Source: Pycnopodia helianthoides (Eukaryota > Echinodermata > Asteroidea > Forcipulatida > Asteriidae). From it: DNA of 64,000 nt. The notes under the pieces are model-generated. The model was not told the origin of the DNA. It saw only the letters and a program-made list of their open reading frames with translations, and made no database searches. Position numbers and translations under genes: made by a program. Below are positions 1 through 64,000 of the stretch, piece after piece. Within the stretch, counting starts at the first letter, position 1. Each line of letters begins with the position of its first letter. The stretch lies in assembly GCA_032158295.1 (NCBI GenBank), contig CM063264.1:12215920-12279919 (forward strand), given 5' to 3'.

Positions 1-743
1 ATCGTCGCTGTTGTTTCATCGCATACCCAAAGATAGTCCGGAACCCCATGTTGGATTTTTACAATCTACACATCATCGGATAGATCGTTAACATTTCAAC
101 AAATGCTACACAGATTATGACCCCATTTGACCTTAACTTCCAGTTCAGACGGGAAGGTGAACATTTTCAGAAATTTATATCTCAAAAACTATAAATCATT
201 TCAGCATAATTTTTGCATCAGGTTGTAGATATATGATCCTGCTCAAACTTTTGCAGAGAGGTGACAACATTTTGATCTTTACATCTGGTCGAAATCGGCA
301 TTAAAGCGCACGTATAAGTTGACCCTCTTTCATAACGCGCTAGCTAAATAAGGACGTCGCGTCGACGTCATCAGTTTTCAAGTTAAGCTTTATTTCAAAA
401 ATGTTACTTTAAAGACATGTCTACCAAATTTTCTCTGTTTTTTCCGTTTTGAACCGGAAGTTGAGGTCAAATGGGGTCAAGCTGTGTTTAGCACTTGTTA
501 AGTGTTGGACGACCTCTCCGATGATGTATAGATTGTAAAAATCTATGTGTGGTTCATGAGTTATGATTTTTTCGAATATTAAACTTATATTTAATGTTAC
601 TCAACAACCGATGACGTCATCATGACGTTTTAACTTACATGTAAAATTTCAAGTCGAGACCATTTTTACAACTGGTCAATTTTTTTGCGGATAATCGCCG
701 CACAGAAGAAGAAGAAGAAGAAAAGAAAAAGAAAAAAAGAAAA
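1..743. repeat. Helitron-like repeat modules, mixed orientation
   Basis: About 1-380 is a forward copy and 380-743 a reverse copy of the commonest repeat in the window. Recognisable parts are the string catgttggatttttacaatc, a tgaccccatttgacctt box, a palindromic core built from cttccgg/ccggaag, and TGATGACGTCATCA (about 608-625, reverse orientation). The head-to-head orientation shows two independent insertions or an inversion. There is no coding potential. Confidence 0.7.
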
Positions 744-775
744 CTAGAACTTAGTGTTTGTCCAAACAAACACGA
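744..775 (-). mobile_element. Helitron-like 3' terminus (hairpin + CTAG), reverse strand
   Basis: Read on the minus strand, a GTGTTTGT/ACAAACAC hairpin (755-772) is followed about 7 nt later by CTAG (744-747) and then T-rich pyrimidine tract. Hairpin followed by CTAG is the diagnostic 3' end of Helitrons. No helicase is present, so any element here would be non-autonomous. Confidence 0.5.
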
Positions 776-1700
776 GGTGTTCGGCTATCATTGGGGTCAG
801 TGTTGTGTCAACGCGTGAGCTATTGCATTTAGTTGAATTTGGTGCTATTACTGTTTTGTGGGATGCCTAACAAGCTACACACTTTAGCAAAAGATTAAAA
901 AAGCACACGAGTAAAAGCCTGCCGTTAGTTGATTGTCAGCGAGGTTTGCATGGGCTGTTTTAAAGACTGACAAAGCTATTGCCAAAATCAGGTTACGAGA
1001 ACCTTGAACAGAGACTAGAGTTTCGTATACATGTAATTAAAACTTCCTGTTTGGACCGAAAGGGAAGGTCAAAGTGGGGTCATGCTTCAAATAAAATGTA
1101 AAATGTGTTTGAAGCTAGCAAGCTGCACAAAGATTAAGGCTTCGTGACATGTGGTTCAGGAAATATGATTTTTAATATTTGAATTTCCTGTTTGGACCAG
1201 AAGGAAAGGTGAAACTGGGGTCATGCATCTAAATAAATTGTCACAAGTGCTGTAAGCTACTTGACAAAACAAACAATACAACTTTATGACATGCGGTTCA
1301 GTAGATATGATTTTTTAAGTACTAAGCTTTGAATTACTGTAACTTGACACCCGATGACGTCACGATGAAAAAAAATGTTTTTTTCTTACTAACAAATTTT
1401 ATTTGTCTGGTTCAGGATTTGGATTTATTCAATATAAAACTTCAACTGCCGGTTTGAACCAGAAGTAATAGTGGAAGATTTAATGTTTATTTCCATAACA
1501 AGAGTTACGATTTTATGAAACAATATTTGTCACAAGAGGGCAGTGTGTAAATTGACGACGTCATCAAATATATATTTGAAAGGGCAGAGGTTCAATATTG
1601 TCATTTAATACATGGCATAAATTTTGTGAGTTCCCTTTCATCTTGGATGCAGATGTCGGTAAGAGTGAGGCTTTAAAATACAACTATATCAAGTATGCCA
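776..1700 (-). repeat. Helitron-like modules, reverse orientation
   Basis: Two or three reverse-orientation modules with cttcctgtttggacc cores at about 1045 and 1187 and a gatgacgtcac box near 1350. At about 1440 there is a partial forward-like core. No open frame of interest. Confidence 0.6.
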
Positions 1701-2386
1701 TTCACTATTAAAAGCTAATTTATTGTTCAATGAAAACTTATTCTTTATTGATTCATCATAAATCACAAGTACACACAAGCTATGTTGTTCAAATTGACAT
1801 TATTAAGCTATAATTATTAGAAATGTTCAAAGGATTTCAAATAAATTTGGATTGTCATTACGTATCGGTGGATGAACAATGATTGTTCATTACATTTGAT
1901 GGTGATAACCTTAAAATAAGTCCAGCATTGTGTAAGCTTTAAGTTACAATTTATAAATGGCTTGCTTGCTTTTTAAATATTGGTTTCCGTACAAAACGTT
2001 TGGTTTATTTAGACTTGAGAAAAAAATAAACCTTAGAAGACACTTGTTTGTAATAGTTGTGCAATACAAAGGCACATCATGAAGATGCAAGTCTAAGCCT
2101 CTTGTGAAGTTACACTATTAAACAAACTGCGTCAAATACTATTTCAACCTCCATGGTGCATCATACAGTGACTCGGCAGGGAAATAAGGAATGGAACATA
2201 ACAGCAAGTGTCACAATTTTCACTGTAGACCATTCCGGTACAGGATGTGCTGTATTCTGATGAAGAAAAAACAATAAACAGAGTATGACTTGATGAAAAT
2301 ATCTTCAGACATTTTTTCATAACCAATCAAGTCTCAAAAAAAGTAAAATCATATAACACTATAAGAATCATAGCACAATATTTTAA
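1701..2386. other. AT-rich DNA, nothing recognised
   Basis: AT-rich sequence with no conserved reading frame, no repeat module that I recognise and no obvious inverted repeats. The 60-residue frame on the minus strand at 2144-2326 has no family features. Confidence 0.5.
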
Positions 2387-3020
2387 AACCCTGCGCTGCA
2401 CTATGCCAGTCAAAAGCGTCTGTCCCTCCATCGCACAGTCAGCCGCTGCACGGTGTGAAACTGCGTGTAAAACTAATTTGGCTGCTCACAAACTCTTCTA
2501 TTATGGTACCATTAGACTCAGAAACGTTCACTAAATCCCCAGAACAAAAAAAAAATGCAAACAAAATGTTCATAGGAGGTAAGCATGTCGTACCGTGTGA
2601 AATTGCGTGTAAAACTAGTTTGGCTGCTCACAAACTCTTCTAAAATGGTACCATTAGACTAAAAAACTCAGACTCATACTCATTTTTTTTTTGCACTGCT
2701 TTCCAGTGTTTACCAGTGTGTCTGCCTGATGTCTGGAACAGTGACAGGATGATTGATTGCCTCAAGTAACAGCGGCTAGATCTAAGACCTTGGAGTGTGT
2801 CAACGGGGTTAGGGTTAGCCTCAAGGGAATTCTATGGGGCTTCGAAGTTAAAGGTGACTGTAGGTCGAAGACTAACCCCAAGCTAATTCTGCTGGTACTA
2901 GTGTTATCCAGCTATGGTCCATTGAGCACTAAAACGTGATTTTTGACTGTACCGTTAATGAGTAAACACAATTTGTTTACTTACTGTCACTTACTGCGCG
3001 AGAGTGCAGCGCAGTAAGTA
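2387..3020 (+). mobile_element. Non-autonomous TTAA-type element, copy 1
   Basis: Begins AACCCTGCGCTGCACT right after TTAA (2383-2386) and ends with the inverse, agtgcagcgcag (3003-3014). A second copy lies in opposite orientation at 50473-51339 and shares the interior. That interior includes a block around ctgcgtgtaaaactaatttg which is itself duplicated within the element (2457 and 2600). TTAA target sites occur in piggyBac and Kolobok elements. The right TTAA of this copy has decayed to TAAA. No transposase is encoded. Confidence 0.6.
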
Positions 3021-6000
3021 AATTACAAATCCTGAACCACTTGTTTTATTTGTATCATCTTTACGTCATAAGAAAGGACTCAGAAGACTCCCCCAACGCT
3101 ACCAAGTGTGACCTCATTTGAAATTGCCTTCCGGTTCAAAAAGTTGAAACTTTATATTTGAAAAAAATCATAAGTTCTGAACCACAAATTAGATGTTTAC
3201 AAACCATCCATCATCTAAAAGGTCTTCATAAACTAATCACGCGCTACACAAAATGTGACCATTTTTAACCTTGACTTCCGGTCTAAACCGAAAAATGATG
3301 TTTAAATTTTGACAAATTCATTACTCGTGAAACGGGCATTGGATTTTTACAATCCATTTATCATCTGAAAGGTCAGAAATAAATTTACAGGCACTATTCA
3401 AAATGTGACCGGTTTGACCTTGACTTCCGGTAAAAACCGGAAGTTGTAATATCATGTTATAAAAATTCATAACTATTGGATTTTTACAATCTAAACATCG
3501 TTGGGTGATATGTAACAACTTAAGAAACGATACACAGAATATGATCTCATTTGACATTGACTTCTGGTTCAAACCGGCAGTTGAAGTTTTATATTGAATA
3601 AATCTAACTCCTGAACCAGAAACTGAATTGATAAGGTAAAATTTCGTCACCAATTCATTCAATCACAACTTTAATGACATTACTCACGAACACCTTGTTT
3701 TTGTAATTGACAAAAACTGAATCTCTAGTTGGTTTTTTTTTTACAGCATAACCCAAGATTGGAAGTGATTTGAACATTGAAACTTGTCAGACAATTGAAG
3801 ACACAGACTTGATGATGTTATGATGACGTCATCAGGTATCAAATTACATTAAATAAAAGTTTAATATTTCAAAAAAATCATTACTCCTGAACCACATGTT
3901 GGATATTTACAATATATAAATCATCGGACAGGTCATTGCAATTTCAGAAAACGCTACATACAATTTGACCCCATTTGACCTTGACCTATGGTTCAAAACG
4001 GAAGTTGAAAATTTGAAAAATTCATGTCTCAAAAACTACGTAATATTCTAACATGAATTTTGCATCAGATTATAGATGAATTCCTCTGCCGAAACTTTTG
4101 CACAGAGATTATATCACTTTTAATCTTTACACCTGGTAAAAACCGGGCGACAAAGTGCACGTGTCTGTTGACTTTCATTGTATGACAACGCGTGTAGTGT
4201 ATGCCAACACAATCATACGCCGACAATGTACACGGCCACGCACGTGTTCAATGCGCGTGTAGTTTTAGTTGACATGAACAACATGTTCTGTATTGAATAC
4301 TTTACATCTACATGTGCGAATACAGTTGGTGTCGTTCGCTATTTCATTGTATATTGCTCACCCAAGTAATGATAGTCCATGAAATATTTGAAAAATTCAC
4401 AATGGAAAATTACAATCAATACGTCGTCTGAACGGCCTTGATAAATTGAACACGCGCTACACAAAGTGTGACCCGCTTGACCTTAACTTCCGGTTCAAAC
4501 CGGAAGTTGAAATTAAATATTTCAAAAAATCATAACTTTTGAACCACACATTGGATTTTTAAAATCTATGCATCATTGGGAAGGTGTGTAACAAATAAAG
4601 AAACGATACACAGAATATTATGCCATTTGATCTTGACTTGCGGTTCAAACCGAAAGATAAAATTAATAATTAACTCCTCAACCACTTATTGAATTCTTAT
4701 CAAATATACGTCATCAAAAACCTGAACCAAATCCTGAACCATGCATTGCTTTTATTTACAGCCACTTCTACAGCCACTGTACTATGACATTTTTTCCTTG
4801 AATTATGAGACATTAACCATGTATACACGCTTGATAACATTCAATTCAAGGATCAACAACACGAACACCTTGTTTTTGTTATGTAACAAAAACTTAGGTC
4901 TAGTTTCTTCTTCTCCATCTTCCTCCCTAAAACTCTTCTCTACAGCATAACTTTAGATTGAAACTGAATTGAACCTTGAAACTCATCAGACAAGTGGACC
5001 TTAATATGAAGACGGCACAGTATTCATGACGTCACAATTACGTCATCAGGTGTCAAATTACAAGCCATTTAAGGTCGAAAAGTGACCTCATGCCAATGCC
5101 TGTATGTCTCTGAATAATATAGTTACAGTATTCATATTTAGTGATACAATAGACCAAGACATGGGCAACATTTGAAAAGTTCATGTCAAAATCGTTTAAA
5201 CTTATGTTCGGTCGTACCGGAAGGTCTAAGTCTGCGTTTGTGATTTTTCGTATGAAAAGATTGGGGCATAAATCAAGATTGAAATTGAATTGACCATTGA
5301 ACCTCAACAGACAGTTGAACCTCAACTTCACAACAACACAAACGGGATGATGTCATAATGACGTCATAATTCAAATAACAATAATTCAAAGTGTAATATA
5401 TATATAATAAAAAAATCATAACTCATGAACCACATGTTGGATTTTTTCAAAATCTATTCATAATTGAACAGGTCGTTAAAGGTTCACGAATGCTACACAA
5501 AAGGGACCTAATTTCACCTTAACTTCCGGTTCAAATTGGAAGTTGATTTTTTCAAAATGCCCCAAAAGGCATATCTCAATAACTACTTCCTTTTAGCCAA
5601 TTTAATTGTATCAGATTTTAGAAAGTTAAGTCTGCTCAAACTTTTGCACAGAGAAAACAACATTTTGACCTTTTCATCTGGTTGATAAAGGGCATTAAGC
5701 GCACGTTTTAAGTGACCAAAATTGACGATGCACGAAAGTGAAAAAACATATGTGCAGATACGCTGTACACCTTGTTTTTGTAATTGACAAAAACTGAATA
5801 TCTAGTATTTTCTTCTTCATCTTCTTCTTCTTCCCCGGAACTCTCCTCTACAGCACAAGTCAAGATTGAAACTGAATTGAACCTTGAAACTCATCAGACA
5901 ATTTAACCACAATATGAAGACGGCACAATTTTTATGACGTTACGACGACGTCATTATGTGTCGAATTACCATTTACTTTTTGCTGTAGATTCGGCAATTT

Positions 6001-6229
6001 GAAAGGTATGATGTTCATAATTAAACATCTGATAGTTGAAGACTAGGGTCACGTTTGAAAAGTTAACGCAAAATTGTACGACCTTTGCTTCTGGGTCGAT
6101 ATCCTAGGTCGAAGTTTGCCTTCGTTTTTGTTTCCTTCAAAAATCATTTTTTGGGCTTACCTACGGCATACACTCAAGATTGGAATTGAATTGAACATTG
6201 AAACTCATCGAACAATTGGACCTTGGTAT
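3021..6229 (+). repeat. Tandem Helitron-like modules with three 3' termini
   Basis: Forward modules of roughly 120-150 bp, each with 'cctgaaccacacattgg', 'tttttacaatc', 'catc.g.aaggtc', 'gctacacaaa.tgtgacc', 'tttgacctt' and the palindrome ACTTCCGG...CCGGAAGT. Three module groups end with a hairpin and CTAG: GTTTTTGT/ACAAAAAC (3697-3717) with CTAG at 3725; TTTTTGTT/AACAAAAA with CTAG at 4900; the same hairpin with CTAG at 5802. Each is followed by a TTCTTCTTC tract and a TGACGTCA segment, as if one element starts where another ends. No host gene is seen in this 3.2 kb. Confidence 0.65.
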
Positions 6230-6571
6230 TGTGACGGAAATGCATGTAAAAGACAAGTGATCGGTTTAGTTTATAGTGTGTATTTTCAGGTATTGCTGCG
6301 TGACGACTTGGTAGTGCAAGTGGGCGGAGCTTAATGCGTGCAGTGACCCAGACTGGCAGGGTGCGCATGCGCAGTTGCGTTTTAGGACCACATGTGTGGC
6401 GATGCCTGCAGCGGTGCTGGGCATGGCTAGAGAGAGTCAGTTGCAGTTTTTAGCTCCATTGTCGCAGTTTATAGTTCAATGGTCGCAGTAAGGTGCAAAG
6501 TAGAAAGGTGCTGTAAAATAGTTCGTGGACCAGACAGATCGTAAGTTGAAGTTCACTTTACGAATTGCATG

Positions 6572-6661
6572 TATTGTGTGATAGGCTAGGAGCCTTCGTA
6601 CAAGTTTATCCTTGCATATTGTGTGATAGGCTAGGAGCCTCCTTACAAGTTTATCCTTGCA
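6572..6661 (+). repeat. 45-bp tandem duplication inside the solo LTR
   Basis: Two copies (6572-6616, 6617-6661) of a unit beginning tattgtgtgataggctagga. They differ by two bases (ttcg versus tcct). The duplication lies in presumptive U3, where enhancer duplications are common. Confidence 0.85.
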
Positions 6662-6800
6662 TGTGTGTGTGGAATATCGCTGTGAATTTATTTTGATGAG
6701 TTTGGCTCTGTGACACGCTAGAGGAACGTGGTTGCCGGTCACAAAAGTGTTAGCTTGTGACTAGGGAAATGTACCTTCTAGAAGTGTGATAATAGTTGTG

Positions 6801-6808
6801 TATATAAG
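6801..6808 (+). promoter_or_regulatory. TATA box of the solo LTR
   Basis: tatataag, about 570 bp into the LTR and about 550 bp upstream of AATAAA, as expected for an LTR promoter. Transcription would start near 6830, before the minisatellite. Confidence 0.55.
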
Positions 6809-6977
6809 TGAAGACACATAGGGACAGCGCGAGTCGCGTCATTGGGGTATTGAAGTTTGTGGGTTACTACGAATTTATCGCTTGTAATGGTTACCGGTGT
6901 TAAGTGTTCCGTGTACAGTAGAGACCTTTTGAGGCCACACTGTCCGTGGGTACATGAATGCAGGGTGACTAGAAAGT

Positions 6978-7220
6978 GCGGTTACATGTGAGCAGTGCGG
7001 TTACATGTAAGTAGTACGGTTACATGTGAGAATTACGGTTACATGTGAGCAATACGGTTACATGAGAGCAGTACGGTTACATGCAAGAACAACGGTTACA
7101 TGTAAGAGGTACGGTTACATGTAAGAGGTACGGTTACATGCAAGAGATACGGTTACATGCAAGAGGTACGGTTACATGCAAGAGATACCGTTACATGCAA
7201 TCTGTTAAGGTTACATGCGA
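6978..7220 (+). repeat. 19-bp minisatellite, about 13 units
   Basis: The word ggttacatg recurs at 6980, 6999, 7018, 7037, 7056, 7075, 7094, 7113, 7132, 7151, 7170, 7189 (cgttacatg) and 7209. The period is exactly 19 bp except for the last step (20). Consensus is acggttacatgyaagaggt with variable central bases. It lies in the presumptive R region of the LTR. Confidence 0.95.
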
Positions 7221-7349
7221 CTGTATAAGGCTCTGTATTAGGTTTTTAGTAATGATATAGACTTGTATATTCATTGGCCCCTAAAGAAACAGGTTGTGAT
7301 TAAAAGAACCCCTGTCCAATTATGTACACTGTTTGATGTTGATTGATGC

Positions 7350-7355
7350 AATAAA
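7350..7355 (+). terminator. Polyadenylation signal of the solo LTR
   Basis: AATAAA about 230 bp before the LTR end, downstream of the TATA box and minisatellite, consistent with the R/U5 boundary being near 7370. Confidence 0.5.
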
Positions 7356-7584
7356 CTATCTTGTGATCAGTTCACCGACAGTCAAAGTGTCAAGGTATCT
7401 GTGTGATTGAGTAACTGTGTAGCAATAGGATTAGACGATCATTACGCAATCGGCGGTATATTTCCTCCAAACGGACCTTGTCCCTTAGCCTTTAGATCTC
7501 TCGATGGTCTTTAAGCCTGAGGACTAATTGGGCCTAGGATCATATTGTAATTTGCCCCTAAAGGATGCAATTCCGCCACAGTAT

Positions 7585-8570
7585 CAAGATGATACAGACT
7601 TGATGATGTCATGATGACGTCATCAGGTAGCGAATTACAATGAGTCAAAGTTTAATATTTGTAGAAATCCATAACAGCTGAACCTCATGTTGGCTTTTTA
7701 CAATCTACACACCATCAGACAGGTCGTTAAGAATCCAACAAATGCCACAAAAATTATGACTCCATTTGACCTTGACTTCTGGTTCAGACGGGAAATTGAA
7801 CATTTCAAAAATTTATATCTAAAAAACTAAAAATCATTTTAGCAAAATGTTAGCATCAGATTGTAGATCTGTAATCCTGTTCAAACTTTTGCATAGATAT
7901 GACAACATTTTGATCTTTACATCTGGTCGAAACCGTCAACAAAGCGCACGTGGTAGTTGACCCTTTTTCATAACGCACGATACACATGTACACACACGTG
8001 TATATTGAACGTGTGGTTCAGTTTACATCATCTACATGTAGGAATATATTTAGCATCGCGGTTAAATTGTACATTGCCCACCTAAAGATAATTGATCTAA
8101 TGTTTGAAAAATTCATAACTCCTGAACCTGACATTGGATTTTTACAATCCAAACATCATCTGAAAGGTCTTAATACACTTAGCACGCAAATTAACCTTTC
8201 GAATTTGACCCCGTTTAACCTTGACTTCCGTTTAAAACAGGAAGTTTAATTTTTATGTTTTAAAAAATCCTAACATCTGAACTAAACAATGATCTTTTAC
8301 ATTCAAAATATCATTGTTAATGTCTCCACAAAAATTGGCGCAAAACAGAGTACGACCACATTTGAGCTTGGCATCTGGTTCAAACCGGAAGTTGTAGTTT
8401 TTTATAGAAAAATCTAACTCCTGAACCAGACGTTGTATTGATAAGGTAAAATTTCGTCACCAATTCATTCATTACCAATTTTATGACATCACTCACGAGC
8501 ACCTTGCTTTTGTAACTGACAAAAACTGAATGTCTAGTTTTCTTTATTAAAACTGTTTATTGTACTGTTT
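7585..8570 (+). repeat. Helitron-like modules ending in hairpin + CTAG
   Basis: Continuation of the module block interrupted by the solo LTR: TGATGACGTCATCA at about 7608-7624, then two or three palindromic-core units. The 3' terminus is GCTTTTGT.../ACAAAAAC with CTAG at 8534-8537. Confidence 0.65.
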
Positions 8571-8574
8571 ATTG

Positions 8575-9135
<561 letters not shown>

Positions 9136-9139
9136 TGCC

Positions 9140-9454
9140 TAGCCTTGCTCAATGCAGTCGCAGTTTTCACTCCGAAAAAGACGCCGTAAAACCCACCGTA
9201 ACCTATTTACTGTACACCAGCACGTACTGTGCATAATGTGTGTATCACATTGCACGACGCCCGTACTACTACCGTACACAGGTCATCCGCACTCGTATTA
9301 CTGTCCGCATGCGGACGCCGTTAGGCCGACAGCATTGTACCGTCTGTATCTATGTGTTTCTTTATATTTCGTCCACTATTGGACGAAAATGGGGGGCTCT
9401 CGGATATGCTGGTATGCATTATGAAGACAAACTCCAACGCCTTGATCAAGGCTA
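9140..9454. mobile_element. Foldback MITE with 9-bp TSD, 315 bp
   Basis: Begins TAGCCTTG and ends CAAGGCTA, inserted inside a hairpin unit. It is flanked by CGATCTGCC (9131-9139) and CGATTTGCC (9455-9463), a 9-bp target duplication with one mismatch. The same ends and TSD length are found at 37540-38189. A 9-bp TSD suggests Mutator-like elements. No transposase. Confidence 0.7.
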
Positions 9455-9463
9455 CGATTTGCC

Positions 9464-10144
9464 GAAAACCTATTGTTACTGTTTTGTTGTTTTTGATGTG
9501 TGTGGCAAACAGCCGAAAACCAAATGTTATTCTACTGGGGTTTTTGTCTGCGTCTTCTTCTCATCAAGATCCCGCAAAAGTAAAAGTCACACAGACTGTA
9601 AACTTGGCATATACTTGCACCTTAACTTTAGGACGGCACATGAAGAATGACGTCATGATGACAACATCAGGAGTAGAATTTGAGTAGAACTTTTGTTGAA
9701 AATAGACCATTTGCTTCAGTTCAAGGAATTTGAAAGTAAGATGTTTATAATTGGGCATCTGATAGATCAAGACTTGGGCAACATTAAACGTTTTTGTGAA
9801 AATCTGCAAAAAAGATAAATTATATGAGAAAGTGCGTTTGTGCTGTCTGCTGAGAAATAAATCCTTTTGTTGGCATCAAATTTTCCAACATTAAAAGGAA
9901 ACCCACCAAAACACACATGTTTTCCAGGTCTGTAATTTAACCACGTTTGATCATTGTTTCTCTTGATAAACTCTGGCCTTATCAAAATAGGTGGCTACAG
10001 CTATGGCCATGACTGTTGTTACGGGTGTTGCAAAAAGGACATCCTATACTTCAAGACATGATAGCGCCCAAACCAGCCGTAGTTGTAGCCGTAGCCTCAA
10101 TTCGGACACGGCCTAAAATTACAAGTTTGTATTTCTGCTTGCAG
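9464..10144 (+). other. Intron-like 5' flank of FN3 exon 1
   Basis: Conserved at 80-90% by eye with the flanks of the other five exons. It holds one or two hairpin units, a pyrimidine tract, gaatgacgtcatgatgac (about 9646) and an inverted repeat, GGCTACAGCTATGGC (9993-10007) with GCCGTAGTTGTAGCC (10076-10090). It ends in a polypyrimidine tract and GCAG acceptor at 10141-10144. Confidence 0.7.
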
Positions 10145-10396
10145 ATACTTCAATCAAAACGGACGTTGTCACAACAGATCTCATTCAGACTTCCTGGGAG
10201 ACTAGAGCAGGTGCCACCTATACCCTCCTGTTGACCAATACTGCATATGGTACGACCCGAAAGATTGAGATCCGTAACACGCAGACTGACAAGTTTGTCT
10301 TCACTAGATTGACGCCTGGTCAGACGTACACAATTCAGATCACATATCACTTCGACGGACGGAACACCGATGGTGGAACAGTCACAGAAATCACAC
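10145..10396 (+). CDS. FN3-like domain exon, copy 1
   Basis: A 252-bp (84-codon) open exon between a tgcttgcag acceptor and a CACAC|GTAAAT donor, phase 1 on both sides. The translation has fibronectin type III hallmarks: the B-strand Trp (residue 18, in TSWET) and the F-strand signature FTRLTPGQTYTIQIT (53-67), with Tyr at 62. FN3 domains act as extracellular or structural binding modules, but the host protein is not identifiable here. This copy is the most divergent: RKIEIRN at 39-45, R55 instead of G, F70 and I83. If the donor is not used, the frame stops after RKYSS. No other exon type of the gene is seen nearby. It could be a real tandem-exon gene or an amplified captured exon. Confidence 0.75.
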
Positions 10397-10628
10397 GTAA
10401 ATATAGTAGTTAGAGACAATTTACAGGATAGTATAACCATTAACAAAATAAACATTGAGTTATAGTTTTAATCGTTAAACCTCACGGATTACATACAGTG
10501 CCAATAGACTGTGCAAGTCTTTCGCTTATCGAAAACTAGTTCCGATAATCGTGATCCTTCATCCTCCCTCCATAATCCTCTACGACGGTCGAAACATGGT
10601 CGGGAGGACCATAGAGCCGTAGTTTTTG
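10397..10628 (+). other. Intron-like 3' flank of FN3 exon 1
   Basis: Conserved 3' flank shared with the other copies: gtaaatatagtagttagaga, a caaaataaacattgag segment with an AATAAA-like word, then ttccgataatcgtgatcc and acgacggtcg. It is truncated relative to copy 3, joining straight into the next hairpin array. Confidence 0.65.
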
Positions 10629-10965
10629 TAGGTGTTCGGCAATCGGCCGAAAACCAAATATTATTGTTCTGTTTTTTGATGTTTGGCGAAAAGCCGAAAA
10701 CTAATGTTATTCTACTGTTTTTAGGTTTTCGGCCATCAGCGCTGAAAACCTATTGTTTTTGTTCTGGTTTGTAAAGGTGTTCGGCGATCAGCCGAAAACC
10801 TATTGTTCCGGTGTATTTTTGGCGCTTGTCCCATCAGCCGAAAATCTATTGTTGTTTTTTTTCGTTTTTTTTAGGTTTTCGGCGATCTGCAGAAAACCTA
10901 TTGTTATTGTTTTGTTGTTTTTTAGGTGTTCGGCGAAGAGCCGAAAACCTACTCTTATTCTTCTT
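10629..10965 (+). repeat. Hairpin array B, seven units
   Basis: Units at about 10629, 10679, 10724, 10775, 10820, 10872 and 10924, about 50 bp apart, each AGG(T)GTTCGGC-loop-GCCGAAAACCT followed by attgttattgtt. Loop bases differ between units (aatc, gaaa, catc, gatc, gaag). It marks the start of duplicon 2. Confidence 0.85.
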
Positions 10966-11585
10966 CTTTTTCCCTGAAACTTCCCACCAAGATTCCTCAA
11001 AAATAAAAGTCACACAGACTGGAAACTTGGCGTGTACTTGCATCCTATTTTTAAACGGCACTTGAAGATTTACATGATGATGACGTCATCAGGAGTAGAA
11101 TTACAAGTTTTTTTTTTGTCATAAAGAGACCATTTGCTATTTGCTTCAGTTTGAGCAATTTGAAAGCTTTGATGTTCATAATTAGCCATTTGGTAGATCA
11201 TGACAAGGGTATCATTTGACGTTTTTGTGCGATCCACGAAAAGAAGAATTATATGAGAAAGAGCGTTTGTCTTGTCTGCTGGGAAATACAACCTTTTGTT
11301 GGCATCAAATTTTCTGACATTAAAAGGAAACCCAACAAAACACACATGTTTTCCTGGTCTGTAACTAGTGGTATAGTTTAGCCACGTATGATCATCGTTT
11401 CTCTTGATAAACTATGGCCATATCAAAATTGGTGGCTACAGCTATGGCTTTGACTGTTGTTACGGGTGTTGCTATAAGGACATCCTAGACTTCAACACAT
11501 AATGGCGCCCAATCCATCTATAGCTGTAGCCGTAGCCTCAATTCGGACACGGCCTAAGATTATAAGTTTGTATTTCTGCTTGCAG
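10966..11585 (+). other. Intron-like 5' flank of FN3 exon 2
   Basis: Same order as in copy 1: tctttttccctgaaac, acacagactggaaacttgg, gatgacgtcatcagga (about 11080), the GGCTACAGCTA (11434) / TAGCTGTAGCC (11521) inverted repeat, then a polypyrimidine tract and GCAG at 11582-11585. Confidence 0.65.
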
Positions 11586-11837
11586 ATATTTCAATCAAAA
11601 CGGACGCTGTCACAACAGATCTCATTCAGACTTCCTGGGAGACTAGAGCGGGTGCCACCTATACCCTCCTGTTGACCAATACTGCATATGGTACGACCCG
11701 ACAAGATAAGATCTTTAACTCGCAGACTGACAAGTTTGTCTTCACTGGATTGACGCTTGGTCAGACGTACACAATTCAGCTCACATATCACCTCGACGGA
11801 CAGAACACCAATGGTGGAACAGTCACAGAAACCACAC
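11586..11837 (+). CDS. FN3-like domain exon, copy 2
   Basis: 252 bp, open, phase 1-1, acceptor gcttgcag and donor CACAC|GTAAAT. It shares residues R21, Y35 and R39 with copy 1, so these two neighbours are sisters. Distinctive residues are I2, A8, D41, F44, L58 and N76. The Trp18 and GLTLGQTYTIQLT signature is intact. Spliced to a previous copy, the split codon joins C to AT (His) and the frame continues. The exon starts 1441 bp after the start of copy 1. Confidence 0.75.
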
Positions 11838-11862
11838 GTAAATATAGTAGTTAGAGACAAAT

Positions 11863-12045
11863 TATATTTTTTTCGCCCTTACACCAGTGTTAGTGCACTA
11901 TAACAACGGTACTTTCCACAGTCCTGTTAACAAAAATCTACAAGCATATCACTCGAGATTCAAACCCACGACCTTTGCCATGCTAGAGCAGACCACTAGA
12001 CCACCGAGCCTAGCCCGATGGCTGCAGGCAGTCCAAGTCCTATTA
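11863..12045 (-). mobile_element. tRNA-derived SINE fragment 1
   Basis: On the minus strand it contains ctcggtggtctagtggtc (A-box-like) and gtgggtttgaatc (B-box-like), about 35 nt apart, as in a tRNA-derived SINE promoter. The + strand reads cgagattcaaacccacgacc. The same fragment is found at 14767, 41936 and 54670, at the same place in the duplicon. It is not a functional tRNA: there is no closed acceptor stem and the fragment continues past both sides. An A-rich tract follows at 12043-12064. Confidence 0.6.
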
Positions 12046-12099
12046 AAAAAAAAAAAAAAAAAAACTATAGGATTTAAAGAAGAAAAAAAAACACCTTAA

Positions 12100-12435
12100 A
12101 GGTATTGTACACTTTCGGTAACAGCTCAACATCAGTGTCCACATTTTGTGTGATTAAACATATGCATGAACAAACAAACCTGTGAAAGTTTAAGCTCAAT
12201 TGGTCATCGAGGTCACGAAGAATAGTGAAAAGAGATCTTATGTGTTTTCTGTTTTTTTTTCAAGTTATCGCGCGCGATAATTACTATTGTTTTACTCGTT
12301 TCTCAGAAACGATAGCATTTTAGGCAGAAATATTGTAAGGAACACTTTCTACCATTACTTACTTTAAATCATGTAAGTTATGTGTGAATCTGTGAACATT
12401 GTGTTTTTCGATCTTACCAATAGTGTACAGGGCCT
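12100..12435. mobile_element. MITE with TTAA target duplication, 336 bp
   Basis: Begins AGGTATTGTACACTTTCGGTAA-like and ends with the inverse TTACCAATAGTGTACAGGGCCT-like sequence, flanked by TTAA on both sides (12096-12099 and 12436-12439). The interior is non-coding and contains the palindrome atcgcgcgcgat. TTAA TSDs point to Kolobok or piggyBac; no transposase is encoded. Confidence 0.8.
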
Positions 12436-12459
12436 TTAAACAAAAATCGAATGTTTTTT

Positions 12460-12930
12460 AGGTGTTCGGCCATCAGGCGAAAACCAATTGTTATTAAACT
12501 GTTTTTAGGTGTTCGGCTATCAGTCAAAAACATTCGGTTATTGTACTGTTTATTGTTTGTTTAGGTGTTCCGCGAATTGCCGAGAACCTTTTGTTATTCT
12601 ACTGGTTTTTGTAGGTGCTCGGCGATCGGCCGAAAACCTAATGTTATTGTTCTGATTTGTTTTTTTAGGTGTTTGTGCAATACGTGCACGAACACTTGTT
12701 GCAATACGTGCACGAACGCCTCTTGAAATTGTTATTATTTTTTTTAAAGATGTTTGGCGAACAACCCAAAATATATTGTTATTCTACTGTTTTTAGGTGT
12801 TCGGCACTCAGCGCCGAAAACCTATTGTTATTGTTCCTTTTTTGTGCTCGGCCCATCAGCCGAAAATCTATTGTTGTAGTTCTGTTTTCTCAGGTGTTCG
12901 GCGATAAGCAGAAAACATATTATTATTCTT
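12460..12930 (+). repeat. Hairpin array C, nine units
   Basis: Units near 12460, 12506, 12562, 12613, 12667, 12748, 12795, 12843 and 12892. The order of unit subtypes (ccatcaggc, ctatcagtc, cgaattgccgag, cgatcggcc, a gtgcaatacgtgcac unit, gcgaacaacc, cactcagcgcc, cccatcagcc, gcgataagc) is the same as in the arrays at 42176 and 54911. The arrays were therefore duplicated whole. Confidence 0.85.
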
Positions 12931-13568
12931 CCGGTTTTTTTTTTGCGTCTTTTTCTTTTTCCCTGAAACTTCTCATCAAGATTCCGCGAAAAGTAAAATT
13001 CACACAGACTGGAAACTTGGCATATACTTGCACTATATCTTTAAGACGGCACTTGAAGAATGACGTCATCGGGAGTACAATTAAAACGTTTGTTAGTTCA
13101 AAAGAGACCATTTGCCATTTGCTTCAGTTCAAGCAATTTGAGAGCTATGATGTTCATAATTCGGCATCTGATAGATCAAGACTAGGGCAACATTTGATTT
13201 TGTTGTGACAATCCGCAAAAAAGAAAAATTAAATGAGAAAAAGTGTTTGTGTTTTCTGCTGAAAAATGAATCCTTTTGTTGGCATCAAATTTTCCGACAC
13301 TAACAGGAAACCCACCAAAACACGTATGTTTTCCTGGTAAGTAACCAGGTATAGTTTAGCCACGTATGATACTTTTTTCTCTTGATAAACTATGGCCATA
13401 TCAAAATTGGTGGCTACAGCTATCTATGGCTTTGACTGTTGTTAAGCGTAGTGCTAAGGACATCCTATACTTCAGCACATGATGGCGCCAAATGCAGCTG
13501 TAGCTGTAGCCATAGCCTCAATTCGGACACGGCCTAACATTATAAGTTTTTTTTTGTTTTGCTTGCAG
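12931..13568 (+). other. Intron-like 5' flank of FN3 exon 3
   Basis: Same modules as the other flanks: tttttccctgaaacttctc, cacagactggaaacttgg, gaatgacgtcatcggg (about 13059), the conserved GCTACAGCTA/TAGCTGTAGC inverted repeat (about 13420 and 13499), a T-rich tract and GCAG at 13565-13568. Confidence 0.6.
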
Positions 13569-13820
13569 ATACTTCAATCAAAACGGACGTTGTCACAACA
13601 GATCTCATTCAGACTTCCTGGGAGACTATAGCGGGTGCCACCTACACCCTCCTGTTGACCAATACTGTAGATGGTACGATCCAACAAGTTAAGATCTCTA
13701 ACTCGCACACTGGAAAAGTTGTCTTCACTGGATTGACGAATGGTCAGACGTACACAATTCAGCTCACATGTCACCTCGACGGACAGAACACCGATGGTGG
13801 AACAGTCACAGAAACCACAC
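13569..13820 (+). CDS. FN3-like domain exon, copy 3
   Basis: 252 bp, open, phase 1-1, acceptor cttgcag and donor CACAC|GTAAAT. Trp18, Tyr62 and GLTNGQTYTIQLTCHLDG are intact. Distinctive residues are V34, I38, S44, H47, G49 and V51. Its class (I21, D35, Q39, C68) is shared with copies 4 and 5. The flanks are the most complete of any copy, and a candidate second exon follows at 14578. Reading through the donor would add RKYSN and stop. Confidence 0.75.
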
Positions 13821-14577
13821 GTAAATATAGTAATTAGAGACAATTTACAGGATAGTATAACCATTAACAAAATAAACATTGAGTTCTAGTTTTAATCGTT
13901 AAACCTCACGGATTACACCAAATGCTAAGAAACTGTGCAAGTGTTTCCCTTATCGAAAACTAGTTCCGATAATCGTGATCCTTCATTCTCCCTCCATAAT
14001 CCTCTACGACGGTCGGGACATGGTCGGGAGGACCATAGAGCCAGGACCGGAGGACAGAGAAAGCGAGAGACAAATCAAACGACGACTATATTTTCTTTAT
14101 GAAATCTTCTTTTACATTTCTATTTATACCAAATTCTTCAAATAATAAATACCAATAGCAATTTGTTGTAAATGCAATTTCAATTTTTATATCAAACAAT
14201 TAAGTTTTTCTTAATGAAATCTTCTTTAACAATTTTGGTATACCAAATTCTTCAAAATTTAAATACCCATAGCAATTTGTCGTAAATGCAATTTTTATAT
14301 AAAACAATTAATTTTTCAAACCAACATTGAAACATAATTCAAATTTGGAACGAGAATACTTAGTTTATAGAAACCCCATTTGCGAATCACGTTCAACCAT
14401 TATAAAGGGTTAAAGATAAAATGTGCGACAGTCGAGCAACACTCATAATTGTTTACAAGTAACCTTATAGTCGTTTTTTTTTCTTAATTAATTTTTAAAT
14501 TTAATTTGTATTCATGTAAAAATTATTTCATCGCTGTATTTTACCTTACCAACAATATAACGTAATTTTTTTTATAG
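13821..14577 (+). other. Intron-like stretch between FN3 exon 3 and the 37-bp candidate exon
   Basis: Contains acattgagttctag, cgataatcgtgatcc, acgacggtcgggacatgg, then AT-rich DNA ending in a polypyrimidine/T tract and tttatag (14571-14577). Two near-repeats of a fragment starting gaaatcttcttt lie at about 14100 and 14216. Confidence 0.55.
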
Positions 14578-14614
14578 CCACTACCTATGTTACAAGAAAC
14601 AAAATCGAGTACAG
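14578..14614 (+). CDS. Candidate 37-bp exon, copy a
   Basis: After a strong acceptor (ttttttttatag) comes 37 bp in the frame left by the FN3 exon (phase 1), coding TTYVTRNKIEY, followed by AG|GTCAAA. Two other copies (41757-41793, 54489-54525) have exactly the same length, no stop, and AG|GTAAAA donors. The conservation of frame and splice edges in three copies is the only evidence. Alternatively it is a terminal exon: in this copy the frame continues for about 25 residues to a TAA. No domain recognised. Confidence 0.35.
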
Positions 14615-14766
14615 GTCAAAACTCATTACGTCTGAGGCCAACTTTGTCCCGGACGTTCAATACACAAATAATATTTGTATGCAAACTTAAACTCTGTCAA
14701 GAAATCTGTGAGAAAATAGCAACTGAAGACCCAACGTTGAATTACTCTAAATTTAATTTGAACATT

Positions 14767-14935
14767 TATTTCGCCCTTGAACCGATGTTAGTGCACTGTT
14801 ACAACGGTACTTTCCCAAGTCCTGTGAACAAAAATCTACATGCATATCACTCGAGATTCAAAACCACTACCTTTGCAATGCTAGAGCAGACCACTAGATC
14901 ACCGGCTGCAGGCAGTTCAAATCCTATTAAAAACA
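14767..14935 (-). mobile_element. tRNA-derived SINE fragment 2
   Basis: Same unit as at 11863: + strand tcgagattcaaaaccactacc ... agcagaccactagatcacc, that is B-box and A-box on the minus strand. The B-box is slightly decayed. It ends in an A-rich tract. Confidence 0.55.
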
Positions 14936-14997
14936 AAAAATAAGATAGGATTCAAAGAAAATAAAAACCACCTCTTAAACAAGAAACTTTGTCAAAT

Positions 14998-15134
14998 GTT
15001 TTTTAGGTGTTCGGCCATCAGGCAAAAACCTATTGTTTTTGTACTATTTAAAGGGTGTTCGGCTATCAGTCAAAAACCTTTGGTTTATTGTACTGTTTAT
15101 TGTTCGTTTAGGTGAACTGCGGAGAACCTTTTGT
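14998..15134 (+). repeat. Hairpin array D, three units
   Basis: Units at about 15004, 15052 and 15109 correspond to the first three subtypes of the longer arrays (ccatcaggc, ctatcagtc, gtgaactgcggagaacc). The array is cut short by the AGCTGTTCCG array. Confidence 0.75.
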
Positions 15135-15404
15135 TACTAGCTGCTCCGACCTTTCAGGCGGAACAGCTATTGTAATCGAGATTTTTTTTTTTTTTTATTA
15201 TTAGCTGTTCCGACCTGTTAGGGCGGACCTGTTAGGGCGGTAAAAGCTATTGTAATAGTCGAGATTTTTTTTTTAGCTGTTCCGGACTTCCAGTCGGAAC
15301 AGCTATTGTAATCGTCGAGATTTTTATTTGTTTTTATTAGCTGTTCCGACCTGTTAGGGCGGAACAGCTATTGTAATCGTCAAGATTTATTTTTATTTTT
15401 TATT
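15135..15404 (+). repeat. Hairpin array E (AGCTGTTCCG / CGGAACAGCT)
   Basis: Four hairpins TAGCTGTTCCG-acctnttaggg-CGGAACAGCTA at about 15139, 15202, 15271 and 15338, each followed by ttgtaatcgtcgagattttt. The second has an internal duplication (tgttagggcggacctgttagggcgg). The architecture matches arrays A-D, but the stem is entirely different and still self-complementary. Confidence 0.85.
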
Positions 15405-17618
15405 TTTTTTCATTATTATTATTATTCTTTCTAACCCCAAACCCTATTGACTTAACACATGACTTTTCTACTTGTCATATGCCCCTCTAAGAATTATCAG
15501 AAGTAGACAAATTATATACCATATGAAAGCTTATGCCCTGACGTAAGCTGAGGTGTAATTATATTAAGATGCTTAATTAATTATTCACGTGACAGCTGTG
15601 TGAATAATTAAATAGTCCATCTTCTGTCCATCATATCTCAAGAAGTATACATCCTATCCTCAAACTTTTTTTCAGTTATGGACTTGTCTTGTATTGTAGA
15701 TGGCAATTCTGGCCTAACATTTGCCATCACGTCATCATGACGTCACTTTTTTGCGCGTTTTTTATCTGTAAACAAAACCAATGGCTCTAAAAAAAAATAA
15801 TGTTAAAAACACAACATTTCAGAATAAGTTACAATTTACTTACTTATAATACACAAATCATGTTTAAAACACAAATGTTTTTACTAAGAATTATTCCAGG
15901 CAATTAAAAATTTTCAAATACAATGTAGTTTCATGATAATTAACGATTTAAGATTGAAAAATCTGACCCCATGAAACATTGATTGGGATAAGTTATATAC
16001 CGTCTTGTACCCTATGAAATGTATTAGTATGAAAAACACATTTTTGTTACTGTGACGTCATCAGGTGTCAAATTACAGTAATTCAAAGCTTTAATTAGTT
16101 AATCTTTGCAGCACCATATCTCAAGAAGTACACAGCCGATTTTCAAACTTTTTTCAGTTTTAGACCCCTTTGGCATTGAAAATTAACCATGGAACAAACC
16201 CCACTGACCCCATGAAACAAACTCTGTATTGCGCAATCACGGCAATGCGTCGAAGATTGTGCCGCTGTTATTCCTAACCGAAGGTGGACCAATTGGTTTG
16301 TATACACCCCATTGGATTTGTGCGTGACCAACATATATGAAAAGTTAGGGTGTTTTTTTTAAGGGCATTGGATTTGGATAAGTTACAAACCATCTTGTAC
16401 CAAACAATTTATTAGTAGAAAAACACATATGTTTTACTGTGAAGTCACCGGGTGTCAAATTACAATAATTAAAATGTTGAATTAGTTCACCTTTGCAGCA
16501 CCATATCTCAAGAACTACACACCCGATTTTCAAACTTTTTTTTCAGTTATAGACCCCTTGGGCATTGGAGATTAACCATGGGTTACCGTGACCCCATGTT
16601 GACCTTTACTTCCGGTTAACCGGAAGTAGGACCATATCTCAAGAAGTACACAACCGATTTTCAATTTCTTTTCAGTTATAGATCCTTTGAGCATTAAAGA
16701 TTGAACTTCAGTTGCCGTGACCCCTTGTTGACCTTTACTTCCGGGTCAACCGGAAGTTTGACCATATCTCAAGAACTACCCACCCGATTTCCAATTTCTT
16801 TTCAGTTATAGACCCTTTGAGCATTGAAGATTGAACTTGGGTTACCATGACCCCATGTTGACTTTTACTTCCGGGTCAACCAGAAGTTGGACAGTATCTC
16901 AAGAACTACACAACTGATTTCAGTTTTCTTTTAACCATGGGGTCAGCGAAGGTGCTCACGCCATAGGCACGTTTTTATATTTTTGTTAATTACAACACTT
17001 TTTGGTTCAATTTTGCTGATATTAATTTTCATCCAACCCTGAACAGTCCTTAACGAAGTGGCTGAACCGATTTTGCCCTAGAGGTCATTCACCGGGTAGG
17101 CCAGTTGTCACAAATGTGGGTGGAGCCAAGGCGGCATTCATTTGTACTATTTTGGGGCAAAATCGCGGACTTCGACATGCTTTGGCAAATCAGTTGTGAA
17201 CCAATATGCAATTGCCATAATGTTAAAATCTTTGGTGTGTGTGCTCAGTGAACTTAGATTCATCTGTTCAAACCATTAGAACAAGATTTGTGCTCCCAAA
17301 CACAGTTATTTACAACCCAACATAAAACGCCTACCGCGTGAGCACCCTGGGGGACGCGCGTAAATATTCTGAGCTTGCTGCTTGCAGGGTTAAGTTTTAG
17401 ATCCTTTGAGCATTGAACTTCGGTTACCATGACCCCTTGTTGACCTAGCTTTCCTCCCGGTCCAAACAGGAAGTTCAAATATCAAAAACCATATCTCCTG
17501 AACCACATGTCATAAAGTCATAATCTTTGAGATGCTTGCTAGCATATTACAGAGCTTTTAATCAAATTACAACAAAACGGAACAGCTCTGTGTTTGTTCA
17601 CAAACACCTAAGGTCTAG
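15405..17618 (+). repeat. 130-bp tandem-module repeat, copy A, with Helitron-like 3' end
   Basis: A 2.2-kb repeat whose second copy is at 39340-41620. It starts attattattcttt...ccccaaaccctattgac. Its 3' half is a tandem array, with accatatctcaagaa(c/g) at 16500, 16631, 16761 and 16891, period 130. Each unit contains ttcagttatagacccttt.agcatt, ccatgttgacctttactt and a palindromic core CCGGGTCAACCGGAAGT. It ends with hairpin GTGTTTGT/ACAAACAC and CTAG (17615-17618). About 16930-17395 is a non-repetitive stretch in which I see nothing. Confidence 0.75.
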
Positions 17619-17629
17619 TTCTACTTGTT

Positions 17630-17960
17630 TTTTCAGGTGTTCGGCGATCGGCCGAAAACCTATTGTTATTATTGTTATGTTTTGTTTTTGTAGGTGTTTG
17701 TGCAATACCTGCACGAACGCCTGTTGCAATACGTGCACGAACACCTCTTGAAAACGTTTTGTTTTATATGTTTTAGATGTTTGGCGAACAGCCGAAAACA
17801 TATTGTTATTCTAATGTGTTTAGGTGTTCGGCCATCAGCGCCGAAAACCTACTGTTATTAGGTGTTTTGTGGTCAGCCAAAAACCTTTTGTCATTTTTTA
17901 GTTTTTTGTTTCTTTTTTTCTTTAAGGTGTTCGGTACATCAGCCGAAAACCTATTGTTAA
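17630..17960 (+). repeat. Hairpin array F
   Basis: Units near 17636, 17692 (gtgcaatacctgcacgaacg / gtgcacgaacacct type), 17776, 17821, 17860 and 17926, with ttgttattgtt spacers. Order agrees with the second half of arrays C and J. Confidence 0.8.
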
Positions 17961-20250
17961 TGTTAATTTTTTTAAATATTTTTCCCCCCTGTCTTCTTCC
18001 TTATCCCTGAACCCTTTTCATCACGATTTCGCAATAAGTAAAAAATGTACAAATTGAAACTTGGCAGTTACTTGAACCTGAACATGAAGACGTCACCCAA
18101 ACAATGACTTCATGATGACGTCAATCAGGTGTCAACTAAAGGTTTAACAAAAATTATGTTAAGTCTTTGAAAATCTGTAACAAATCACAAGTAGAAGACC
18201 GGCGGTTACTTTTTGCGGGGTCTTACTAAGATCATATTAGTCTATATTTTATTAACTGGTGTGACCTCACAAGACCTCTAAACCGGAAGTGCCCTGTAAT
18301 ATTAAAATGGCAAAAGTTTTCAAGTTGTTTTTAACAATGTTGTAATCTGGCAAGTGTCTGGTTAAAAAAAGGACCGTCGACGTCACAAAATTCAAAAGCG
18401 CCCTCTAGCGGCAGTTCAAAACACACTTTTATTAGAAGTCTGTGGCAAAGTTCATGAGAATCCCTTCAAAACTGGTTAATATGGTGACCTTTATGCTGAC
18501 AACATATTTCTATAGTCGTAATATGATGACGTCGTCGTGTGTCACTTGGTAAAGCCCTAAAGGTGCACTTTTTGAAGCCGTGTATCTACTAAATTAAACA
18601 TTTGATTGAGTTGCAACTACAACGACCACGTCTTGTAAAATGTGAGATGACATTATGATGACGTCGTCAAATGATTTATTACAATTTTTATAAAATCAAT
18701 ACTTGTATTTGAAAAAAATCATAACTCCCAAACTAGACATTGGATTTTTGTTATCTACATATCATCAGAAAGGTATTCACAAACTTAATGGATGATACCC
18801 AGTGTAACCCCGTTTAACGTTGTCTTCCGGTTGAAACCGGAAGTTGAAGTTTAGTAACAGAAAAAACATAATTCATGAACCACATGTTCGATTTTTACAA
18901 TCTACACATTATCAGACGGGTTGTAAAAAGTTCAACAAAGTTACACAAAACTTGACCCCTTTTGAGCTTGTCTTCCTCTTCAATCCGGGAGTTGAAGTTA
19001 AATCAATGAAAAATCATAACTCCTGAACCCCACATTGGATTTGTGCAATGTATACATCATTGGAAAAACATTTTTCAACTATACAAGTGCTACTTAGAGT
19101 GTGGCTCCATTTGACCTTACACAAACAGTGGCCTGTATGACCTTTACTTCCGGTCGAAAAAAGAAGTGGAAGTGAAAATAAATATTCCCAGCCCTTATTT
19201 TGTGATACGAAAACTTAATGATCTACAATTAGGATTATGTCTCTTTGTATGAAAAAAGTTTGATCCATTGGCCTTTCAATTGAAAAAGAAATGATAATAA
19301 CTTCAAGAGCGCCCTCTCTTGAATTTGTTTTAAAGAAACTATTAATTTTTGAAAACCTGTTGCATAAATCCAAAAAGATTTTAACTTATAATCCAACAAG
19401 AAATAGGCTTTGGATATATCATAATAGCGTTGTCACAATGTCTTCTCATTTTCGACCAATCCTTACATTACTCCACCACATCCAGAGTAATATCAAAACT
19501 TGAACGAATGACTTATTGCACAAATGCCGGAAACCCTGTTTTTGTTTTGAAACATAAATCTAGTTCCACTTCTTGTTCTTATCCCTAAACCTTCTCATCA
19601 AGATTACGTAAAAAGTAAAAGTCGTAAAGACTTGAAACTTGCCATATATTTGGACCTTGACATTAAAACGGCACTTACATAATTATGTTATGATGACATT
19701 ATCAGGTGTCGAATTACGAGGGTATTAAGGTTGAAGAGATGTCATTTTCTTGTTACTGTAGTTTCAGCAGTTTGACAGCTGCGACTTTCATAATTGGGCA
19801 TCTGAAAGATCAAGACTGGGGCAACATTTCAAAAGTAAACGTCAAAACCGTATGATCTTACTTCCGTTCGTACCGGAAGGTCAAAGTCTGCCTTTTCTTT
19901 TGGTGAAAACTTTATTTTTGGGGCCCAGCTCAAGATTGAAATTGAAGTGAACATTGAACATCATAAGACAATCGAATTTCAATATCAAGACGACAAAAAC
20001 GGGCTGATGTCATGATGACGTCATCAAGTTTCAAATAACAATAAATCAAAGTGTAATATTAACAAAAAATAATAACTCATGAATCATATGTTAGATTTTT
20101 ACAAACTATACATCATCGGACAGGTCGTTGAAAGTTCAACAAACGCTACACAAAAAAGGGACCTCATTTAACCTTAACTTCTGGTTCAAATCGGAAGTTG
20201 AATATTTCAAAAATTCATAAAAATGCACACACCAGCTTACTGTTTTCCTA
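17961..20250 (+). repeat. Helitron-like modules
   Basis: Modules with TGACGTCA (about 18115, 18527, 18660, 20017), ACTTCCGG-type cores (18286, 18825, 19145, 19862, 20190) and a degenerate 3' terminus (tgtttttgttttgaaaca, CTAG at 19560-19563). 18250-18560 is paralogous to about 50095-50470, and 18690-19560 to 51470-52823. The latter pair define the 51531-52175 insertion. No gene seen. Confidence 0.6.
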
Positions 20251-21380
20251 GTTTAGTGATGTGGAATCACAGACAATAATTTTTTGATGTTTGTTAACGT
20301 AATTAACGACAATTTTGGGAAAAATGCGGTCAACGGTCAGCGTATACGCTTTTACAGCCGTTGCAAATGTCAAGTTTACGTGACTTTGTTGTAAGTAGAC
20401 CGGTGTTCTGCTTATGTATTAATTATAACAATGGCGTGGCATAATGATCCAGTCTTCATATCATTAAGCACATATTCACGACCGTGTAATTAAAAAACCG
20501 ACATAAACACACGTCAGTGTAGTCCGGTCCACACCAACTTGTATTCTGTGGACATCGTGGAGCTACTTATGTAACAATGTAAGCCCTAATCACAACCGAA
20601 AGAAACATTTTCTGAGACCCCTGGCAAATTGAAATTTTGAGGGCCAAAAATAGGGTAAAAATGTTGATTTTGCAATATCTAAAAACATGCTCTAAGAGCA
20701 TAAGGGTGAATTTTAGATCAATAATTTGTTTTTCTAAAGTAAGCCAAGGATGATACTTTGTGGTGATATAAAAGGTTTTATGAAATAACTTTGCATTTTG
20801 GTAGGGTGGAGTTATAAATATGAGCAAAAAACAGCTTTTCGGACCCCCAAATCGGCCTAAAATGCCCAAAACACAAAATGAGCTGTTACCATGACAACTG
20901 GCTACATATGGATTTGAAATGTCGATTTTTTTAACTTGTATCTTCCAACCATAAAGCATTTAAAATAAAAAAAAAAATATGTTAAGTATTTACGTGAAAT
21001 GACACTTAACCGTTATAGGTCCCTAGAATCTTGCTAACTGCAGGACGTTGCCTATTTTTACTCTTATTGTTATATTTTCATCTCCCATTAATTTGTTTAC
21101 ATCCTAGTGAATTCTTTACAAGCCCAGTTGTTGTCTATGATTACTTAAGCTTGATTTTGTTTGTTTTTAATTAATGTTTAATTAATTAGGTTTTTTGGTT
21201 AAAAGAATTTTGGGTTGAAAACAAAAATAATAAAAAAACAAAGAGTTTCAAACTTCATGTTTGTGTTATATTTTTCTCACTCTCAAACAGTATTTTATCA
21301 AAACAACAAACAACAAGATGTATCAAATAATATTAATAAAGGAAACAATCGAAGTGTATTAACCTGACTGTGTAATCCTA
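20251..21380. other. AT-rich DNA, nothing recognised
   Basis: Contains one longer minus-strand frame (20567-20959, 130 codons) with no recognisable domain, an odd hydrophobic/Lys-rich composition and no splice or promoter context. I do not accept it as a gene. The rest is AT-rich without visible repeats. Confidence 0.4.
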
Positions 21381-21840
21381 CCTCCGTGGTCGAATCCAGT
21401 CATCCCTGTAATAAACAATCGAATTGTATTAGCCTGACTTTCTCCACGGTCCCTCCCACAGAACGGTGCCAGTTTGTCTGGGGGGGGAGTTTAGTGGCCT
21501 TGCTCAAGCAGCAGGCAAGACATGACATGACAAGCCAAGCCTGTAACAGAGCTGAACAGATTGTTTCACTTATCAGTGGGTTAGATCTGGGTCATCTGTG
21601 TTTGTGTGCATTGGTATAGCACATTTTGTGTACAGTTGTATGCCAGGAACAAGTTTCACAGCCCATAAAAAACTAAAAAACAAACAAACAAAAACTCTGG
21701 AAACTACTCCCCCCCCCCCCCCCTTCTTAGATATGTGGAATGGTCCTGTCTGGGATATCGTGGATGGTCAAGTCGCAAAGGGCTTTGCAAGTGAATAAAA
21801 AACAAAAAAACTTCAAATTGACCACTAAAATTTGCCAATG
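21381..21840. other. Unassigned stretch with poly-C tract
   Basis: Contains a short direct repeat (cgaatccagtcatccctgtaataaacaatc region: aacaatcgaa.tgtatta at 21345 and 21415) and a homopolymer C tract near 21709-21723. Frames across it have no known features. Confidence 0.4.
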
Positions 21841-22262
21841 TCACGTGTAAGGTTAAGAAAACTCGTCTTATTTCATGAACTATAAACGATCTAGACTTAA
21901 AACTTAGTAGGTACTTAGCTCTTTGAGTTTAAAAATAAATATGTGAAATTCGATTTGATGGTGTCATCGATGACGTCATAACAATAAATCTCAAATGCTC
22001 CATGTAAGATACTTACACCATAAAAAGCTCTTGCCAAGTTTTGCAAATCACATACACATTGTGACACCATATGACCTTTGCTTCCGGTTGAAACCGGAAG
22101 TTCAAAGGTCAGATTTCGAACGTTCATTTCTCATTATCGAAGAAAGTTTTGCTTTTACATCTGTAAATTCTATTGAAAATAATTATTTTCAAATTTCAAG
22201 GACATCATCACAAAACGTTTCAACTGAACACGGTGAGTTGGTTCACAAACTCGATTTTTAGT
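21841..22262 (+). repeat. Helitron-like module fragment
   Basis: gatgacgtcat at about 21968, CTTCCGGTTGAAACCGGAAG core at 22081-22100, and a short terminal stem-like sequence before the start of duplicon 4. Confidence 0.5.
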
Positions 22263-22901
22263 TATTGTGTGTTTTTTCTGCGTCTTCTTCTTTTTCCCTG
22301 AAACTTCTCATCAAGATTCCGCAAAAAGTAAAAGTCACACAGACTGGAAACTTTGCATATACTTGCATCTTAACTTTTAGACGGCACTTGAAGAATGACG
22401 TCATGATGACGTCATCGGGAATACAACAACAAGGTTTTTTGTTGGAAAGAGACCATTTGCTATTTGGTTCAGTTCAATCAATTTGAAAGCTAAGTTGTTC
22501 AGAAATAGGCATCTGATAGATCAAGACCGAGGCAACATTTGACTATTTTTGTGACAACCGCAAAAAAAAAAAGAATTATATGAGAAAGAGCGTTTGTGTT
22601 GTCTGCTGGAAAATAAATCCTTTTGTTGATATTAAAAGGGAACCCAACAAAACACACATGTTTTGCTGTTCTGTAACTAGTGGTATATATAGTTTAGCCA
22701 CGTATGATCATTGTTTCTCTTGATAAACTATGGCCATATCAAAATTGGTGGCTACAGCTATGGCTATCATTGTTGTTACGAGTATTGCTATAAGGCCATC
22801 CTATACTTCAACACATGATGGCGCCCAATCCAGCAATAGCTGTAGCGGTAGTCTCAATTCGGACACGGCCTAAGATTATAAGTTTGTTTTGTTGCTTGCA
22901 G
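22263..22901 (+). other. Intron-like 5' flank of FN3 exon 4
   Basis: Starts at ttctgcgtcttcttctt, then cacacagactggaaac, TGACGTCATGATGACGTCATC (22397-22417), and the conserved inverted repeat GCTACAGCTA (about 22751) / TAGCTGTAGC (about 22839). It ends in a T-rich tract and GCAG. There is no hairpin array upstream, so the duplicon is 5'-truncated. Confidence 0.65.
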
Positions 22902-23153
22902 ATACTTCAATCAAAACGGACGTTGTCACAACAGATCTCATTCAGACTTCCTGGGAGACTATAGCAGGTGCCACCTACACCCTCCTGTTGACCAATACTG
23001 CAGATGGTACGACCCAACAAGTTAAGATCCCAAACTCGCAGACTGACAAACATGTCTTCACTGGATTGACGAATGGTCAGACGTACACAATTCAGCTCAC
23101 ATGTCACCTCGACGGACAGAACACCGATGGTGGAACAGTCACAGAAACCACAC
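22902..23153 (+). CDS. FN3-like domain exon, copy 4
   Basis: 252 bp, open, phase 1-1, acceptor gttgcttgcag and donor CACAC|GTAAAT. It is closest to the consensus of the six. Trp18, Tyr62 and the FTGLTNGQTYTIQLTCHLDG segment are intact. Distinctive residue: H51. It lies 9.3 kb after copy 3 and 30.7 kb before copy 5. Both gaps are filled by repeats and insertions, so it could still be spliced to its neighbours. Readthrough of the donor gives RKYSS and stop. Confidence 0.75.
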
Positions 23154-23420
23154 GTAAATATAGTAGTTAGAGACAATTTACAGGATAGTATAACCAATAA
23201 CAAAATAAACATTGAGTTCTAATTTCAATCGTTGGACCTCACGGATTGCATAAAATGCTAATAAACTGTGCAAGTCTTGCACTTATCGAAAACTTTGTGG
23301 GGGTGGTTCGGTCTTTCCACCGAAACCACCTTTGTTCTCGTCGAGAATTTTACTGGACCACCTTTGTTTTCGTCGATTTTTTTTCTTTCTTTTTTCTTAT
23401 ACTTCCTTCCTTTCGAAAAC
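23154..23420 (+). repeat. Exon 4 3' flank and GGTGGTTCGG hairpins
   Basis: After the shared ataaacattgagttct flank, sequence switches at about 23293 to a different hairpin: GGTGGTTCGG-tctttcca-CCGAAACCACC, followed by tttgttctcgtcgag and a partial second unit ending accacctttgttttcgtcg. It is a further stem variant of the hairpin arrays. Confidence 0.6.
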
Positions 23421-24020
23421 TCTCGTAGCATTTACACGTGAAATTTTGTACCCGTTCGATCTCAAGAATTACAGTCTTTACAAGACAAAAAAATTACATC
23501 AAATGAAAAATTGTGCCCTAACTTAGATCAAGAAGCAGATGTTTTGAGTGTCTTTTGTTTCTTTCTTGACGATATTATCGATTTAAAAACGCGTAAAAGA
23601 CACTGTACATACAATGCGGTCCTGCTGCACAGCAATGCATAGAGAGCCCTAGCCCTATATAGGACTCTTCCTCTGTGCTGTAGTGTAATACGAAAGTGAA
23701 AGGCCACCAGCGCTAAGAGAGCCCGTCAGCGATATTTGTTTTCGCACAACACGCTGGCCATTGCACATACGCATAAGGTATGCATTATTTTAGTACACTG
23801 CATAGCTTCTATGGGTTTATCTTAAGATGGCAGATACGGACAACGGTGAAATTGTATAGCGCCCTCTTGCTTGTAGAAGGACCTCAAACTATAATACGGA
23901 AGCGTTTGGGGAGTAGCGGTTTATCCTCTCGCCAATTCATTGAATTCGCCCACAACAATTCATTTTAAGTTCTTTGTGGTATAGTTAACTAATACATTTA
24001 GCCATGGCGAAGTAGTTTCA

Positions 24021-24822
24021 ATAGACTGATTGCGCTCTGTGCGTCACGTGACCTATAGTGGGTATTAAATGTAAACAAACTATAGGCGTCCTCCGTGGGA
24101 ATGTGTTGCTGTTGCAAAGTACACGATAACTGTTGTGTTTGTTTGTTCGATGGAAGCTGTTCCTTCTCAAGAACTGTGAAGAATATCACGGAGTTCGTTC
24201 CCGAGATCCTACCGGAATGGTTGAATAAAGCCAGTAAGGACAGTTTGAGGAAATCTTGGAAATTCTACAAAGAACGTTATGTTCACGATGTCAGATGTGG
24301 TTGTTGCACGGAACAGTCAGTACGGGCACGATCTATCTAACCCCTTTTTAACACAAGAAAAATCACAATTCTGAAGCTCAACTCATCCAAAAGGAAAGTG
24401 TTTCCTGTGTGATTCCTTTGTCTGTTTAAATTCTGCAAGGTTTAAAAGCTCAATAATCCAACCCTATTTTAGTTTCACTTTGAAAATACATCTATACATT
24501 CATGTTCGACGGCAGTAGTTTCACGTAATCTTGTTGAGTATGCTCAAAAAAATTTTTTTGTGGAATACTGGTAATTTATAAAACGGTTATGTGATGTAAA
24601 CCATTGTCACAACATACAACTTTAATAATAGGGGTTTGTAAATGTGTTATAAGTCATGTTTACCCCCCCAAACGGCCGATTGTTGGTCCACTCAGAATCC
24701 GCATGTCAAATTCTCATAGTCTTTGCACGTAAAACAACAACAGCTGCACTGCCAAAATCCAACCGAATACCCACTAGAGGTCACGTGATCACATGTAAAC
24801 ATTGGGAGCGCAATCGGTCTAT
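24021..24822. mobile_element. TIR element, 802 bp, with small frame
   Basis: Starts ATAGACTGATTGCGCTC and ends GAGCGCAATCGGTCTAT. A second stretch of similarity, tcacgtgacctatagtgggta (24045) against its inverse (about 24765-24790), extends the TIRs to about 60 bp. It is absent from the paralogous site near 38322. Target duplication unclear. It may encode the small frame at 24095-24340; otherwise non-autonomous. Confidence 0.6.
24095..24340 (+). CDS. Small Cys-rich hypothetical frame in a TIR element
   Basis: An 81-codon frame with a GTG start, about 75 bp inside the left end of the TIR element. It has a Cys cluster at the start (MCCCCKVHDNCCVC), a basic-amphipathic middle (LPEWLNKASKDSLRKSWKFY) and a CGCC near the end. 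I do not recognise it. Codon use looks more protein-like than the surrounding AT-rich DNA, but there is only this one copy. It could be an exon of the parental transposase, an N-terminal zinc-binding fragment, or chance. Confidence 0.25.
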   Translation: MGMCCCCKVHDNCCVCLFDGSCSFSRTVKNITEFVPEILPEWLNKASKDSLRKSWKFYKERYVHDVRCGCCTEQSVRARSI

Positions 24823-25685
24823 TAATGTTTTAAAAGTGTATTATTTAAAACTCTTTATTGTCTGAACCACATGTCAAGAGTTATAACTTTATTGTCATCT
24901 TGTAGTTTACGGCACATTAAACATTTGTTATTATAAAAATAATACCCACGTTGACCTTTACTTCCGGTCCAATAGGAAGCTCTCAAATTTAAAGTCCATA
25001 TCTCGTGAACTACATGTCATAAAGTTAACTCTTTGTGACATCTTGGAGCTAATGATACATTTTTAAAATTAAAAACACGACACACACTTTGATCTTTTCT
25101 TCCGATCCAAAGAGAACATTTAAACACAAACATAAATTTCCTGAACCACATGTCATAAAGTCCAAACTCCAAATCTTTGTGCCGTCTTGTAGCTTATAAC
25201 AAAGTTCGTACGAAAAACATGTTTTCATCATCGTGATGTCATCAGGTTTCAAATTAGTTATTACATTAATTCAACACTGGCAAGCAATTAAGCCGAAACC
25301 CCAGTGTTTGTTCAATGCAAACTCATTTCTATTTTTTACTCTTCTGTCGGAAATACTCTCATAGCATTTACACGTGAAATTTGTTATCGTTCGAACTCAG
25401 GAACTACAGTCTCAAAAAGACACAAACAATACATCAATGAAAGCCTGTGCTCTAACTTAGATCCAGCAGCAGTTCAATCGAGGTTTTTTTTATTCCTTTG
25501 TTGACGATATTACCGATTTAAAAACACGTATCGACAAAAAAGCGCGATCGCCATGACTGTGTACGTTGCAAGCAAACAACACTGTAAACTACATACGGGT
25601 CGTACCTACACAGAGAGCCAATAATTATGCGGCACACGCATGGCTTCGTCGTCCGACCTTAGTACCGGCCTGCCATTCATTCATG

Positions 25686-26097
25686 TGTGACGAGCAGAAA
25701 AAAACTTATTTTTTTATGTTTCTTCAGACTTAATATATTCATTTATTCACACATCTCAACCCCGGATCGAGCGCCCCCTAGCGGTGGCTTGATTTTCAAA
25801 TTGGGTCATTCTACTCTATGATGTCGGGAGAAAGACACGTCTTTTGACTTCATGTTATTTCTCCGACAGGTATGATCTTTTTGAATTTATCTGACATTTC
25901 TCTTTTATCATAAATAGCAGCTACTTAAACAATCCCTTGCATTTATATTTGTTTTATACCTTTGATTAGATTTATAGCCACTTTTTAATAATGTTGTTTT
26001 GTTAAGATTCCGAATTGAGATTCGTCAATCGAGAGTTCCGCCCTTACTCAGGACTCAGTTTAATCAACTTTCTTTTTATTTATTACTTATTAGTTTG
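25686..26097 (+). repeat. 412-bp direct repeat, left copy
   Basis: Starts tgtgacgagcagaaaaa and ends ttattacttattagtttg. The right copy is 36447-36863, at about 95% identity by eye. It contains TGTCGGGAGAAA ... TTTCTCCGACAG, a 12-bp stem; a third isolated copy of just that segment is at 37276-37337. The repeats flank the Gypsy element but do not have convincing LTR ends. Confidence 0.8.
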
Positions 26098-27118
26098 ATG
26101 CATAACTTATCTACAACTGACGTTTTGATATCCAAAGAAATCCCCCAGTATCTCTACATGGGCTGCGACGCCATCGAGCCCAAGGAAGCCGAAACCCAGG
26201 ACCCTTATTCAACGACTACAACCAACCCCCAGATAGTCCAGTTGCCGGTAACTAGAACTGTTACGCTGTACAACGAAAACCTGATAGTTTCTTGTCAAAT
26301 TTTAGCTGTTGACAATCACTATTGACAACCACCCATTACGCAAACATCTGGCTACAACAATGCTGGAATTTCTTCGGACCCCCCGAAAAATAACCAAGTC
26401 TTGAACAATGCTAACCTTCTCCGGCAACCCGTCGAATGAAAGAACACCTGAAGACAATAGTGCAGATAACAAATAAACTTAAAAGTCAAAGTCGTCCGGA
26501 GTCATCGTGTTCACGTATACAGACCTACGCTACAATAAGACGGCATATTTCAAATTCCAACCAAACCACACTCACCTGTAATTAAGGTATTTACTCCTAC
26601 CGGAAAGAATCACTTACCTTCACGGAACAGGTTGTTTAAATAAAAAATAAAAAACGCCAAATAAGTCAGATCAAAAGTTCACTTACCTATTATTGTGTTC
26701 TTGTCAATCCGTTCCGTTGACGAATTATATAAGCATACAGTTGAACGAATTACCGTTGTTAACCTTTTCTAAGAATTTTATAAACTTATAGTGGCACGGT
26801 TGTCGCAGGAAAGCTCAAAACTCTGTGAGAAATGTATTCGTATTTCTTTGCAAGTGTTGTTGGAATCAGTACGTAACTAATCCACATTATCTTTAGTATC
26901 TAGTTGTATGATTGAAATTCAGTAGTGATTTTCACATTGTGTCTTTAAAAGAAATAGACGCTAGTTCCCCAAAGCATTTTTTCCCCTCAAGTTGTACATA
27001 TAGTTGAGACACATGACCATTACGATTTTTGTTTTTCTACAAAATATAGTTTTTCTACCCATCACATGTCAACGAGTCTCCATCAGCTAGAGCAAACCCT
27101 GCCAGCAGCATTGTAGGA
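26098..27118 (+). other. Leader region upstream of the Gypsy gag
   Basis: No homology pair was found for an LTR. There is a TATA-like attatataagc near 26723. A frame ending at 26325 (PQYLYMGCDAIEPKEAETQD...) looks protein-like but has no recognised domain and breaks at TGA. Probably the decayed 5' end of the Gypsy element, or unrelated retroelement DNA. Confidence 0.35.
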
Positions 27119-28194
27119 ATGCCGAGACGATGCTCTACTTCTTTCAGGAATTTGCCAAGGGCAACATACACAGGCGATCAGTCTCCAATGATCCATCCTT
27201 CTAGTTCTTCTTCTTACCAACCCAGACGTCCCTCAGCCACTTCTACTCACCAATCTCAACATCTCCAATTGATGCCTTCCCATCAGGTGAAAAACATCCC
27301 CACCTTCACTGGAAATGAAAAGAATATTTCAATTGACGATTAGGTACGCGATGCAAAGTACTTGATAGATACTACAGCAATTCCACAGGAACTCCAATTC
27401 TCAACAGTCGTCAGGTACCTGGGAGGTACAGCGAGAAAACTCGTCCTCAACCTACCAAAAGAACTCCAGAAACCTGATGGTGCGATTTCTGAGCTTAAAG
27501 CACAGTTTAGTGACATACTTTCTGGAGGAGACCCTCTTGCAGAATTCTATGAGAGAACGCGACGCCCGAACGAGTCCCCGAGCATATACGCTGTAGAATT
27601 GGAAGCGACCCTCAGAACAACTGAAGAACGCATCTACAGATGAACAGATCTATTTCCCTGTCGAACCGAAACAGAATGTTGACACAGCAATTCATGCGAG
27701 GTGTCAAAGATGACAAAATAACACAGAGACTGGCGTCTATGAAACCTCGTGAAATGCCTTTCCGTGACCTCCAAGCTGAACTTCGACTCATTGAAAGAGA
27801 GAATAGAATGGATGCAGATTATAGACTGACAAAACCCAAGACGCCTCAACCACCAAAGACTCAACTGCAATCAAGTCAGTCACCCTCTTCCTCAGAACAG
27901 AAGGCATCGAATGCACCTCCTGAACAACAAGCTGAATCCCGTCAAAGATCTGAGTATGATCCCCTGCTTATGCAAGATGTTATAATACAGATGCAACACC
28001 TTACCCAAGAGGTTGATAACATCACCAGACGACGGAGAACAACACAGCACATTCCCAACCAGACAACCAAGAACGGAGTCTACATATGTTACAAATGCGG
28101 TAACGACGGTCACATAGCAAGGGGATGCCGCAGTGTGCCTTTAAACTCCCAGGGCCCACGGTCACAGGGCAAACCGTCAGAGGCCAACAAATAA
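27119..28194 (+). pseudogene. gag: Ty3/Gypsy gag (broken)
   Basis: The Gag structural polyprotein would form the virus-like particle. The frame starts at ATG 27119 in a Ser/Gln-rich leader, is stopped by TAG at 27341-27343 (probably a mutated Trp codon), resumes at about 27344 through 27643 with a capsid-like segment (YLGGTARKLVLNLP, GGDPLAEFYERT), and shifts frame around 27640. The last part (27640-28194) ends with a CCHC zinc knuckle, CYKCGNDGHIARGC, the RNA-binding nucleocapsid signature. The protease frame overlaps its 3' end. The element is therefore inactive. Family assignment rests on pol downstream. Confidence 0.8.
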
Positions 28195-28928
28195 ACCGCC
28201 CTTCTTCTTCATTATCTCCATACCATGTCCACTCCAACCCAGAACATCAAAAGCTAATTGGTCCTCACAACGAAGAGATAATCGACATTCTGGGTACAAA
28301 ATGCAGAGCTTTGATTGATTCCGGTTCCCAAATTACATCTGTCACTTCAGACCTATGGCATGCCCATCCAAAACTCAGAGACATTGAACTGACACCAGCT
28401 GATGTCAACATAGAAGGAGCCAATGGTTTACCAGTTCCATATCTTGGTGTTATTCCAATCACTCTAGAAGCCATGGGATTTATCTACCATGACATACCAG
28501 CATTTGTCGTCCCTACCGATCCTTATCGAGCCCAGGTCCCACTTCTGATTGGAACAAACGTAATCAGGGCGTCGAAGAAAGATCAACAGCAAACACGAGA
28601 GTGATCTTTCATGGATCTCTTGGGCGAGAAAAGCACAGCTTGGCACACAGCCTACGTCAACACAGCCATCTCAAGCCACACAGATAAGAATGGGAAGATG
28701 GGCTATGCCAGATACACCGATATAAACACTCGATGCATTCCTGCTGGTGAAGAGATTGACATCATGTGCCTAGCTCCTTCAAACCCATCAGGTGGCACAT
28801 ACACTGCCGTCGTAGAAGGAATTGAGAACAACCAGGTATCGTGTTTGAGGATTGGTAGCATAGTAACTGATATAGGACCGGATCGACACGTACCAGTGCG
28901 AGTGTGCAACATTACGGCAAACCAGTAA
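28125..28928 (+). pseudogene. pro: Ty3/Gypsy protease region (broken)
   Basis: The aspartic protease would process Gag-Pol. The active-site triad is visible as ALIDSGSQIT (DSG), with the flap/strand region VPLLIGTNVI about 75 residues later, matching retropepsin order. A TGA at about 28602-28604 separates this from an in-frame continuation (28611-28928) with the post-protease spacer (NGKMGYARYTDINTRCIPAGE). It overlaps gag in another frame, and the next segment (RT) is shifted again at about 28904-28928. Non-functional. Confidence 0.75.
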
Positions 28929-31035
28929 CGATTAAAAGGAATTCTAATCTTGCTCAGGTATCATACGTCCTTCGGGTAGATGAGCCGCAAGCTAATCTCC
29001 ATCCAACTCCTAAAGATAACACGTTCACAGGAGAGTCTCCTTCAACCATCAGTAAGACATCACCTGCCACAGTCCACACTACCACTATAACATATGATTT
29101 AGATAAGACAATCCAATCACTAGATCTATCCAACTCCACTATAGAGAATGAAGGTCAACGAATGAAACTATCATGTCTCCTTCAGAAACACAGCGACATC
29201 TTTTCTAAAGACTCATTAAATATCGGTCGCATATCTACAGTGAAACACTGCATCCCTCTCGTCGATGACAAACCCGTCAGACTTCCCTACCGCCGCATTT
29301 CACCAAACCATTACCAAGCAGTTAAAGAACAGCTGAAAGGCATGGACGACGCTGAAGTAATAAGAAAAAGCTGCAGTCCTTACGCTTCACCTTTGGTTAT
29401 CGTACACAAGAAGGATGGGTCGTTGAGAATTTGTATTGACTACAGACAACTAAACCAAAAAAAAACACCCGAGATGCTTACCTACTTCCGCGTATTGAGG
29501 AAGCTCTTGATGCTCTTGGAAATGCCTCACTGTTCACAACTCTAGATATAACATCTGGTTATTGGCAGGTCGAAATGGATGAGAGCGACAAAGCCAAAAC
29601 AGCATTCACTACTCCCATGGGCCTGTACGAGTGCAACAGGATGCCTTTCGGCCTACAAAACGCACCCGCAACCTTTCAACGCCTCATGACAATGTGCCTT
29701 AATGAGCTCAACTACTCTACATGTCTACTATATCTCGACGACATCATAGTATTTTCTTCTTCATTCGATGAGCATATCGAGCGCTTGGATAAGGTCTTTA
29801 CATGTCTGCATCAACATGGATTGAAGCTTAAGCCACAAAAATGCCACCTACTCCAGACGGAAGTAAAGAATCTCGGACACATTATCTCTGCGAAAGGAAT
29901 ATCCACTGACCCTGAAAAGTACGAGACTGGCCAAACCCAGCTAACCACAAAAGAACTACGGAGTTTTCTAAGGTTCACCGGGTATTACCGTCGCTACGTA
30001 AACGGATATGCAAAGATAGTGGCCCCGCTACACAAACTAACGGCAGGAAACCCAAAACGTCGGAAAGGAAAGCGGACGCTTACCAAACCGCCCCTTTATA
30101 TCTGGACAGATGAAGCACAAGCATCTTTTGATCAGCTAAAAAAGGTTATGATATCAGCCCCCATCCTCAGTTATGCTGACTATAAGAAGCCTTTTCTTCT
30201 TCAAACCGATGCTTCCGGTGTTGGGCTTGGAGCGGTCCTTGGTCAAATTCAAGGTGGAGAGGAGCGTGTCATAGCCTACGCCAGCAGAAGTTTAAATCAG
30301 GCAGAATCACGATATCCAGCGCACAAGTTGGAATTTCTTGCAATGAAATGGGCAGTAACGGATAAGTTAAGAGATTACCTTCTTGGCAGTGATTTCACTG
30401 TGTACACAGATAACAATCCGTTACTCTACGTCACCACCACGGCCAAGTTAGACGCAACAGGCCAACGATGGGTTGCTGCCCTTTCTCAGTTTTCCTTCAC
30501 TGTGAAATATAAGCCTGGTAAGAACAACGCGGTCGCAGATGCACTCTCCAGAAAACAACATCCTGTCACAGACACAACGTCAGTCTTCTTCACATTACAA
30601 CCTGCTGATTATGTACCGAAACCACTCTCCTTCACAACAGAACACCTTGAGATTACAACCGATGTTGTCAATGCCATATGCAGTGATCATCCCACCGCAG
30701 GCCAACTCTTCATAGAACCCGCAAACTGTCAAATCACGACCAGGCGACAAGCAAAACTACTAAATCCTGTTAAACCTGCAACCAGCGAGAACGAAATGCC
30801 GAGATTAACTACGAAGCAAGTTGCCATTGCACAGCAGGATGATCCAGGGATATCTAGAGTTTTATTCTTTCTGGAACATGGCCATAAACCAGATCACATA
30901 CAGCGAAGTGGAGAGACACCTGAATGCAATATCTACTTCAGGCAATGGGACAAGCTAAAACTAAAAGATAGCATTCTCTACAGAGCTCGAAAGACAACTG
31001 ACGACACACTCTCACACCAGCTTTGTACTTCCTAA
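28904..31035 (+). pseudogene. pol: Ty3/Gypsy reverse transcriptase-RNase H (broken)
   Basis: RT blocks in order: YRRISPNHYQAVKEQLKGM and YASPLVIVHKKDGSLRIC in the first frame (to 29545). A 1-base change in an A-run at about 29458-29467 then shifts the frame. Next come LDITSGYWQVEMD, PFGLQNAPATFQRLM and the catalytic YLDDIIVFSS (two Asp). RNase H follows with LLQTDASGVGLGAVLGQ, HKLEFLAMKWAV and TDNNPLLY, and the domain closes at GKNNAVADALSRKQ. After a linker the frame ends at 31035, where another shift precedes integrase. RT-RH-IN order is that of Ty3/Gypsy, not Copia or Gmr1. Catalytic residues remain, but the frame is interrupted. Confidence 0.9.
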
Positions 31036-32098
31036 TTGTTACCGGTCAACAGCGATGTCAGGTCTGCACGATGACATTGGCCATCTGGGCTTTGAACGCA
31101 CCCTCGATATGATCCGCAGCCGATTCTTCTGCCCCGAATGGCACAAGATGTGAAAGAATGGTGTGTCAGGTGCAAGCGTTGCTGCCTTAGAAAAACCTCT
31201 CCATCAAAAGTAAGAGCACCACTAGTCTCCATCTTTACAATTGAACCTCTAGAGCTCGTCTGCATAGATTACCTTAAACTAGAACGAAGCAAAGGCGGTT
31301 TTGAAAGTGTTCTCGTAATAACCGACCATTTCACCAAATACGCTCAAGCTTTTCCCACACATGACCAGAAGGCAGAAACTGTAGCAAAGGTCATCTGGGA
31401 GAAATTCATCCAACATTATGGTTTCCCAACACGTATACATGCAGACCAAGGACGCAACTTCGAGAGTCAGCTCATACAGGAACTCTGCAAAGTCTCCAGG
31501 ATAAAGAGAAGCAGGGCAACCCCTTACCATCCCCAAGGTAACGGCCAAACTGAACGGTTTAATCACACTCTCTTGAACATGTTGGGAACACTGGAAGACA
31601 ATCAGAAAAAAGATTGGAAGAATTATGTAGGTGTGATGGCACATGCATATAATGCGACCCGTCATGACACAACAGGCTATGCACCATTCTACCTGATGTT
31701 TGGGCGCCATCCGAATCTGTCAATCGATCTGATGTTTGGGTTAGATGCAAAACATAACGACGATCAACCAGAATATGACGACTACGTCGAGAAACTGAAA
31801 GAACGACTGGTGTTCTCCTATGACGTAGCAAACAAGTCATCGAAACGGGCCAAAATGAAACAGAAGCATATGTACGACAAGAAAACAAAAGCATCACCCC
31901 TTCAACCAGGAGACAGAGTACTTGTACAAGTGAAACATTTCGAAGGCACACACAAACTAGCAGACAGATGGGAATCAAACCCCTACACCATCATCACCAA
32001 ACATGATAACACACCAGTGTATAAGGTAATATCTCTCTCTGACGGCAAAGAACGAACCATCCATCGAAATCTCCTCACGCCGTGCATGTTCTCCCCAT
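31022..32098 (+). pseudogene. int: Ty3/Gypsy integrase (broken)
   Basis: The zinc-binding HHCC domain is split by a frameshift. HDDIGHLGFERTL lies in one frame (about 31068-31106) and CVRCKRCC in the next, which starts at 31138. The catalytic core is intact in the 31138-32098 frame: VCIDYLKLER (first Asp), HADQGRNFES (second Asp) and GNGQTERFNHTLL (Glu), spaced as D,D-35-E. A C-terminal SH3-like segment follows (LQPGDRVLVQVKHF, HKLADRWESNPY, VYKVISLSDG), and the frame ends at TAG 32098-32100. The enzyme would insert the cDNA copy. It is inactive here because of the upstream breaks. Confidence 0.9.
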
Positions 32099-32100
32099 AG

Positions 32101-32338
32101 ACCAAGAAACGGATGAAGAAACTGAAATACAGAACAGCAAATCAAGTAAAACCACAGAAGAGCCCGAAACCAAAGCAACATGCAATCTCAAAAGGAAATC
32201 TTTCTTCAGAAACAAAAGTGATCAACCAACCTCTTCATCAGACACCTACACTGCACATTTAGAGAAAGGGAGGACGTTGTGGGAACGGTGGAAAAGCCCA
32301 AGGATGGCCAAAGCTAGAAGACGGATTGGTCTGAGATC
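32101..32338 (+). mobile_element. Gypsy 3' untranslated region, polypurine tract and LTR start
   Basis: A purine tract agagaaagggagga (about 32261-32275) is followed by TGTGGGAACGGTGG (about 32279), the expected start of a 3' LTR. The LTR is lost after about 60 bp, where the TTAA element begins. I could not find the matching start upstream of gag. Confidence 0.5.
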
Positions 32339-33232
32339 TTAAAGTGCGTTTATAGTGTCAATTCACATTTTAATCGGCCTTCAAAATCTAGTAGCTGATA
32401 TATCGAAGATAACATACAAATACTTACTGTTGATTTTACGAACTTAGAAAAAAACCAAAAAACAAAACAACCAAACGATGTTTTTGAAAAGCCCGCGTGT
32501 CGAGAATCTGAAAAGGCCGAGTTCACGATTGTTGCTGCGTGACGTCACTTACATAACAGCTAAAAATGAGTGAGGTTTAGTCAGAGTCTAGTACCTAGAT
32601 TCGCATGCTGTTTTATTGCGGAGTTACGCACGGGGGACGCTAATTTGCGACGATCGCGAAAAAAACAAAAACGCACTGTTTACCACCAATGCTTGAACTC
32701 GAGAAAGATATCCGGCTCCAGTTGGGAATATTGGGAATACATCAGTTTAGACTCAGATGGATTCATTGATATTATCACCGGGCGAGGATAGTGACAACGT
32801 TGAGCCCCCAACGATGAAGAGGTGACTCGCGGTGATTCAGATTCAAGCCACTGGCAAAAACGCATGTAAACAACGGATCCAACACATAACGAGGCTGCTG
32901 CTTGCACTGCTGGCGACGACCGTCGATGTCCAGGACGATGACCAACAAACGACATGTTCTTATTCCTCCTGACTGGTAAATTTAATGTCATTTAATCATG
33001 ATAAATACATGTGCATTACAGCCTAGTTTCCTTCGAAAGTGTGATGTGAGAGAGCAAACGTTCAGTTACTAAACTGTCCAGATTTCAGGCTACACATGAT
33101 GTTTATTTTTTATTAGATACTATTATTTTTTTAAGACATGGCTGGTTTTGTAAAATTAGTTGTACCACCTTTAAAAGCTTATATCACTGCAACTTAATTT
33201 TTTCCTAAAGAAATGTTTGTTTCACATAACAG

Positions 33233-33357
33233 ACCATCCTTGACATGCTTGAAGGCTTGGTACGAGGCTACTGCTGTATCAATCATGACACTCTCAAGAC
33301 GCCCTACTCTAAGCACAAACAACAGTACGGTGCTAAAGCCGAACATGACATTGCAAG
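33233..33357 (+). pseudogene. Exon remnant in left arm of the palindrome
   Basis: 125 bp open between a ttcacataacag acceptor and a CAAG|GTGAGT donor. It codes TILDMLEGLVRGYCCINHDT and then KTPYSKHKQQYGAKAEHDIA. The right arm has a decayed, internally deleted version (about 35160-35230, minus strand). Cys-Cys followed by a charged tract, and the neighbouring terminal exon, suggest the intracellular cysteine-rich tail of P2X7-like proteins; this is inference. Not a complete gene. Confidence 0.4.
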
Positions 33358-33986
33358 GTGAGTAAGACTGAGCCTAACTTCACGACTGTATACAGGAATG
33401 TAGGCCTATATAGGCCATGTAGGGAAAACAAGATTCAGAGAATGCCACTTGAAAGCGATACAATTCTCACCACAATTTAGCTTTCTATCAAGATAAGTCC
33501 CTGCACATAAAAAACCATATCCATATCAACCATGCAGGTCTATTTTGTATTTAGCGGCTCCCCCATAAAAAAGGTGCATTTAATGATGCAAATTTAAATG
33601 AAAATAGCTTTTCTTAAGAACTATTTGTGAGTGTACATGTAGTTCCTTTATTAATTGTTGCTTATTTCATCTTTCCCGGTCAGACTGGCCAAGTTGGAAA
33701 AAAATCTAGTTTATTAAACCAAAAACATAAACATGTAATTATACAGTATGTTGATTTTAAAACAAAACAATTCTTCTTTGTATTTCACATGAAATACAGA
33801 CACGTCTCATATCAGCAGGTCATCAGGTCAGCGCAACGGGTGCCCCTAATTCCAGCATGCATCATGGAAAACAAGGACAACCTTCGCAGATGCTAGAGGG
33901 CAACTATGAAGGGTTCATTTCGTCCGTCGCAAATACCTAGCTGATTTTTCCTGGTAGATCATTTTTGCAATCAAAAATCAGAGTTC

Positions 33987-34223
33987 TTGCAAGTTGCTGT
34001 GGGCGGATGTACCCGTAATAAGTTTAAAAACAATACCGGAGTATTTTGGCTGACATTTCCAAAAGATGTAGGCCTAGCAACTCAGCGAGCAAGGGTTTGC
34101 TTCGTCAAAAACATACACGGGCTCGGACTACAAGCTGATGATGAAAGCATCCATAATTATCATGTTCGGCAAGCATTTACTTGTTCTTCATTTTACCTAT
34201 TGCAATACATCTTTTATCAATAA
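33987..34223 (+). pseudogene. THAP-like zinc-finger fragment
   Basis: 79 codons in the single-copy centre of the palindrome. VGGCTRNKFKNN and GVFWLTFPKD resemble the start of a THAP domain (C2CH DNA-binding zinc finger: Cys, basic loop, FP motif). The first Cys of the expected CxxxC pair is Val here (QVAVGGC), the frame uses a TTG start, and it ends after about 75 residues without the AVPTIF-type end. THAP domains occur in P-element and Kolobok transposases, fitting the TTAA flanks. Broken or partial. Confidence 0.45.
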
Positions 34224-34874
34224 CTTATTCTATTAATTTGCTTATTAAACACACCGAGAGTATGGTGGAGTCATAATAAAACACCTTTTCAAAGTTTTTA
34301 CAAGAAAGTCATTACAAGAAAGTTTACACGAATACCTTTTTTTCTTCTAAAAATGCCTTGGTTGGTCAGTCACATACAATAATTGTTTTATTCAAAATGT
34401 CTTTTAGCAACGTGATGTACCATGGCCAGTTTACATGTGTTACTGCATGTGACAAACTTATATATTTCCATTCTAAGCAGTTTCACAAAATAACTGAATA
34501 GATCCTAAACTCATGTAGCAATGTGATGGATGTCACACTAATCAAAATAATTCCCAATACAAACACTGAAGGCCTATGAAATATGTCACTTCATGGGATT
34601 GAGGGGCTTACAAAAAATAATGCAAATACAGATTTGTTCAGTTTTCACAAAGTTGCGGTATTTTAATTAGCATGTTACTCACTAGTTCTTATGCCTATAG
34701 AGTTGGGTGAAATTGAGATTCCCCCCCCCCCCAAAAAAAAAAAAAACATCCCAGTTTTGACAACGAAAGGAATGAAGAATGCGTTTTTAATGTTTACCAA
34801 CATCTATTGGCATAATCTCAAAACACTGTTTTTTTGTCATGTATGAAACTGCAAGAAAGTTGATGACAATTAAT

Positions 34875-35028
34875 TTACAAATCATCTAGGTCTGGGTATA
34901 TGAACCCTTCATAGTTGCCCTCTGAATCTGGAAAGGTTGTCCTTGTGTTTTCCATGATGCATTCTGGAATTAGGGGCACTCGTTGCGCTGACCTGATGAC
35001 CTGCTGGTATGAGACGTGTCTGTATTTC
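34875..35028 (-). pseudogene. P2X7 C-terminal-like terminal exon in right arm
   Basis: On the minus strand, after a ttgtatttcacag acceptor, 154 bp codes KYRHVSYQQVIRSAQRVPLI, then PECIMENTRTTFPDSEGNYE, then GFIYPDLDDL and stop. The pattern YRxxxY...(I)P.C...I/T..FP...G.Y.GF matches the end of vertebrate P2X7 (cytoplasmic ballast) and the related stand-alone P2X7-tail proteins of invertebrates and fish. The left arm holds an inverted, frameshifted copy with a lost acceptor (about 33785-33925). It lies on a mobile element, so it is probably not the native receptor gene. Confidence 0.5.
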
Positions 35029-36082
35029 CTGTGAAATACAAAGAAAAATTGTTTTGTTTTAGAATCAACATACTGTATAACTATATGCTTATGTTTTTGG
35101 TTTAATAAACTAGATTTTATTCCCAAATTGGGCAGTACTGTTTTTTGTGCTTAGACTAGAGTAGGGTGTCTTGAGAGTGTCATGATTGAGACAGCAGTAG
35201 CCTCGTACCAAGCCTTCAAGGATGGTCTGTGATGTGAAACAAACATTTCTTTAGAAAAAAAATTAAGTTGCAGTGATATAAGCTTTTAATGGTGCTACAA
35301 TTAATTGTACAAAACCAGCCATGTCTTAAAAAAATAATTGTATCTAATAAAACATAAACATCATGTGTAGCCTGAAATCTGGACAGTTTAGTAACTGAAC
35401 GTTTGCTCTCTCACATCACACTTTCGAAGAAAACTAGGCTGTAATGCACATGTATTAATCATGATTGAATGACATTAAATTTAACAGTCAGGAGGAATAA
35501 GAACATGTTTAAACGTTCGTTGGTCATCGTCCTGGACATCGAAGGTCGTCGCCAGCGGTGCAAGTAGCAGCCTCGTTTTGTGTTGGATCCATTGTTTACA
35601 TGCGGCTTTGCCAGTGGCTTGAATCTGAATCACCGCGAGTCACCTCTTCATCCCCGGGGCTCAACGTTGTCACTATCCTCGCCCGGTGCTATTAGAACTA
35701 TCACTGAATCTATCTGAGTCTAAACTGATATATTCCCAATATTCCTAACTGGAGCCGGATATCTTTCTCGAGTTATAATTTAACAAGCAGTGGTGGTAAA
35801 CATCGCGTGTTTTTTTTCGCGATCGTCGCAAATTAGCGTCCCCCGTGCGTAACTCCGCAATAAAACAGCATGCGAATCTAGGTACTAGACTCTGACTAAA
35901 CCTCACTCATTTTTTGCTGTCATGCAAGTGACGTCACGCATCAACAATCGTGAACTGGTTTTGGTTTGTTTTTTTTAGTTCGTAAAATCAACAATAAGTA
36001 CTTGTATGTTATCTTTGATATATCAGCTACTAGATTTTGAAGGCCGATTAAAATGTGAATTGACACTATAAACGCACTTTAA

Positions 36083-36446
36083 TCATGTTTTTTTTTCTCC
36101 CCTTTCGCCTCTAATGATCAAATTGCTGTGCATTATTTTTTGTTCTTATCAGGTTTAACTTAACCGAACAGTGAGATTCAATGTTTACATTTATAGCGTC
36201 GGTGTTTAATGCCCAAAAGCATTAAACTTATCGTGTGGTTTTTTGGTTTCATAAAACCTAGAGTATTAAAGTAGTATGTAAATATGATATTAATCTTTCT
36301 TTTGTATAAATATTAGATTGCCATGGATACAAGACTACGACATGCAATTAGATCATGTTATATGTTTTTTCCTGCATTAATTTTGCTGCTTTTTGTTAGA
36401 GCAAAAAACGCATGTCGAGGACGACTTTTTTTAGAAAGGGGAATGA
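36083..36446. other. Intergenic, nothing recognised
   Basis: AT-rich sequence between the palindrome and the direct repeat. It may contain the far side of the Gypsy 3' LTR that the palindrome interrupted, but there is no second copy to prove it. Confidence 0.4.
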
Positions 36447-36863
36447 TGTGACGAGCAGAAAAAAACGTATTTTTTATGTTTCTTCAGACTTAATATATTC
36501 ATTTATTCACACATCTCAACCCCGGATCGAGCGCCCCCTAGCGGTGGCTTTATTTTCAAATTTATCAAATTGGGTCATTCTACTCTATGATGTCGGGAGA
36601 AAGACACGTCTTTTGACTTCATGTTATTTCTCCGACAGGTATGATCTTTTTGAATTTATCTGACATTTCTCGTTTATCAAAAATAGCAGCTACTTAAACA
36701 ATCCCTTGCATTTATACTTGTTTTATACCTTTGATTAGATTTATAGCCACTTTTTAATGTTGTTTTGTTAAGATTCCGAATTGAGATTCGTCAATCGAGA
36801 GTTCCACCCCTACTCAGGACTCAGTTTAGTCAACTTTCTCTGTATTTATTACTTATTAGTTTG
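36447..36863 (+). repeat. 412-bp direct repeat, right copy
   Basis: Partner of 25686-26097, same orientation, same TGTCGGGAGAAA...TTTCTCCGACAG stem. It has a small insertion (ttatcaaa) near 36560. Confidence 0.8.
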
Positions 36864-37429
36864 GATTATTAGAAAAAGAAAGTTGAGCTCTTTAGTAATA
36901 CTTCTTGTACAAGTTTGCAAGGTTTTCATTAAATAAATATGCGTTTCCAAGATGGCGGACGCCATAAAGGTTTTGGCGGGAACCTGCCAGGAGACAAGTT
37001 ATTTTAGACTATTTGTACCTTTAATGTTGCCATCCAACTACAATCGTTATTAATGGCCTTAGTTGGGAGTCGTTTTGGCTTTATTATACCTTTTCTAGCG
37101 ATGTGTTTTATTCCAAAATGTGTAATTCCGGGGCCGAGAGAAACCCGCCCCGTAGTCATGAATATGATTAGCCTATAGTTAGTTATGCTTTATTCTTTGA
37201 ATAACTCGTAGACTTGGATACTGTTTATATTAACGTTTAAATTACTACAACATTATTAATTACTCAATTATTTAGATTCTACTCTATGATGTCGGGAGAA
37301 AGACACGTCTTTTGACTTCATGTTATTTCTCCGACAGATTTGTGATTTCCGATGTTAGAGAATAAATCCTCAGAAGATCAAAAGTTGTTTCCGCAAATCG
37401 TCCTATTTAACCCCGGTCACACATGCATT
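36864..37429. other. Unassigned stretch with YY1-like site and third stem copy
   Basis: Contains ccaagatggcggacgcc (about 36949-36965), a perfect YY1-type core often found at promoters and in retroelement 5' ends. The isolated 62-bp stem-bearing segment is at 37276-37337. No frame of interest. Confidence 0.4.
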
Positions 37430-37539
37430 ATTTTAGTACACTGCATCGCTTGTATGGGTTTATCTTACGATGGCAGATACGGACAACGGTGAACTTGTAT
37501 AGCGCCCTCTTGCTTGTGGAAAGTCCTCAAAGTATAATA
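37430..37539. repeat. Segmental duplication, right copy, part 1
   Basis: Paralogous to about 23783-23893 (tgcattattttagtacactg, gatggcagatacggacaacg). Ends with the 9-bp target agtataata duplicated by the next element. Confidence 0.75.
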
Positions 37540-38189
37540 TAGCCTTGATATCAAGGCTGTGTAGACAAGTACTCTAGCTAAAACCATAGAGCAAGGATAC
37601 TAAAACCCCAGCCGCCCGAATGCCATACAACCCCAGTCCCCCGACTGACTCTAAAAAAAAAATACGACACCGCACTCTCACCATGCACACACACACACAG
37701 CGCCTGTACACAGCCCCCCACACACACCGCTATTGTCCACACACCGCTATCGCCCACAATCCTAGCCCGTGTGAGCCGTCAGGCTCACAGCCTTGACGAT
37801 CTTGTAAACCGAGTGTCTTATGTGTTTCATTGTTTTTCTTCGCAAATCCGTGGAAAATGGGGGGGGGGGGGGGTGAGTGGATATGCAAAGAGCGCACTAA
37901 TTACCATAACAGCAAGACCCGGAAGTGTACAAGATCGTCAAGGCTGTGAGCCTGACGGCTCACGGGCTAGGATTGTGGGCGATAGCGGTGTGTGGAATAG
38001 CGGTGTGTGTGGGACTGTGGAAACGAGCGTTTGTGTGCTTCCTTGGGTGAGAGCGTGGTGTAGTGTTTAAAGACAGTCGGGGGGACCTGAACAGGAGTTG
38101 CATTGCATTCGGGCATCGCATTTGTGCGGCTGTGGTTATGCACATTTTTAGCTTTGTAGTAAGCAAACACAGCCTTGCAATCAAGGCTA
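37540..38189. mobile_element. Foldback MITE with perfect 9-bp TSD, 650 bp
   Basis: Begins TAGCCTTGATATCAAGGCTG and ends CAGCCTTGCAATCAAGGCTA. Each end is itself a small palindrome. Perfect TSD agtataata at 37531-37539 and 38190-38198. The arms are inverted repeats over their whole length, best seen in acaccgctatcgcccacaat (about 37740) and attgtgggcgatagcggtgt (about 37972). A G14 tract lies in the centre (about 37859-37873). The unoccupied site is preserved at about 23890. No transposase. The 9-bp TSD suggests Mutator-like. Confidence 0.85.
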
Positions 38190-39190
38190 AGTATAATATG
38201 GAAGAGTTTGGGGATAATAGAAGCGGTTTATCCTCTCGCAATTTCATTGAATTCGCCCACAACAATTCATTTTAAGGTCTGTGCGGTATAGTTTACTAAT
38301 TAATTTAGCCTTGGCGAAATAGGTTAAATTGATTATTTAAAAGTGTTTTATTTAAAACTCTATATTGTCTGAACCACATGTCAAGAGTTTTAACTTGTGT
38401 TATCTTGTAACTTAAGGCATATTAAACATGTTATTAAGAAAAATGTATCCCACTCTGACCGTTACTTCCGGTATAAACAGGAAGCTCTCAAATTTAAAGT
38501 CCATATCTCGTGAACTACATGTCATAAAGTTAACTCTTTGTGACGTCTTGGAGCTAATGATACATTTGTTAATATCAAAACACAACCCCACTTTGATCTT
38601 TTCGTCCGATCCAAACAGAACATTCAAACACAACATAGAGTCCAAATCGTTGTGCCGTCTTGTAGCTTATATAACAAAGTTCGTACGAAAAACATGTTTT
38701 CATTATCGTGATGTCATCAGGTGTCAAATAATTATTACATTAATTCTACACTGACAATTAAGCCGAAACCCTAGTGTTTGTTCGTAACAAACTCAGTTCT
38801 AGTTTTTTTTTTAAATATTATTATACCTCTGTCGGAAAAATTTCATAGCATTTACACGTGAAATTTGTGATTGTTCGTTCTCATGAAGTAAAACCTTAAA
38901 AGACACAAATAATATATCAAATGAAACCCTGTGCTCTAACTTAGATCCAACAGCAGTTTGATTGAGGTTTTTGTTGACGATATTGGCGATTTAAAAACAC
39001 GCATCGTCAAAAAAAGCACTATCGCCATGTGTGTACATTGCACGTGAAACACACTGTAAACTGCATACGAGCCGAACCTACACAGAGAGCCATTATGAGT
39101 CACAAGCATGGCATTTTCGTTCGACCTTTGTACCGGCCTTTCATTCACGCATTATTTTGGCTCACTGCATCGCTTGTTTGGTTTATCTTA
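38190..39190. repeat. Segmental duplication, right copy, part 2
   Basis: Paralogous to about 23894-24020 and 24823-25660. Holds a Helitron-like 3' terminus, TTTGTT/AACAAA hairpin and CTAG at 38799-38802, which is degenerate in the left copy, and TGACGTC-type boxes near 38541 and 38709. Confidence 0.7.
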
Positions 39191-41620
39191 CCATAACCCC
39201 TTGTTGACCTTTCCTCCCGGTCCAAACAGGAAGTTCAAATATCAAAAATCATATCTCCTGAACCACATGTCACAAAGTCATAACATTTTGTGATGTTTGC
39301 TAGCCTGATACAGAGCGTTTAATCAAATTAAAACAAAACGGAACAGCTATGTGTTTGTTCACAAACACCTAAGGTTTAGTTATTATTATTATTATTCTTT
39401 CTTTCCCCAAACCCTATTGACTTAACACATGACTTTTATACAGGTCATTTGCCCCTCTTATAATTATCAGAAGTAGACAAATCAAGTTGCATAGTAAAGC
39501 TTATGCCCTGACTTGACTTATTTATGTTATTATATTAATATGCTTAATTAGTTATTCACGTGACAGCAGTGTGAATATTTAATAAGTCATTCTTCTGTCC
39601 ATTATATCTCAATAAGTATACATCCTATCCTCAAACTTTTTTCAGTTATGGACTTGTCTTGTATTGTAGATAGCAATTCTGGCCTTACATTCGCCATCAC
39701 GTCATCATGACGTCACTGTTTTGCGCGTTTTCTATCTGTGTAAAAAACCAATGGTTCTAAAAAATAATGCTTAAAACACAACTTTTCAGAATAAGTTACA
39801 TTTTAGTTAATAATAATACACAAATCAAGTTTAAAACACAAATGCTTTTACTTCCAGGCCATTAAAAATAAACAAATACAATGTAGTTTCATGATAATTA
39901 ACGATTTAAGATTGGTAAATCTGACCCCATGAAACAAACTCTGTATTGCGCAATCACGGCAATGCGTCGGAGATTGTGCCGCTGTTTATTCCTAACCGAA
40001 GGTGGACCAATTGGTTCGTACACACCCCATTGGATCTGTGCGTGACCAACATAAGATATGAAAAGTAAGATTGTTTTGTTTAGGCATATGATTGAGATAA
40101 GTTACAAACCATCTCGTACCTTATAACATTTATTAGTATGAAAAACATTTTTTTTTACTGTGACGTCATCAGGTGTCAAATTACAGTAATTAAAAGCTTT
40201 AATTAGTTAATCTTTGCAGCACCATATCTCAAGAAGTACACAGCCGATTTTCAAACTTTTTTCAGTTATAGAACCCTTGGGCATTGGAGATTAACCCCGG
40301 GTTACCGTGACCCCATGTTGACCTTTAGTTCCGGGTGAACCGGAAGTGGGACCATATCTCAAGAACTACACACCTGATTTTCAATTTCTTTTCAGCTATA
40401 AACCCTTTGAGCATTGAAAGTTGAATTTTGGTTACCGTGACCCCCTGATGACCTTAACTTCTGGGTCAACCGGAAGTGGGACCATATCTCACTCTGATCG
40501 GCAGAGTGTGGGTTCGAGTCCTGGTCGTGACACTTGTGTCCTTAAGCAAGACACTTAACCATTATTGCCTCGTCCTTCGGATGGGACGTAAAGCCGTAGG
40601 TCCCGTGTGTTGTGTAATGCACGTAAAAGAACCCAGTTACACTTATTGCTAAGAGAAGGGGTTCGCCCCGGTGTTCATGGTTTGATTGGCAGCATATTGC
40701 GCCAAAGCACCTTGTAAACCATTACTTGGTGCTATGTAAAGGAACATGTCTAATACTTCAAAACGTAGCTCTACATTATACCTTGCAGGAAAAATACTGA
40801 GCGCTTTGAGACGCCCATCGGACGTGATAAAGCGCTATATAAGAACTGCGTATTATTATTATTATTATTATCTTAAGAAGTACAGAACCGATTTTCAGTT
40901 TCTTCTCAGTTATAGATCCTTTGAGCATTGAAGATTGAATTTGGGCTAACGTGACTCCAAACTGACCTTTACTTTCGGGTCAACCGGAAGTGGGACCATG
41001 TCTCAAGAACTACACAACCGATTTCAATTTGTTTTCAGTTATAGATCATTTGATAAAAAATTATTTTCGGTTAACGTGACTCCAAATTGACCTTTACTTC
41101 CGGGTCAACCGGAAGTGGGACCATGTCTCAAGAATTACACAACAGATTTTAAAAAAAATTTCAGTTATAGATCCTTTGAGCATTACGAATTATTTTCGGT
41201 TACCGTGACCCCGGGTTGACCTTTACTTCCGGGTCAACCGGAATTGGGACCATTATTCAAGATGTAAACGGCCAATGATCAATTTATTTTCAGTTATAGA
41301 TCTTTTGAGCATTCAAAATTGAACTTCGATTACCGTGACCCCTTGATGACCTTTACTTCTGGGTCAACCGGTAGTGGGACCATATCTCAAGAAGTACACA
41401 CCCGGTTTTCAATTTTCTTTCAGTTATAGATCTTTTGAGCATTAGACATTGAACTTTGGCCATGACCCCTTGTTGATCTTTCCTTCCGGTCCAAACAGGA
41501 AGTTAAAATATTAAAAATCATATCTCCTGAACCATATGTCATAAAGTCATAATCTCTGTGATGTTTGCTAGCTGAATACAGAGTGTTTAATCAAATTAAA
41601 ACAAAACGGAACAGCTTTGC
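39191..41620 (+). repeat. 130-bp tandem-module repeat, copy B
   Basis: Second copy of the 15405-17618 block, preceded by the same terminal hairpin (gtgtttgttcacaaacacc, 39351-39369). Tandem units start at accat(a/g)tctcaagaa near 40351, 40481, 40995, 41120, 41249 and 41379, period 125-130, each with an ACTTCCGGGTCAACCGGAAGT-type core. There are more units than in copy A. Interrupted by a SINE at 40491. Confidence 0.75.
40491..40871 (+). mobile_element. tRNA-derived SINE, near full length
   Basis: B-box gtgggttcgagtcc, then a body with gacacttgtgtccttaagca, gggacgtaaagccgt, aagagaaggggttcgcccc and gattggcagcatattgcgcc. The 3' part is gcgctttgagacgcc...aaagcgctatataag, with an (ATT)n tail. It splits a tandem module exactly between accatatctc and aagaagtac. 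A second, 5'-truncated copy is at 45827. The 3' end resembles a LINE tail, as expected for a parasitic SINE. Confidence 0.8.
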
Positions 41621-41756
41621 GTCGGGCAACATTCATAATTGTTTACAAGTAACCTTATAGTCAGTTTTCTTAATCAATTTGTTAAATTTAATTCTCTTTC
41701 ATATATTTCATCGCTAAATTTTACCTTACCAACGATATAATGTTTTTTTTTTACAG

Positions 41757-41793
41757 CCATAACCTGTGTTAGAAGAAACAGAATCGCGTACAG
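41757..41793 (+). CDS. Candidate 37-bp exon, copy b
   Basis: Acceptor tttttttttacag, then 37 bp coding ITCVRRNRIAY in the FN3-compatible phase, then donor AG|GTAAAAAC. If unspliced, the frame stops immediately (AGG TAA). Orphaned: no FN3 exon lies directly upstream. Confidence 0.3.
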
Positions 41794-41935
41794 GTAAAAA
41801 CGCAATAATGGTTGGGTCCGGACGTTCAATACACAAATAATACTTCTATGCAAATTTTAACGCTACCAAATTTAAGAAAATAACATTTAAAGACCCCAGG
41901 TTGAATCACTTTAAATTTAATTTGAACAATTATTT

Positions 41936-42110
41936 CGCCCTTATACCGATGATAGTGCACTGTTACAACGGTACTTTCCCCAAGTCCTGTAAACAAAAAT
42001 CTACAGGCATATCACTCGAGATTCAAACCTACGACCTTTGCCATGCTAGAGCAGACCACTAGACCACCGAGCCTAGCCTGATGGCTGGAGGCAGTTAAAA
42101 TCGTATTTAA
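41936..42110 (-). mobile_element. tRNA-derived SINE fragment 3
   Basis: + strand cgagattcaaacctacgacc ... gcagaccactagaccaccgag, the inverse of the B- and A-box order. Same position in the duplicon as fragments 1, 2 and 4. Confidence 0.55.
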
Positions 42111-42175
42111 AAAAGATAATAATATAGGATTCAAGGAAAATAAAAACCACCTTTTCAAAACTTTATCAAATGTTT

Positions 42176-42455
42176 TTTAGGTGTTCGTCCATCAGGCAAA
42201 AAAATTATTGTTATTATACTGTGTTTAGGTGTTCGGCTATCAGTCAAAAACCTTTGGTTATTGTACTGTTTATTGTTTCTTTAGGTGTTCTGCGAAATGC
42301 CGAGAACCTTTTGTTATTCTACTGGTTATTGAAGGTGTTCGGCGATCGGCCTAAAACCTATTGTTATTGTTTTGTTTTGTTTTTTAGGTGTTTGTGCAAT
42401 ACGTGCGCGAACACCTGTGGCAATACTTGCACGAACACCTCTTGAAATTGTACTG
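42176..42455 (+). repeat. Hairpin array H
   Basis: Units near 42178, 42225, 42282, 42333 and 42387 (gtgcaatacgtgcgcgaacacc). Subtype order is the same as arrays C and J; it ends where the LINE begins. Confidence 0.8.
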
Positions 42456-42479
42456 TTTTTAATTTTTTGATTGGGATGT

Positions 42480-45190
42480 TTTAAATTTTTTTATTAGGAT
42501 GATATTTAAATATCACCATTTAATGAGGGCGCCGTTCTTGTAGGCAGCCATTTTTTATATTGCTCCTACTTTTACCATTTTATTTGACTTTTTAAGTTGT
42601 TGTCTTTTATTGTAAGAGTTCTTCTAGTCACCATCACCGAGATAAATGTCTTGTGGTCCTCTGGGATTCTTCTCAGCCTGTCAACTGTTTGCTGTTTCTG
42701 TAATGTTGTGTTCTATAATTTGAAGTTCCAATGGACAGATGTACACTGTAGTGTAACAAGTATGGATGACCATTGAGACTTGTACTATTTCCCATATCAT
42801 TGTGCCTTGGCCGCATTCCTACAATTGTGAAATCCTTTCATGTGCACTGATTAGGACCATTAACAAGCGGTATTAACCAACATACTTTATACTAGAATGG
42901 AGATAACTGAGGTACGTGCTTTGTTAATATGCTTCTTGTGTGTTCTTTCTGCTGAGGCTACTACAATCCGAAATGGTGCCTTCACCAATTAATTTACCAC
43001 CCATAAGACTTTGCTCAGAAAGAGATACCTCAAAGCTCCTATCAGGTATTACCCAAATAGCAGTGCAACGTTCAGTCTTCCAGTAATATGCTGTGGTGAC
43101 GTACGACCGAACCCAGGACCAGAGTCTCTTACGCAATCGTCAAACAATACGCAGAAATGTAACCGATACAGCATAAACCAACTATATTGCATAGGCTCTA
43201 AGACTGTTAAAGCTTATCTACCCACGGAGGTTTGGAGCACTATTACAGGGTTAAATCTTCGGCAAAGTTGCAGGGGAACTAGAGGTGGATATAAGAAATG
43301 TAAACATCTACGACCTCAGGCTATACCAACAATCATCAATCCCTTGCGTAGGCAGGCTGCAAATGACAGAAAAATGCAATCCTGATAACGTTATATATGT
43401 TGCACCTACACTCTCCACCAACTTCAATGACCCACCCAGCACTCAATCTGACAATTTAGAGTTGTCTCAACACACACAGCAAAGGGATGAACACCGTGAA
43501 TGTGAACAAAGCCTAAATTCAGCAAAAGGTCATGCTCTTAGACATCAACCATGGGATATACTGGAACAATATACAGATCAAAATGCAGCGTGGACTGTTT
43601 TCAAGGAGCTGCTAATGAGTGTTTGTTATATTTACAGCCCAGTGAAAAGTCTGAGAGTTACTACAAAGAAAGCAGAATGGATCAACGATGAATATTTGGA
43701 CCTCCGTCGACATTCTATGAGGGTCAAACATATGGCTAACACTAAAAGAGCCAATAATGACTAGCTTTATAGAACAGCAAATGTTCTTAGGAATAGACTG
43801 AATAATCTGGGTGTTAAACCTAAAAGACAGTATTTCAGCAAAATTATTTTTGACAATAAAGGGAATACCAAGAAATTGTGGACCACTCCTAAAAGACTGC
43901 TCCCGAGTAAGAAATCAACTGTTTCTTACACCCATGCCGAAGACAAAACAAAGAAACTTGAAAATGCAAATCTTTTTAATTATCATTTTGCTAATGTGGG
44001 ACAAATTCAGGACAACCAATTTGACGCTATTTTTGTGGTTGATACAGAATTGGTATGGATGGGATTAACGGCTGTTTTTTTTTAAATGTGGTGCTAATGT
44101 TCTTGTCAAACCGCTTGCTTTAATGTTTCAATTAAGTTTGCAGACTGGTAATTGTTCCTGATGAATGGAAACTGGCCAAGGTTACTATAATCCACAAAGG
44201 TGGTTCAATTCATGACCCTAATCAATAAAGACCTATTTCAGTTATATTAATTGTGATGAAATTTTTTGAGCGTCTTGTTCATAACCAGTTTTCTCTTTTT
44301 CTCACTGTAAATGACTGTTTAGCACAGGAGCAGTCGGGCTTCAGACCTCTCCATTCCACACAAACAGCACTTATTGAAGTCTTTTACTTTTTACTTAAAG
44401 AGATGGACAACGGTAAACTTATTCGTGCAGTGTCTTTAAATCTTCGCAAAGCGTTTGACACTGTCAATCACACAATCTTGCTGAACAAATTAAATATTGT
44501 TGGTGTAAGAGGTCTGGAGCTCGACTGGTTCCAGTCCTACCTTTGTGGAAGGACACAGGTAACTAAAATTTGAAATGTCTTGTCAAACAAATCAGATCCC
44601 ATCAATTTTGGAGTCCCTCAAGGAACTATCTTGGGCCCATTATTATTTTCTTTTCTCATTAATGATATCACATCTATGACTGAGCATACTAAAATTGTTC
44701 TTTATGCTGATGACACTTCTATTTTTTTTTTTATTCAAGTAAAGATATTCATCAGATTAACTTATATCTAAATCGTGATCTACAGAAAATATCTAACTGG
44801 CTCAACGACAATAGACTAAAATTGAATACTACCAAGTCCAAAAGTATGTTGATTGGTTTAGCCCCAAAACTTGCCAGATGTGAACATACCAATCTTGATA
44901 TTTTTGTTAATGATATTTGCCTGGAGCAAATCACAAATTATAAATATCTTGGTGTTCATATTGATTGTAAAATGAAATAGACAGAACATATTGACCATGT
45001 AGCTTCCTCTGTCTCAAAAAGAATAGGTATTTTAAATTGACTTAAAAATGTCTTGCCTACGCATATCCTTAACCTCAATGTGAAAAGTATTGTATTCCCT
45101 CAGTTTGTGATCTTATATGGAGAAATGCTTCCAAACCCTGTTACAACGGCTTGATGTTCTTTTGAATAGAGCAGGGCGGACTATTGTTAA
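42480..45190 (+). pseudogene. CR1/Jockey-like LINE, broken and internally deleted
   Basis: Non-LTR retrotransposon read in several frames. An N-terminal frame (43011-43385) has CGDVRPNPGP (43092-43121), a motif like the NPGP of 2A-type sequences common at the start of such LINE ORFs, and SCRGTRGGYKK. Endonuclease is largely missing. The EN-RT linker appears at about 43555-43990 (AEWINDEYLDL, YFSKIIFDNKGN). RT follows at 44140-45000: DEWKLAKVTIIHKGG, QSGFRPLHSTQTALIE, KAFDTVNHTILLNKL, GVPQGTILGPLLFS and the catalytic YADDTSIFF. The C-terminal part (YKYLGVHIDCKMK) is truncated near 45190. Many stops and frameshifts; dead. It inserted after array H. Confidence 0.8.
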
Positions 45191-45826
45191 GGTTCCATTT
45201 AGAAAATCACAAAATTAATGATGTCATGATGACGTCATCAGGTTTTGAATAACAATACATCAAAGTTTAATATTTACAAATATTCATAACTCATGAACCA
45301 CATGTTGGATTTTTACAGTCTATATATCAACGGATAGATCTTTGAAAGTTTAACAAACCATACGCAAACTTTGACCCCATTTGACCTTAACTTGCGGTTG
45401 AAATCGTAAGTTGAAAATTTCAACAATTCATATCTCAAAAACTACTGATCATGTCAATTTCATCAGGTTGTAGAACGTTAAGCCTGCTCAAACTTTGGCA
45501 CAGAGATAACAATTTTACATCTGGTCGAAAAAAGCGCGCGTATAAGTTGACCCGCAATGACGGCGCGCGATAGTAAAAGAACAAATGTAAACATACGATG
45601 TACCTGTACACACACACACATAAATCGCACGTAACAGTTGACCGCCTTTGACGGTCACTGAGGGTCAACCTCCTGTACACGTGCATAGCAGGAGCAGTTG
45701 TTTCATTGACGTCCTATGCTAAATGCAATTGTTTTTTGTTTTTTTTGCACATTAATGTAATTGTGCTGTGTGGGGACCATCGGTGTTAGGACTAATATTG
45801 CACCCCAGCGGATATTCCATCTAATC
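45191..45826 (+). repeat. Helitron-like module
   Basis: Starts with gatgtcatgatgacgtcatcagg (45219-45241) and has the palindromic core at about 45388-45412, then gaccgcctttgacggtc inverted words and the gtgctgtgtggggaccat sequence shared with 47560. The SINE is inserted in this tail. Confidence 0.6.
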
Positions 45827-46085
45827 CATCCCGTGTGTTGTGTAATGCACGTAAAAGAACCCAGTGCACTTATCGAAAAGAGAAGGGGTTCGCCCCGGTG
45901 TTCCTGGTTTGATTGGCAGCATATTGCGCCACCGCACCTTGTAAACCATTACATTGTGCTATATGCATAGGTCTCATACTTCAAAACGTAGCTCCACATA
46001 CATGGCAGGTAAAAATACTGAGCGCCTTGTATCCTTTGGCAAAAGGCACTGTACAAATACAGTTATTATCATTATTATTATTATT
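45827..46085 (+). mobile_element. tRNA-derived SINE, 5'-truncated
   Basis: Begins in the body (ccgtgtgttgtgtaatgcacg) and shares aagagaaggggttcgcccc, gattggcagcatattgcgcc and cttcaaaacgtagctcca with the copy at 40491, ending in ttattatcattattattatt. Promoter boxes are missing. Confidence 0.75.
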
Positions 46086-48854
46086 TGAAAAATTATTAAC
46101 TCCTGAAAACCACACATTGGATTGTTACAATCCATACATCATCTGAAAGGTCTTAATTAAATTGACACGCGGTACTCAAAATGTGACCCGTCTGACCTTG
46201 ACTTCCGGTAAAAACTTGAAAGTTGAAATTTCATGTTTAAAAAATTTATAACTTCTGAACCACGTATTGGATTTTTCAACCTAAACATCATTGGGAACAT
46301 ATGTAACAACTTAAGATACGATACACAGTAGATGACCTCATTTGACATTGACTTCTGGTTCAAACCGGCAGTTGAAGTTTTATATTGAATAAATCTAACT
46401 CCTAAACCAAACATTGGATTGATAAGGTCAAATTTCGTCACCAATTCATTCAATCACAAATTGGTGACATCACTCACGAACACCTTGTTTTAGTAAATGA
46501 CAAAAACTTAATTTCTAGTTTTGGTTTTTTAGGCGTTCGTGCAATATTTCTTCTCCATCTTCTTCTTCGGTGGAACTCTTCTTTGTCACATAACTCAAGA
46601 TTGAAACTGAATTGAACCTTGAAACTCATCAGTCAATTGTACCTCAATATGAAGACAGCACACTTGTCATGACGTTATGATGACGTCATCGGGTGTCGAA
46701 TTACAAGATTTTTAAAGTTGAAAATTGACCATTTGCTTATTGTTGTAGTTTCGGTTGTTTTAAAGCTACGATGTTATAATTTGGGCATCTTTTAGTTGAA
46801 GACTGGGGCAACATTTGACAAATTAACACCAAAATCGTATGACATTTACTTCCGGGTCGTACCTCTAGGTCGAAGTTTGCCTTCGTTTTTCCCCCTTCAA
46901 AAATCATCTACGGCATAACTCAAGATTGAAATTGAGTTGAACATTGAAACTCATTCAACAATTGGACCTTGGTATCAGGACGACACAGACTTGATGATGT
47001 CATGAAGACGTCATCAGGTATTGAATAACAATAAATTAAAGTTTAATATTTGTAAAAAATCATTACTCATGAACCACATGTTGAATTTTTACAATCTACA
47101 CATCATCGGATAGGTCGTTAAAAGTTCAACAAACCTTACACAAATTTCGACCTTGACTTCCGGTTCAAATCGGAAGTAGAAAACTTCAACAATTCATATC
47201 TAAAAAACTACTGATTATTTTAGTTAATTTTTTGTATCAGGTTGTAGAACGTTAAGCCTGCTCAAACTTTTGCACAGTAATGACAATATTTTGACCTTAA
47301 CATCTGGTCGAAAAAGGCACACGTGTAAGCTGACCCGCATTGACGACGAGCGATAGTGAAAGAACACACGTAAACATACGCTGTACCTGTACAGCCACAC
47401 ATAAATCTCGCGTGACAGTTGACCGTCATTTACTGTCAAAGTTGACTGTCATTGACGGTCAATAAGAGTCAACCTTCTATACACGTGCACCGCACGCGCA
47501 GTTTCATTGGCATTCTATGTTAAAATGCACGTGTGATTATGTGTATGTAAACGTATTTGTGCTGTGGGGACCATGCTGGAATACATTCCGCATCCATCGG
47601 TGTTAAAATCTTAACTCCTGAATCGCACGTTGGATTTTTACCATTCAAACATCATCTCAAAGGTCTTGTTATACCTACATGTAATAACAAATCCTGAAAC
47701 ACATGTTTTACTTTGATCATCTATACGTCATAAGAAAGGACTCAGAAGACTCCATCAACACAACCAAGCGTGACCTCATTCGACATTGTCTTCCGGTACA
47801 AAACGGAAATTGAAACTTTATAGTTGAAAAAAAAATCATATTTCTGAACCACATATTAGATGTTTACAATCCATCCAGCATCTAAAATGTCTTCATAAAC
47901 TAATCACGCGCTACACAAAATGTGACCCTTTTTAACCTAGACTTCCGGTCTAAACCGGATATTGTTGAAAATTCTTTGGAAAAAATAACTAAACCAGGCA
48001 TTGGATTGATAAGGTATAATGTCGTTACCTATTAATTCAATCACTCACCACGAACACCTTGTTTTGTATTTAACAAAAGATTTTGCAAAAAGTAAAGGTC
48101 GCACAGACTTTAAACTAAGCATATACTTGTATCTCAGAATGACGTCATCGGGTGTCGAATTACACGTGTTTTAAGGTTGAAAAGTGACCATTTGCTTGTA
48201 ACTGTAGTTTCAGCAATTTGACAGCTGTGATATTTATAATTGGGCATCTAATAGATCAAGACTGGGGCAACATTTGAAAAGTTAACGACAAAATCGTATG
48301 ACCTTTACTTTTGGTCGTACCGGAAGTTCAAAGTTTGCTTTTGGATTTTTTCTTCAAATAATCTTTTTCCGGGCTTATCTACAGCACAACTCAAGATTGA
48401 AATTGAACTAATCATTGAAACTCATCAGACATCTTTACCTTAACATCAAAATGACACATACTTCATGACGTCACGATGACGTCATCGGGTATTGAATTAC
48501 ATTAAATCAAAGTTTAATATATACAAAAAATCATAACTCCTGAACCAAATGTTGGAATTTTACAATCTACACATCAGCGAAAAGGTCTGTAATATGTAAA
48601 CAAAAGCCACACACAATGTAACCCCTTCTGACCTGAACTTCAAACCGAAAATTGAAATTTTCAAAAATTCATTTCTCAAGAACTACAGATCATTTTAGCA
48701 TAAAAATTTTGCTTCAGGCTATAGATCCTTTTCAAACTTTTGCACAGAAATGACAACATTTTAACATTTACATCTGGTCAAAACCCGACGTAAAAGCACA
48801 CGTTAATGTTGACCCACTTTTATAATGCACGACAGTGCTCTAACACAAATACAG
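46086..48854 (+). repeat. Helitron-like modules
   Basis: Forward modules with TGACGTCA boxes near 46680, 47005, 48141 and 48474, palindromic cores near 46200, 46350, 47155, 47940 and 48305, and a 3' terminus with CTAG at 46515-46518. The module tail at 47420-47460 has repeated ttgaccgtcatt words. The segment at 46970 is the empty site of the solo LTR. No gene seen. Confidence 0.6.
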
Positions 48855-49790
48855 TCGTAACCCACAAGGTTGATATGGTTTATGACACCCAAACCTGAGA
48901 AGTGTAAAGTCCTGCAAGTAAGCTTTCTCCGTGGGGAAACCCCTCCCATGGTTGTCTCCATCAACAATGACCAACTTGCAGTAGTGGATTCCCTTCGCTT
49001 ACTTGGGGTTACAATCCAATCGAACCTCAAGTGGGACTTACATGTTCGAAACATAGTATCAAGTGCTTCGCGGCGTCTTTACATTAGACATCGCAGATTT
49101 GATACTTGTGTATCAGATGTGTATCCGTCCCCTGCTGGAATTCGCAGCCCCAGTTTGGAGCTCTGGTCTAACCATACAGCAATCGAACAGTATCGAAAAG
49201 GTGCAACGAAGAGCTCTTCGTATGATAGCATTCCCCGAGAAATCACACTATGTTGAAATCCTCGAGACATTCCACATTCCCGCACTTTGTGATAGTAGAT
49301 GCACAATCCTCACCAGCTTTGCTCAATCACTGCTTGTGTCCCAACGACACCGTGACCTACTTCCACAAATGCGACAGGAACTCAGGTGCCGTAAACTTCG
49401 TAACTCGGACCACTTTTACTTGCCTCCTGCTCGGACTCAAAGATACAAACAATCCGCTATTCCAAACTTTGTTCAATTGTTTAACTCTACCCTTAAATGA
49501 TACGTCACTTGATTGAATACAACTTATCGATTTTAACTCTCTGTCACTAATATGAATTCCCATGACATCATTTTGAATGATGTATAATGATATGAATTTT
49601 CATAATTATTTAAAGCCATTTCTGTGTTTTCCTTTCATGTGGTTAAACACCTGCTTTACCTGTGTTTTTTATTGTTATTTTTTATCTTTGTAAACTTGAC
49701 TTGTTTAGTCTTCGGACTATAGTCCAGTTGTTGTTTTTTCTTAATTGTACAATAAACCAAGTTGGAATGAAAAAAATACCCCAAACCATG
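48855..49790 (+). pseudogene. LINE 3' fragment (RT C-terminus and 3' UTR)
   Basis: 5'-truncated non-LTR element. It starts in the palm/thumb region after the catalytic box (PEKCKVLQVSF, LLGVTIQSNLKWDLHVRNI), shifts frame at about 49070, and continues to LLEFAAPVWSSGLT, VQRRALRMIAF and the end of ORF2 at TGA 49498-49500. The 3' UTR has ggactatagtccagttg (a small palindrome) and ends with aataaaccaagttgga and an A-rich tract near 49770. Its C-terminal motifs match those of the LINE at 56768-60290, so both belong to related CR1-type lineages. Confidence 0.8.
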
Positions 49791-50472
49791 TACACATACA
49801 ATGTAAACATAGTTTAGTGTACTTGTACACGTGCGCAGCGTAGATGTACTGTATGAATAATCCATCTATATTTTAAAAATTCATAACTCTTGAACCACAC
49901 ATTGAATTATTACAATCTGGACATCATTGTACAAGTAGTCATTAATTCCAAAACGCTAAACAGAGTGTGACCCAATTTGACCTTGACTTCCGGTTCAAAC
50001 AGGAAGATAAATTTATATATTTGAAAAAACTGTTATCATTATTTACTTTAAAGACATTTCTTTACATTTCACCAGATCTGTTAATTTGGTCTCCGTTTCG
50101 TTTAACTGGCGTGACCTCACATGACCTCTACTTCCAGTTGAAACCGGAAGTGCCTTATAAGTTAAAAGTGGCAAATATTTTGGAGGTGTTTTTAACGATG
50201 TTGTAATCTGGCAAGTGCCTGGTTTTAAAAAATAGGACGGGTGACGTCACACAATTCAAAAGCGCCCTCTAGCGGCAGGTTCAAAACAGTTAAAAACACA
50301 CTTTTACAAGGTGTCTGTGGCAAAGTTTATGAGAATCTCATAAAAACTAATAAATATGATGATCTTTATATAAACAACATATTTGTACAATCGTAGTATG
50401 ATGAAGTCATCGTGTGTCATGTGGTAAGGCCCTAAAGATGCACTTTTTGAAGCTGTGTTTCTACTAAATTAA
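49791..50472 (+). repeat. Helitron-like modules
   Basis: Cores near 49985 and 50130. 50095-50470 is paralogous to 18250-18560 (gttgtaatctggcaagtg, gcgccctctagcggcag). It ends with TTAA at 50469-50472, the target site of the next element. Confidence 0.6.
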
Positions 50473-51339
50473 AATCTTACGCTGAAGTATCGCGCAGTCA
50501 TCGACTGTACCGTTGAAAACAAATTGTGTTGACTCATTAACGGTGTAGTCAAAAATCACGGTTTTGTTTAAGTTCCTCAATGGACCATAGCCGGAAAGCA
50601 CTAGTAACAGCAGAATTAGCTTGGTGTGAGTCTTCGACCTACAGTCACATTTAACTTCGAAGCCCCATAGAATTTCCTTGAGACTAAACCTAACCCCGTT
50701 GACACGCTCCAAGGTCTTAGATCTAGCCGCTGTTACTTGGGGGCAATCAATCATCCTGTCTCTGTACCAGACATCAGGCAGACACCAGGTGCAGGTTGTG
50801 GTTTCGGGTAGGCCAAGTAAATAAGATACCTTGTTTCTCAGAAGATTGGTAAGTACTGGAAAGCAGTGCAAAAAAAATGAAAAAAGGTTTGATTTTGGTA
50901 AAAAAAATAAATTGTTTTGCAACTGAGTGTGCTTACCATTCAGGAACATTTTTGGCATTCTTTTTTGTTCTGGGGATTCAGTTAACGTTTCTGAGTCTAA
51001 TGGTACCATGTTAAAAGAGTTTGTGAGCAGCCAAACTAGTTTTACACGCAATTTCACACGGTACAGCAGCGGACAGTGCGACAGTGTAACGGAGCATAAA
51101 ATAGGATTTTTGCAAAAATTATGGTTTTTGTTTCAACTGAGTATGTTACCCCCTAGGAACATTTTGTTTGCATTTGTTTTGTTCTTGAAATTTAGTGAAC
51201 GATTCTGAGTCTAATGGCACCATATTAGAAGAGTTTGTGAGCAGCCAAATTAGTTTTACACGCAATTTCACACCGTACAGCGGCTGACTGTGCGACCAGG
51301 GGACAGACGCTTTTGATTGGCATACTGCAGCGCAGGGTT
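50473..51339 (-). mobile_element. Non-autonomous TTAA-type element, copy 2
   Basis: Reverse-orientation copy of the element at 2387, flanked by TTAA on both sides (50469-50472, 51340-51343). Ends read AACCCTGCGCTGCAGTA and AATCTTACGCTGAAGTA from outside inward (12 of 17 identical). The internal 150-bp block around aattgcgtgtaaaactag is duplicated as in copy 1. The 197-codon minus-strand frame across it has no family features and is broken in copy 1, so I do not call it a gene. Confidence 0.65.
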
Positions 51340-51424
51340 TTAACCAGCCGGTTGAGTTAAAACTTGTTTTCTGTTAGACAACGACCATGGCTTGTCAATT
51401 GTGAATTGACGTCATGATGAGGTC

Positions 51425-51460
<36 letters not shown>

Positions 51461-51530
51461 TTAGCTTAGTATTAAAAAAAAAAATCATTACTCCCGAACC
51501 AGACATTTGATTTTTGTTATCTACATATCA
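51340..51530. repeat. Module remnant with poly-T tract
   Basis: gacgtcatgatgaggtcatc (about 51410) followed by a run of about 29 T (51429-51457), then the module word catatcatgcgaaa where the next insertion begins. Confidence 0.6.
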
Positions 51531-52175
51531 TGCGAAAATAGAATTAGCTGTTGCAAACTGCTTACCAACCAAAAGGTCCTGTAGTATAAATGCAAAACAA
51601 ATTAGTTAGTGGCCTGACGTTTCGACCCTAGCAGAGTCTTTCTCGAAAGCTAAACTCACACACATACAAGCATACAAGGGTGACAAGAGCAGTCATGTGG
51701 AAATACATGAATAGAGACAGTGGAGAGAGAGAAAAGCAAGAAGCATTCAGAAGGGGCAGGGGGTAGGCAGGGATTATGGAGACATAGAGATGGAGGGAAG
51801 GGGGATGGCTTGACCACAAGAAGTTGGAAACACAAAAGAAAAAATGGAAGGTTGGAAACAAGTAAATAATTAGGAAATAGGGCATACTAAAAATATGGAT
51901 ATCTGTGTTGGGAAAGGGAGAAGGCAAAGACAAAAGGTTATTAGTCATTTCCTTCTTGGATGTTCAAACCATTGGGCTGAAAGGTCTTTATGCTCCTTAT
52001 CCACAATGTCTCCCTACTCAGACGGACAGTCTCTCTTGAGTTACCTAGTGCCTCTATGCCCTGTAAATTCATTTCAAAAATGGAGTGGGTTTGGAAGATT
52101 GAAGTGTTGTCCTACAGGTGTATCCAGCTTTTGGGTGTTGACTATGGATCTGTGGCTGTAGAAACGCCTTTTCAG
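51531..52175. mobile_element. Unclassified 645-bp insertion
   Basis: Bounded by comparison with 18751-18770, where ctacatatcatcagaaagg is uninterrupted; here it is split, with cat repeated on both sides. The minus strand contains agagtctttctcgaaag inverse with gggtcgaaacgtcaggcc, a sequence like the GAAAC-bearing core seen in Penelope-like element termini. The interior is purine-rich with no credible frame. Family uncertain. Confidence 0.45.
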
Positions 52176-52823
52176 TTCATCAGAAAGGTTTTCAAGAACT
52201 TAATGGATGATACCCAGAATGTAACCCCGTTTAACCTTGTCTTCCGGTTGAAACCGGAAGTTGAAGTTTATTAACGGAAACAATCATAACTCATGAACCA
52301 CATGTTCGATTTTTACAATCTAAACATCATCGGACAGGTCGTGAAGAGTTCAATAAAAGTTACACAAAATGTGAACCCATTTGACTTTGACTTCCTGTTT
52401 AATCTGGAAGTTGAAGATTAATCATTGACAAATTATAACTCCTGAACCACACATTGGATTTTTGCAACCTATACATTATTGGAAAAGCATTGTATGAAAA
52501 AAGTTTGACCCCTTGGCCTTTCATCTGAAAGAGAAATTAAAATAACTTCAACAGCGCCCTCTCGTGACACATTTTTTAATAGAAACTATTAATTTTTAAA
52601 AAACCTGTTGCATAAATCCAAAAAGATTCAAACTTATGATAGGACAAGAAATAGGCTTTGAATACATCAAAATAGCGTTATAAGCAAAACAATGTCTTCT
52701 AATTTTCAACCAATTCTTACATTACTTCACCACAACCAGAGTAATATCAAAACTTTAACAAATGACTTATTGAACAGATGCCGAACACCCTGTTTTTGTT
52801 TTGAAGCAATAACTTAAGTCTAG
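52176..52823 (+). repeat. Helitron-like modules ending in CTAG
   Basis: Paralogous to 18770-19563: CTTCCGGTTGAAACCGGAAG at 52241-52260, gcgccctctcgtgac, and the terminus tgtttttgttttgaagca with CTAG at 52820-52823, directly followed by array I. Confidence 0.65.
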
Positions 52824-52825
52824 TT

Positions 52826-52975
52826 GTTTTTTAGGTGTTCGGCGAACAGCAGAAAACCTATTGTTAATGTTTTGGTGTTTTTCAGGTGTTCGGCGATGAG
52901 CAGAAGACCTACTGTTAGTGTTTTTTGTTTGTTTTTTGAAGTGTTCGACGATCAGCAGAAAACCTATTGTTATTC
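52826..52975 (+). repeat. Hairpin array I, three units
   Basis: AGGTGTTCGGCGAACAGCAGAAAACCT, AGGTGTTCGGCGATGAGCAG-type and aagtgttcgacgatcagcag units near 52832, 52884 and 52939. All three have CAGAAAACC right arms, so pairing is slightly weakened. Start of duplicon 5. Confidence 0.8.
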
Positions 52976-53624
52976 TTCCGGTTTTTTTTCTGCGTCTTCT
53001 TCTTTTTCCCTGAAGCTTCTCATCAATATTCCACAAAAAGTAAAAGTCAAACAGACTGGAAACTTTGCATATACTTGCACTTTAACTTTTAGACGGCACT
53101 AAAAGAATGACGTCATGATGACGTCATCAAGACTAGAATTACATGGTTTGTTAGTTAAAAAGAGACCATTTGCTATTTGCTTCAGTTCAAGCAATTTGAA
53201 AGCTATGATGTTCATAATTCGGCATCTGTATAGATCAAGACTGGGGCAACATTTGACATTTTTGTGACAATCCGCAAAAACAAGAATTATATGAAAAAGA
53301 CCGTTTGTGTTGTCTGCTGGAAAATGAATTATTTTGTTGACATCAAATTTTCCGACATTAAAAGGAAGCCCACCAAAACACACAAATTTGTCTGGTATGT
53401 ATCTAGTGGTATAGTTTAGCCAGGTATGATAAATGTTTCTCTTGATAAACTATGGCCATACCAAAATTGGTGGCTACAGCTATGGCTTTGACTGTTGTTA
53501 CGGGTGTTGCTAAGGACATCCTATGCTTCAACACATGATGGCGCCCAATGCAGCCGTAGTTGTAGCCGTAGCCTCAATTCGGACACGGCCTAAGATTATG
53601 AGTTTGTTTTGTTTTTGCTTGCAG
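52976..53624 (+). other. Intron-like 5' flank of FN3 exon 5
   Basis: ttctgcgtcttcttcttttt, caaacagactggaaac, TGACGTCATGATGACGTCATC (53108-53128), the GCTACAGCTA (about 53471) / TAGTTGTAGC (about 53558) inverted repeat with one G:U-type change, then tgcttgcag. Standard duplicon order. Confidence 0.65.
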
Positions 53625-53876
53625 ATACTTTAATCAAAATGGACGTTGTCACAACAGATCTCATTCGGACTTCCTGGGAGACTATAGCGGGTGCCACCTA
53701 CACCCTCCTGTTGACCAATACTGCAGATGGTACGACCCAACAAGTTAAGATCTCTAACTCGCATACTGACAAATTTGTCTTTACTGGATTGACGAATGGT
53801 CAGACGTACACAATTCAGCTCACATGTCACCTCGACGGAAAGAGCACCGATGGTGGAACAGTCACAGAAACCACAC
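53625..53876 (+). CDS. FN3-like domain exon, copy 5
   Basis: 252 bp, open, phase 1-1, acceptor gcttgcag and donor CACAC|GTAAAT. Trp18 and FTGLTNGQTYTIQLTCHLDG are intact. Distinctive residues are L3, M6, R15, S44, H47, K73 and S74. The readthrough stop found in other copies is lost (TAG to TAC), so an unspliced reading would run on for about 15 more residues. That makes splicing the more likely fate, if the exon is used. Followed by a candidate 37-bp exon at 54489 and, 2.5 kb on, by copy 6. Confidence 0.75.
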
Positions 53877-54488
53877 GTAAATATAGTAGTTACAGACAAT
53901 TAACAATAAACATTGAGTTCTAGTTTCAATCATTACATTTCACGGATTACATACAGTGCCAATAGACTGTGCAAGTCTTTCGCTTATCGAAAACTAGTTC
54001 CGATAATCGTGATCCTTCATTCTCCCTCCATAATCCTCTACGACGGTCGGGACATGGTCGAGAGGATCATAGAGCCAGGACCATGGACGGAGAAAACGAG
54101 AAAACAAATCGAACGACGACTCTGGTTTTTTTTTTATAAAATCTTCTTTTACAATTCTATTTATACAAGTTTCTTGAAAATATAAATGCCCATAGCAATT
54201 TGTTTTAATTGCAATTTCAATTTGTATATCAAGTTGTTTAAATTAACATTGAAACAGAATTGCAACTTGGGAACGAGAATGCTTAGTTATACAAACTCCA
54301 TTTGCAAATCACGTGCAACCATTACATAGGTTTAATGATAGCATGAGCGACAGTCGGGCAACATCCATAATTGTTAACAAGTAATTTTTTAGTCGGTTTT
54401 TCTTAATTAATATTTCAAATTTAATTCTCTTTCATATATTTCGTCGCTAAATTTTACCTTACCAACGATATAACGTAATTTTTTATAG
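53877..54488 (+). other. Intron-like stretch between FN3 exon 5 and the 37-bp candidate exon
   Basis: Same order as after exon 3: acattgagttctag, cgataatcgtgatccttc, acgacggtcgggacatgg, AT-rich DNA, cgacagtcgggcaac, T-rich tract and tttttatag at 54480-54488. Confidence 0.6.
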
Positions 54489-54525
54489 CCACAACCTATG
54501 CTAAAAGAAACAGAATCGACTACAG
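54489..54525 (+). CDS. Candidate 37-bp exon, copy c
   Basis: Acceptor aattttttatag, 37 bp coding TTYAKRNRIDY in the phase left by the FN3 exon, donor AG|GTAAAAAC. In-line reading stops at once (AGG TAA). Same length and frame as copies a and b, with amino-acid changes at 4-5 of 11 positions. Confidence 0.35.
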
Positions 54526-54669
54526 GTAAAAACTCATCACGGTTGGGACCAACTTGGTACTGGACGTTCAATACACAACTAATATTTGTATCCAAATATG
54601 ATCTCTGTCAAAGTGATAAAATAGAATTAAAAGAGCCCACGTTGAATCACTTTAAATTTAATTTGAACA

Positions 54670-54835
54670 TTTATTTCGCACTTACACCGATGTTAGTGCA
54701 CTGTTACAATGGTACTTTCCCAAGTCCTGTGAACAACAGGCATTCGGGATTCAAACCCACGATCTTTGCCATGCTAGAGCAGACCACTAGACCACCGAGC
54801 CTAGCCTGATGGCTGCAGGCAGTTTAAATCCTATT
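54670..54835 (-). mobile_element. tRNA-derived SINE fragment 4
   Basis: + strand gggattcaaacccacgatc ... gcagaccactagaccaccgag. B- and A-boxes are on the minus strand. A short deletion (tctacaagcatatcactcg) distinguishes it from fragments 1-3. Confidence 0.55.
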
Positions 54836-54910
54836 AAGAACAAACAATAATAAAGGATTCAAAGAAAATAAAAACCATCTCTGAAACAATAAACTTTTTC
54901 AAATGTTTTT

Positions 54911-55460
54911 AGGTGTTCGGCCATCAGATGAACACCTTTTGTTATTGTACTGTTTATTAGGTGTTCGGCTATCATTTAAAAAACTTTGGTTATTATACTG
55001 TTTATTTTTTGTTTAGATGTTCGGCGGACTGCCGAGATCCTTTTGTTATTCTACTAGTATTTTTGTTAGGTGTTCGGCGATTGGCAGAAAACCCAATGTT
55101 ATTGTTCTGATTTTGTTTTTGTTAACTGTGCACGAACACTTGTTGCAATACGTGCACGAACACCTCTTGAAAATGTTAAGTTTTATATTTAGTTTGGGAT
55201 TGAACAAAGTTTTATATTTTTTCGACGTTTGGCGAAAAGCCGAAAACCTATTGTTATTCTATTTTTTTTTATGTGTTCGGCCATCAGCGCCGAAAACCTG
55301 TTACTATTGTTCCTGGTTTTTGTGGTGTTCGGCCCATCAGCCGAAAATCTATTATTGTTGTTCTGTTTTCTTAGGTGTGTGGCGATCTGCCGAAAACCTA
55401 TTGTTATTGTTTTGTTGTTTTTTAGGTGTTCGGCGAACAGCGGAAAACCTATTGTTATTC
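54911..55460 (+). repeat. Hairpin array J, ten units
   Basis: Units near 54911, 54959, 55015, 55068, 55128, 55222, 55272, 55323, 55372 and 55422, pitch about 45-55 bp (longer at the gtgcacgaacact unit). This is the most complete array. Its subtype order defines the family: ccatcag, ctatcat, cggactgccgag, cgattggc, gtgcacgaacac, gcgaaaagcc, catcagcgcc, cccatcagcc, cgatctgcc, cgaacagc. Start of duplicon 6. Confidence 0.85.
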
Positions 55461-56137
55461 TTGTGCTTTTCTGCATCTTCTTCTTTTTCCCTGAAACTTC
55501 TTATCAAGATTCCGCAAAAAGTAAAATTCACAGTCTGGAAACTTGGCATAAACTTGCACCTTAACTCTAAGACGGCACTTGAAGAATGACGTCATGAATA
55601 CGTCATCAGGAGTTGAATTACAATTTTTTTCGAAAAAAGACCATTTTTTATTTGCTTCAGTTCAATGAAAGCTATGATGTTCATAAAAAAGGGCCGGGCA
55701 ACATTTGACTTTTTTTTGTGACAATCCGCAAAAAGAAGGATGATATGAAAAAGAGCGTTTGTGTTGTCTGCTGAAAATTAAATCTTTTTTGTTGGCACAA
55801 AATTTTCCGACATTAAAACCCTGCGTGATGCCATCGTACTGCAATCAACAGTCCATTTTTTATTAAAAGGAAACCCAACAAAACACACATGTTTTCCTGG
55901 TCTTTAACTAGTGGTATAGTTTAGCCACGTATGATAATTGTTTCTCTTGATAAAATATGGCCATGTCGAAATTAGTGGCTACAGCTATGGCTATGACTGT
56001 TGATAAGATTGTTGTTATAAGGACACCCTATACTTCAACACATGATGGCGCCATATCCAGCCGTAGCTGTAGCCGGAGCCTCAATTCGGACACGGCTTAA
56101 GATTATACATTATAAGTTGGTTTTTTTTCGCTTGCAG
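55461..56137 (+). other. Intron-like 5' flank of FN3 exon 6
   Basis: ctgcatcttcttctttttcc, tgacgtcatgaatacgtcatcagg (55587-55610; second palindrome mutated), an insertion of about 50 bp at 55818-55866, the GCTACAGCTA (about 55980) / TAGCTGTAGCC (about 56064) inverted repeat, T-rich tract, cgcttgcag. Confidence 0.65.
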
Positions 56138-56389
56138 ATACTTCAATCAAAATGGACGTTGTCACAACAGATCTCATTCAGACTTCCTGGGAGACTATAG
56201 CGGGTGCCACCTACACCCTCCTGTTGACCAATACTGCAGATGGTACGACCCAACAAATTGAGATCCCTAACTCGCAGACTGATAAAGTTGTCTTCACTGG
56301 ATTGACGCCTGGTCAGACGTACACAATTCAGCTCACATATCACCTCGACGGACAGAACACCGATGGTGGAACAGTCACAGAAACCACAC
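56138..56389 (+). CDS. FN3-like domain exon, copy 6
   Basis: 252 bp, open, phase 1-1, acceptor cgcttgcag and donor CACAC|GTAAAT. Trp18 and FTGLTPGQTYTIQLTYHLDG are intact. It is mosaic: I21, D35 and Q39 as in copies 3-5, but P58, Y68, I41 and E42 as in copies 1 and 2. That is what gene conversion or unequal exchange between copies would give. Readthrough stop RKYSS present. Its 3' flank is cut by an antisense LINE. Confidence 0.75.
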
Positions 56390-56767
56390 GTAAATATAGT
56401 AGTTAGAGACAATTTACATGATAGTATAACCATTAACAAAATAAACATTGAGTTTCAATCATTGAACCCCACGGATTACATACAGTGCCAATAGACTGTG
56501 CAAGTCTTGCGCTTATCGAAAACTAGTTTCTATAATCGTAACCCTTCATCCTCCCTTTATAATCCTCCACGACGGTCGGGACATGGTCAGGAAGGCCATA
56601 GGGCCAGGACCAGAGGACAGAGAAAACGAGAAAACAAATCTGTATGAAATCTTCTTTTACAATTCTCTTAATGCCACATTTTTTAAAATTGAAATAACCA
56701 AAGCAATTTGTTGTAAATGCAATTTCAATTTTTATCTCGAACAATTAAGTTGTTCATACTAACATTA
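56390..56767 (+). other. Intron-like 3' flank of FN3 exon 6
   Basis: caaaataaacattgag, ctataatcgtaacccttc, acgacggtcgggacatgg as in other copies, then AT-rich DNA up to the LINE insertion at ttcatactaacatt (56757-56767). It continues after the LINE at 60291. Confidence 0.6.
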
Positions 56768-57134
56768 TTATTATATTTTTTTTATTATTCATGGTTTATT
56801 AAAAACAATCCAATCGGTTGCCATGGGCAAAATTGCATCGAATTTACAAAATTTACAGCTAAAGCATTAAAATTACAGACAGAGTAAAATTGGGTTTGAC
56901 ATTTAAAAAGGGCCATAAAATGCACATAGGCAGTCAACTTAGTGGAGAATGAATAAAATAATATTACTGCAAAAACATAAAAAAATTAAACAAAGTTTTC
57001 ATTAAGAAGTTTGGCTATGTAAGGAATTGCACTATTATCATGTCGCTGGGTATGTACATTAGGAGTTGTAAAAAAAAATGTGAGTTACGTAGTGAACGGC
57101 CATTATTATCTTCTCTTGTTTTAGGAAGCCACTC

Positions 57135-57680
57135 TCAAAATACATTACTGCTCGTTAGAGAATTAGCAAATTTAAGACAAATATGTTGACGGCGTTGCTG
57201 GAGGTATTGTAATTTCAATAAATGAGGGGCATAATGGTGTAAATCGTAATCATTAGCTAAAATAATCCTACAAGCTCTTTTTTGAATGCGTTCCAGTGAA
57301 TTGTGTTGTTTAGTAGTGAGACCAGGATGCCAGACGGGGACTGCATATTCTAAAAGTGGTCGAATGAAACCAACATAAATGGTGACGAGGTCTTTGATTG
57401 CTAGTCCAAACCTTTTAAGGGTAGTTAACATAAATAACCGTCCACTGGCTTTACAGATAATGTCATTGATATGAATGTCCCATTTAAGATTATTAGCCAC
57501 CTTAATACCAAGTATTTTGCAGACTTCACTTGATTGAAGTTCTTGACCCGACAATTGAAGTGGATCACAGGGAACAGGGTTCTTAGCAAATGTAATGTCC
57601 ATAGGAAAACATTTTGCTGGGTTTATCAGCATATTGTTTTCTGACGCCCATAAATCAAGTTGATCAAGAGTTCCTTGCAT
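57135..57680 (-). pseudogene. LINE RT C-terminal region
   Basis: Frame of 181 codons after another frameshift at about 57685: LWASENNMLINPAKCF, ILGIKVANNLKWDIHINDI, LLEYAVPVWHPGLT and RIQKRACRII. It ends at TGA near 57135. The same order is found in the LINE fragment at 48855. The region follows the RT thumb in CR1-type elements. Confidence 0.85.
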
Positions 57681-57693
57681 GGTGCTGGTACTG

Positions 57694-58205
57694 CTAGTTT
57701 TTGTGTTTCTCTATCAAGGTCATATCATCAACATACTTGAGGGTGAGGTTACAACTCTCAGTAGACATTGATGCATCATTTATCATGCTGAGAAAGGTGG
57801 CAGGGCCAGTCAGAGTTCCTTGTGGCACGCCAGCTTTTAGTGCTGACCAGCTAGAGAGGGAGTTGTGATATTTCACGCACTGAAGTCTGTTCGAGAGAAA
57901 GTCGGCGATCCATGGAACTATACACGGTCTAGCGCCCATATCTAGTAGTTTAGTAATAGCTATGTTATGGTCCACTCGATCAAAGGCTTTGCTAAAGTCT
58001 GTTACAACTAAACGTGTAAGGCTTTTTTAGTTATCAGCGTGTTGAAACATGTTGTTCAGGAGTTTGACCAAGTAGTGTGTGGTAGAATGACCCTTACGAG
58101 CTCCGAACTGGTTGGGGTCAATGAGAGGTTCAATGTCTTCCATGAGCCAACTAATTATAAAAGACTCTGCGACTTAAGCAAAATGGTCCGTTAGCGATAT
58201 GGGTC
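57694..58205 (-). pseudogene. LINE reverse transcriptase core (broken)
   Basis: Continuation of RT in changing frames: a PISL-like block and FGARKGHST near 58090-58200, then 57975-57694 with DHNIAITKLLDMGARP, KAGVPQGTLTGPATF and the catalytic YVDDMTL (Tyr-Val-Asp-Asp). There are stops within 58020-58205. Catalytic residues persist, but the reading frame does not. Confidence 0.8.
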
Positions 58206-60011
58206 TTAGTTGATTCCACGTCGGGGGGTAGTTTTGGGTATCGGAATGACGACCGCTTTCTTCCATTGAGGGGGGACGACCGAATCCTTGAACGAAGTAT
58301 TGAGGATGTCCGTCAGGGGTAAGCTCAATTCACAGGCAAATTCTCGGATTATCTTAGCTGGTATGCCATCAGGCCCAGCAGCCTTGGGACAGCTGATTTT
58401 CGAGAGATTTGAGAACACTTCCCATGGCTGAATGCATGGAGTTGGGGTGGGGGCAAGTAGGTATGCAGGTAGATTCGTAGCTGAGAGTGGGTTGATGTCA
58501 TTGCCAATGGAGGAAAAGTGTGCATTGATGCAATCGACTATTGCAACAGAGTTTTCAGGATCAATGTCTTGTGGTGGTGAAATGCTGGGTTGTTGTTTGT
58601 TTTTAGTTGTCATAATGCGGATCTGACGGTACCATTGTCCAGGGTTAGATTTCTTGAGTCTCTGAACTCTGTTGTGATAGTACTCGTGCTTATCTGTTTT
58701 TATGGCTCGAATAACTTTATTGCGGTAGAACCTCCACAAAGGTGGTCTCGAATGATCAAATACTGCCTGCCGTATGAGGATAAGAGCCTTAGTCTTTGGA
58801 GTCATCCAAGGTTTATCAGATGTATGAAGCTTGATCTCATGAACGGGGAAGTGAAAGTCTATACGTTTGTGAAGAGTGTTATAGAAGACATTTGTTTTAT
58901 CGATCACTGAGTCTAATTGGGAGACTTCTTCCCAACTATGATGAGTAATCCAATGACCAAATTCTTGAATGTCCGAATCCTTGATGGGTCGAATTTCCCT
59001 CATGGTGGTACTGTTAACAGGTTCTAATTCCTGCTTGGGAATCCAAATGACTGATGAGTGATCGCTCAGGCCGATTGGTGAGGCAATGTCAGGGGAGTTG
59101 TACAATTTAGTAAGATTGGTAATAATTTGGTCTAATGTAGCAGTTCCTCGTGTATGTTGTTTAACCACTTGTTGTAGATTGTTATTCTTACAAAGGCGGG
59201 TAACATCAAGGTGATTGAGGTCACCCAGTATGCAAATGCCAGCATCTGGATGATTAGTTCTAACCAAATCTAATGCGTCTTGAATGTGGTTTAACATGTT
59301 GACTTCCATGGTTCTGTCAGGGAAGTAAACAGCGGCAAAAAACAGGGTAGAAACAGTTCTCGGAAGTCTTCTAGGCTGAACCTTGATCCATAGAATCTCC
59401 AAATCATCCTGGGTGTCAATGTTTAATAAATGCGATGCATGCAAAGACTCTTTCACATACAGGTCGACTCCTCCACCAGTACGCGATGAGCGAGGTTTAG
59501 AGAATAAATTGTAGCCCTCAATACTGTAGTAGTCAATGACTCTGTCAGGCATGAACCAAGATTCAGAAATGGCACAGACATCAAATGCATTGTCGAGAAC
59601 AACTGTACGATACTCATCCATTTTATTATTCAATGTGCGTGGGTTACACAAGAAGACCGATGGAATTTGGAATTGCTTCGGGAAGTAAAAGTCGACGGTT
59701 TTCTGCAGGTTGGTGAGGTTTGAAGTATTGGCTCCTCTATCTAATTCAGGTATTCTGAAACATTCATCTCTAGACTCCGCTGAGGTGATTACAACTGGAA
59801 TGTTATGTCTCTTATGATGGCCACTTCTACAGCCACGATGACGTTTAAATATACCAAGTGATTTCAAGAGGGCGACAGTACCACTGGGTAATAAATGTCT
59901 CTTTAAGTGAGCAACATGTAAAAGTTTCTTGCGAGAATACACGATGGGTGATGGTGTAGGATTTGGAGATCGAGAACGGTTAATACGACCATAGTCATTG
60001 TCATTTAACAT
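58206..60011 (-). pseudogene. LINE endonuclease and RT N-terminus (601 codons)
   Basis: An APE-type endonuclease would nick target DNA to prime reverse transcription. Motifs in order: FLCNPRTLNNKMDE (about residue 120), CAISESWF, RTGGGVDLYV, FAAVYFPD, CILGDLNHLDV (GDLN), LDQIITNL and GLSDHSSVIW (SDH), ending near residue 330. A linker with the conserved PWMTPKTKALI and HEYYHNRV precedes RT blocks CPKAAGPDGIPAKIIREF and WKKAVVIPIPKT at the C-terminus. The frame then stops (RRGIN) at 58206, where RT should continue: a frameshift. ATG 60011 is the first in frame. 601 codons is much of the expected ORF2 half. Confidence 0.85.
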
Positions 60012-60264
60012 ACCATCCGTACGTGCACTGTAGAGTATACCGGGTCAAAGTGCATAATGGCGGTGGAATTCGTACAATACTCACGGACACAATTGTCACA
60101 AGTTCGTTTAGACACTGGAAATGCTGGATGATGACGGTCAGCGAAATCACTCCTGGGATCTCCATCGTTCACTACAAGATTATTGGCACACTGGCGAAGC
60201 ACTAAGTTTGCAATAACGGTTAAAAACGACAAAAAACGAACGTAAAACGGGAGACAAAACATTT
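60005..60264 (-). pseudogene. LINE N-terminal frame (ORF1-like)
   Basis: From the first ATG (60264) to TAA (60007-60005): a hydrophobic start (MFCLPFYVRFLSFLTVIANL) then RTCDNCVREYC, a short Cys-rich segment. It overlaps the start of the endonuclease frame by the seven bases ATGTTAA (60011-60005), an arrangement compatible with stop-restart translation, or simply with a frameshift within one ORF. Function unknown. Confidence 0.45.
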
Positions 60265-60290
60265 TGCGTGGCAGCAGGTTAAACAGCGCC

Positions 60291-60475
60291 CTCACTTGAA
60301 ACAGAGTTAAAACTTGGACCGAGAATGCTTAGTATAATAAAAAAAAATAATAATAATAAAATGCAACCATTTCATAGGTTTAATGATAACATGGGCGACA
60401 GTCAGGCAACATTCAAAGTTGTTTACAAGTAACCTTATAGTCGTTTTTTTCTTATAGTAAGCCAGCCGAAGTGTA
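60291..60475 (+). other. Remainder of FN3 duplicon 6
   Basis: gaaacagagttaaaacttgg, aatgcttagtataat, acatgggcgacagtcagg, tttacaagtaacc and the T-rich tcttatag match the region upstream of the 37-bp exon. What follows (TAAGCCAGCC) is not that exon, so the last duplicon lacks it. Confidence 0.6.
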
Positions 60476-60520
60476 AAAATACACTTAGTACGGCATAGTT
60501 TGTTAATTCGGCATCCATGC

Positions 60521-60770
60521 TAGCCTTGACCAAGGCGTTGGAGATTATTTTGGTCTTCATTTATTTATTTGTTTTATTTGCGCCGCACACCGGCCGCCAG
60601 AGCTAGCGTGCCTTGTTTGCGTGTCACTGCACTGCATGCACTAGTATTGTCAGTACAGTATTGTCACTGCACTGCATAGTATACAGTATTGTCACGCTAT
60701 GCGCCCGCTCTCTGTGTGCGTACGTCTATGCTGCGTGTACTAACCGATTCAACGCCTTGGTGGTGGTTCT
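60521..60770. mobile_element. Possible third member of the TAGCCTTG foldback family
   Basis: Starts TAGCCTTGACCAAGGCGTTGGAG, matching the inverse of the right end of the 9140-9454 element over about 25 bp. The other end (attcaacgccttgg, about 60748) is degenerate and I see no convincing 9-bp TSD. Confidence 0.4.
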
Positions 60771-61816
60771 GTATTTGAAGCCATGAGGTCATTACTATAA
60801 TGCGCGCGAAAGACAAGACCCCATTGGCCAGTGGCGGAAGTCTTGTTTACTAATTCTTATGCATATGCATGCAAGATTCAGCTGCGGCCGGCTCGCAAAT
60901 ATATGTTCTGCAGCACACGTCGGCTATGGAGTCAACAGTTAAGGGATAGGGAAGAACAGCCTATCCCTTAACTGTTGACTCCATAGCCGACGTGTCCTGC
61001 AGAAGAAAAAAAATAGAGAAAGGAATTCAAAAATTTACAGGATGCAGTCACACATGATACATTGAAATAGAGTTTTAGTTGATAGTCCTTATTCTAGTTA
61101 GCTTATTTTTAGTTTACTAAGCTTTGGTGCTTAAGCAGTCTATAAAATTTGGGCATTAAGGCAGCTTTTGGGCCGGCAACATATAAAACATGGAGCAAGT
61201 GCAATAACTGTACCTCAAAGATAAAACAACCAACAACGATAGGTTATGGAGGTCTATGTTTTGTATAAATCACACCAACAATGATTCAATCACTGTTGTT
61301 GCAAAATGGAGATGGGAGATGGCCAGTCCCATACGCCGTTGACAAAAATATCTTCAGAAAAAAACGTCTTCCTGATGGAAAATGGTGTACAATAATTATG
61401 CAACAAATTGCTTCTTTTATCCTCATTCAATGTCACTCATTCCTGCCCACATCGTCTAACTCCAGAGCTAACATTTTGAGGAGAATACGCAACAATTTAG
61501 ATTTAGATAATACCAAAATATTCCCAAATTCACACGAAATGCCGAGGGCGAAAGTCATCCAGACCCAATTTGTCGGCTGCAGTATTTAAGGCTGCAGGAA
61601 CATGTTCATGCAAGGGCAAGGCCATATCTATATATGCTACTTATGTTATTAGTACTTGTCCATTACACTGTGCCATATCACAATAAAATTCCAAACAAGT
61701 CAATCGGATGAAAACGAAGACAAAAGTTCTCGTCTACAAATTGAATATATCACATGGCAAAAACCACGCAGATTATCGGTCCCACTCGACTCGCTGTGAG
61801 AATAACATACCATAAA
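60771..61816. other. Unique DNA, no gene recognised
   Basis: Apart from the hairpin at 60908-61002, AT-rich non-repetitive sequence. The 102-codon + frame at 61281-61589 (TTG-type or ATG start; LPDGKWCTIIMQQIASFILI) has no recognisable domain and no context. I leave it unannotated. Confidence 0.4.
60908..61002. repeat. 43-bp inverted repeat with 9-nt loop
   Basis: Arms 60908-60950 and 60960-61002 are complementary at 42 of 43 positions (a single mismatch six bases in from the CTGCAG ends). The loop is gaagaacag. The inner part includes gtcaacagttaagggatagg. Such a perfect stem is unusual against the decayed background. Confidence 0.95.
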
Positions 61817-62400
61817 GCCCGGTTCATACTTCCTGCGTATGCGAATGCGAAGCGAATTTCGTCAGGCAATTTCGCACCCCGGGCGCGAATAATTCGCTGC
61901 GAAAGGTGACGGGCAATTCGTCGCGAAAATGACGTTCATACTTTTTGCGAATCAGTAGTATACGAAGTCCACCATGTTGCCGGTAGAGCAAAATAGATTG
62001 GTTCTTGCTGCCCTTCTGCTGCGTCGCCGGACGTAAAAAAGCGATCGATTTATGTTCGAAGGATAAACCAATTGCGACCTCTTGAAGGAGCCCACCAAAC
62101 CCTTGTCCGGGAGATGATGCTGGCAGACCACAGTTTGTTTTTCAGCTCTTTTCGAATGAACCCCCGTCAGTTCGAAAACTTACTGCAAATGGTTGCTCTG
62201 AGAATTACTCATACCGAAACCCATGCGTTTCCAATATCTGCAGAAGAGCGACTTTCCATGACACTTCGGTAAGTTTTTCTTATAACGGGCCTCATCGGTA
62301 GGCCTATCATTATCATACACCTGTAGGCCTAGTAATAGTATAACTAGTTTAGCAGTTTATTGGCACTTGGTTTTTTATGAAAATATTGCACTTCCCCATA
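61817..62400 (+). mobile_element. Harbinger-like element, 5' part
   Basis: Starts agcccggttcatacttcctg, with many gcgaat/attcgc words in both orientations (61845-61945), the usual subterminal look of PIF/Harbinger elements. The same start recurs in direct orientation at 63928 and runs off the window. The transposase exon follows. Confidence 0.55.
61973..62268 (+). pseudogene. PIF/Harbinger (HARBI1-like) transposase, first exon, broken
   Basis: Begins ATG at 61974 (MLPVEQNRLVLAALLLRRR) and shifts frame at an A-run (about 62035). It continues as KRSIYVRRINQLRPLEGAHQ, then LVREMMLADHSLFFSSFRMN, PRQFENLLQMVALRIT and AEERLSMTLR. FRM.P..F..LL..V...I and ERL.MTLR are the N-terminal conserved region of Harbinger nucleases (HARBI1 family), upstream of the DDE core. 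A donor-like CGG|TAAGT lies at the end. No DDE-containing second exon is seen downstream, so this is a partial, inactive gene. Confidence 0.65.
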
Positions 62401-62934
62401 TTTTTGGTAGCTTTCGCTGGGGCGCTAGTATGACAGAAAATGTCAAAATTTCGAAAAATGAATACAGCGCCCCAGTTACTGGGTCTAGGAAGGAACTAGG
62501 CCCACACCAGTGTGCCATGGATGTTGCCCCGTTCGTGCAGTATCCGTGCCACACTGGTGTGGGGTTAGTTTCTTTTTCTTTTTAATGCAGGTTCACATTG
62601 TCAATGGTGTTGGATCCCGACAGTGATGGTTCTCCTTTGGAATTTAACCTAGATTTTGGAACAGAGGTAGATAATATTGTATGTACTGCAAATTTTTAAT
62701 GAATGTACTTATGTCATGAGCAACATTGGTAATTATTTATAATAAATTTATAATTAATACTAAATAATAAATTATGCGAATGGAATAGTTAGTTGCAATA
62801 ATAACACTACATCCTCCTCTCGCAGACCGTCGGGAGGAGCTTGACGCCTTGAGTTAAGATTATCGCAACTAGGGTAATTAGATTGAGTATAGGGCCAATC
62901 CACTCCGTATCCTTGGCCGGGCTAGCACCACTGC
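62401..62934. other. Unassigned stretch
   Basis: Contains a gacacttcc...-poor, AT-rich sequence, a cctcctctcgcagaccgtcgggagg hairpin (about 62815-62843) and gattatcgcaact (about 62859), a word shared with the 63761 hairpin. No gene recognised. Confidence 0.4.
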
Positions 62935-63550
62935 AAACCTATTTTTTCGCCCTATGCATGCTATGACTTTCGCCCTATGATATTTTTAATCTGCAAAGAT
63001 CTAAATCGTGAAACTTACTGATCGAATGCCAATGTACTTGTAGATAGCCGGACTGCTGGAATTTGTTTTCAAACATCACACGTTTTTTGTGAAAATCAAA
63101 TGATTTTCGAAAGTGAAATTTCCTCAGAACTATCTCAACGATCTTGACAACTTGCTCATTGAGAAGTCGTACACACCTTCTCATAATTACGTTTAAAAAG
63201 GTGCTTTTCAGTGTTACTGTACGACGGGATTGAGCACCAATACAAACGTTTGGGTTCGAAAACTAGGTTTTTTTCTAGCACCCTCAACAACATTAGAACA
63301 ATGATACAATCAATTGCTAGGATTGAGTTGGTACCAGACTGATTGACGCCGCAAGTGCAAATAATCAAGATCATCGAGATCGTTCTAAAAGTTCACTCTC
63401 AAAAATTATTTGATTTTCACCGAAAACGTGTGATGTTTTTCAAACAAATTCCAGCAGTCCTGCTATCTAAGTACATGTACATTGGCATACGATCTACATG
63501 TAGATCTTTGCAGATTAAAAATATCATAGGGCGAAAGAATAGGTTTGGGT
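62935..63550. mobile_element. Foldback element, about 600 bp
   Basis: Left arm from ttttttcgccctatgcatgc (62942) to about 63200, right arm from about 63340 to atcatagggcgaaagaatag (63521-63540), inverted relative to each other. Shared words: cgccctatgatatttttaatctgc / gcagattaaaaatatcatagg, and gatcgaatgccaatgtactt / tgtacattggcatacgatc. The similar short frames on opposite strands (KIVEIVL.KFH / KIIEIVLKVHS) are a consequence of the inverted repeat. Confidence 0.75.
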
Positions 63551-63927
63551 GTTGTTTTCCTTGATAAGGTTCATTCCGCTATCGTTTGTGGAGATGATAC
63601 TGATGTAACAAACCTCTGTAGTCATAGTAGTGCGCTGTACCTACTCATTTAAAATTAAATTTTTGTTTTACATCCGCGGTCATACTAGCTTTCTAGAGAA
63701 TCATTGTTGTTTGACAGTGTGTACATTGTGATTCGGCTGTTTGCCATGATTGTCCTACTCTTGCGATAATCGTAACCCTCCATCCTCCCGATGGTAGCAG
63801 GATAGAGGGTTACGATTATCGCAACTATGATTTTCTGAACAAAACAAATTCCCCCAAATTACTTCAAGATCAAACAAAAAAAGCTTGAAAATTGCCTTTT
63901 CAATAAAGGAGTACAGCGCCTCAGTTA
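63551..63927. other. Unique DNA with a perfect 20-bp inverted repeat
   Basis: ttgcgataatcgtaaccctc (63761-63780) and its exact inverse (63805-63824), with a 24-nt spacer that can pair further (atcct/aggat). The words gataatcgt.a.cc.tc and catcctcc also occur in the 3' flanks of the FN3 exons (about 10537, 13971, 53999, 56534), so this may be the source or a relative of that segment. Confidence 0.7.
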
Positions 63928-64000
63928 AGCCCGGTTCATGCTTCCTGCAAATGCGAATGCGAAGTGAATATTGACGTCACAACTGTGGTTTTTTATTTCT
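63928..64000 (+). mobile_element. Start of a second Harbinger-like terminus
   Basis: agcccggttcatgcttcctgcaaatgcgaatgcgaag, matching 61818-61855, followed by tattgacgtcac. Direct orientation; the window ends inside it. Confidence 0.5.

Follow-up and report, generated by a model that had tools for sequence, protein, structure and literature searches.

Contig C22 of the Pycnopodia helianthoides genome carries 27 full copies of one FN3-like exon, arranged head to tail, all on the forward strand and across 268,855 bp (~269 kb). Frames and splice sites are kept in this array, with no stop codons and almost no indels, while missense change is nearly free. We think it probable that this is a tandem-exon gene whose 27 exons are spliced into one long, redundant extracellular spacer or adhesive chain.

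The stretch of DNA that we analysed (hereafter the window, 64,000 nucleotides) holds the first six full copies, at positions 10145..10396 (L034), 11586..11837 (L033), 13569..13820 (L011), 22902..23153 (L009), 53625..53876 (L019) and 56138..56389 (L013), all on the + strand. A preliminary description of this DNA had placed six open, phase 1-1, AG/GT-bounded exons of 252 bp on one strand at these starts, and all six were confirmed. Each follows GCAG, precedes GTAAAT and is open in one of the three frames on that strand, with two bases, 83 codons and one base. Given this length and phase, each exon adds one 84-residue domain and leaves the frame undisturbed. Searches with blastn and tblastn found six above-chance places in the window. 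The exons alone were 89–96% identical, whereas longer alignments that included introns were 78–90% identical with many gaps. The repeat unit around exon 5 (52894..54076, + strand) aligns to 9455-10618. Exon 5 (TLIK type) and exon 6 (TSIK type) are the first and second members of a pair.

Along the whole array, copy-to-copy spacing is 1.4–30.7 kb, and the domains are 82–94% identical to the first row of their alignment. Twenty-six of the 27 full copies are open and exactly 252 bp. The sole frame-broken copy is copy 9 (L014), which is one base short; one fragment was found in addition to the full copies. The missing base should disrupt any chain built from all 27 exons, except where copy 9 is skipped or the deletion is polymorphic or an assembly error in an A run. 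The preliminary description had stated that indels occur in the flanks and never inside exons, which holds for the six window exons but not for the array as a whole (1/27 with an indel). It had also proposed a genome search, with many copies bearing stops or indels as an outcome that would refute its proposal. In our searches, which scored 28/28 candidates in one and 36/36 in another, every full copy lay in the C22 cluster except one further intact copy on C3, and one of the 27 full C22 copies was damaged, so that this refuting outcome did not appear.

The array exons show the marks of selection for an intact frame. TTGCAG and GTAAATATAGTA stand at the splice sites of all 27 copies, whose introns share their 12 opening and 6 closing bases without exception. 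Without constraint, 5.8 stops would be expected from the ~165 substitutions that the exon tree places on its C22 side, yet none was observed (P = 0.003). The same test on changes private to one copy was weak (2.7 expected, P = 0.066). The probability of at most one exon indel ranged from 0.0025 to 1e-8, depending on the assumed flank ratio, and gap opens per kb were 0–1.2 in the exon versus 3.8–21.4 in intron bins. By quarter, exon p-distance was 0.058, 0.058, 0.109 and 0.061; in intron bins it was 0.075–0.129, apart from a 20-base bin next to the 5' splice site (0.028). The data thus support the earlier proposal of a tandem, phase-symmetric array in which selection keeps the frame (26/27 open, no stop, splice bases invariant).

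Amino-acid change followed a different pattern. Within the array omega was 0.95–1.18 on trees, where missense is near neutral, and 0.62 pairwise, giving 0.6–1.2 overall for the dN/dS comparison that the preliminary description had suggested for the six exons. Other measures show missense to be less free: against the C3 copy, dN/dS was 0.39 (26 pairs). On the flank tree, omega was 0.51 on internal branches versus 1.23 on tips, and the older copies therefore look constrained.

The C3 copy, with homologous introns on both sides, lies in an FN3 gene at ~C3:22.10-22.12 Mb that has a relative on C20; farther on, this strand of C3 also gives EGF matches. There it is a single copy between other FN3 exons, in contrast to the 27 on C22. 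The array and the C3 gene have in common a segment of ~1.6 kb that contains one FN3 exon and whose sharp ends adjoin T runs. Apart from its place in the C3 gene, the upstream neighbour exon of the C3 copy was found on C20 and, weakly, at two more C3 places (E = 0.04 and 0.97); it was not found on C22. C20 has the upstream exons; no array-type exon was found on it, and its homology with C3 breaks off a few tens of bases short of the segment shared by C3 and C22. This segment may have passed between C3 and C22 in either direction.

FN3 domains are classically encoded by phase 1-1 exons, and the preliminary description had called these exons FN3. As read from single array exons that putative label is weak: PF00041 was listed for all six window exons (E = 1.2e-4 to 0.09), in each case below its cut-off, and was the top family in three. 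The label gains support from an hhalign match between the array profile and other FN3s of the same genome (probability 44%, E = 2.4e-4) and from the C3 copy, which is flanked by two exons that Pfam calls fn3, all of them phase 1-1. On C22 itself, the array exons were the only FN3 type found. A search of a protein database with the six-domain chain gave no match at E 0.001 among 8000 scored candidates. Two ribosomal protein matches in a PDB profile search (E = 0.54 and 0.92) were not meaningful.

Neither an FN3 model nor a codon-usage scan recognised a first, last or any other host exon within ~40 kb either side of the array. Pfam searches of read-through frames recognised no signal or membrane exon in the scanned part of these flanks, so the upstream signal-peptide and downstream transmembrane exons raised in the preliminary description did not appear there, and the sequence next to the array gave no recognisable tenascin, fibronectin or titin domain. 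These scans returned transposon frames and candidates that we did not take for host exons. In the downstream codon scan, where the reverse-strand control scored 8.7 at best, L039 yielded two candidates (11.3 and 8.6) and L044 a third (7.0); a reverse transcriptase frame closely follows the L039 pair, which we read as retroelement from that position. Transposon frames occur both around and inside the array. In the window, Ty3/gypsy-like frames (zinc knuckle, protease, RT, RNase H and integrase; 27625..32097, + strand) lie between exons 4 and 5 and do not belong to the array gene. The introns also hold a minisatellite with a unit of ~48 bp containing GTTCGGC, repeated along with the array units, at 10622..10959, 12452..12939, 52823..52972 and 54904..55472 (two stretches, 54904-55006 and 55227-55472), all on the + strand.

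We infer that the array is transcribed, that its exons are included together and that the product has a function, together with the following order of events. On C22, segmental duplication or unequal crossing over would have multiplied the segment shared with the extracellular-type C3 gene into a head-to-tail row, partly as two-exon pairs, and transposons would have enlarged the array introns. The exons would be joined in one chain of up to 27 × 84 = 2,268 residues, which may serve outside the cell as a spacer or an adhesive rod. A frame break would ruin the whole chain, and missense in one domain would hardly matter. Redundancy among the domains of one polypeptide would be expected to leave just this pattern, an intact frame with free missense. 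The setting of the C3 copy among phase 1-1 FN3 exons, with EGF matches farther on, also favours this reading. Against it count the lack of a recognised host exon in the scanned flanks, the frameshift of copy 9, the weak tests on private changes and the signs of constraint on older copies.

It is unlikely that the array is silent gene debris, untranscribed, with exons still open since they were recently copied from intact ones. An omega of about 1 on trees, the weak private-change tests, the frameshifted copy and the fragment would all suit such debris, as would the transposon frames and the lack of a recognised host exon nearby. However, the introns of those same copies are ~10% divergent with many indels, whereas the exons have no stops, rare indels and invariant splice bases in 27/27 copies. 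Amplification by a mobile element that captured the exon, an alternative raised in the preliminary description, is very improbable. The sharp ends of the C3–C22 segment beside T runs and the minisatellite carried by the units are reminiscent of transposition, but the copies found are confined to one head-to-tail cluster and one other place, and the minisatellite motif runs 23 to 0 in one orientation in the window. We rejected this mode of spread on the distribution of the copies.

We consider it quite unlikely that one or a few of the 27 exons are chosen per transcript, as in Dscam, to yield a large set of isoforms for recognition or adhesion. Such a system would fit exons that are nearly identical, equal in length and bounded by conserved splice sites; phase 1-1 permits any combination of them, and the copy 9 deletion would be easily tolerated. 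Exon bases 120–180 are divergent (p-distance 0.10–0.15 in a 20-base profile), and model M2a was favoured over M1a (2dlnL = 15.9; sites 12, 43, 57, 67 and 69). The positive-selection class gained 15.9, 14.9 and 43.4 in initial runs, but only 5.3, 4.4 and 8.0 once each segment was given its own tree, and 7.9 when codon frequencies were set equal, and recombination is evident (236/861 site pairs fail the four-gamete test). Since the signal depends on tree and codon frequencies, we do not hold positive selection to be the main cause; the diversified recognition protein of the preliminary description is graded weak, also in view of the scanned flanks, in which Pfam recognised no signal or membrane exon. 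If exons were chosen, a stop in any one of them would do little harm, but we found none; nor did a coarse 20-base conservation profile show a long gap-free intron element, such as might serve for the docking or selector pairing of a Dscam-like cluster. We also judge it distinctly unlikely that this is an FN3 receptor or adhesion gene that differs between individuals, with copy number and order changed by unequal crossing over, a divergent patch (residues ~40–60, especially 57) shuffled by gene conversion, and exon choice giving animal-specific chain variants. That missense is free while stops are missing would speak for joint inclusion over exclusive choice.

Several published systems are comparable. 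The LPA kringle IV type 2 coding repeat of apolipoprotein(a) consists of 5.6 kb units, 1–40 per allele (PMC11462820). The C22 array likewise repeats a near-identical coding domain as tandem genomic units in a single orientation; unlike the kringle repeat, whose copy number is known to vary, it is FN3-like, spaced at 1.4–30.7 kb and seen in one assembly. Tenascin-X varies between species from 4 to 33 domains, by context FN3 (PMC11401434). The genes of tenascin-X, fibronectin and titin share repeated FN3 domains with the array, whose domains, unlike theirs, are very alike. Dscam1 and chelicerate Dscam likewise line up similar exons in tandem within the gene of a surface protein (PMC3236188, PMC4835542), but their cassettes are Ig exons under exclusive choice. 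Among the titles and abstract openings searched, a scope that excludes most subscription journals, none described this array. If confirmed, it would be a large natural case of one exon multiplied 27-fold, with frame and splice sites kept intact while amino acids drifted, and a locus at which copy-number polymorphism could be studied in a surface or matrix protein. The pattern may help to separate jointly read exon arrays from alternative-exon arrays by DNA alone.

The preliminary description had placed six FN3-like exons in the window, at 10145, 11586, 13569, 22902, 53625 and 56138. Each was indeed 252 bp long, preceded by GCAG and followed by GTAAAT, with one open frame of three, and the phase 1-1 assignment was borne out by the three bases outside codons, two at the start of the exon and one at its end. 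A sequence search of the window revealed no seventh copy. Across the genome (479 Mb, 742 contigs), the DNA search gave 29 matches, comprising 27 full copies on C22, the contig bearing the window (C22:12215920–12279919), a 101-base fragment directly beyond copy 20, and one full copy on contig C3. All 27 C22 copies lie on the + strand between 12226064 and 12494918 (268,855 bp), with exons spaced 1,441–30,723 bp apart, and the contig ends ~160 kb beyond the last. Several are grouped in twos or threes 1.4–2.5 kb apart, and in four of the close pairs a TLIK-type exon precedes a TSIK-type exon. The protein search of the genome returned the identical 29 places and four weaker FN3-like places, of which C3:4645499 (38% identity, E 1.8e-5) and C14:1443636 (29%, E 5.6e-4) matched most strongly. 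Dense FN3 matches (>80 of the 150 scored) were present at C8:7051457–7131841, a run that appears titin-like in sequence.

Twenty-six of the 27 C22 copies were open and exactly 252 bp long, while copy 9 (12300329) lacked one base within an A run and was otherwise open. The earlier statement that no indel falls inside an exon thus stood for the six window exons but not array-wide, and the many copies with stops or indels named in the preliminary description as contrary to its reading were not seen, an indel being present in one of 27. The splice flanks were invariant, with TTGCAG 5' and GTAAATATAGTA 3' of the exon in all 27 copies. In 378 pairwise alignments of the C22 copies and the C3 copy, there were 0–1.2 gap opens per kb in the exon versus 3.8–21.4 in introns, and in a 20-base profile the exon alone formed a stretch (230 bases) practically without gaps. 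The p-distance was 0.058, 0.058, 0.109 and 0.061 in successive exon quarters, 0.028 in the 20 bases 3' of the exon, and 0.075–0.129 in the remaining intron bins. The exon tree contained the 26 open C22 copies and the C3 copy, copy 9 (L014) being excluded from trees and the stop count. With ~165 substitutions on its C22 side and 3.5% of random changes creating a stop, 5.8 stops were expected and 0 observed (P = 0.003). Assuming indel-to-substitution ratios of 0.05 to 0.13, from the flank range, 8 to 21 indels were expected against one known (P = 0.0025 to 1e-8). Tests on the 77 single-copy private changes were weaker (stops, P = 0.066; indels, P = 0.1 to 0.0005).

Amino acids were free to change inside the array. 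Pairwise dN/dS was 0.62 (325 pairs, 26 copies), and a codon model gave an omega (dN/dS) of 1.03, with omega = 1 not rejected (further runs, 0.95–1.18). Contrary results were a dN/dS of 0.39 between the array and C3 (26 pairs) and, on the flank tree, an omega of 0.51 on internal branches versus 1.23 at the tips (likelihood-ratio gain, 2dlnL, 13.9), a difference absent on the exon trees. Invariant columns numbered 31 of 83, including W17, Y25, L28, L29, L55 and Y61. A site class with omega > 1 improved the fit (2dlnL 15.9; 14.9 without C3; 43.4 on the flank tree). However, 236 of 861 informative-site pairs failed the four-gamete test, and the gain dropped to 5.3, 4.4 and 8.0 with per-segment trees and 7.9 with equal codon frequencies, so we regard diversifying selection on the array exons as possible. 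Residue 57 was the sole site above 0.8 in all four re-runs. Both synonymous and missense differences were elevated in a divergent stretch at residues ~37–58, which fits older ancestry and less gene conversion there.

Self-comparison of the window showed every exon embedded in a bigger repeat unit, that at 9455–10618, for instance, aligning with 52894–54076, 12859–14042 and 55383–56605. A TGT run of 60 perfect copies (window 8930–9110) lies immediately 5' of the first array unit, and a ~130-base unit is tandemly repeated at 16500–16932, 40221–40491 and 40869–41453. The C22 units share ~1.6 kb with the C3 locus (~22.10–22.12 Mb), from ~310 bases 5' to ~1,075 bases 3' of the exon, with ends that were sharp wherever inspected. 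Next after this segment, in most C22 copies where it is complete, comes a minisatellite with a ~48 bp unit and the motif GTTCGGC. The motif occurred 23 times on one strand of the window and 0 times on the other. Seventy kb of C22 flank (L039, L041–L046) contained one match, and the array locus L029 had one on the opposite strand; the motif was absent from 10 kb of C3 (L038) and eight C8 loci. Exon, intron and minisatellite are shared head to tail, which points to local duplication as the source of the array. The C3 copy is flanked by FN3 exons, phase 1-1 by inspection, both neighbours being fn3 by Pfam, and the same strand carries EGF-like matches farther on; together these probably form one extracellular-type gene. 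A relative of this gene on C20 has upstream neighbour exons at 88–90% protein identity, and its homology ends near the start of the shared C3–C22 segment; genome DNA and protein searches and comparison of the C20 locus found no array-type exon there. In this relative, at C20:11609000–11628999 (L053, L054), an upstream FN3 exon occurs twice together with the DNA around it.

An FN3 model found no additional FN3 within ~40 kb either side of the array (12185920–12215919 plus the window's initial 10 kb; 12496000–12535999). In a codon-usage scan of these stretches, which as a control recovered the C3 FN3 exons (five of them in that run's training set), the top upstream forward candidate scored 3.4 versus 2.6 for the reverse-strand control, and downstream candidates scored 11.3 and 8.6 (L039) and 7.0 (L044) versus 8.7. 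The L039 candidates sit directly 5' of a reverse transcriptase frame. On the + strand, Pfam was applied to read-through frames of L039, L041, L042, the window's initial 10 kb, two frames of L044 and one frame each of L045 and L046, and recognised none of the gene's other exons there; within the array we read the window, L040, L049–L052 and the exon loci. The window holds Ty3/gypsy-like frames (zinc knuckle, protease, RT, RNase H, integrase; 27625–32097) and a 612-residue, perhaps LINE-like frame on the − strand (58206–60044) with a weak endonuclease/exonuclease match below cut-off (E 4.4e-4). A DDE_Tnp_4 transposase frame lies within the array at C22:12280103–12281122 (L049:104–1123), and more retroelement and transposase frames were found inside and adjoining the array. 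A 178-residue frame with a hydrophobic start, ~36 kb beyond the last array exon (C22:12531170–12531703; L044:5171–5704), matched no Pfam family above cut-off and could be a neighbour gene or the last exon.

Because the exons lack stops, nearly lack indels and combine rigid splice sites with loose amino acids, their joint inclusion in one chain seems more likely than their use as a menu of alternatives. Many redundant FN3-like domains would be translated together, such that any frame break would ruin the whole chain while one changed domain among 27 would be tolerated. In a menu, a broken exon would hurt only some isoforms, and breaks should be better tolerated. Copy 9, with its 1-base deletion, is the poorest fit to joint inclusion, and it is possible that the array is silent debris.

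The layout of the array is similar to that of Dscam clusters. Its nearest kind is the coding tandem repeat, as described for LPA kringle IV-2 (PMC11462820), and tenascin-X is described as differing in domain number among species (PMC11401434). We judge that the array belongs to an already known kind, as an additional member.
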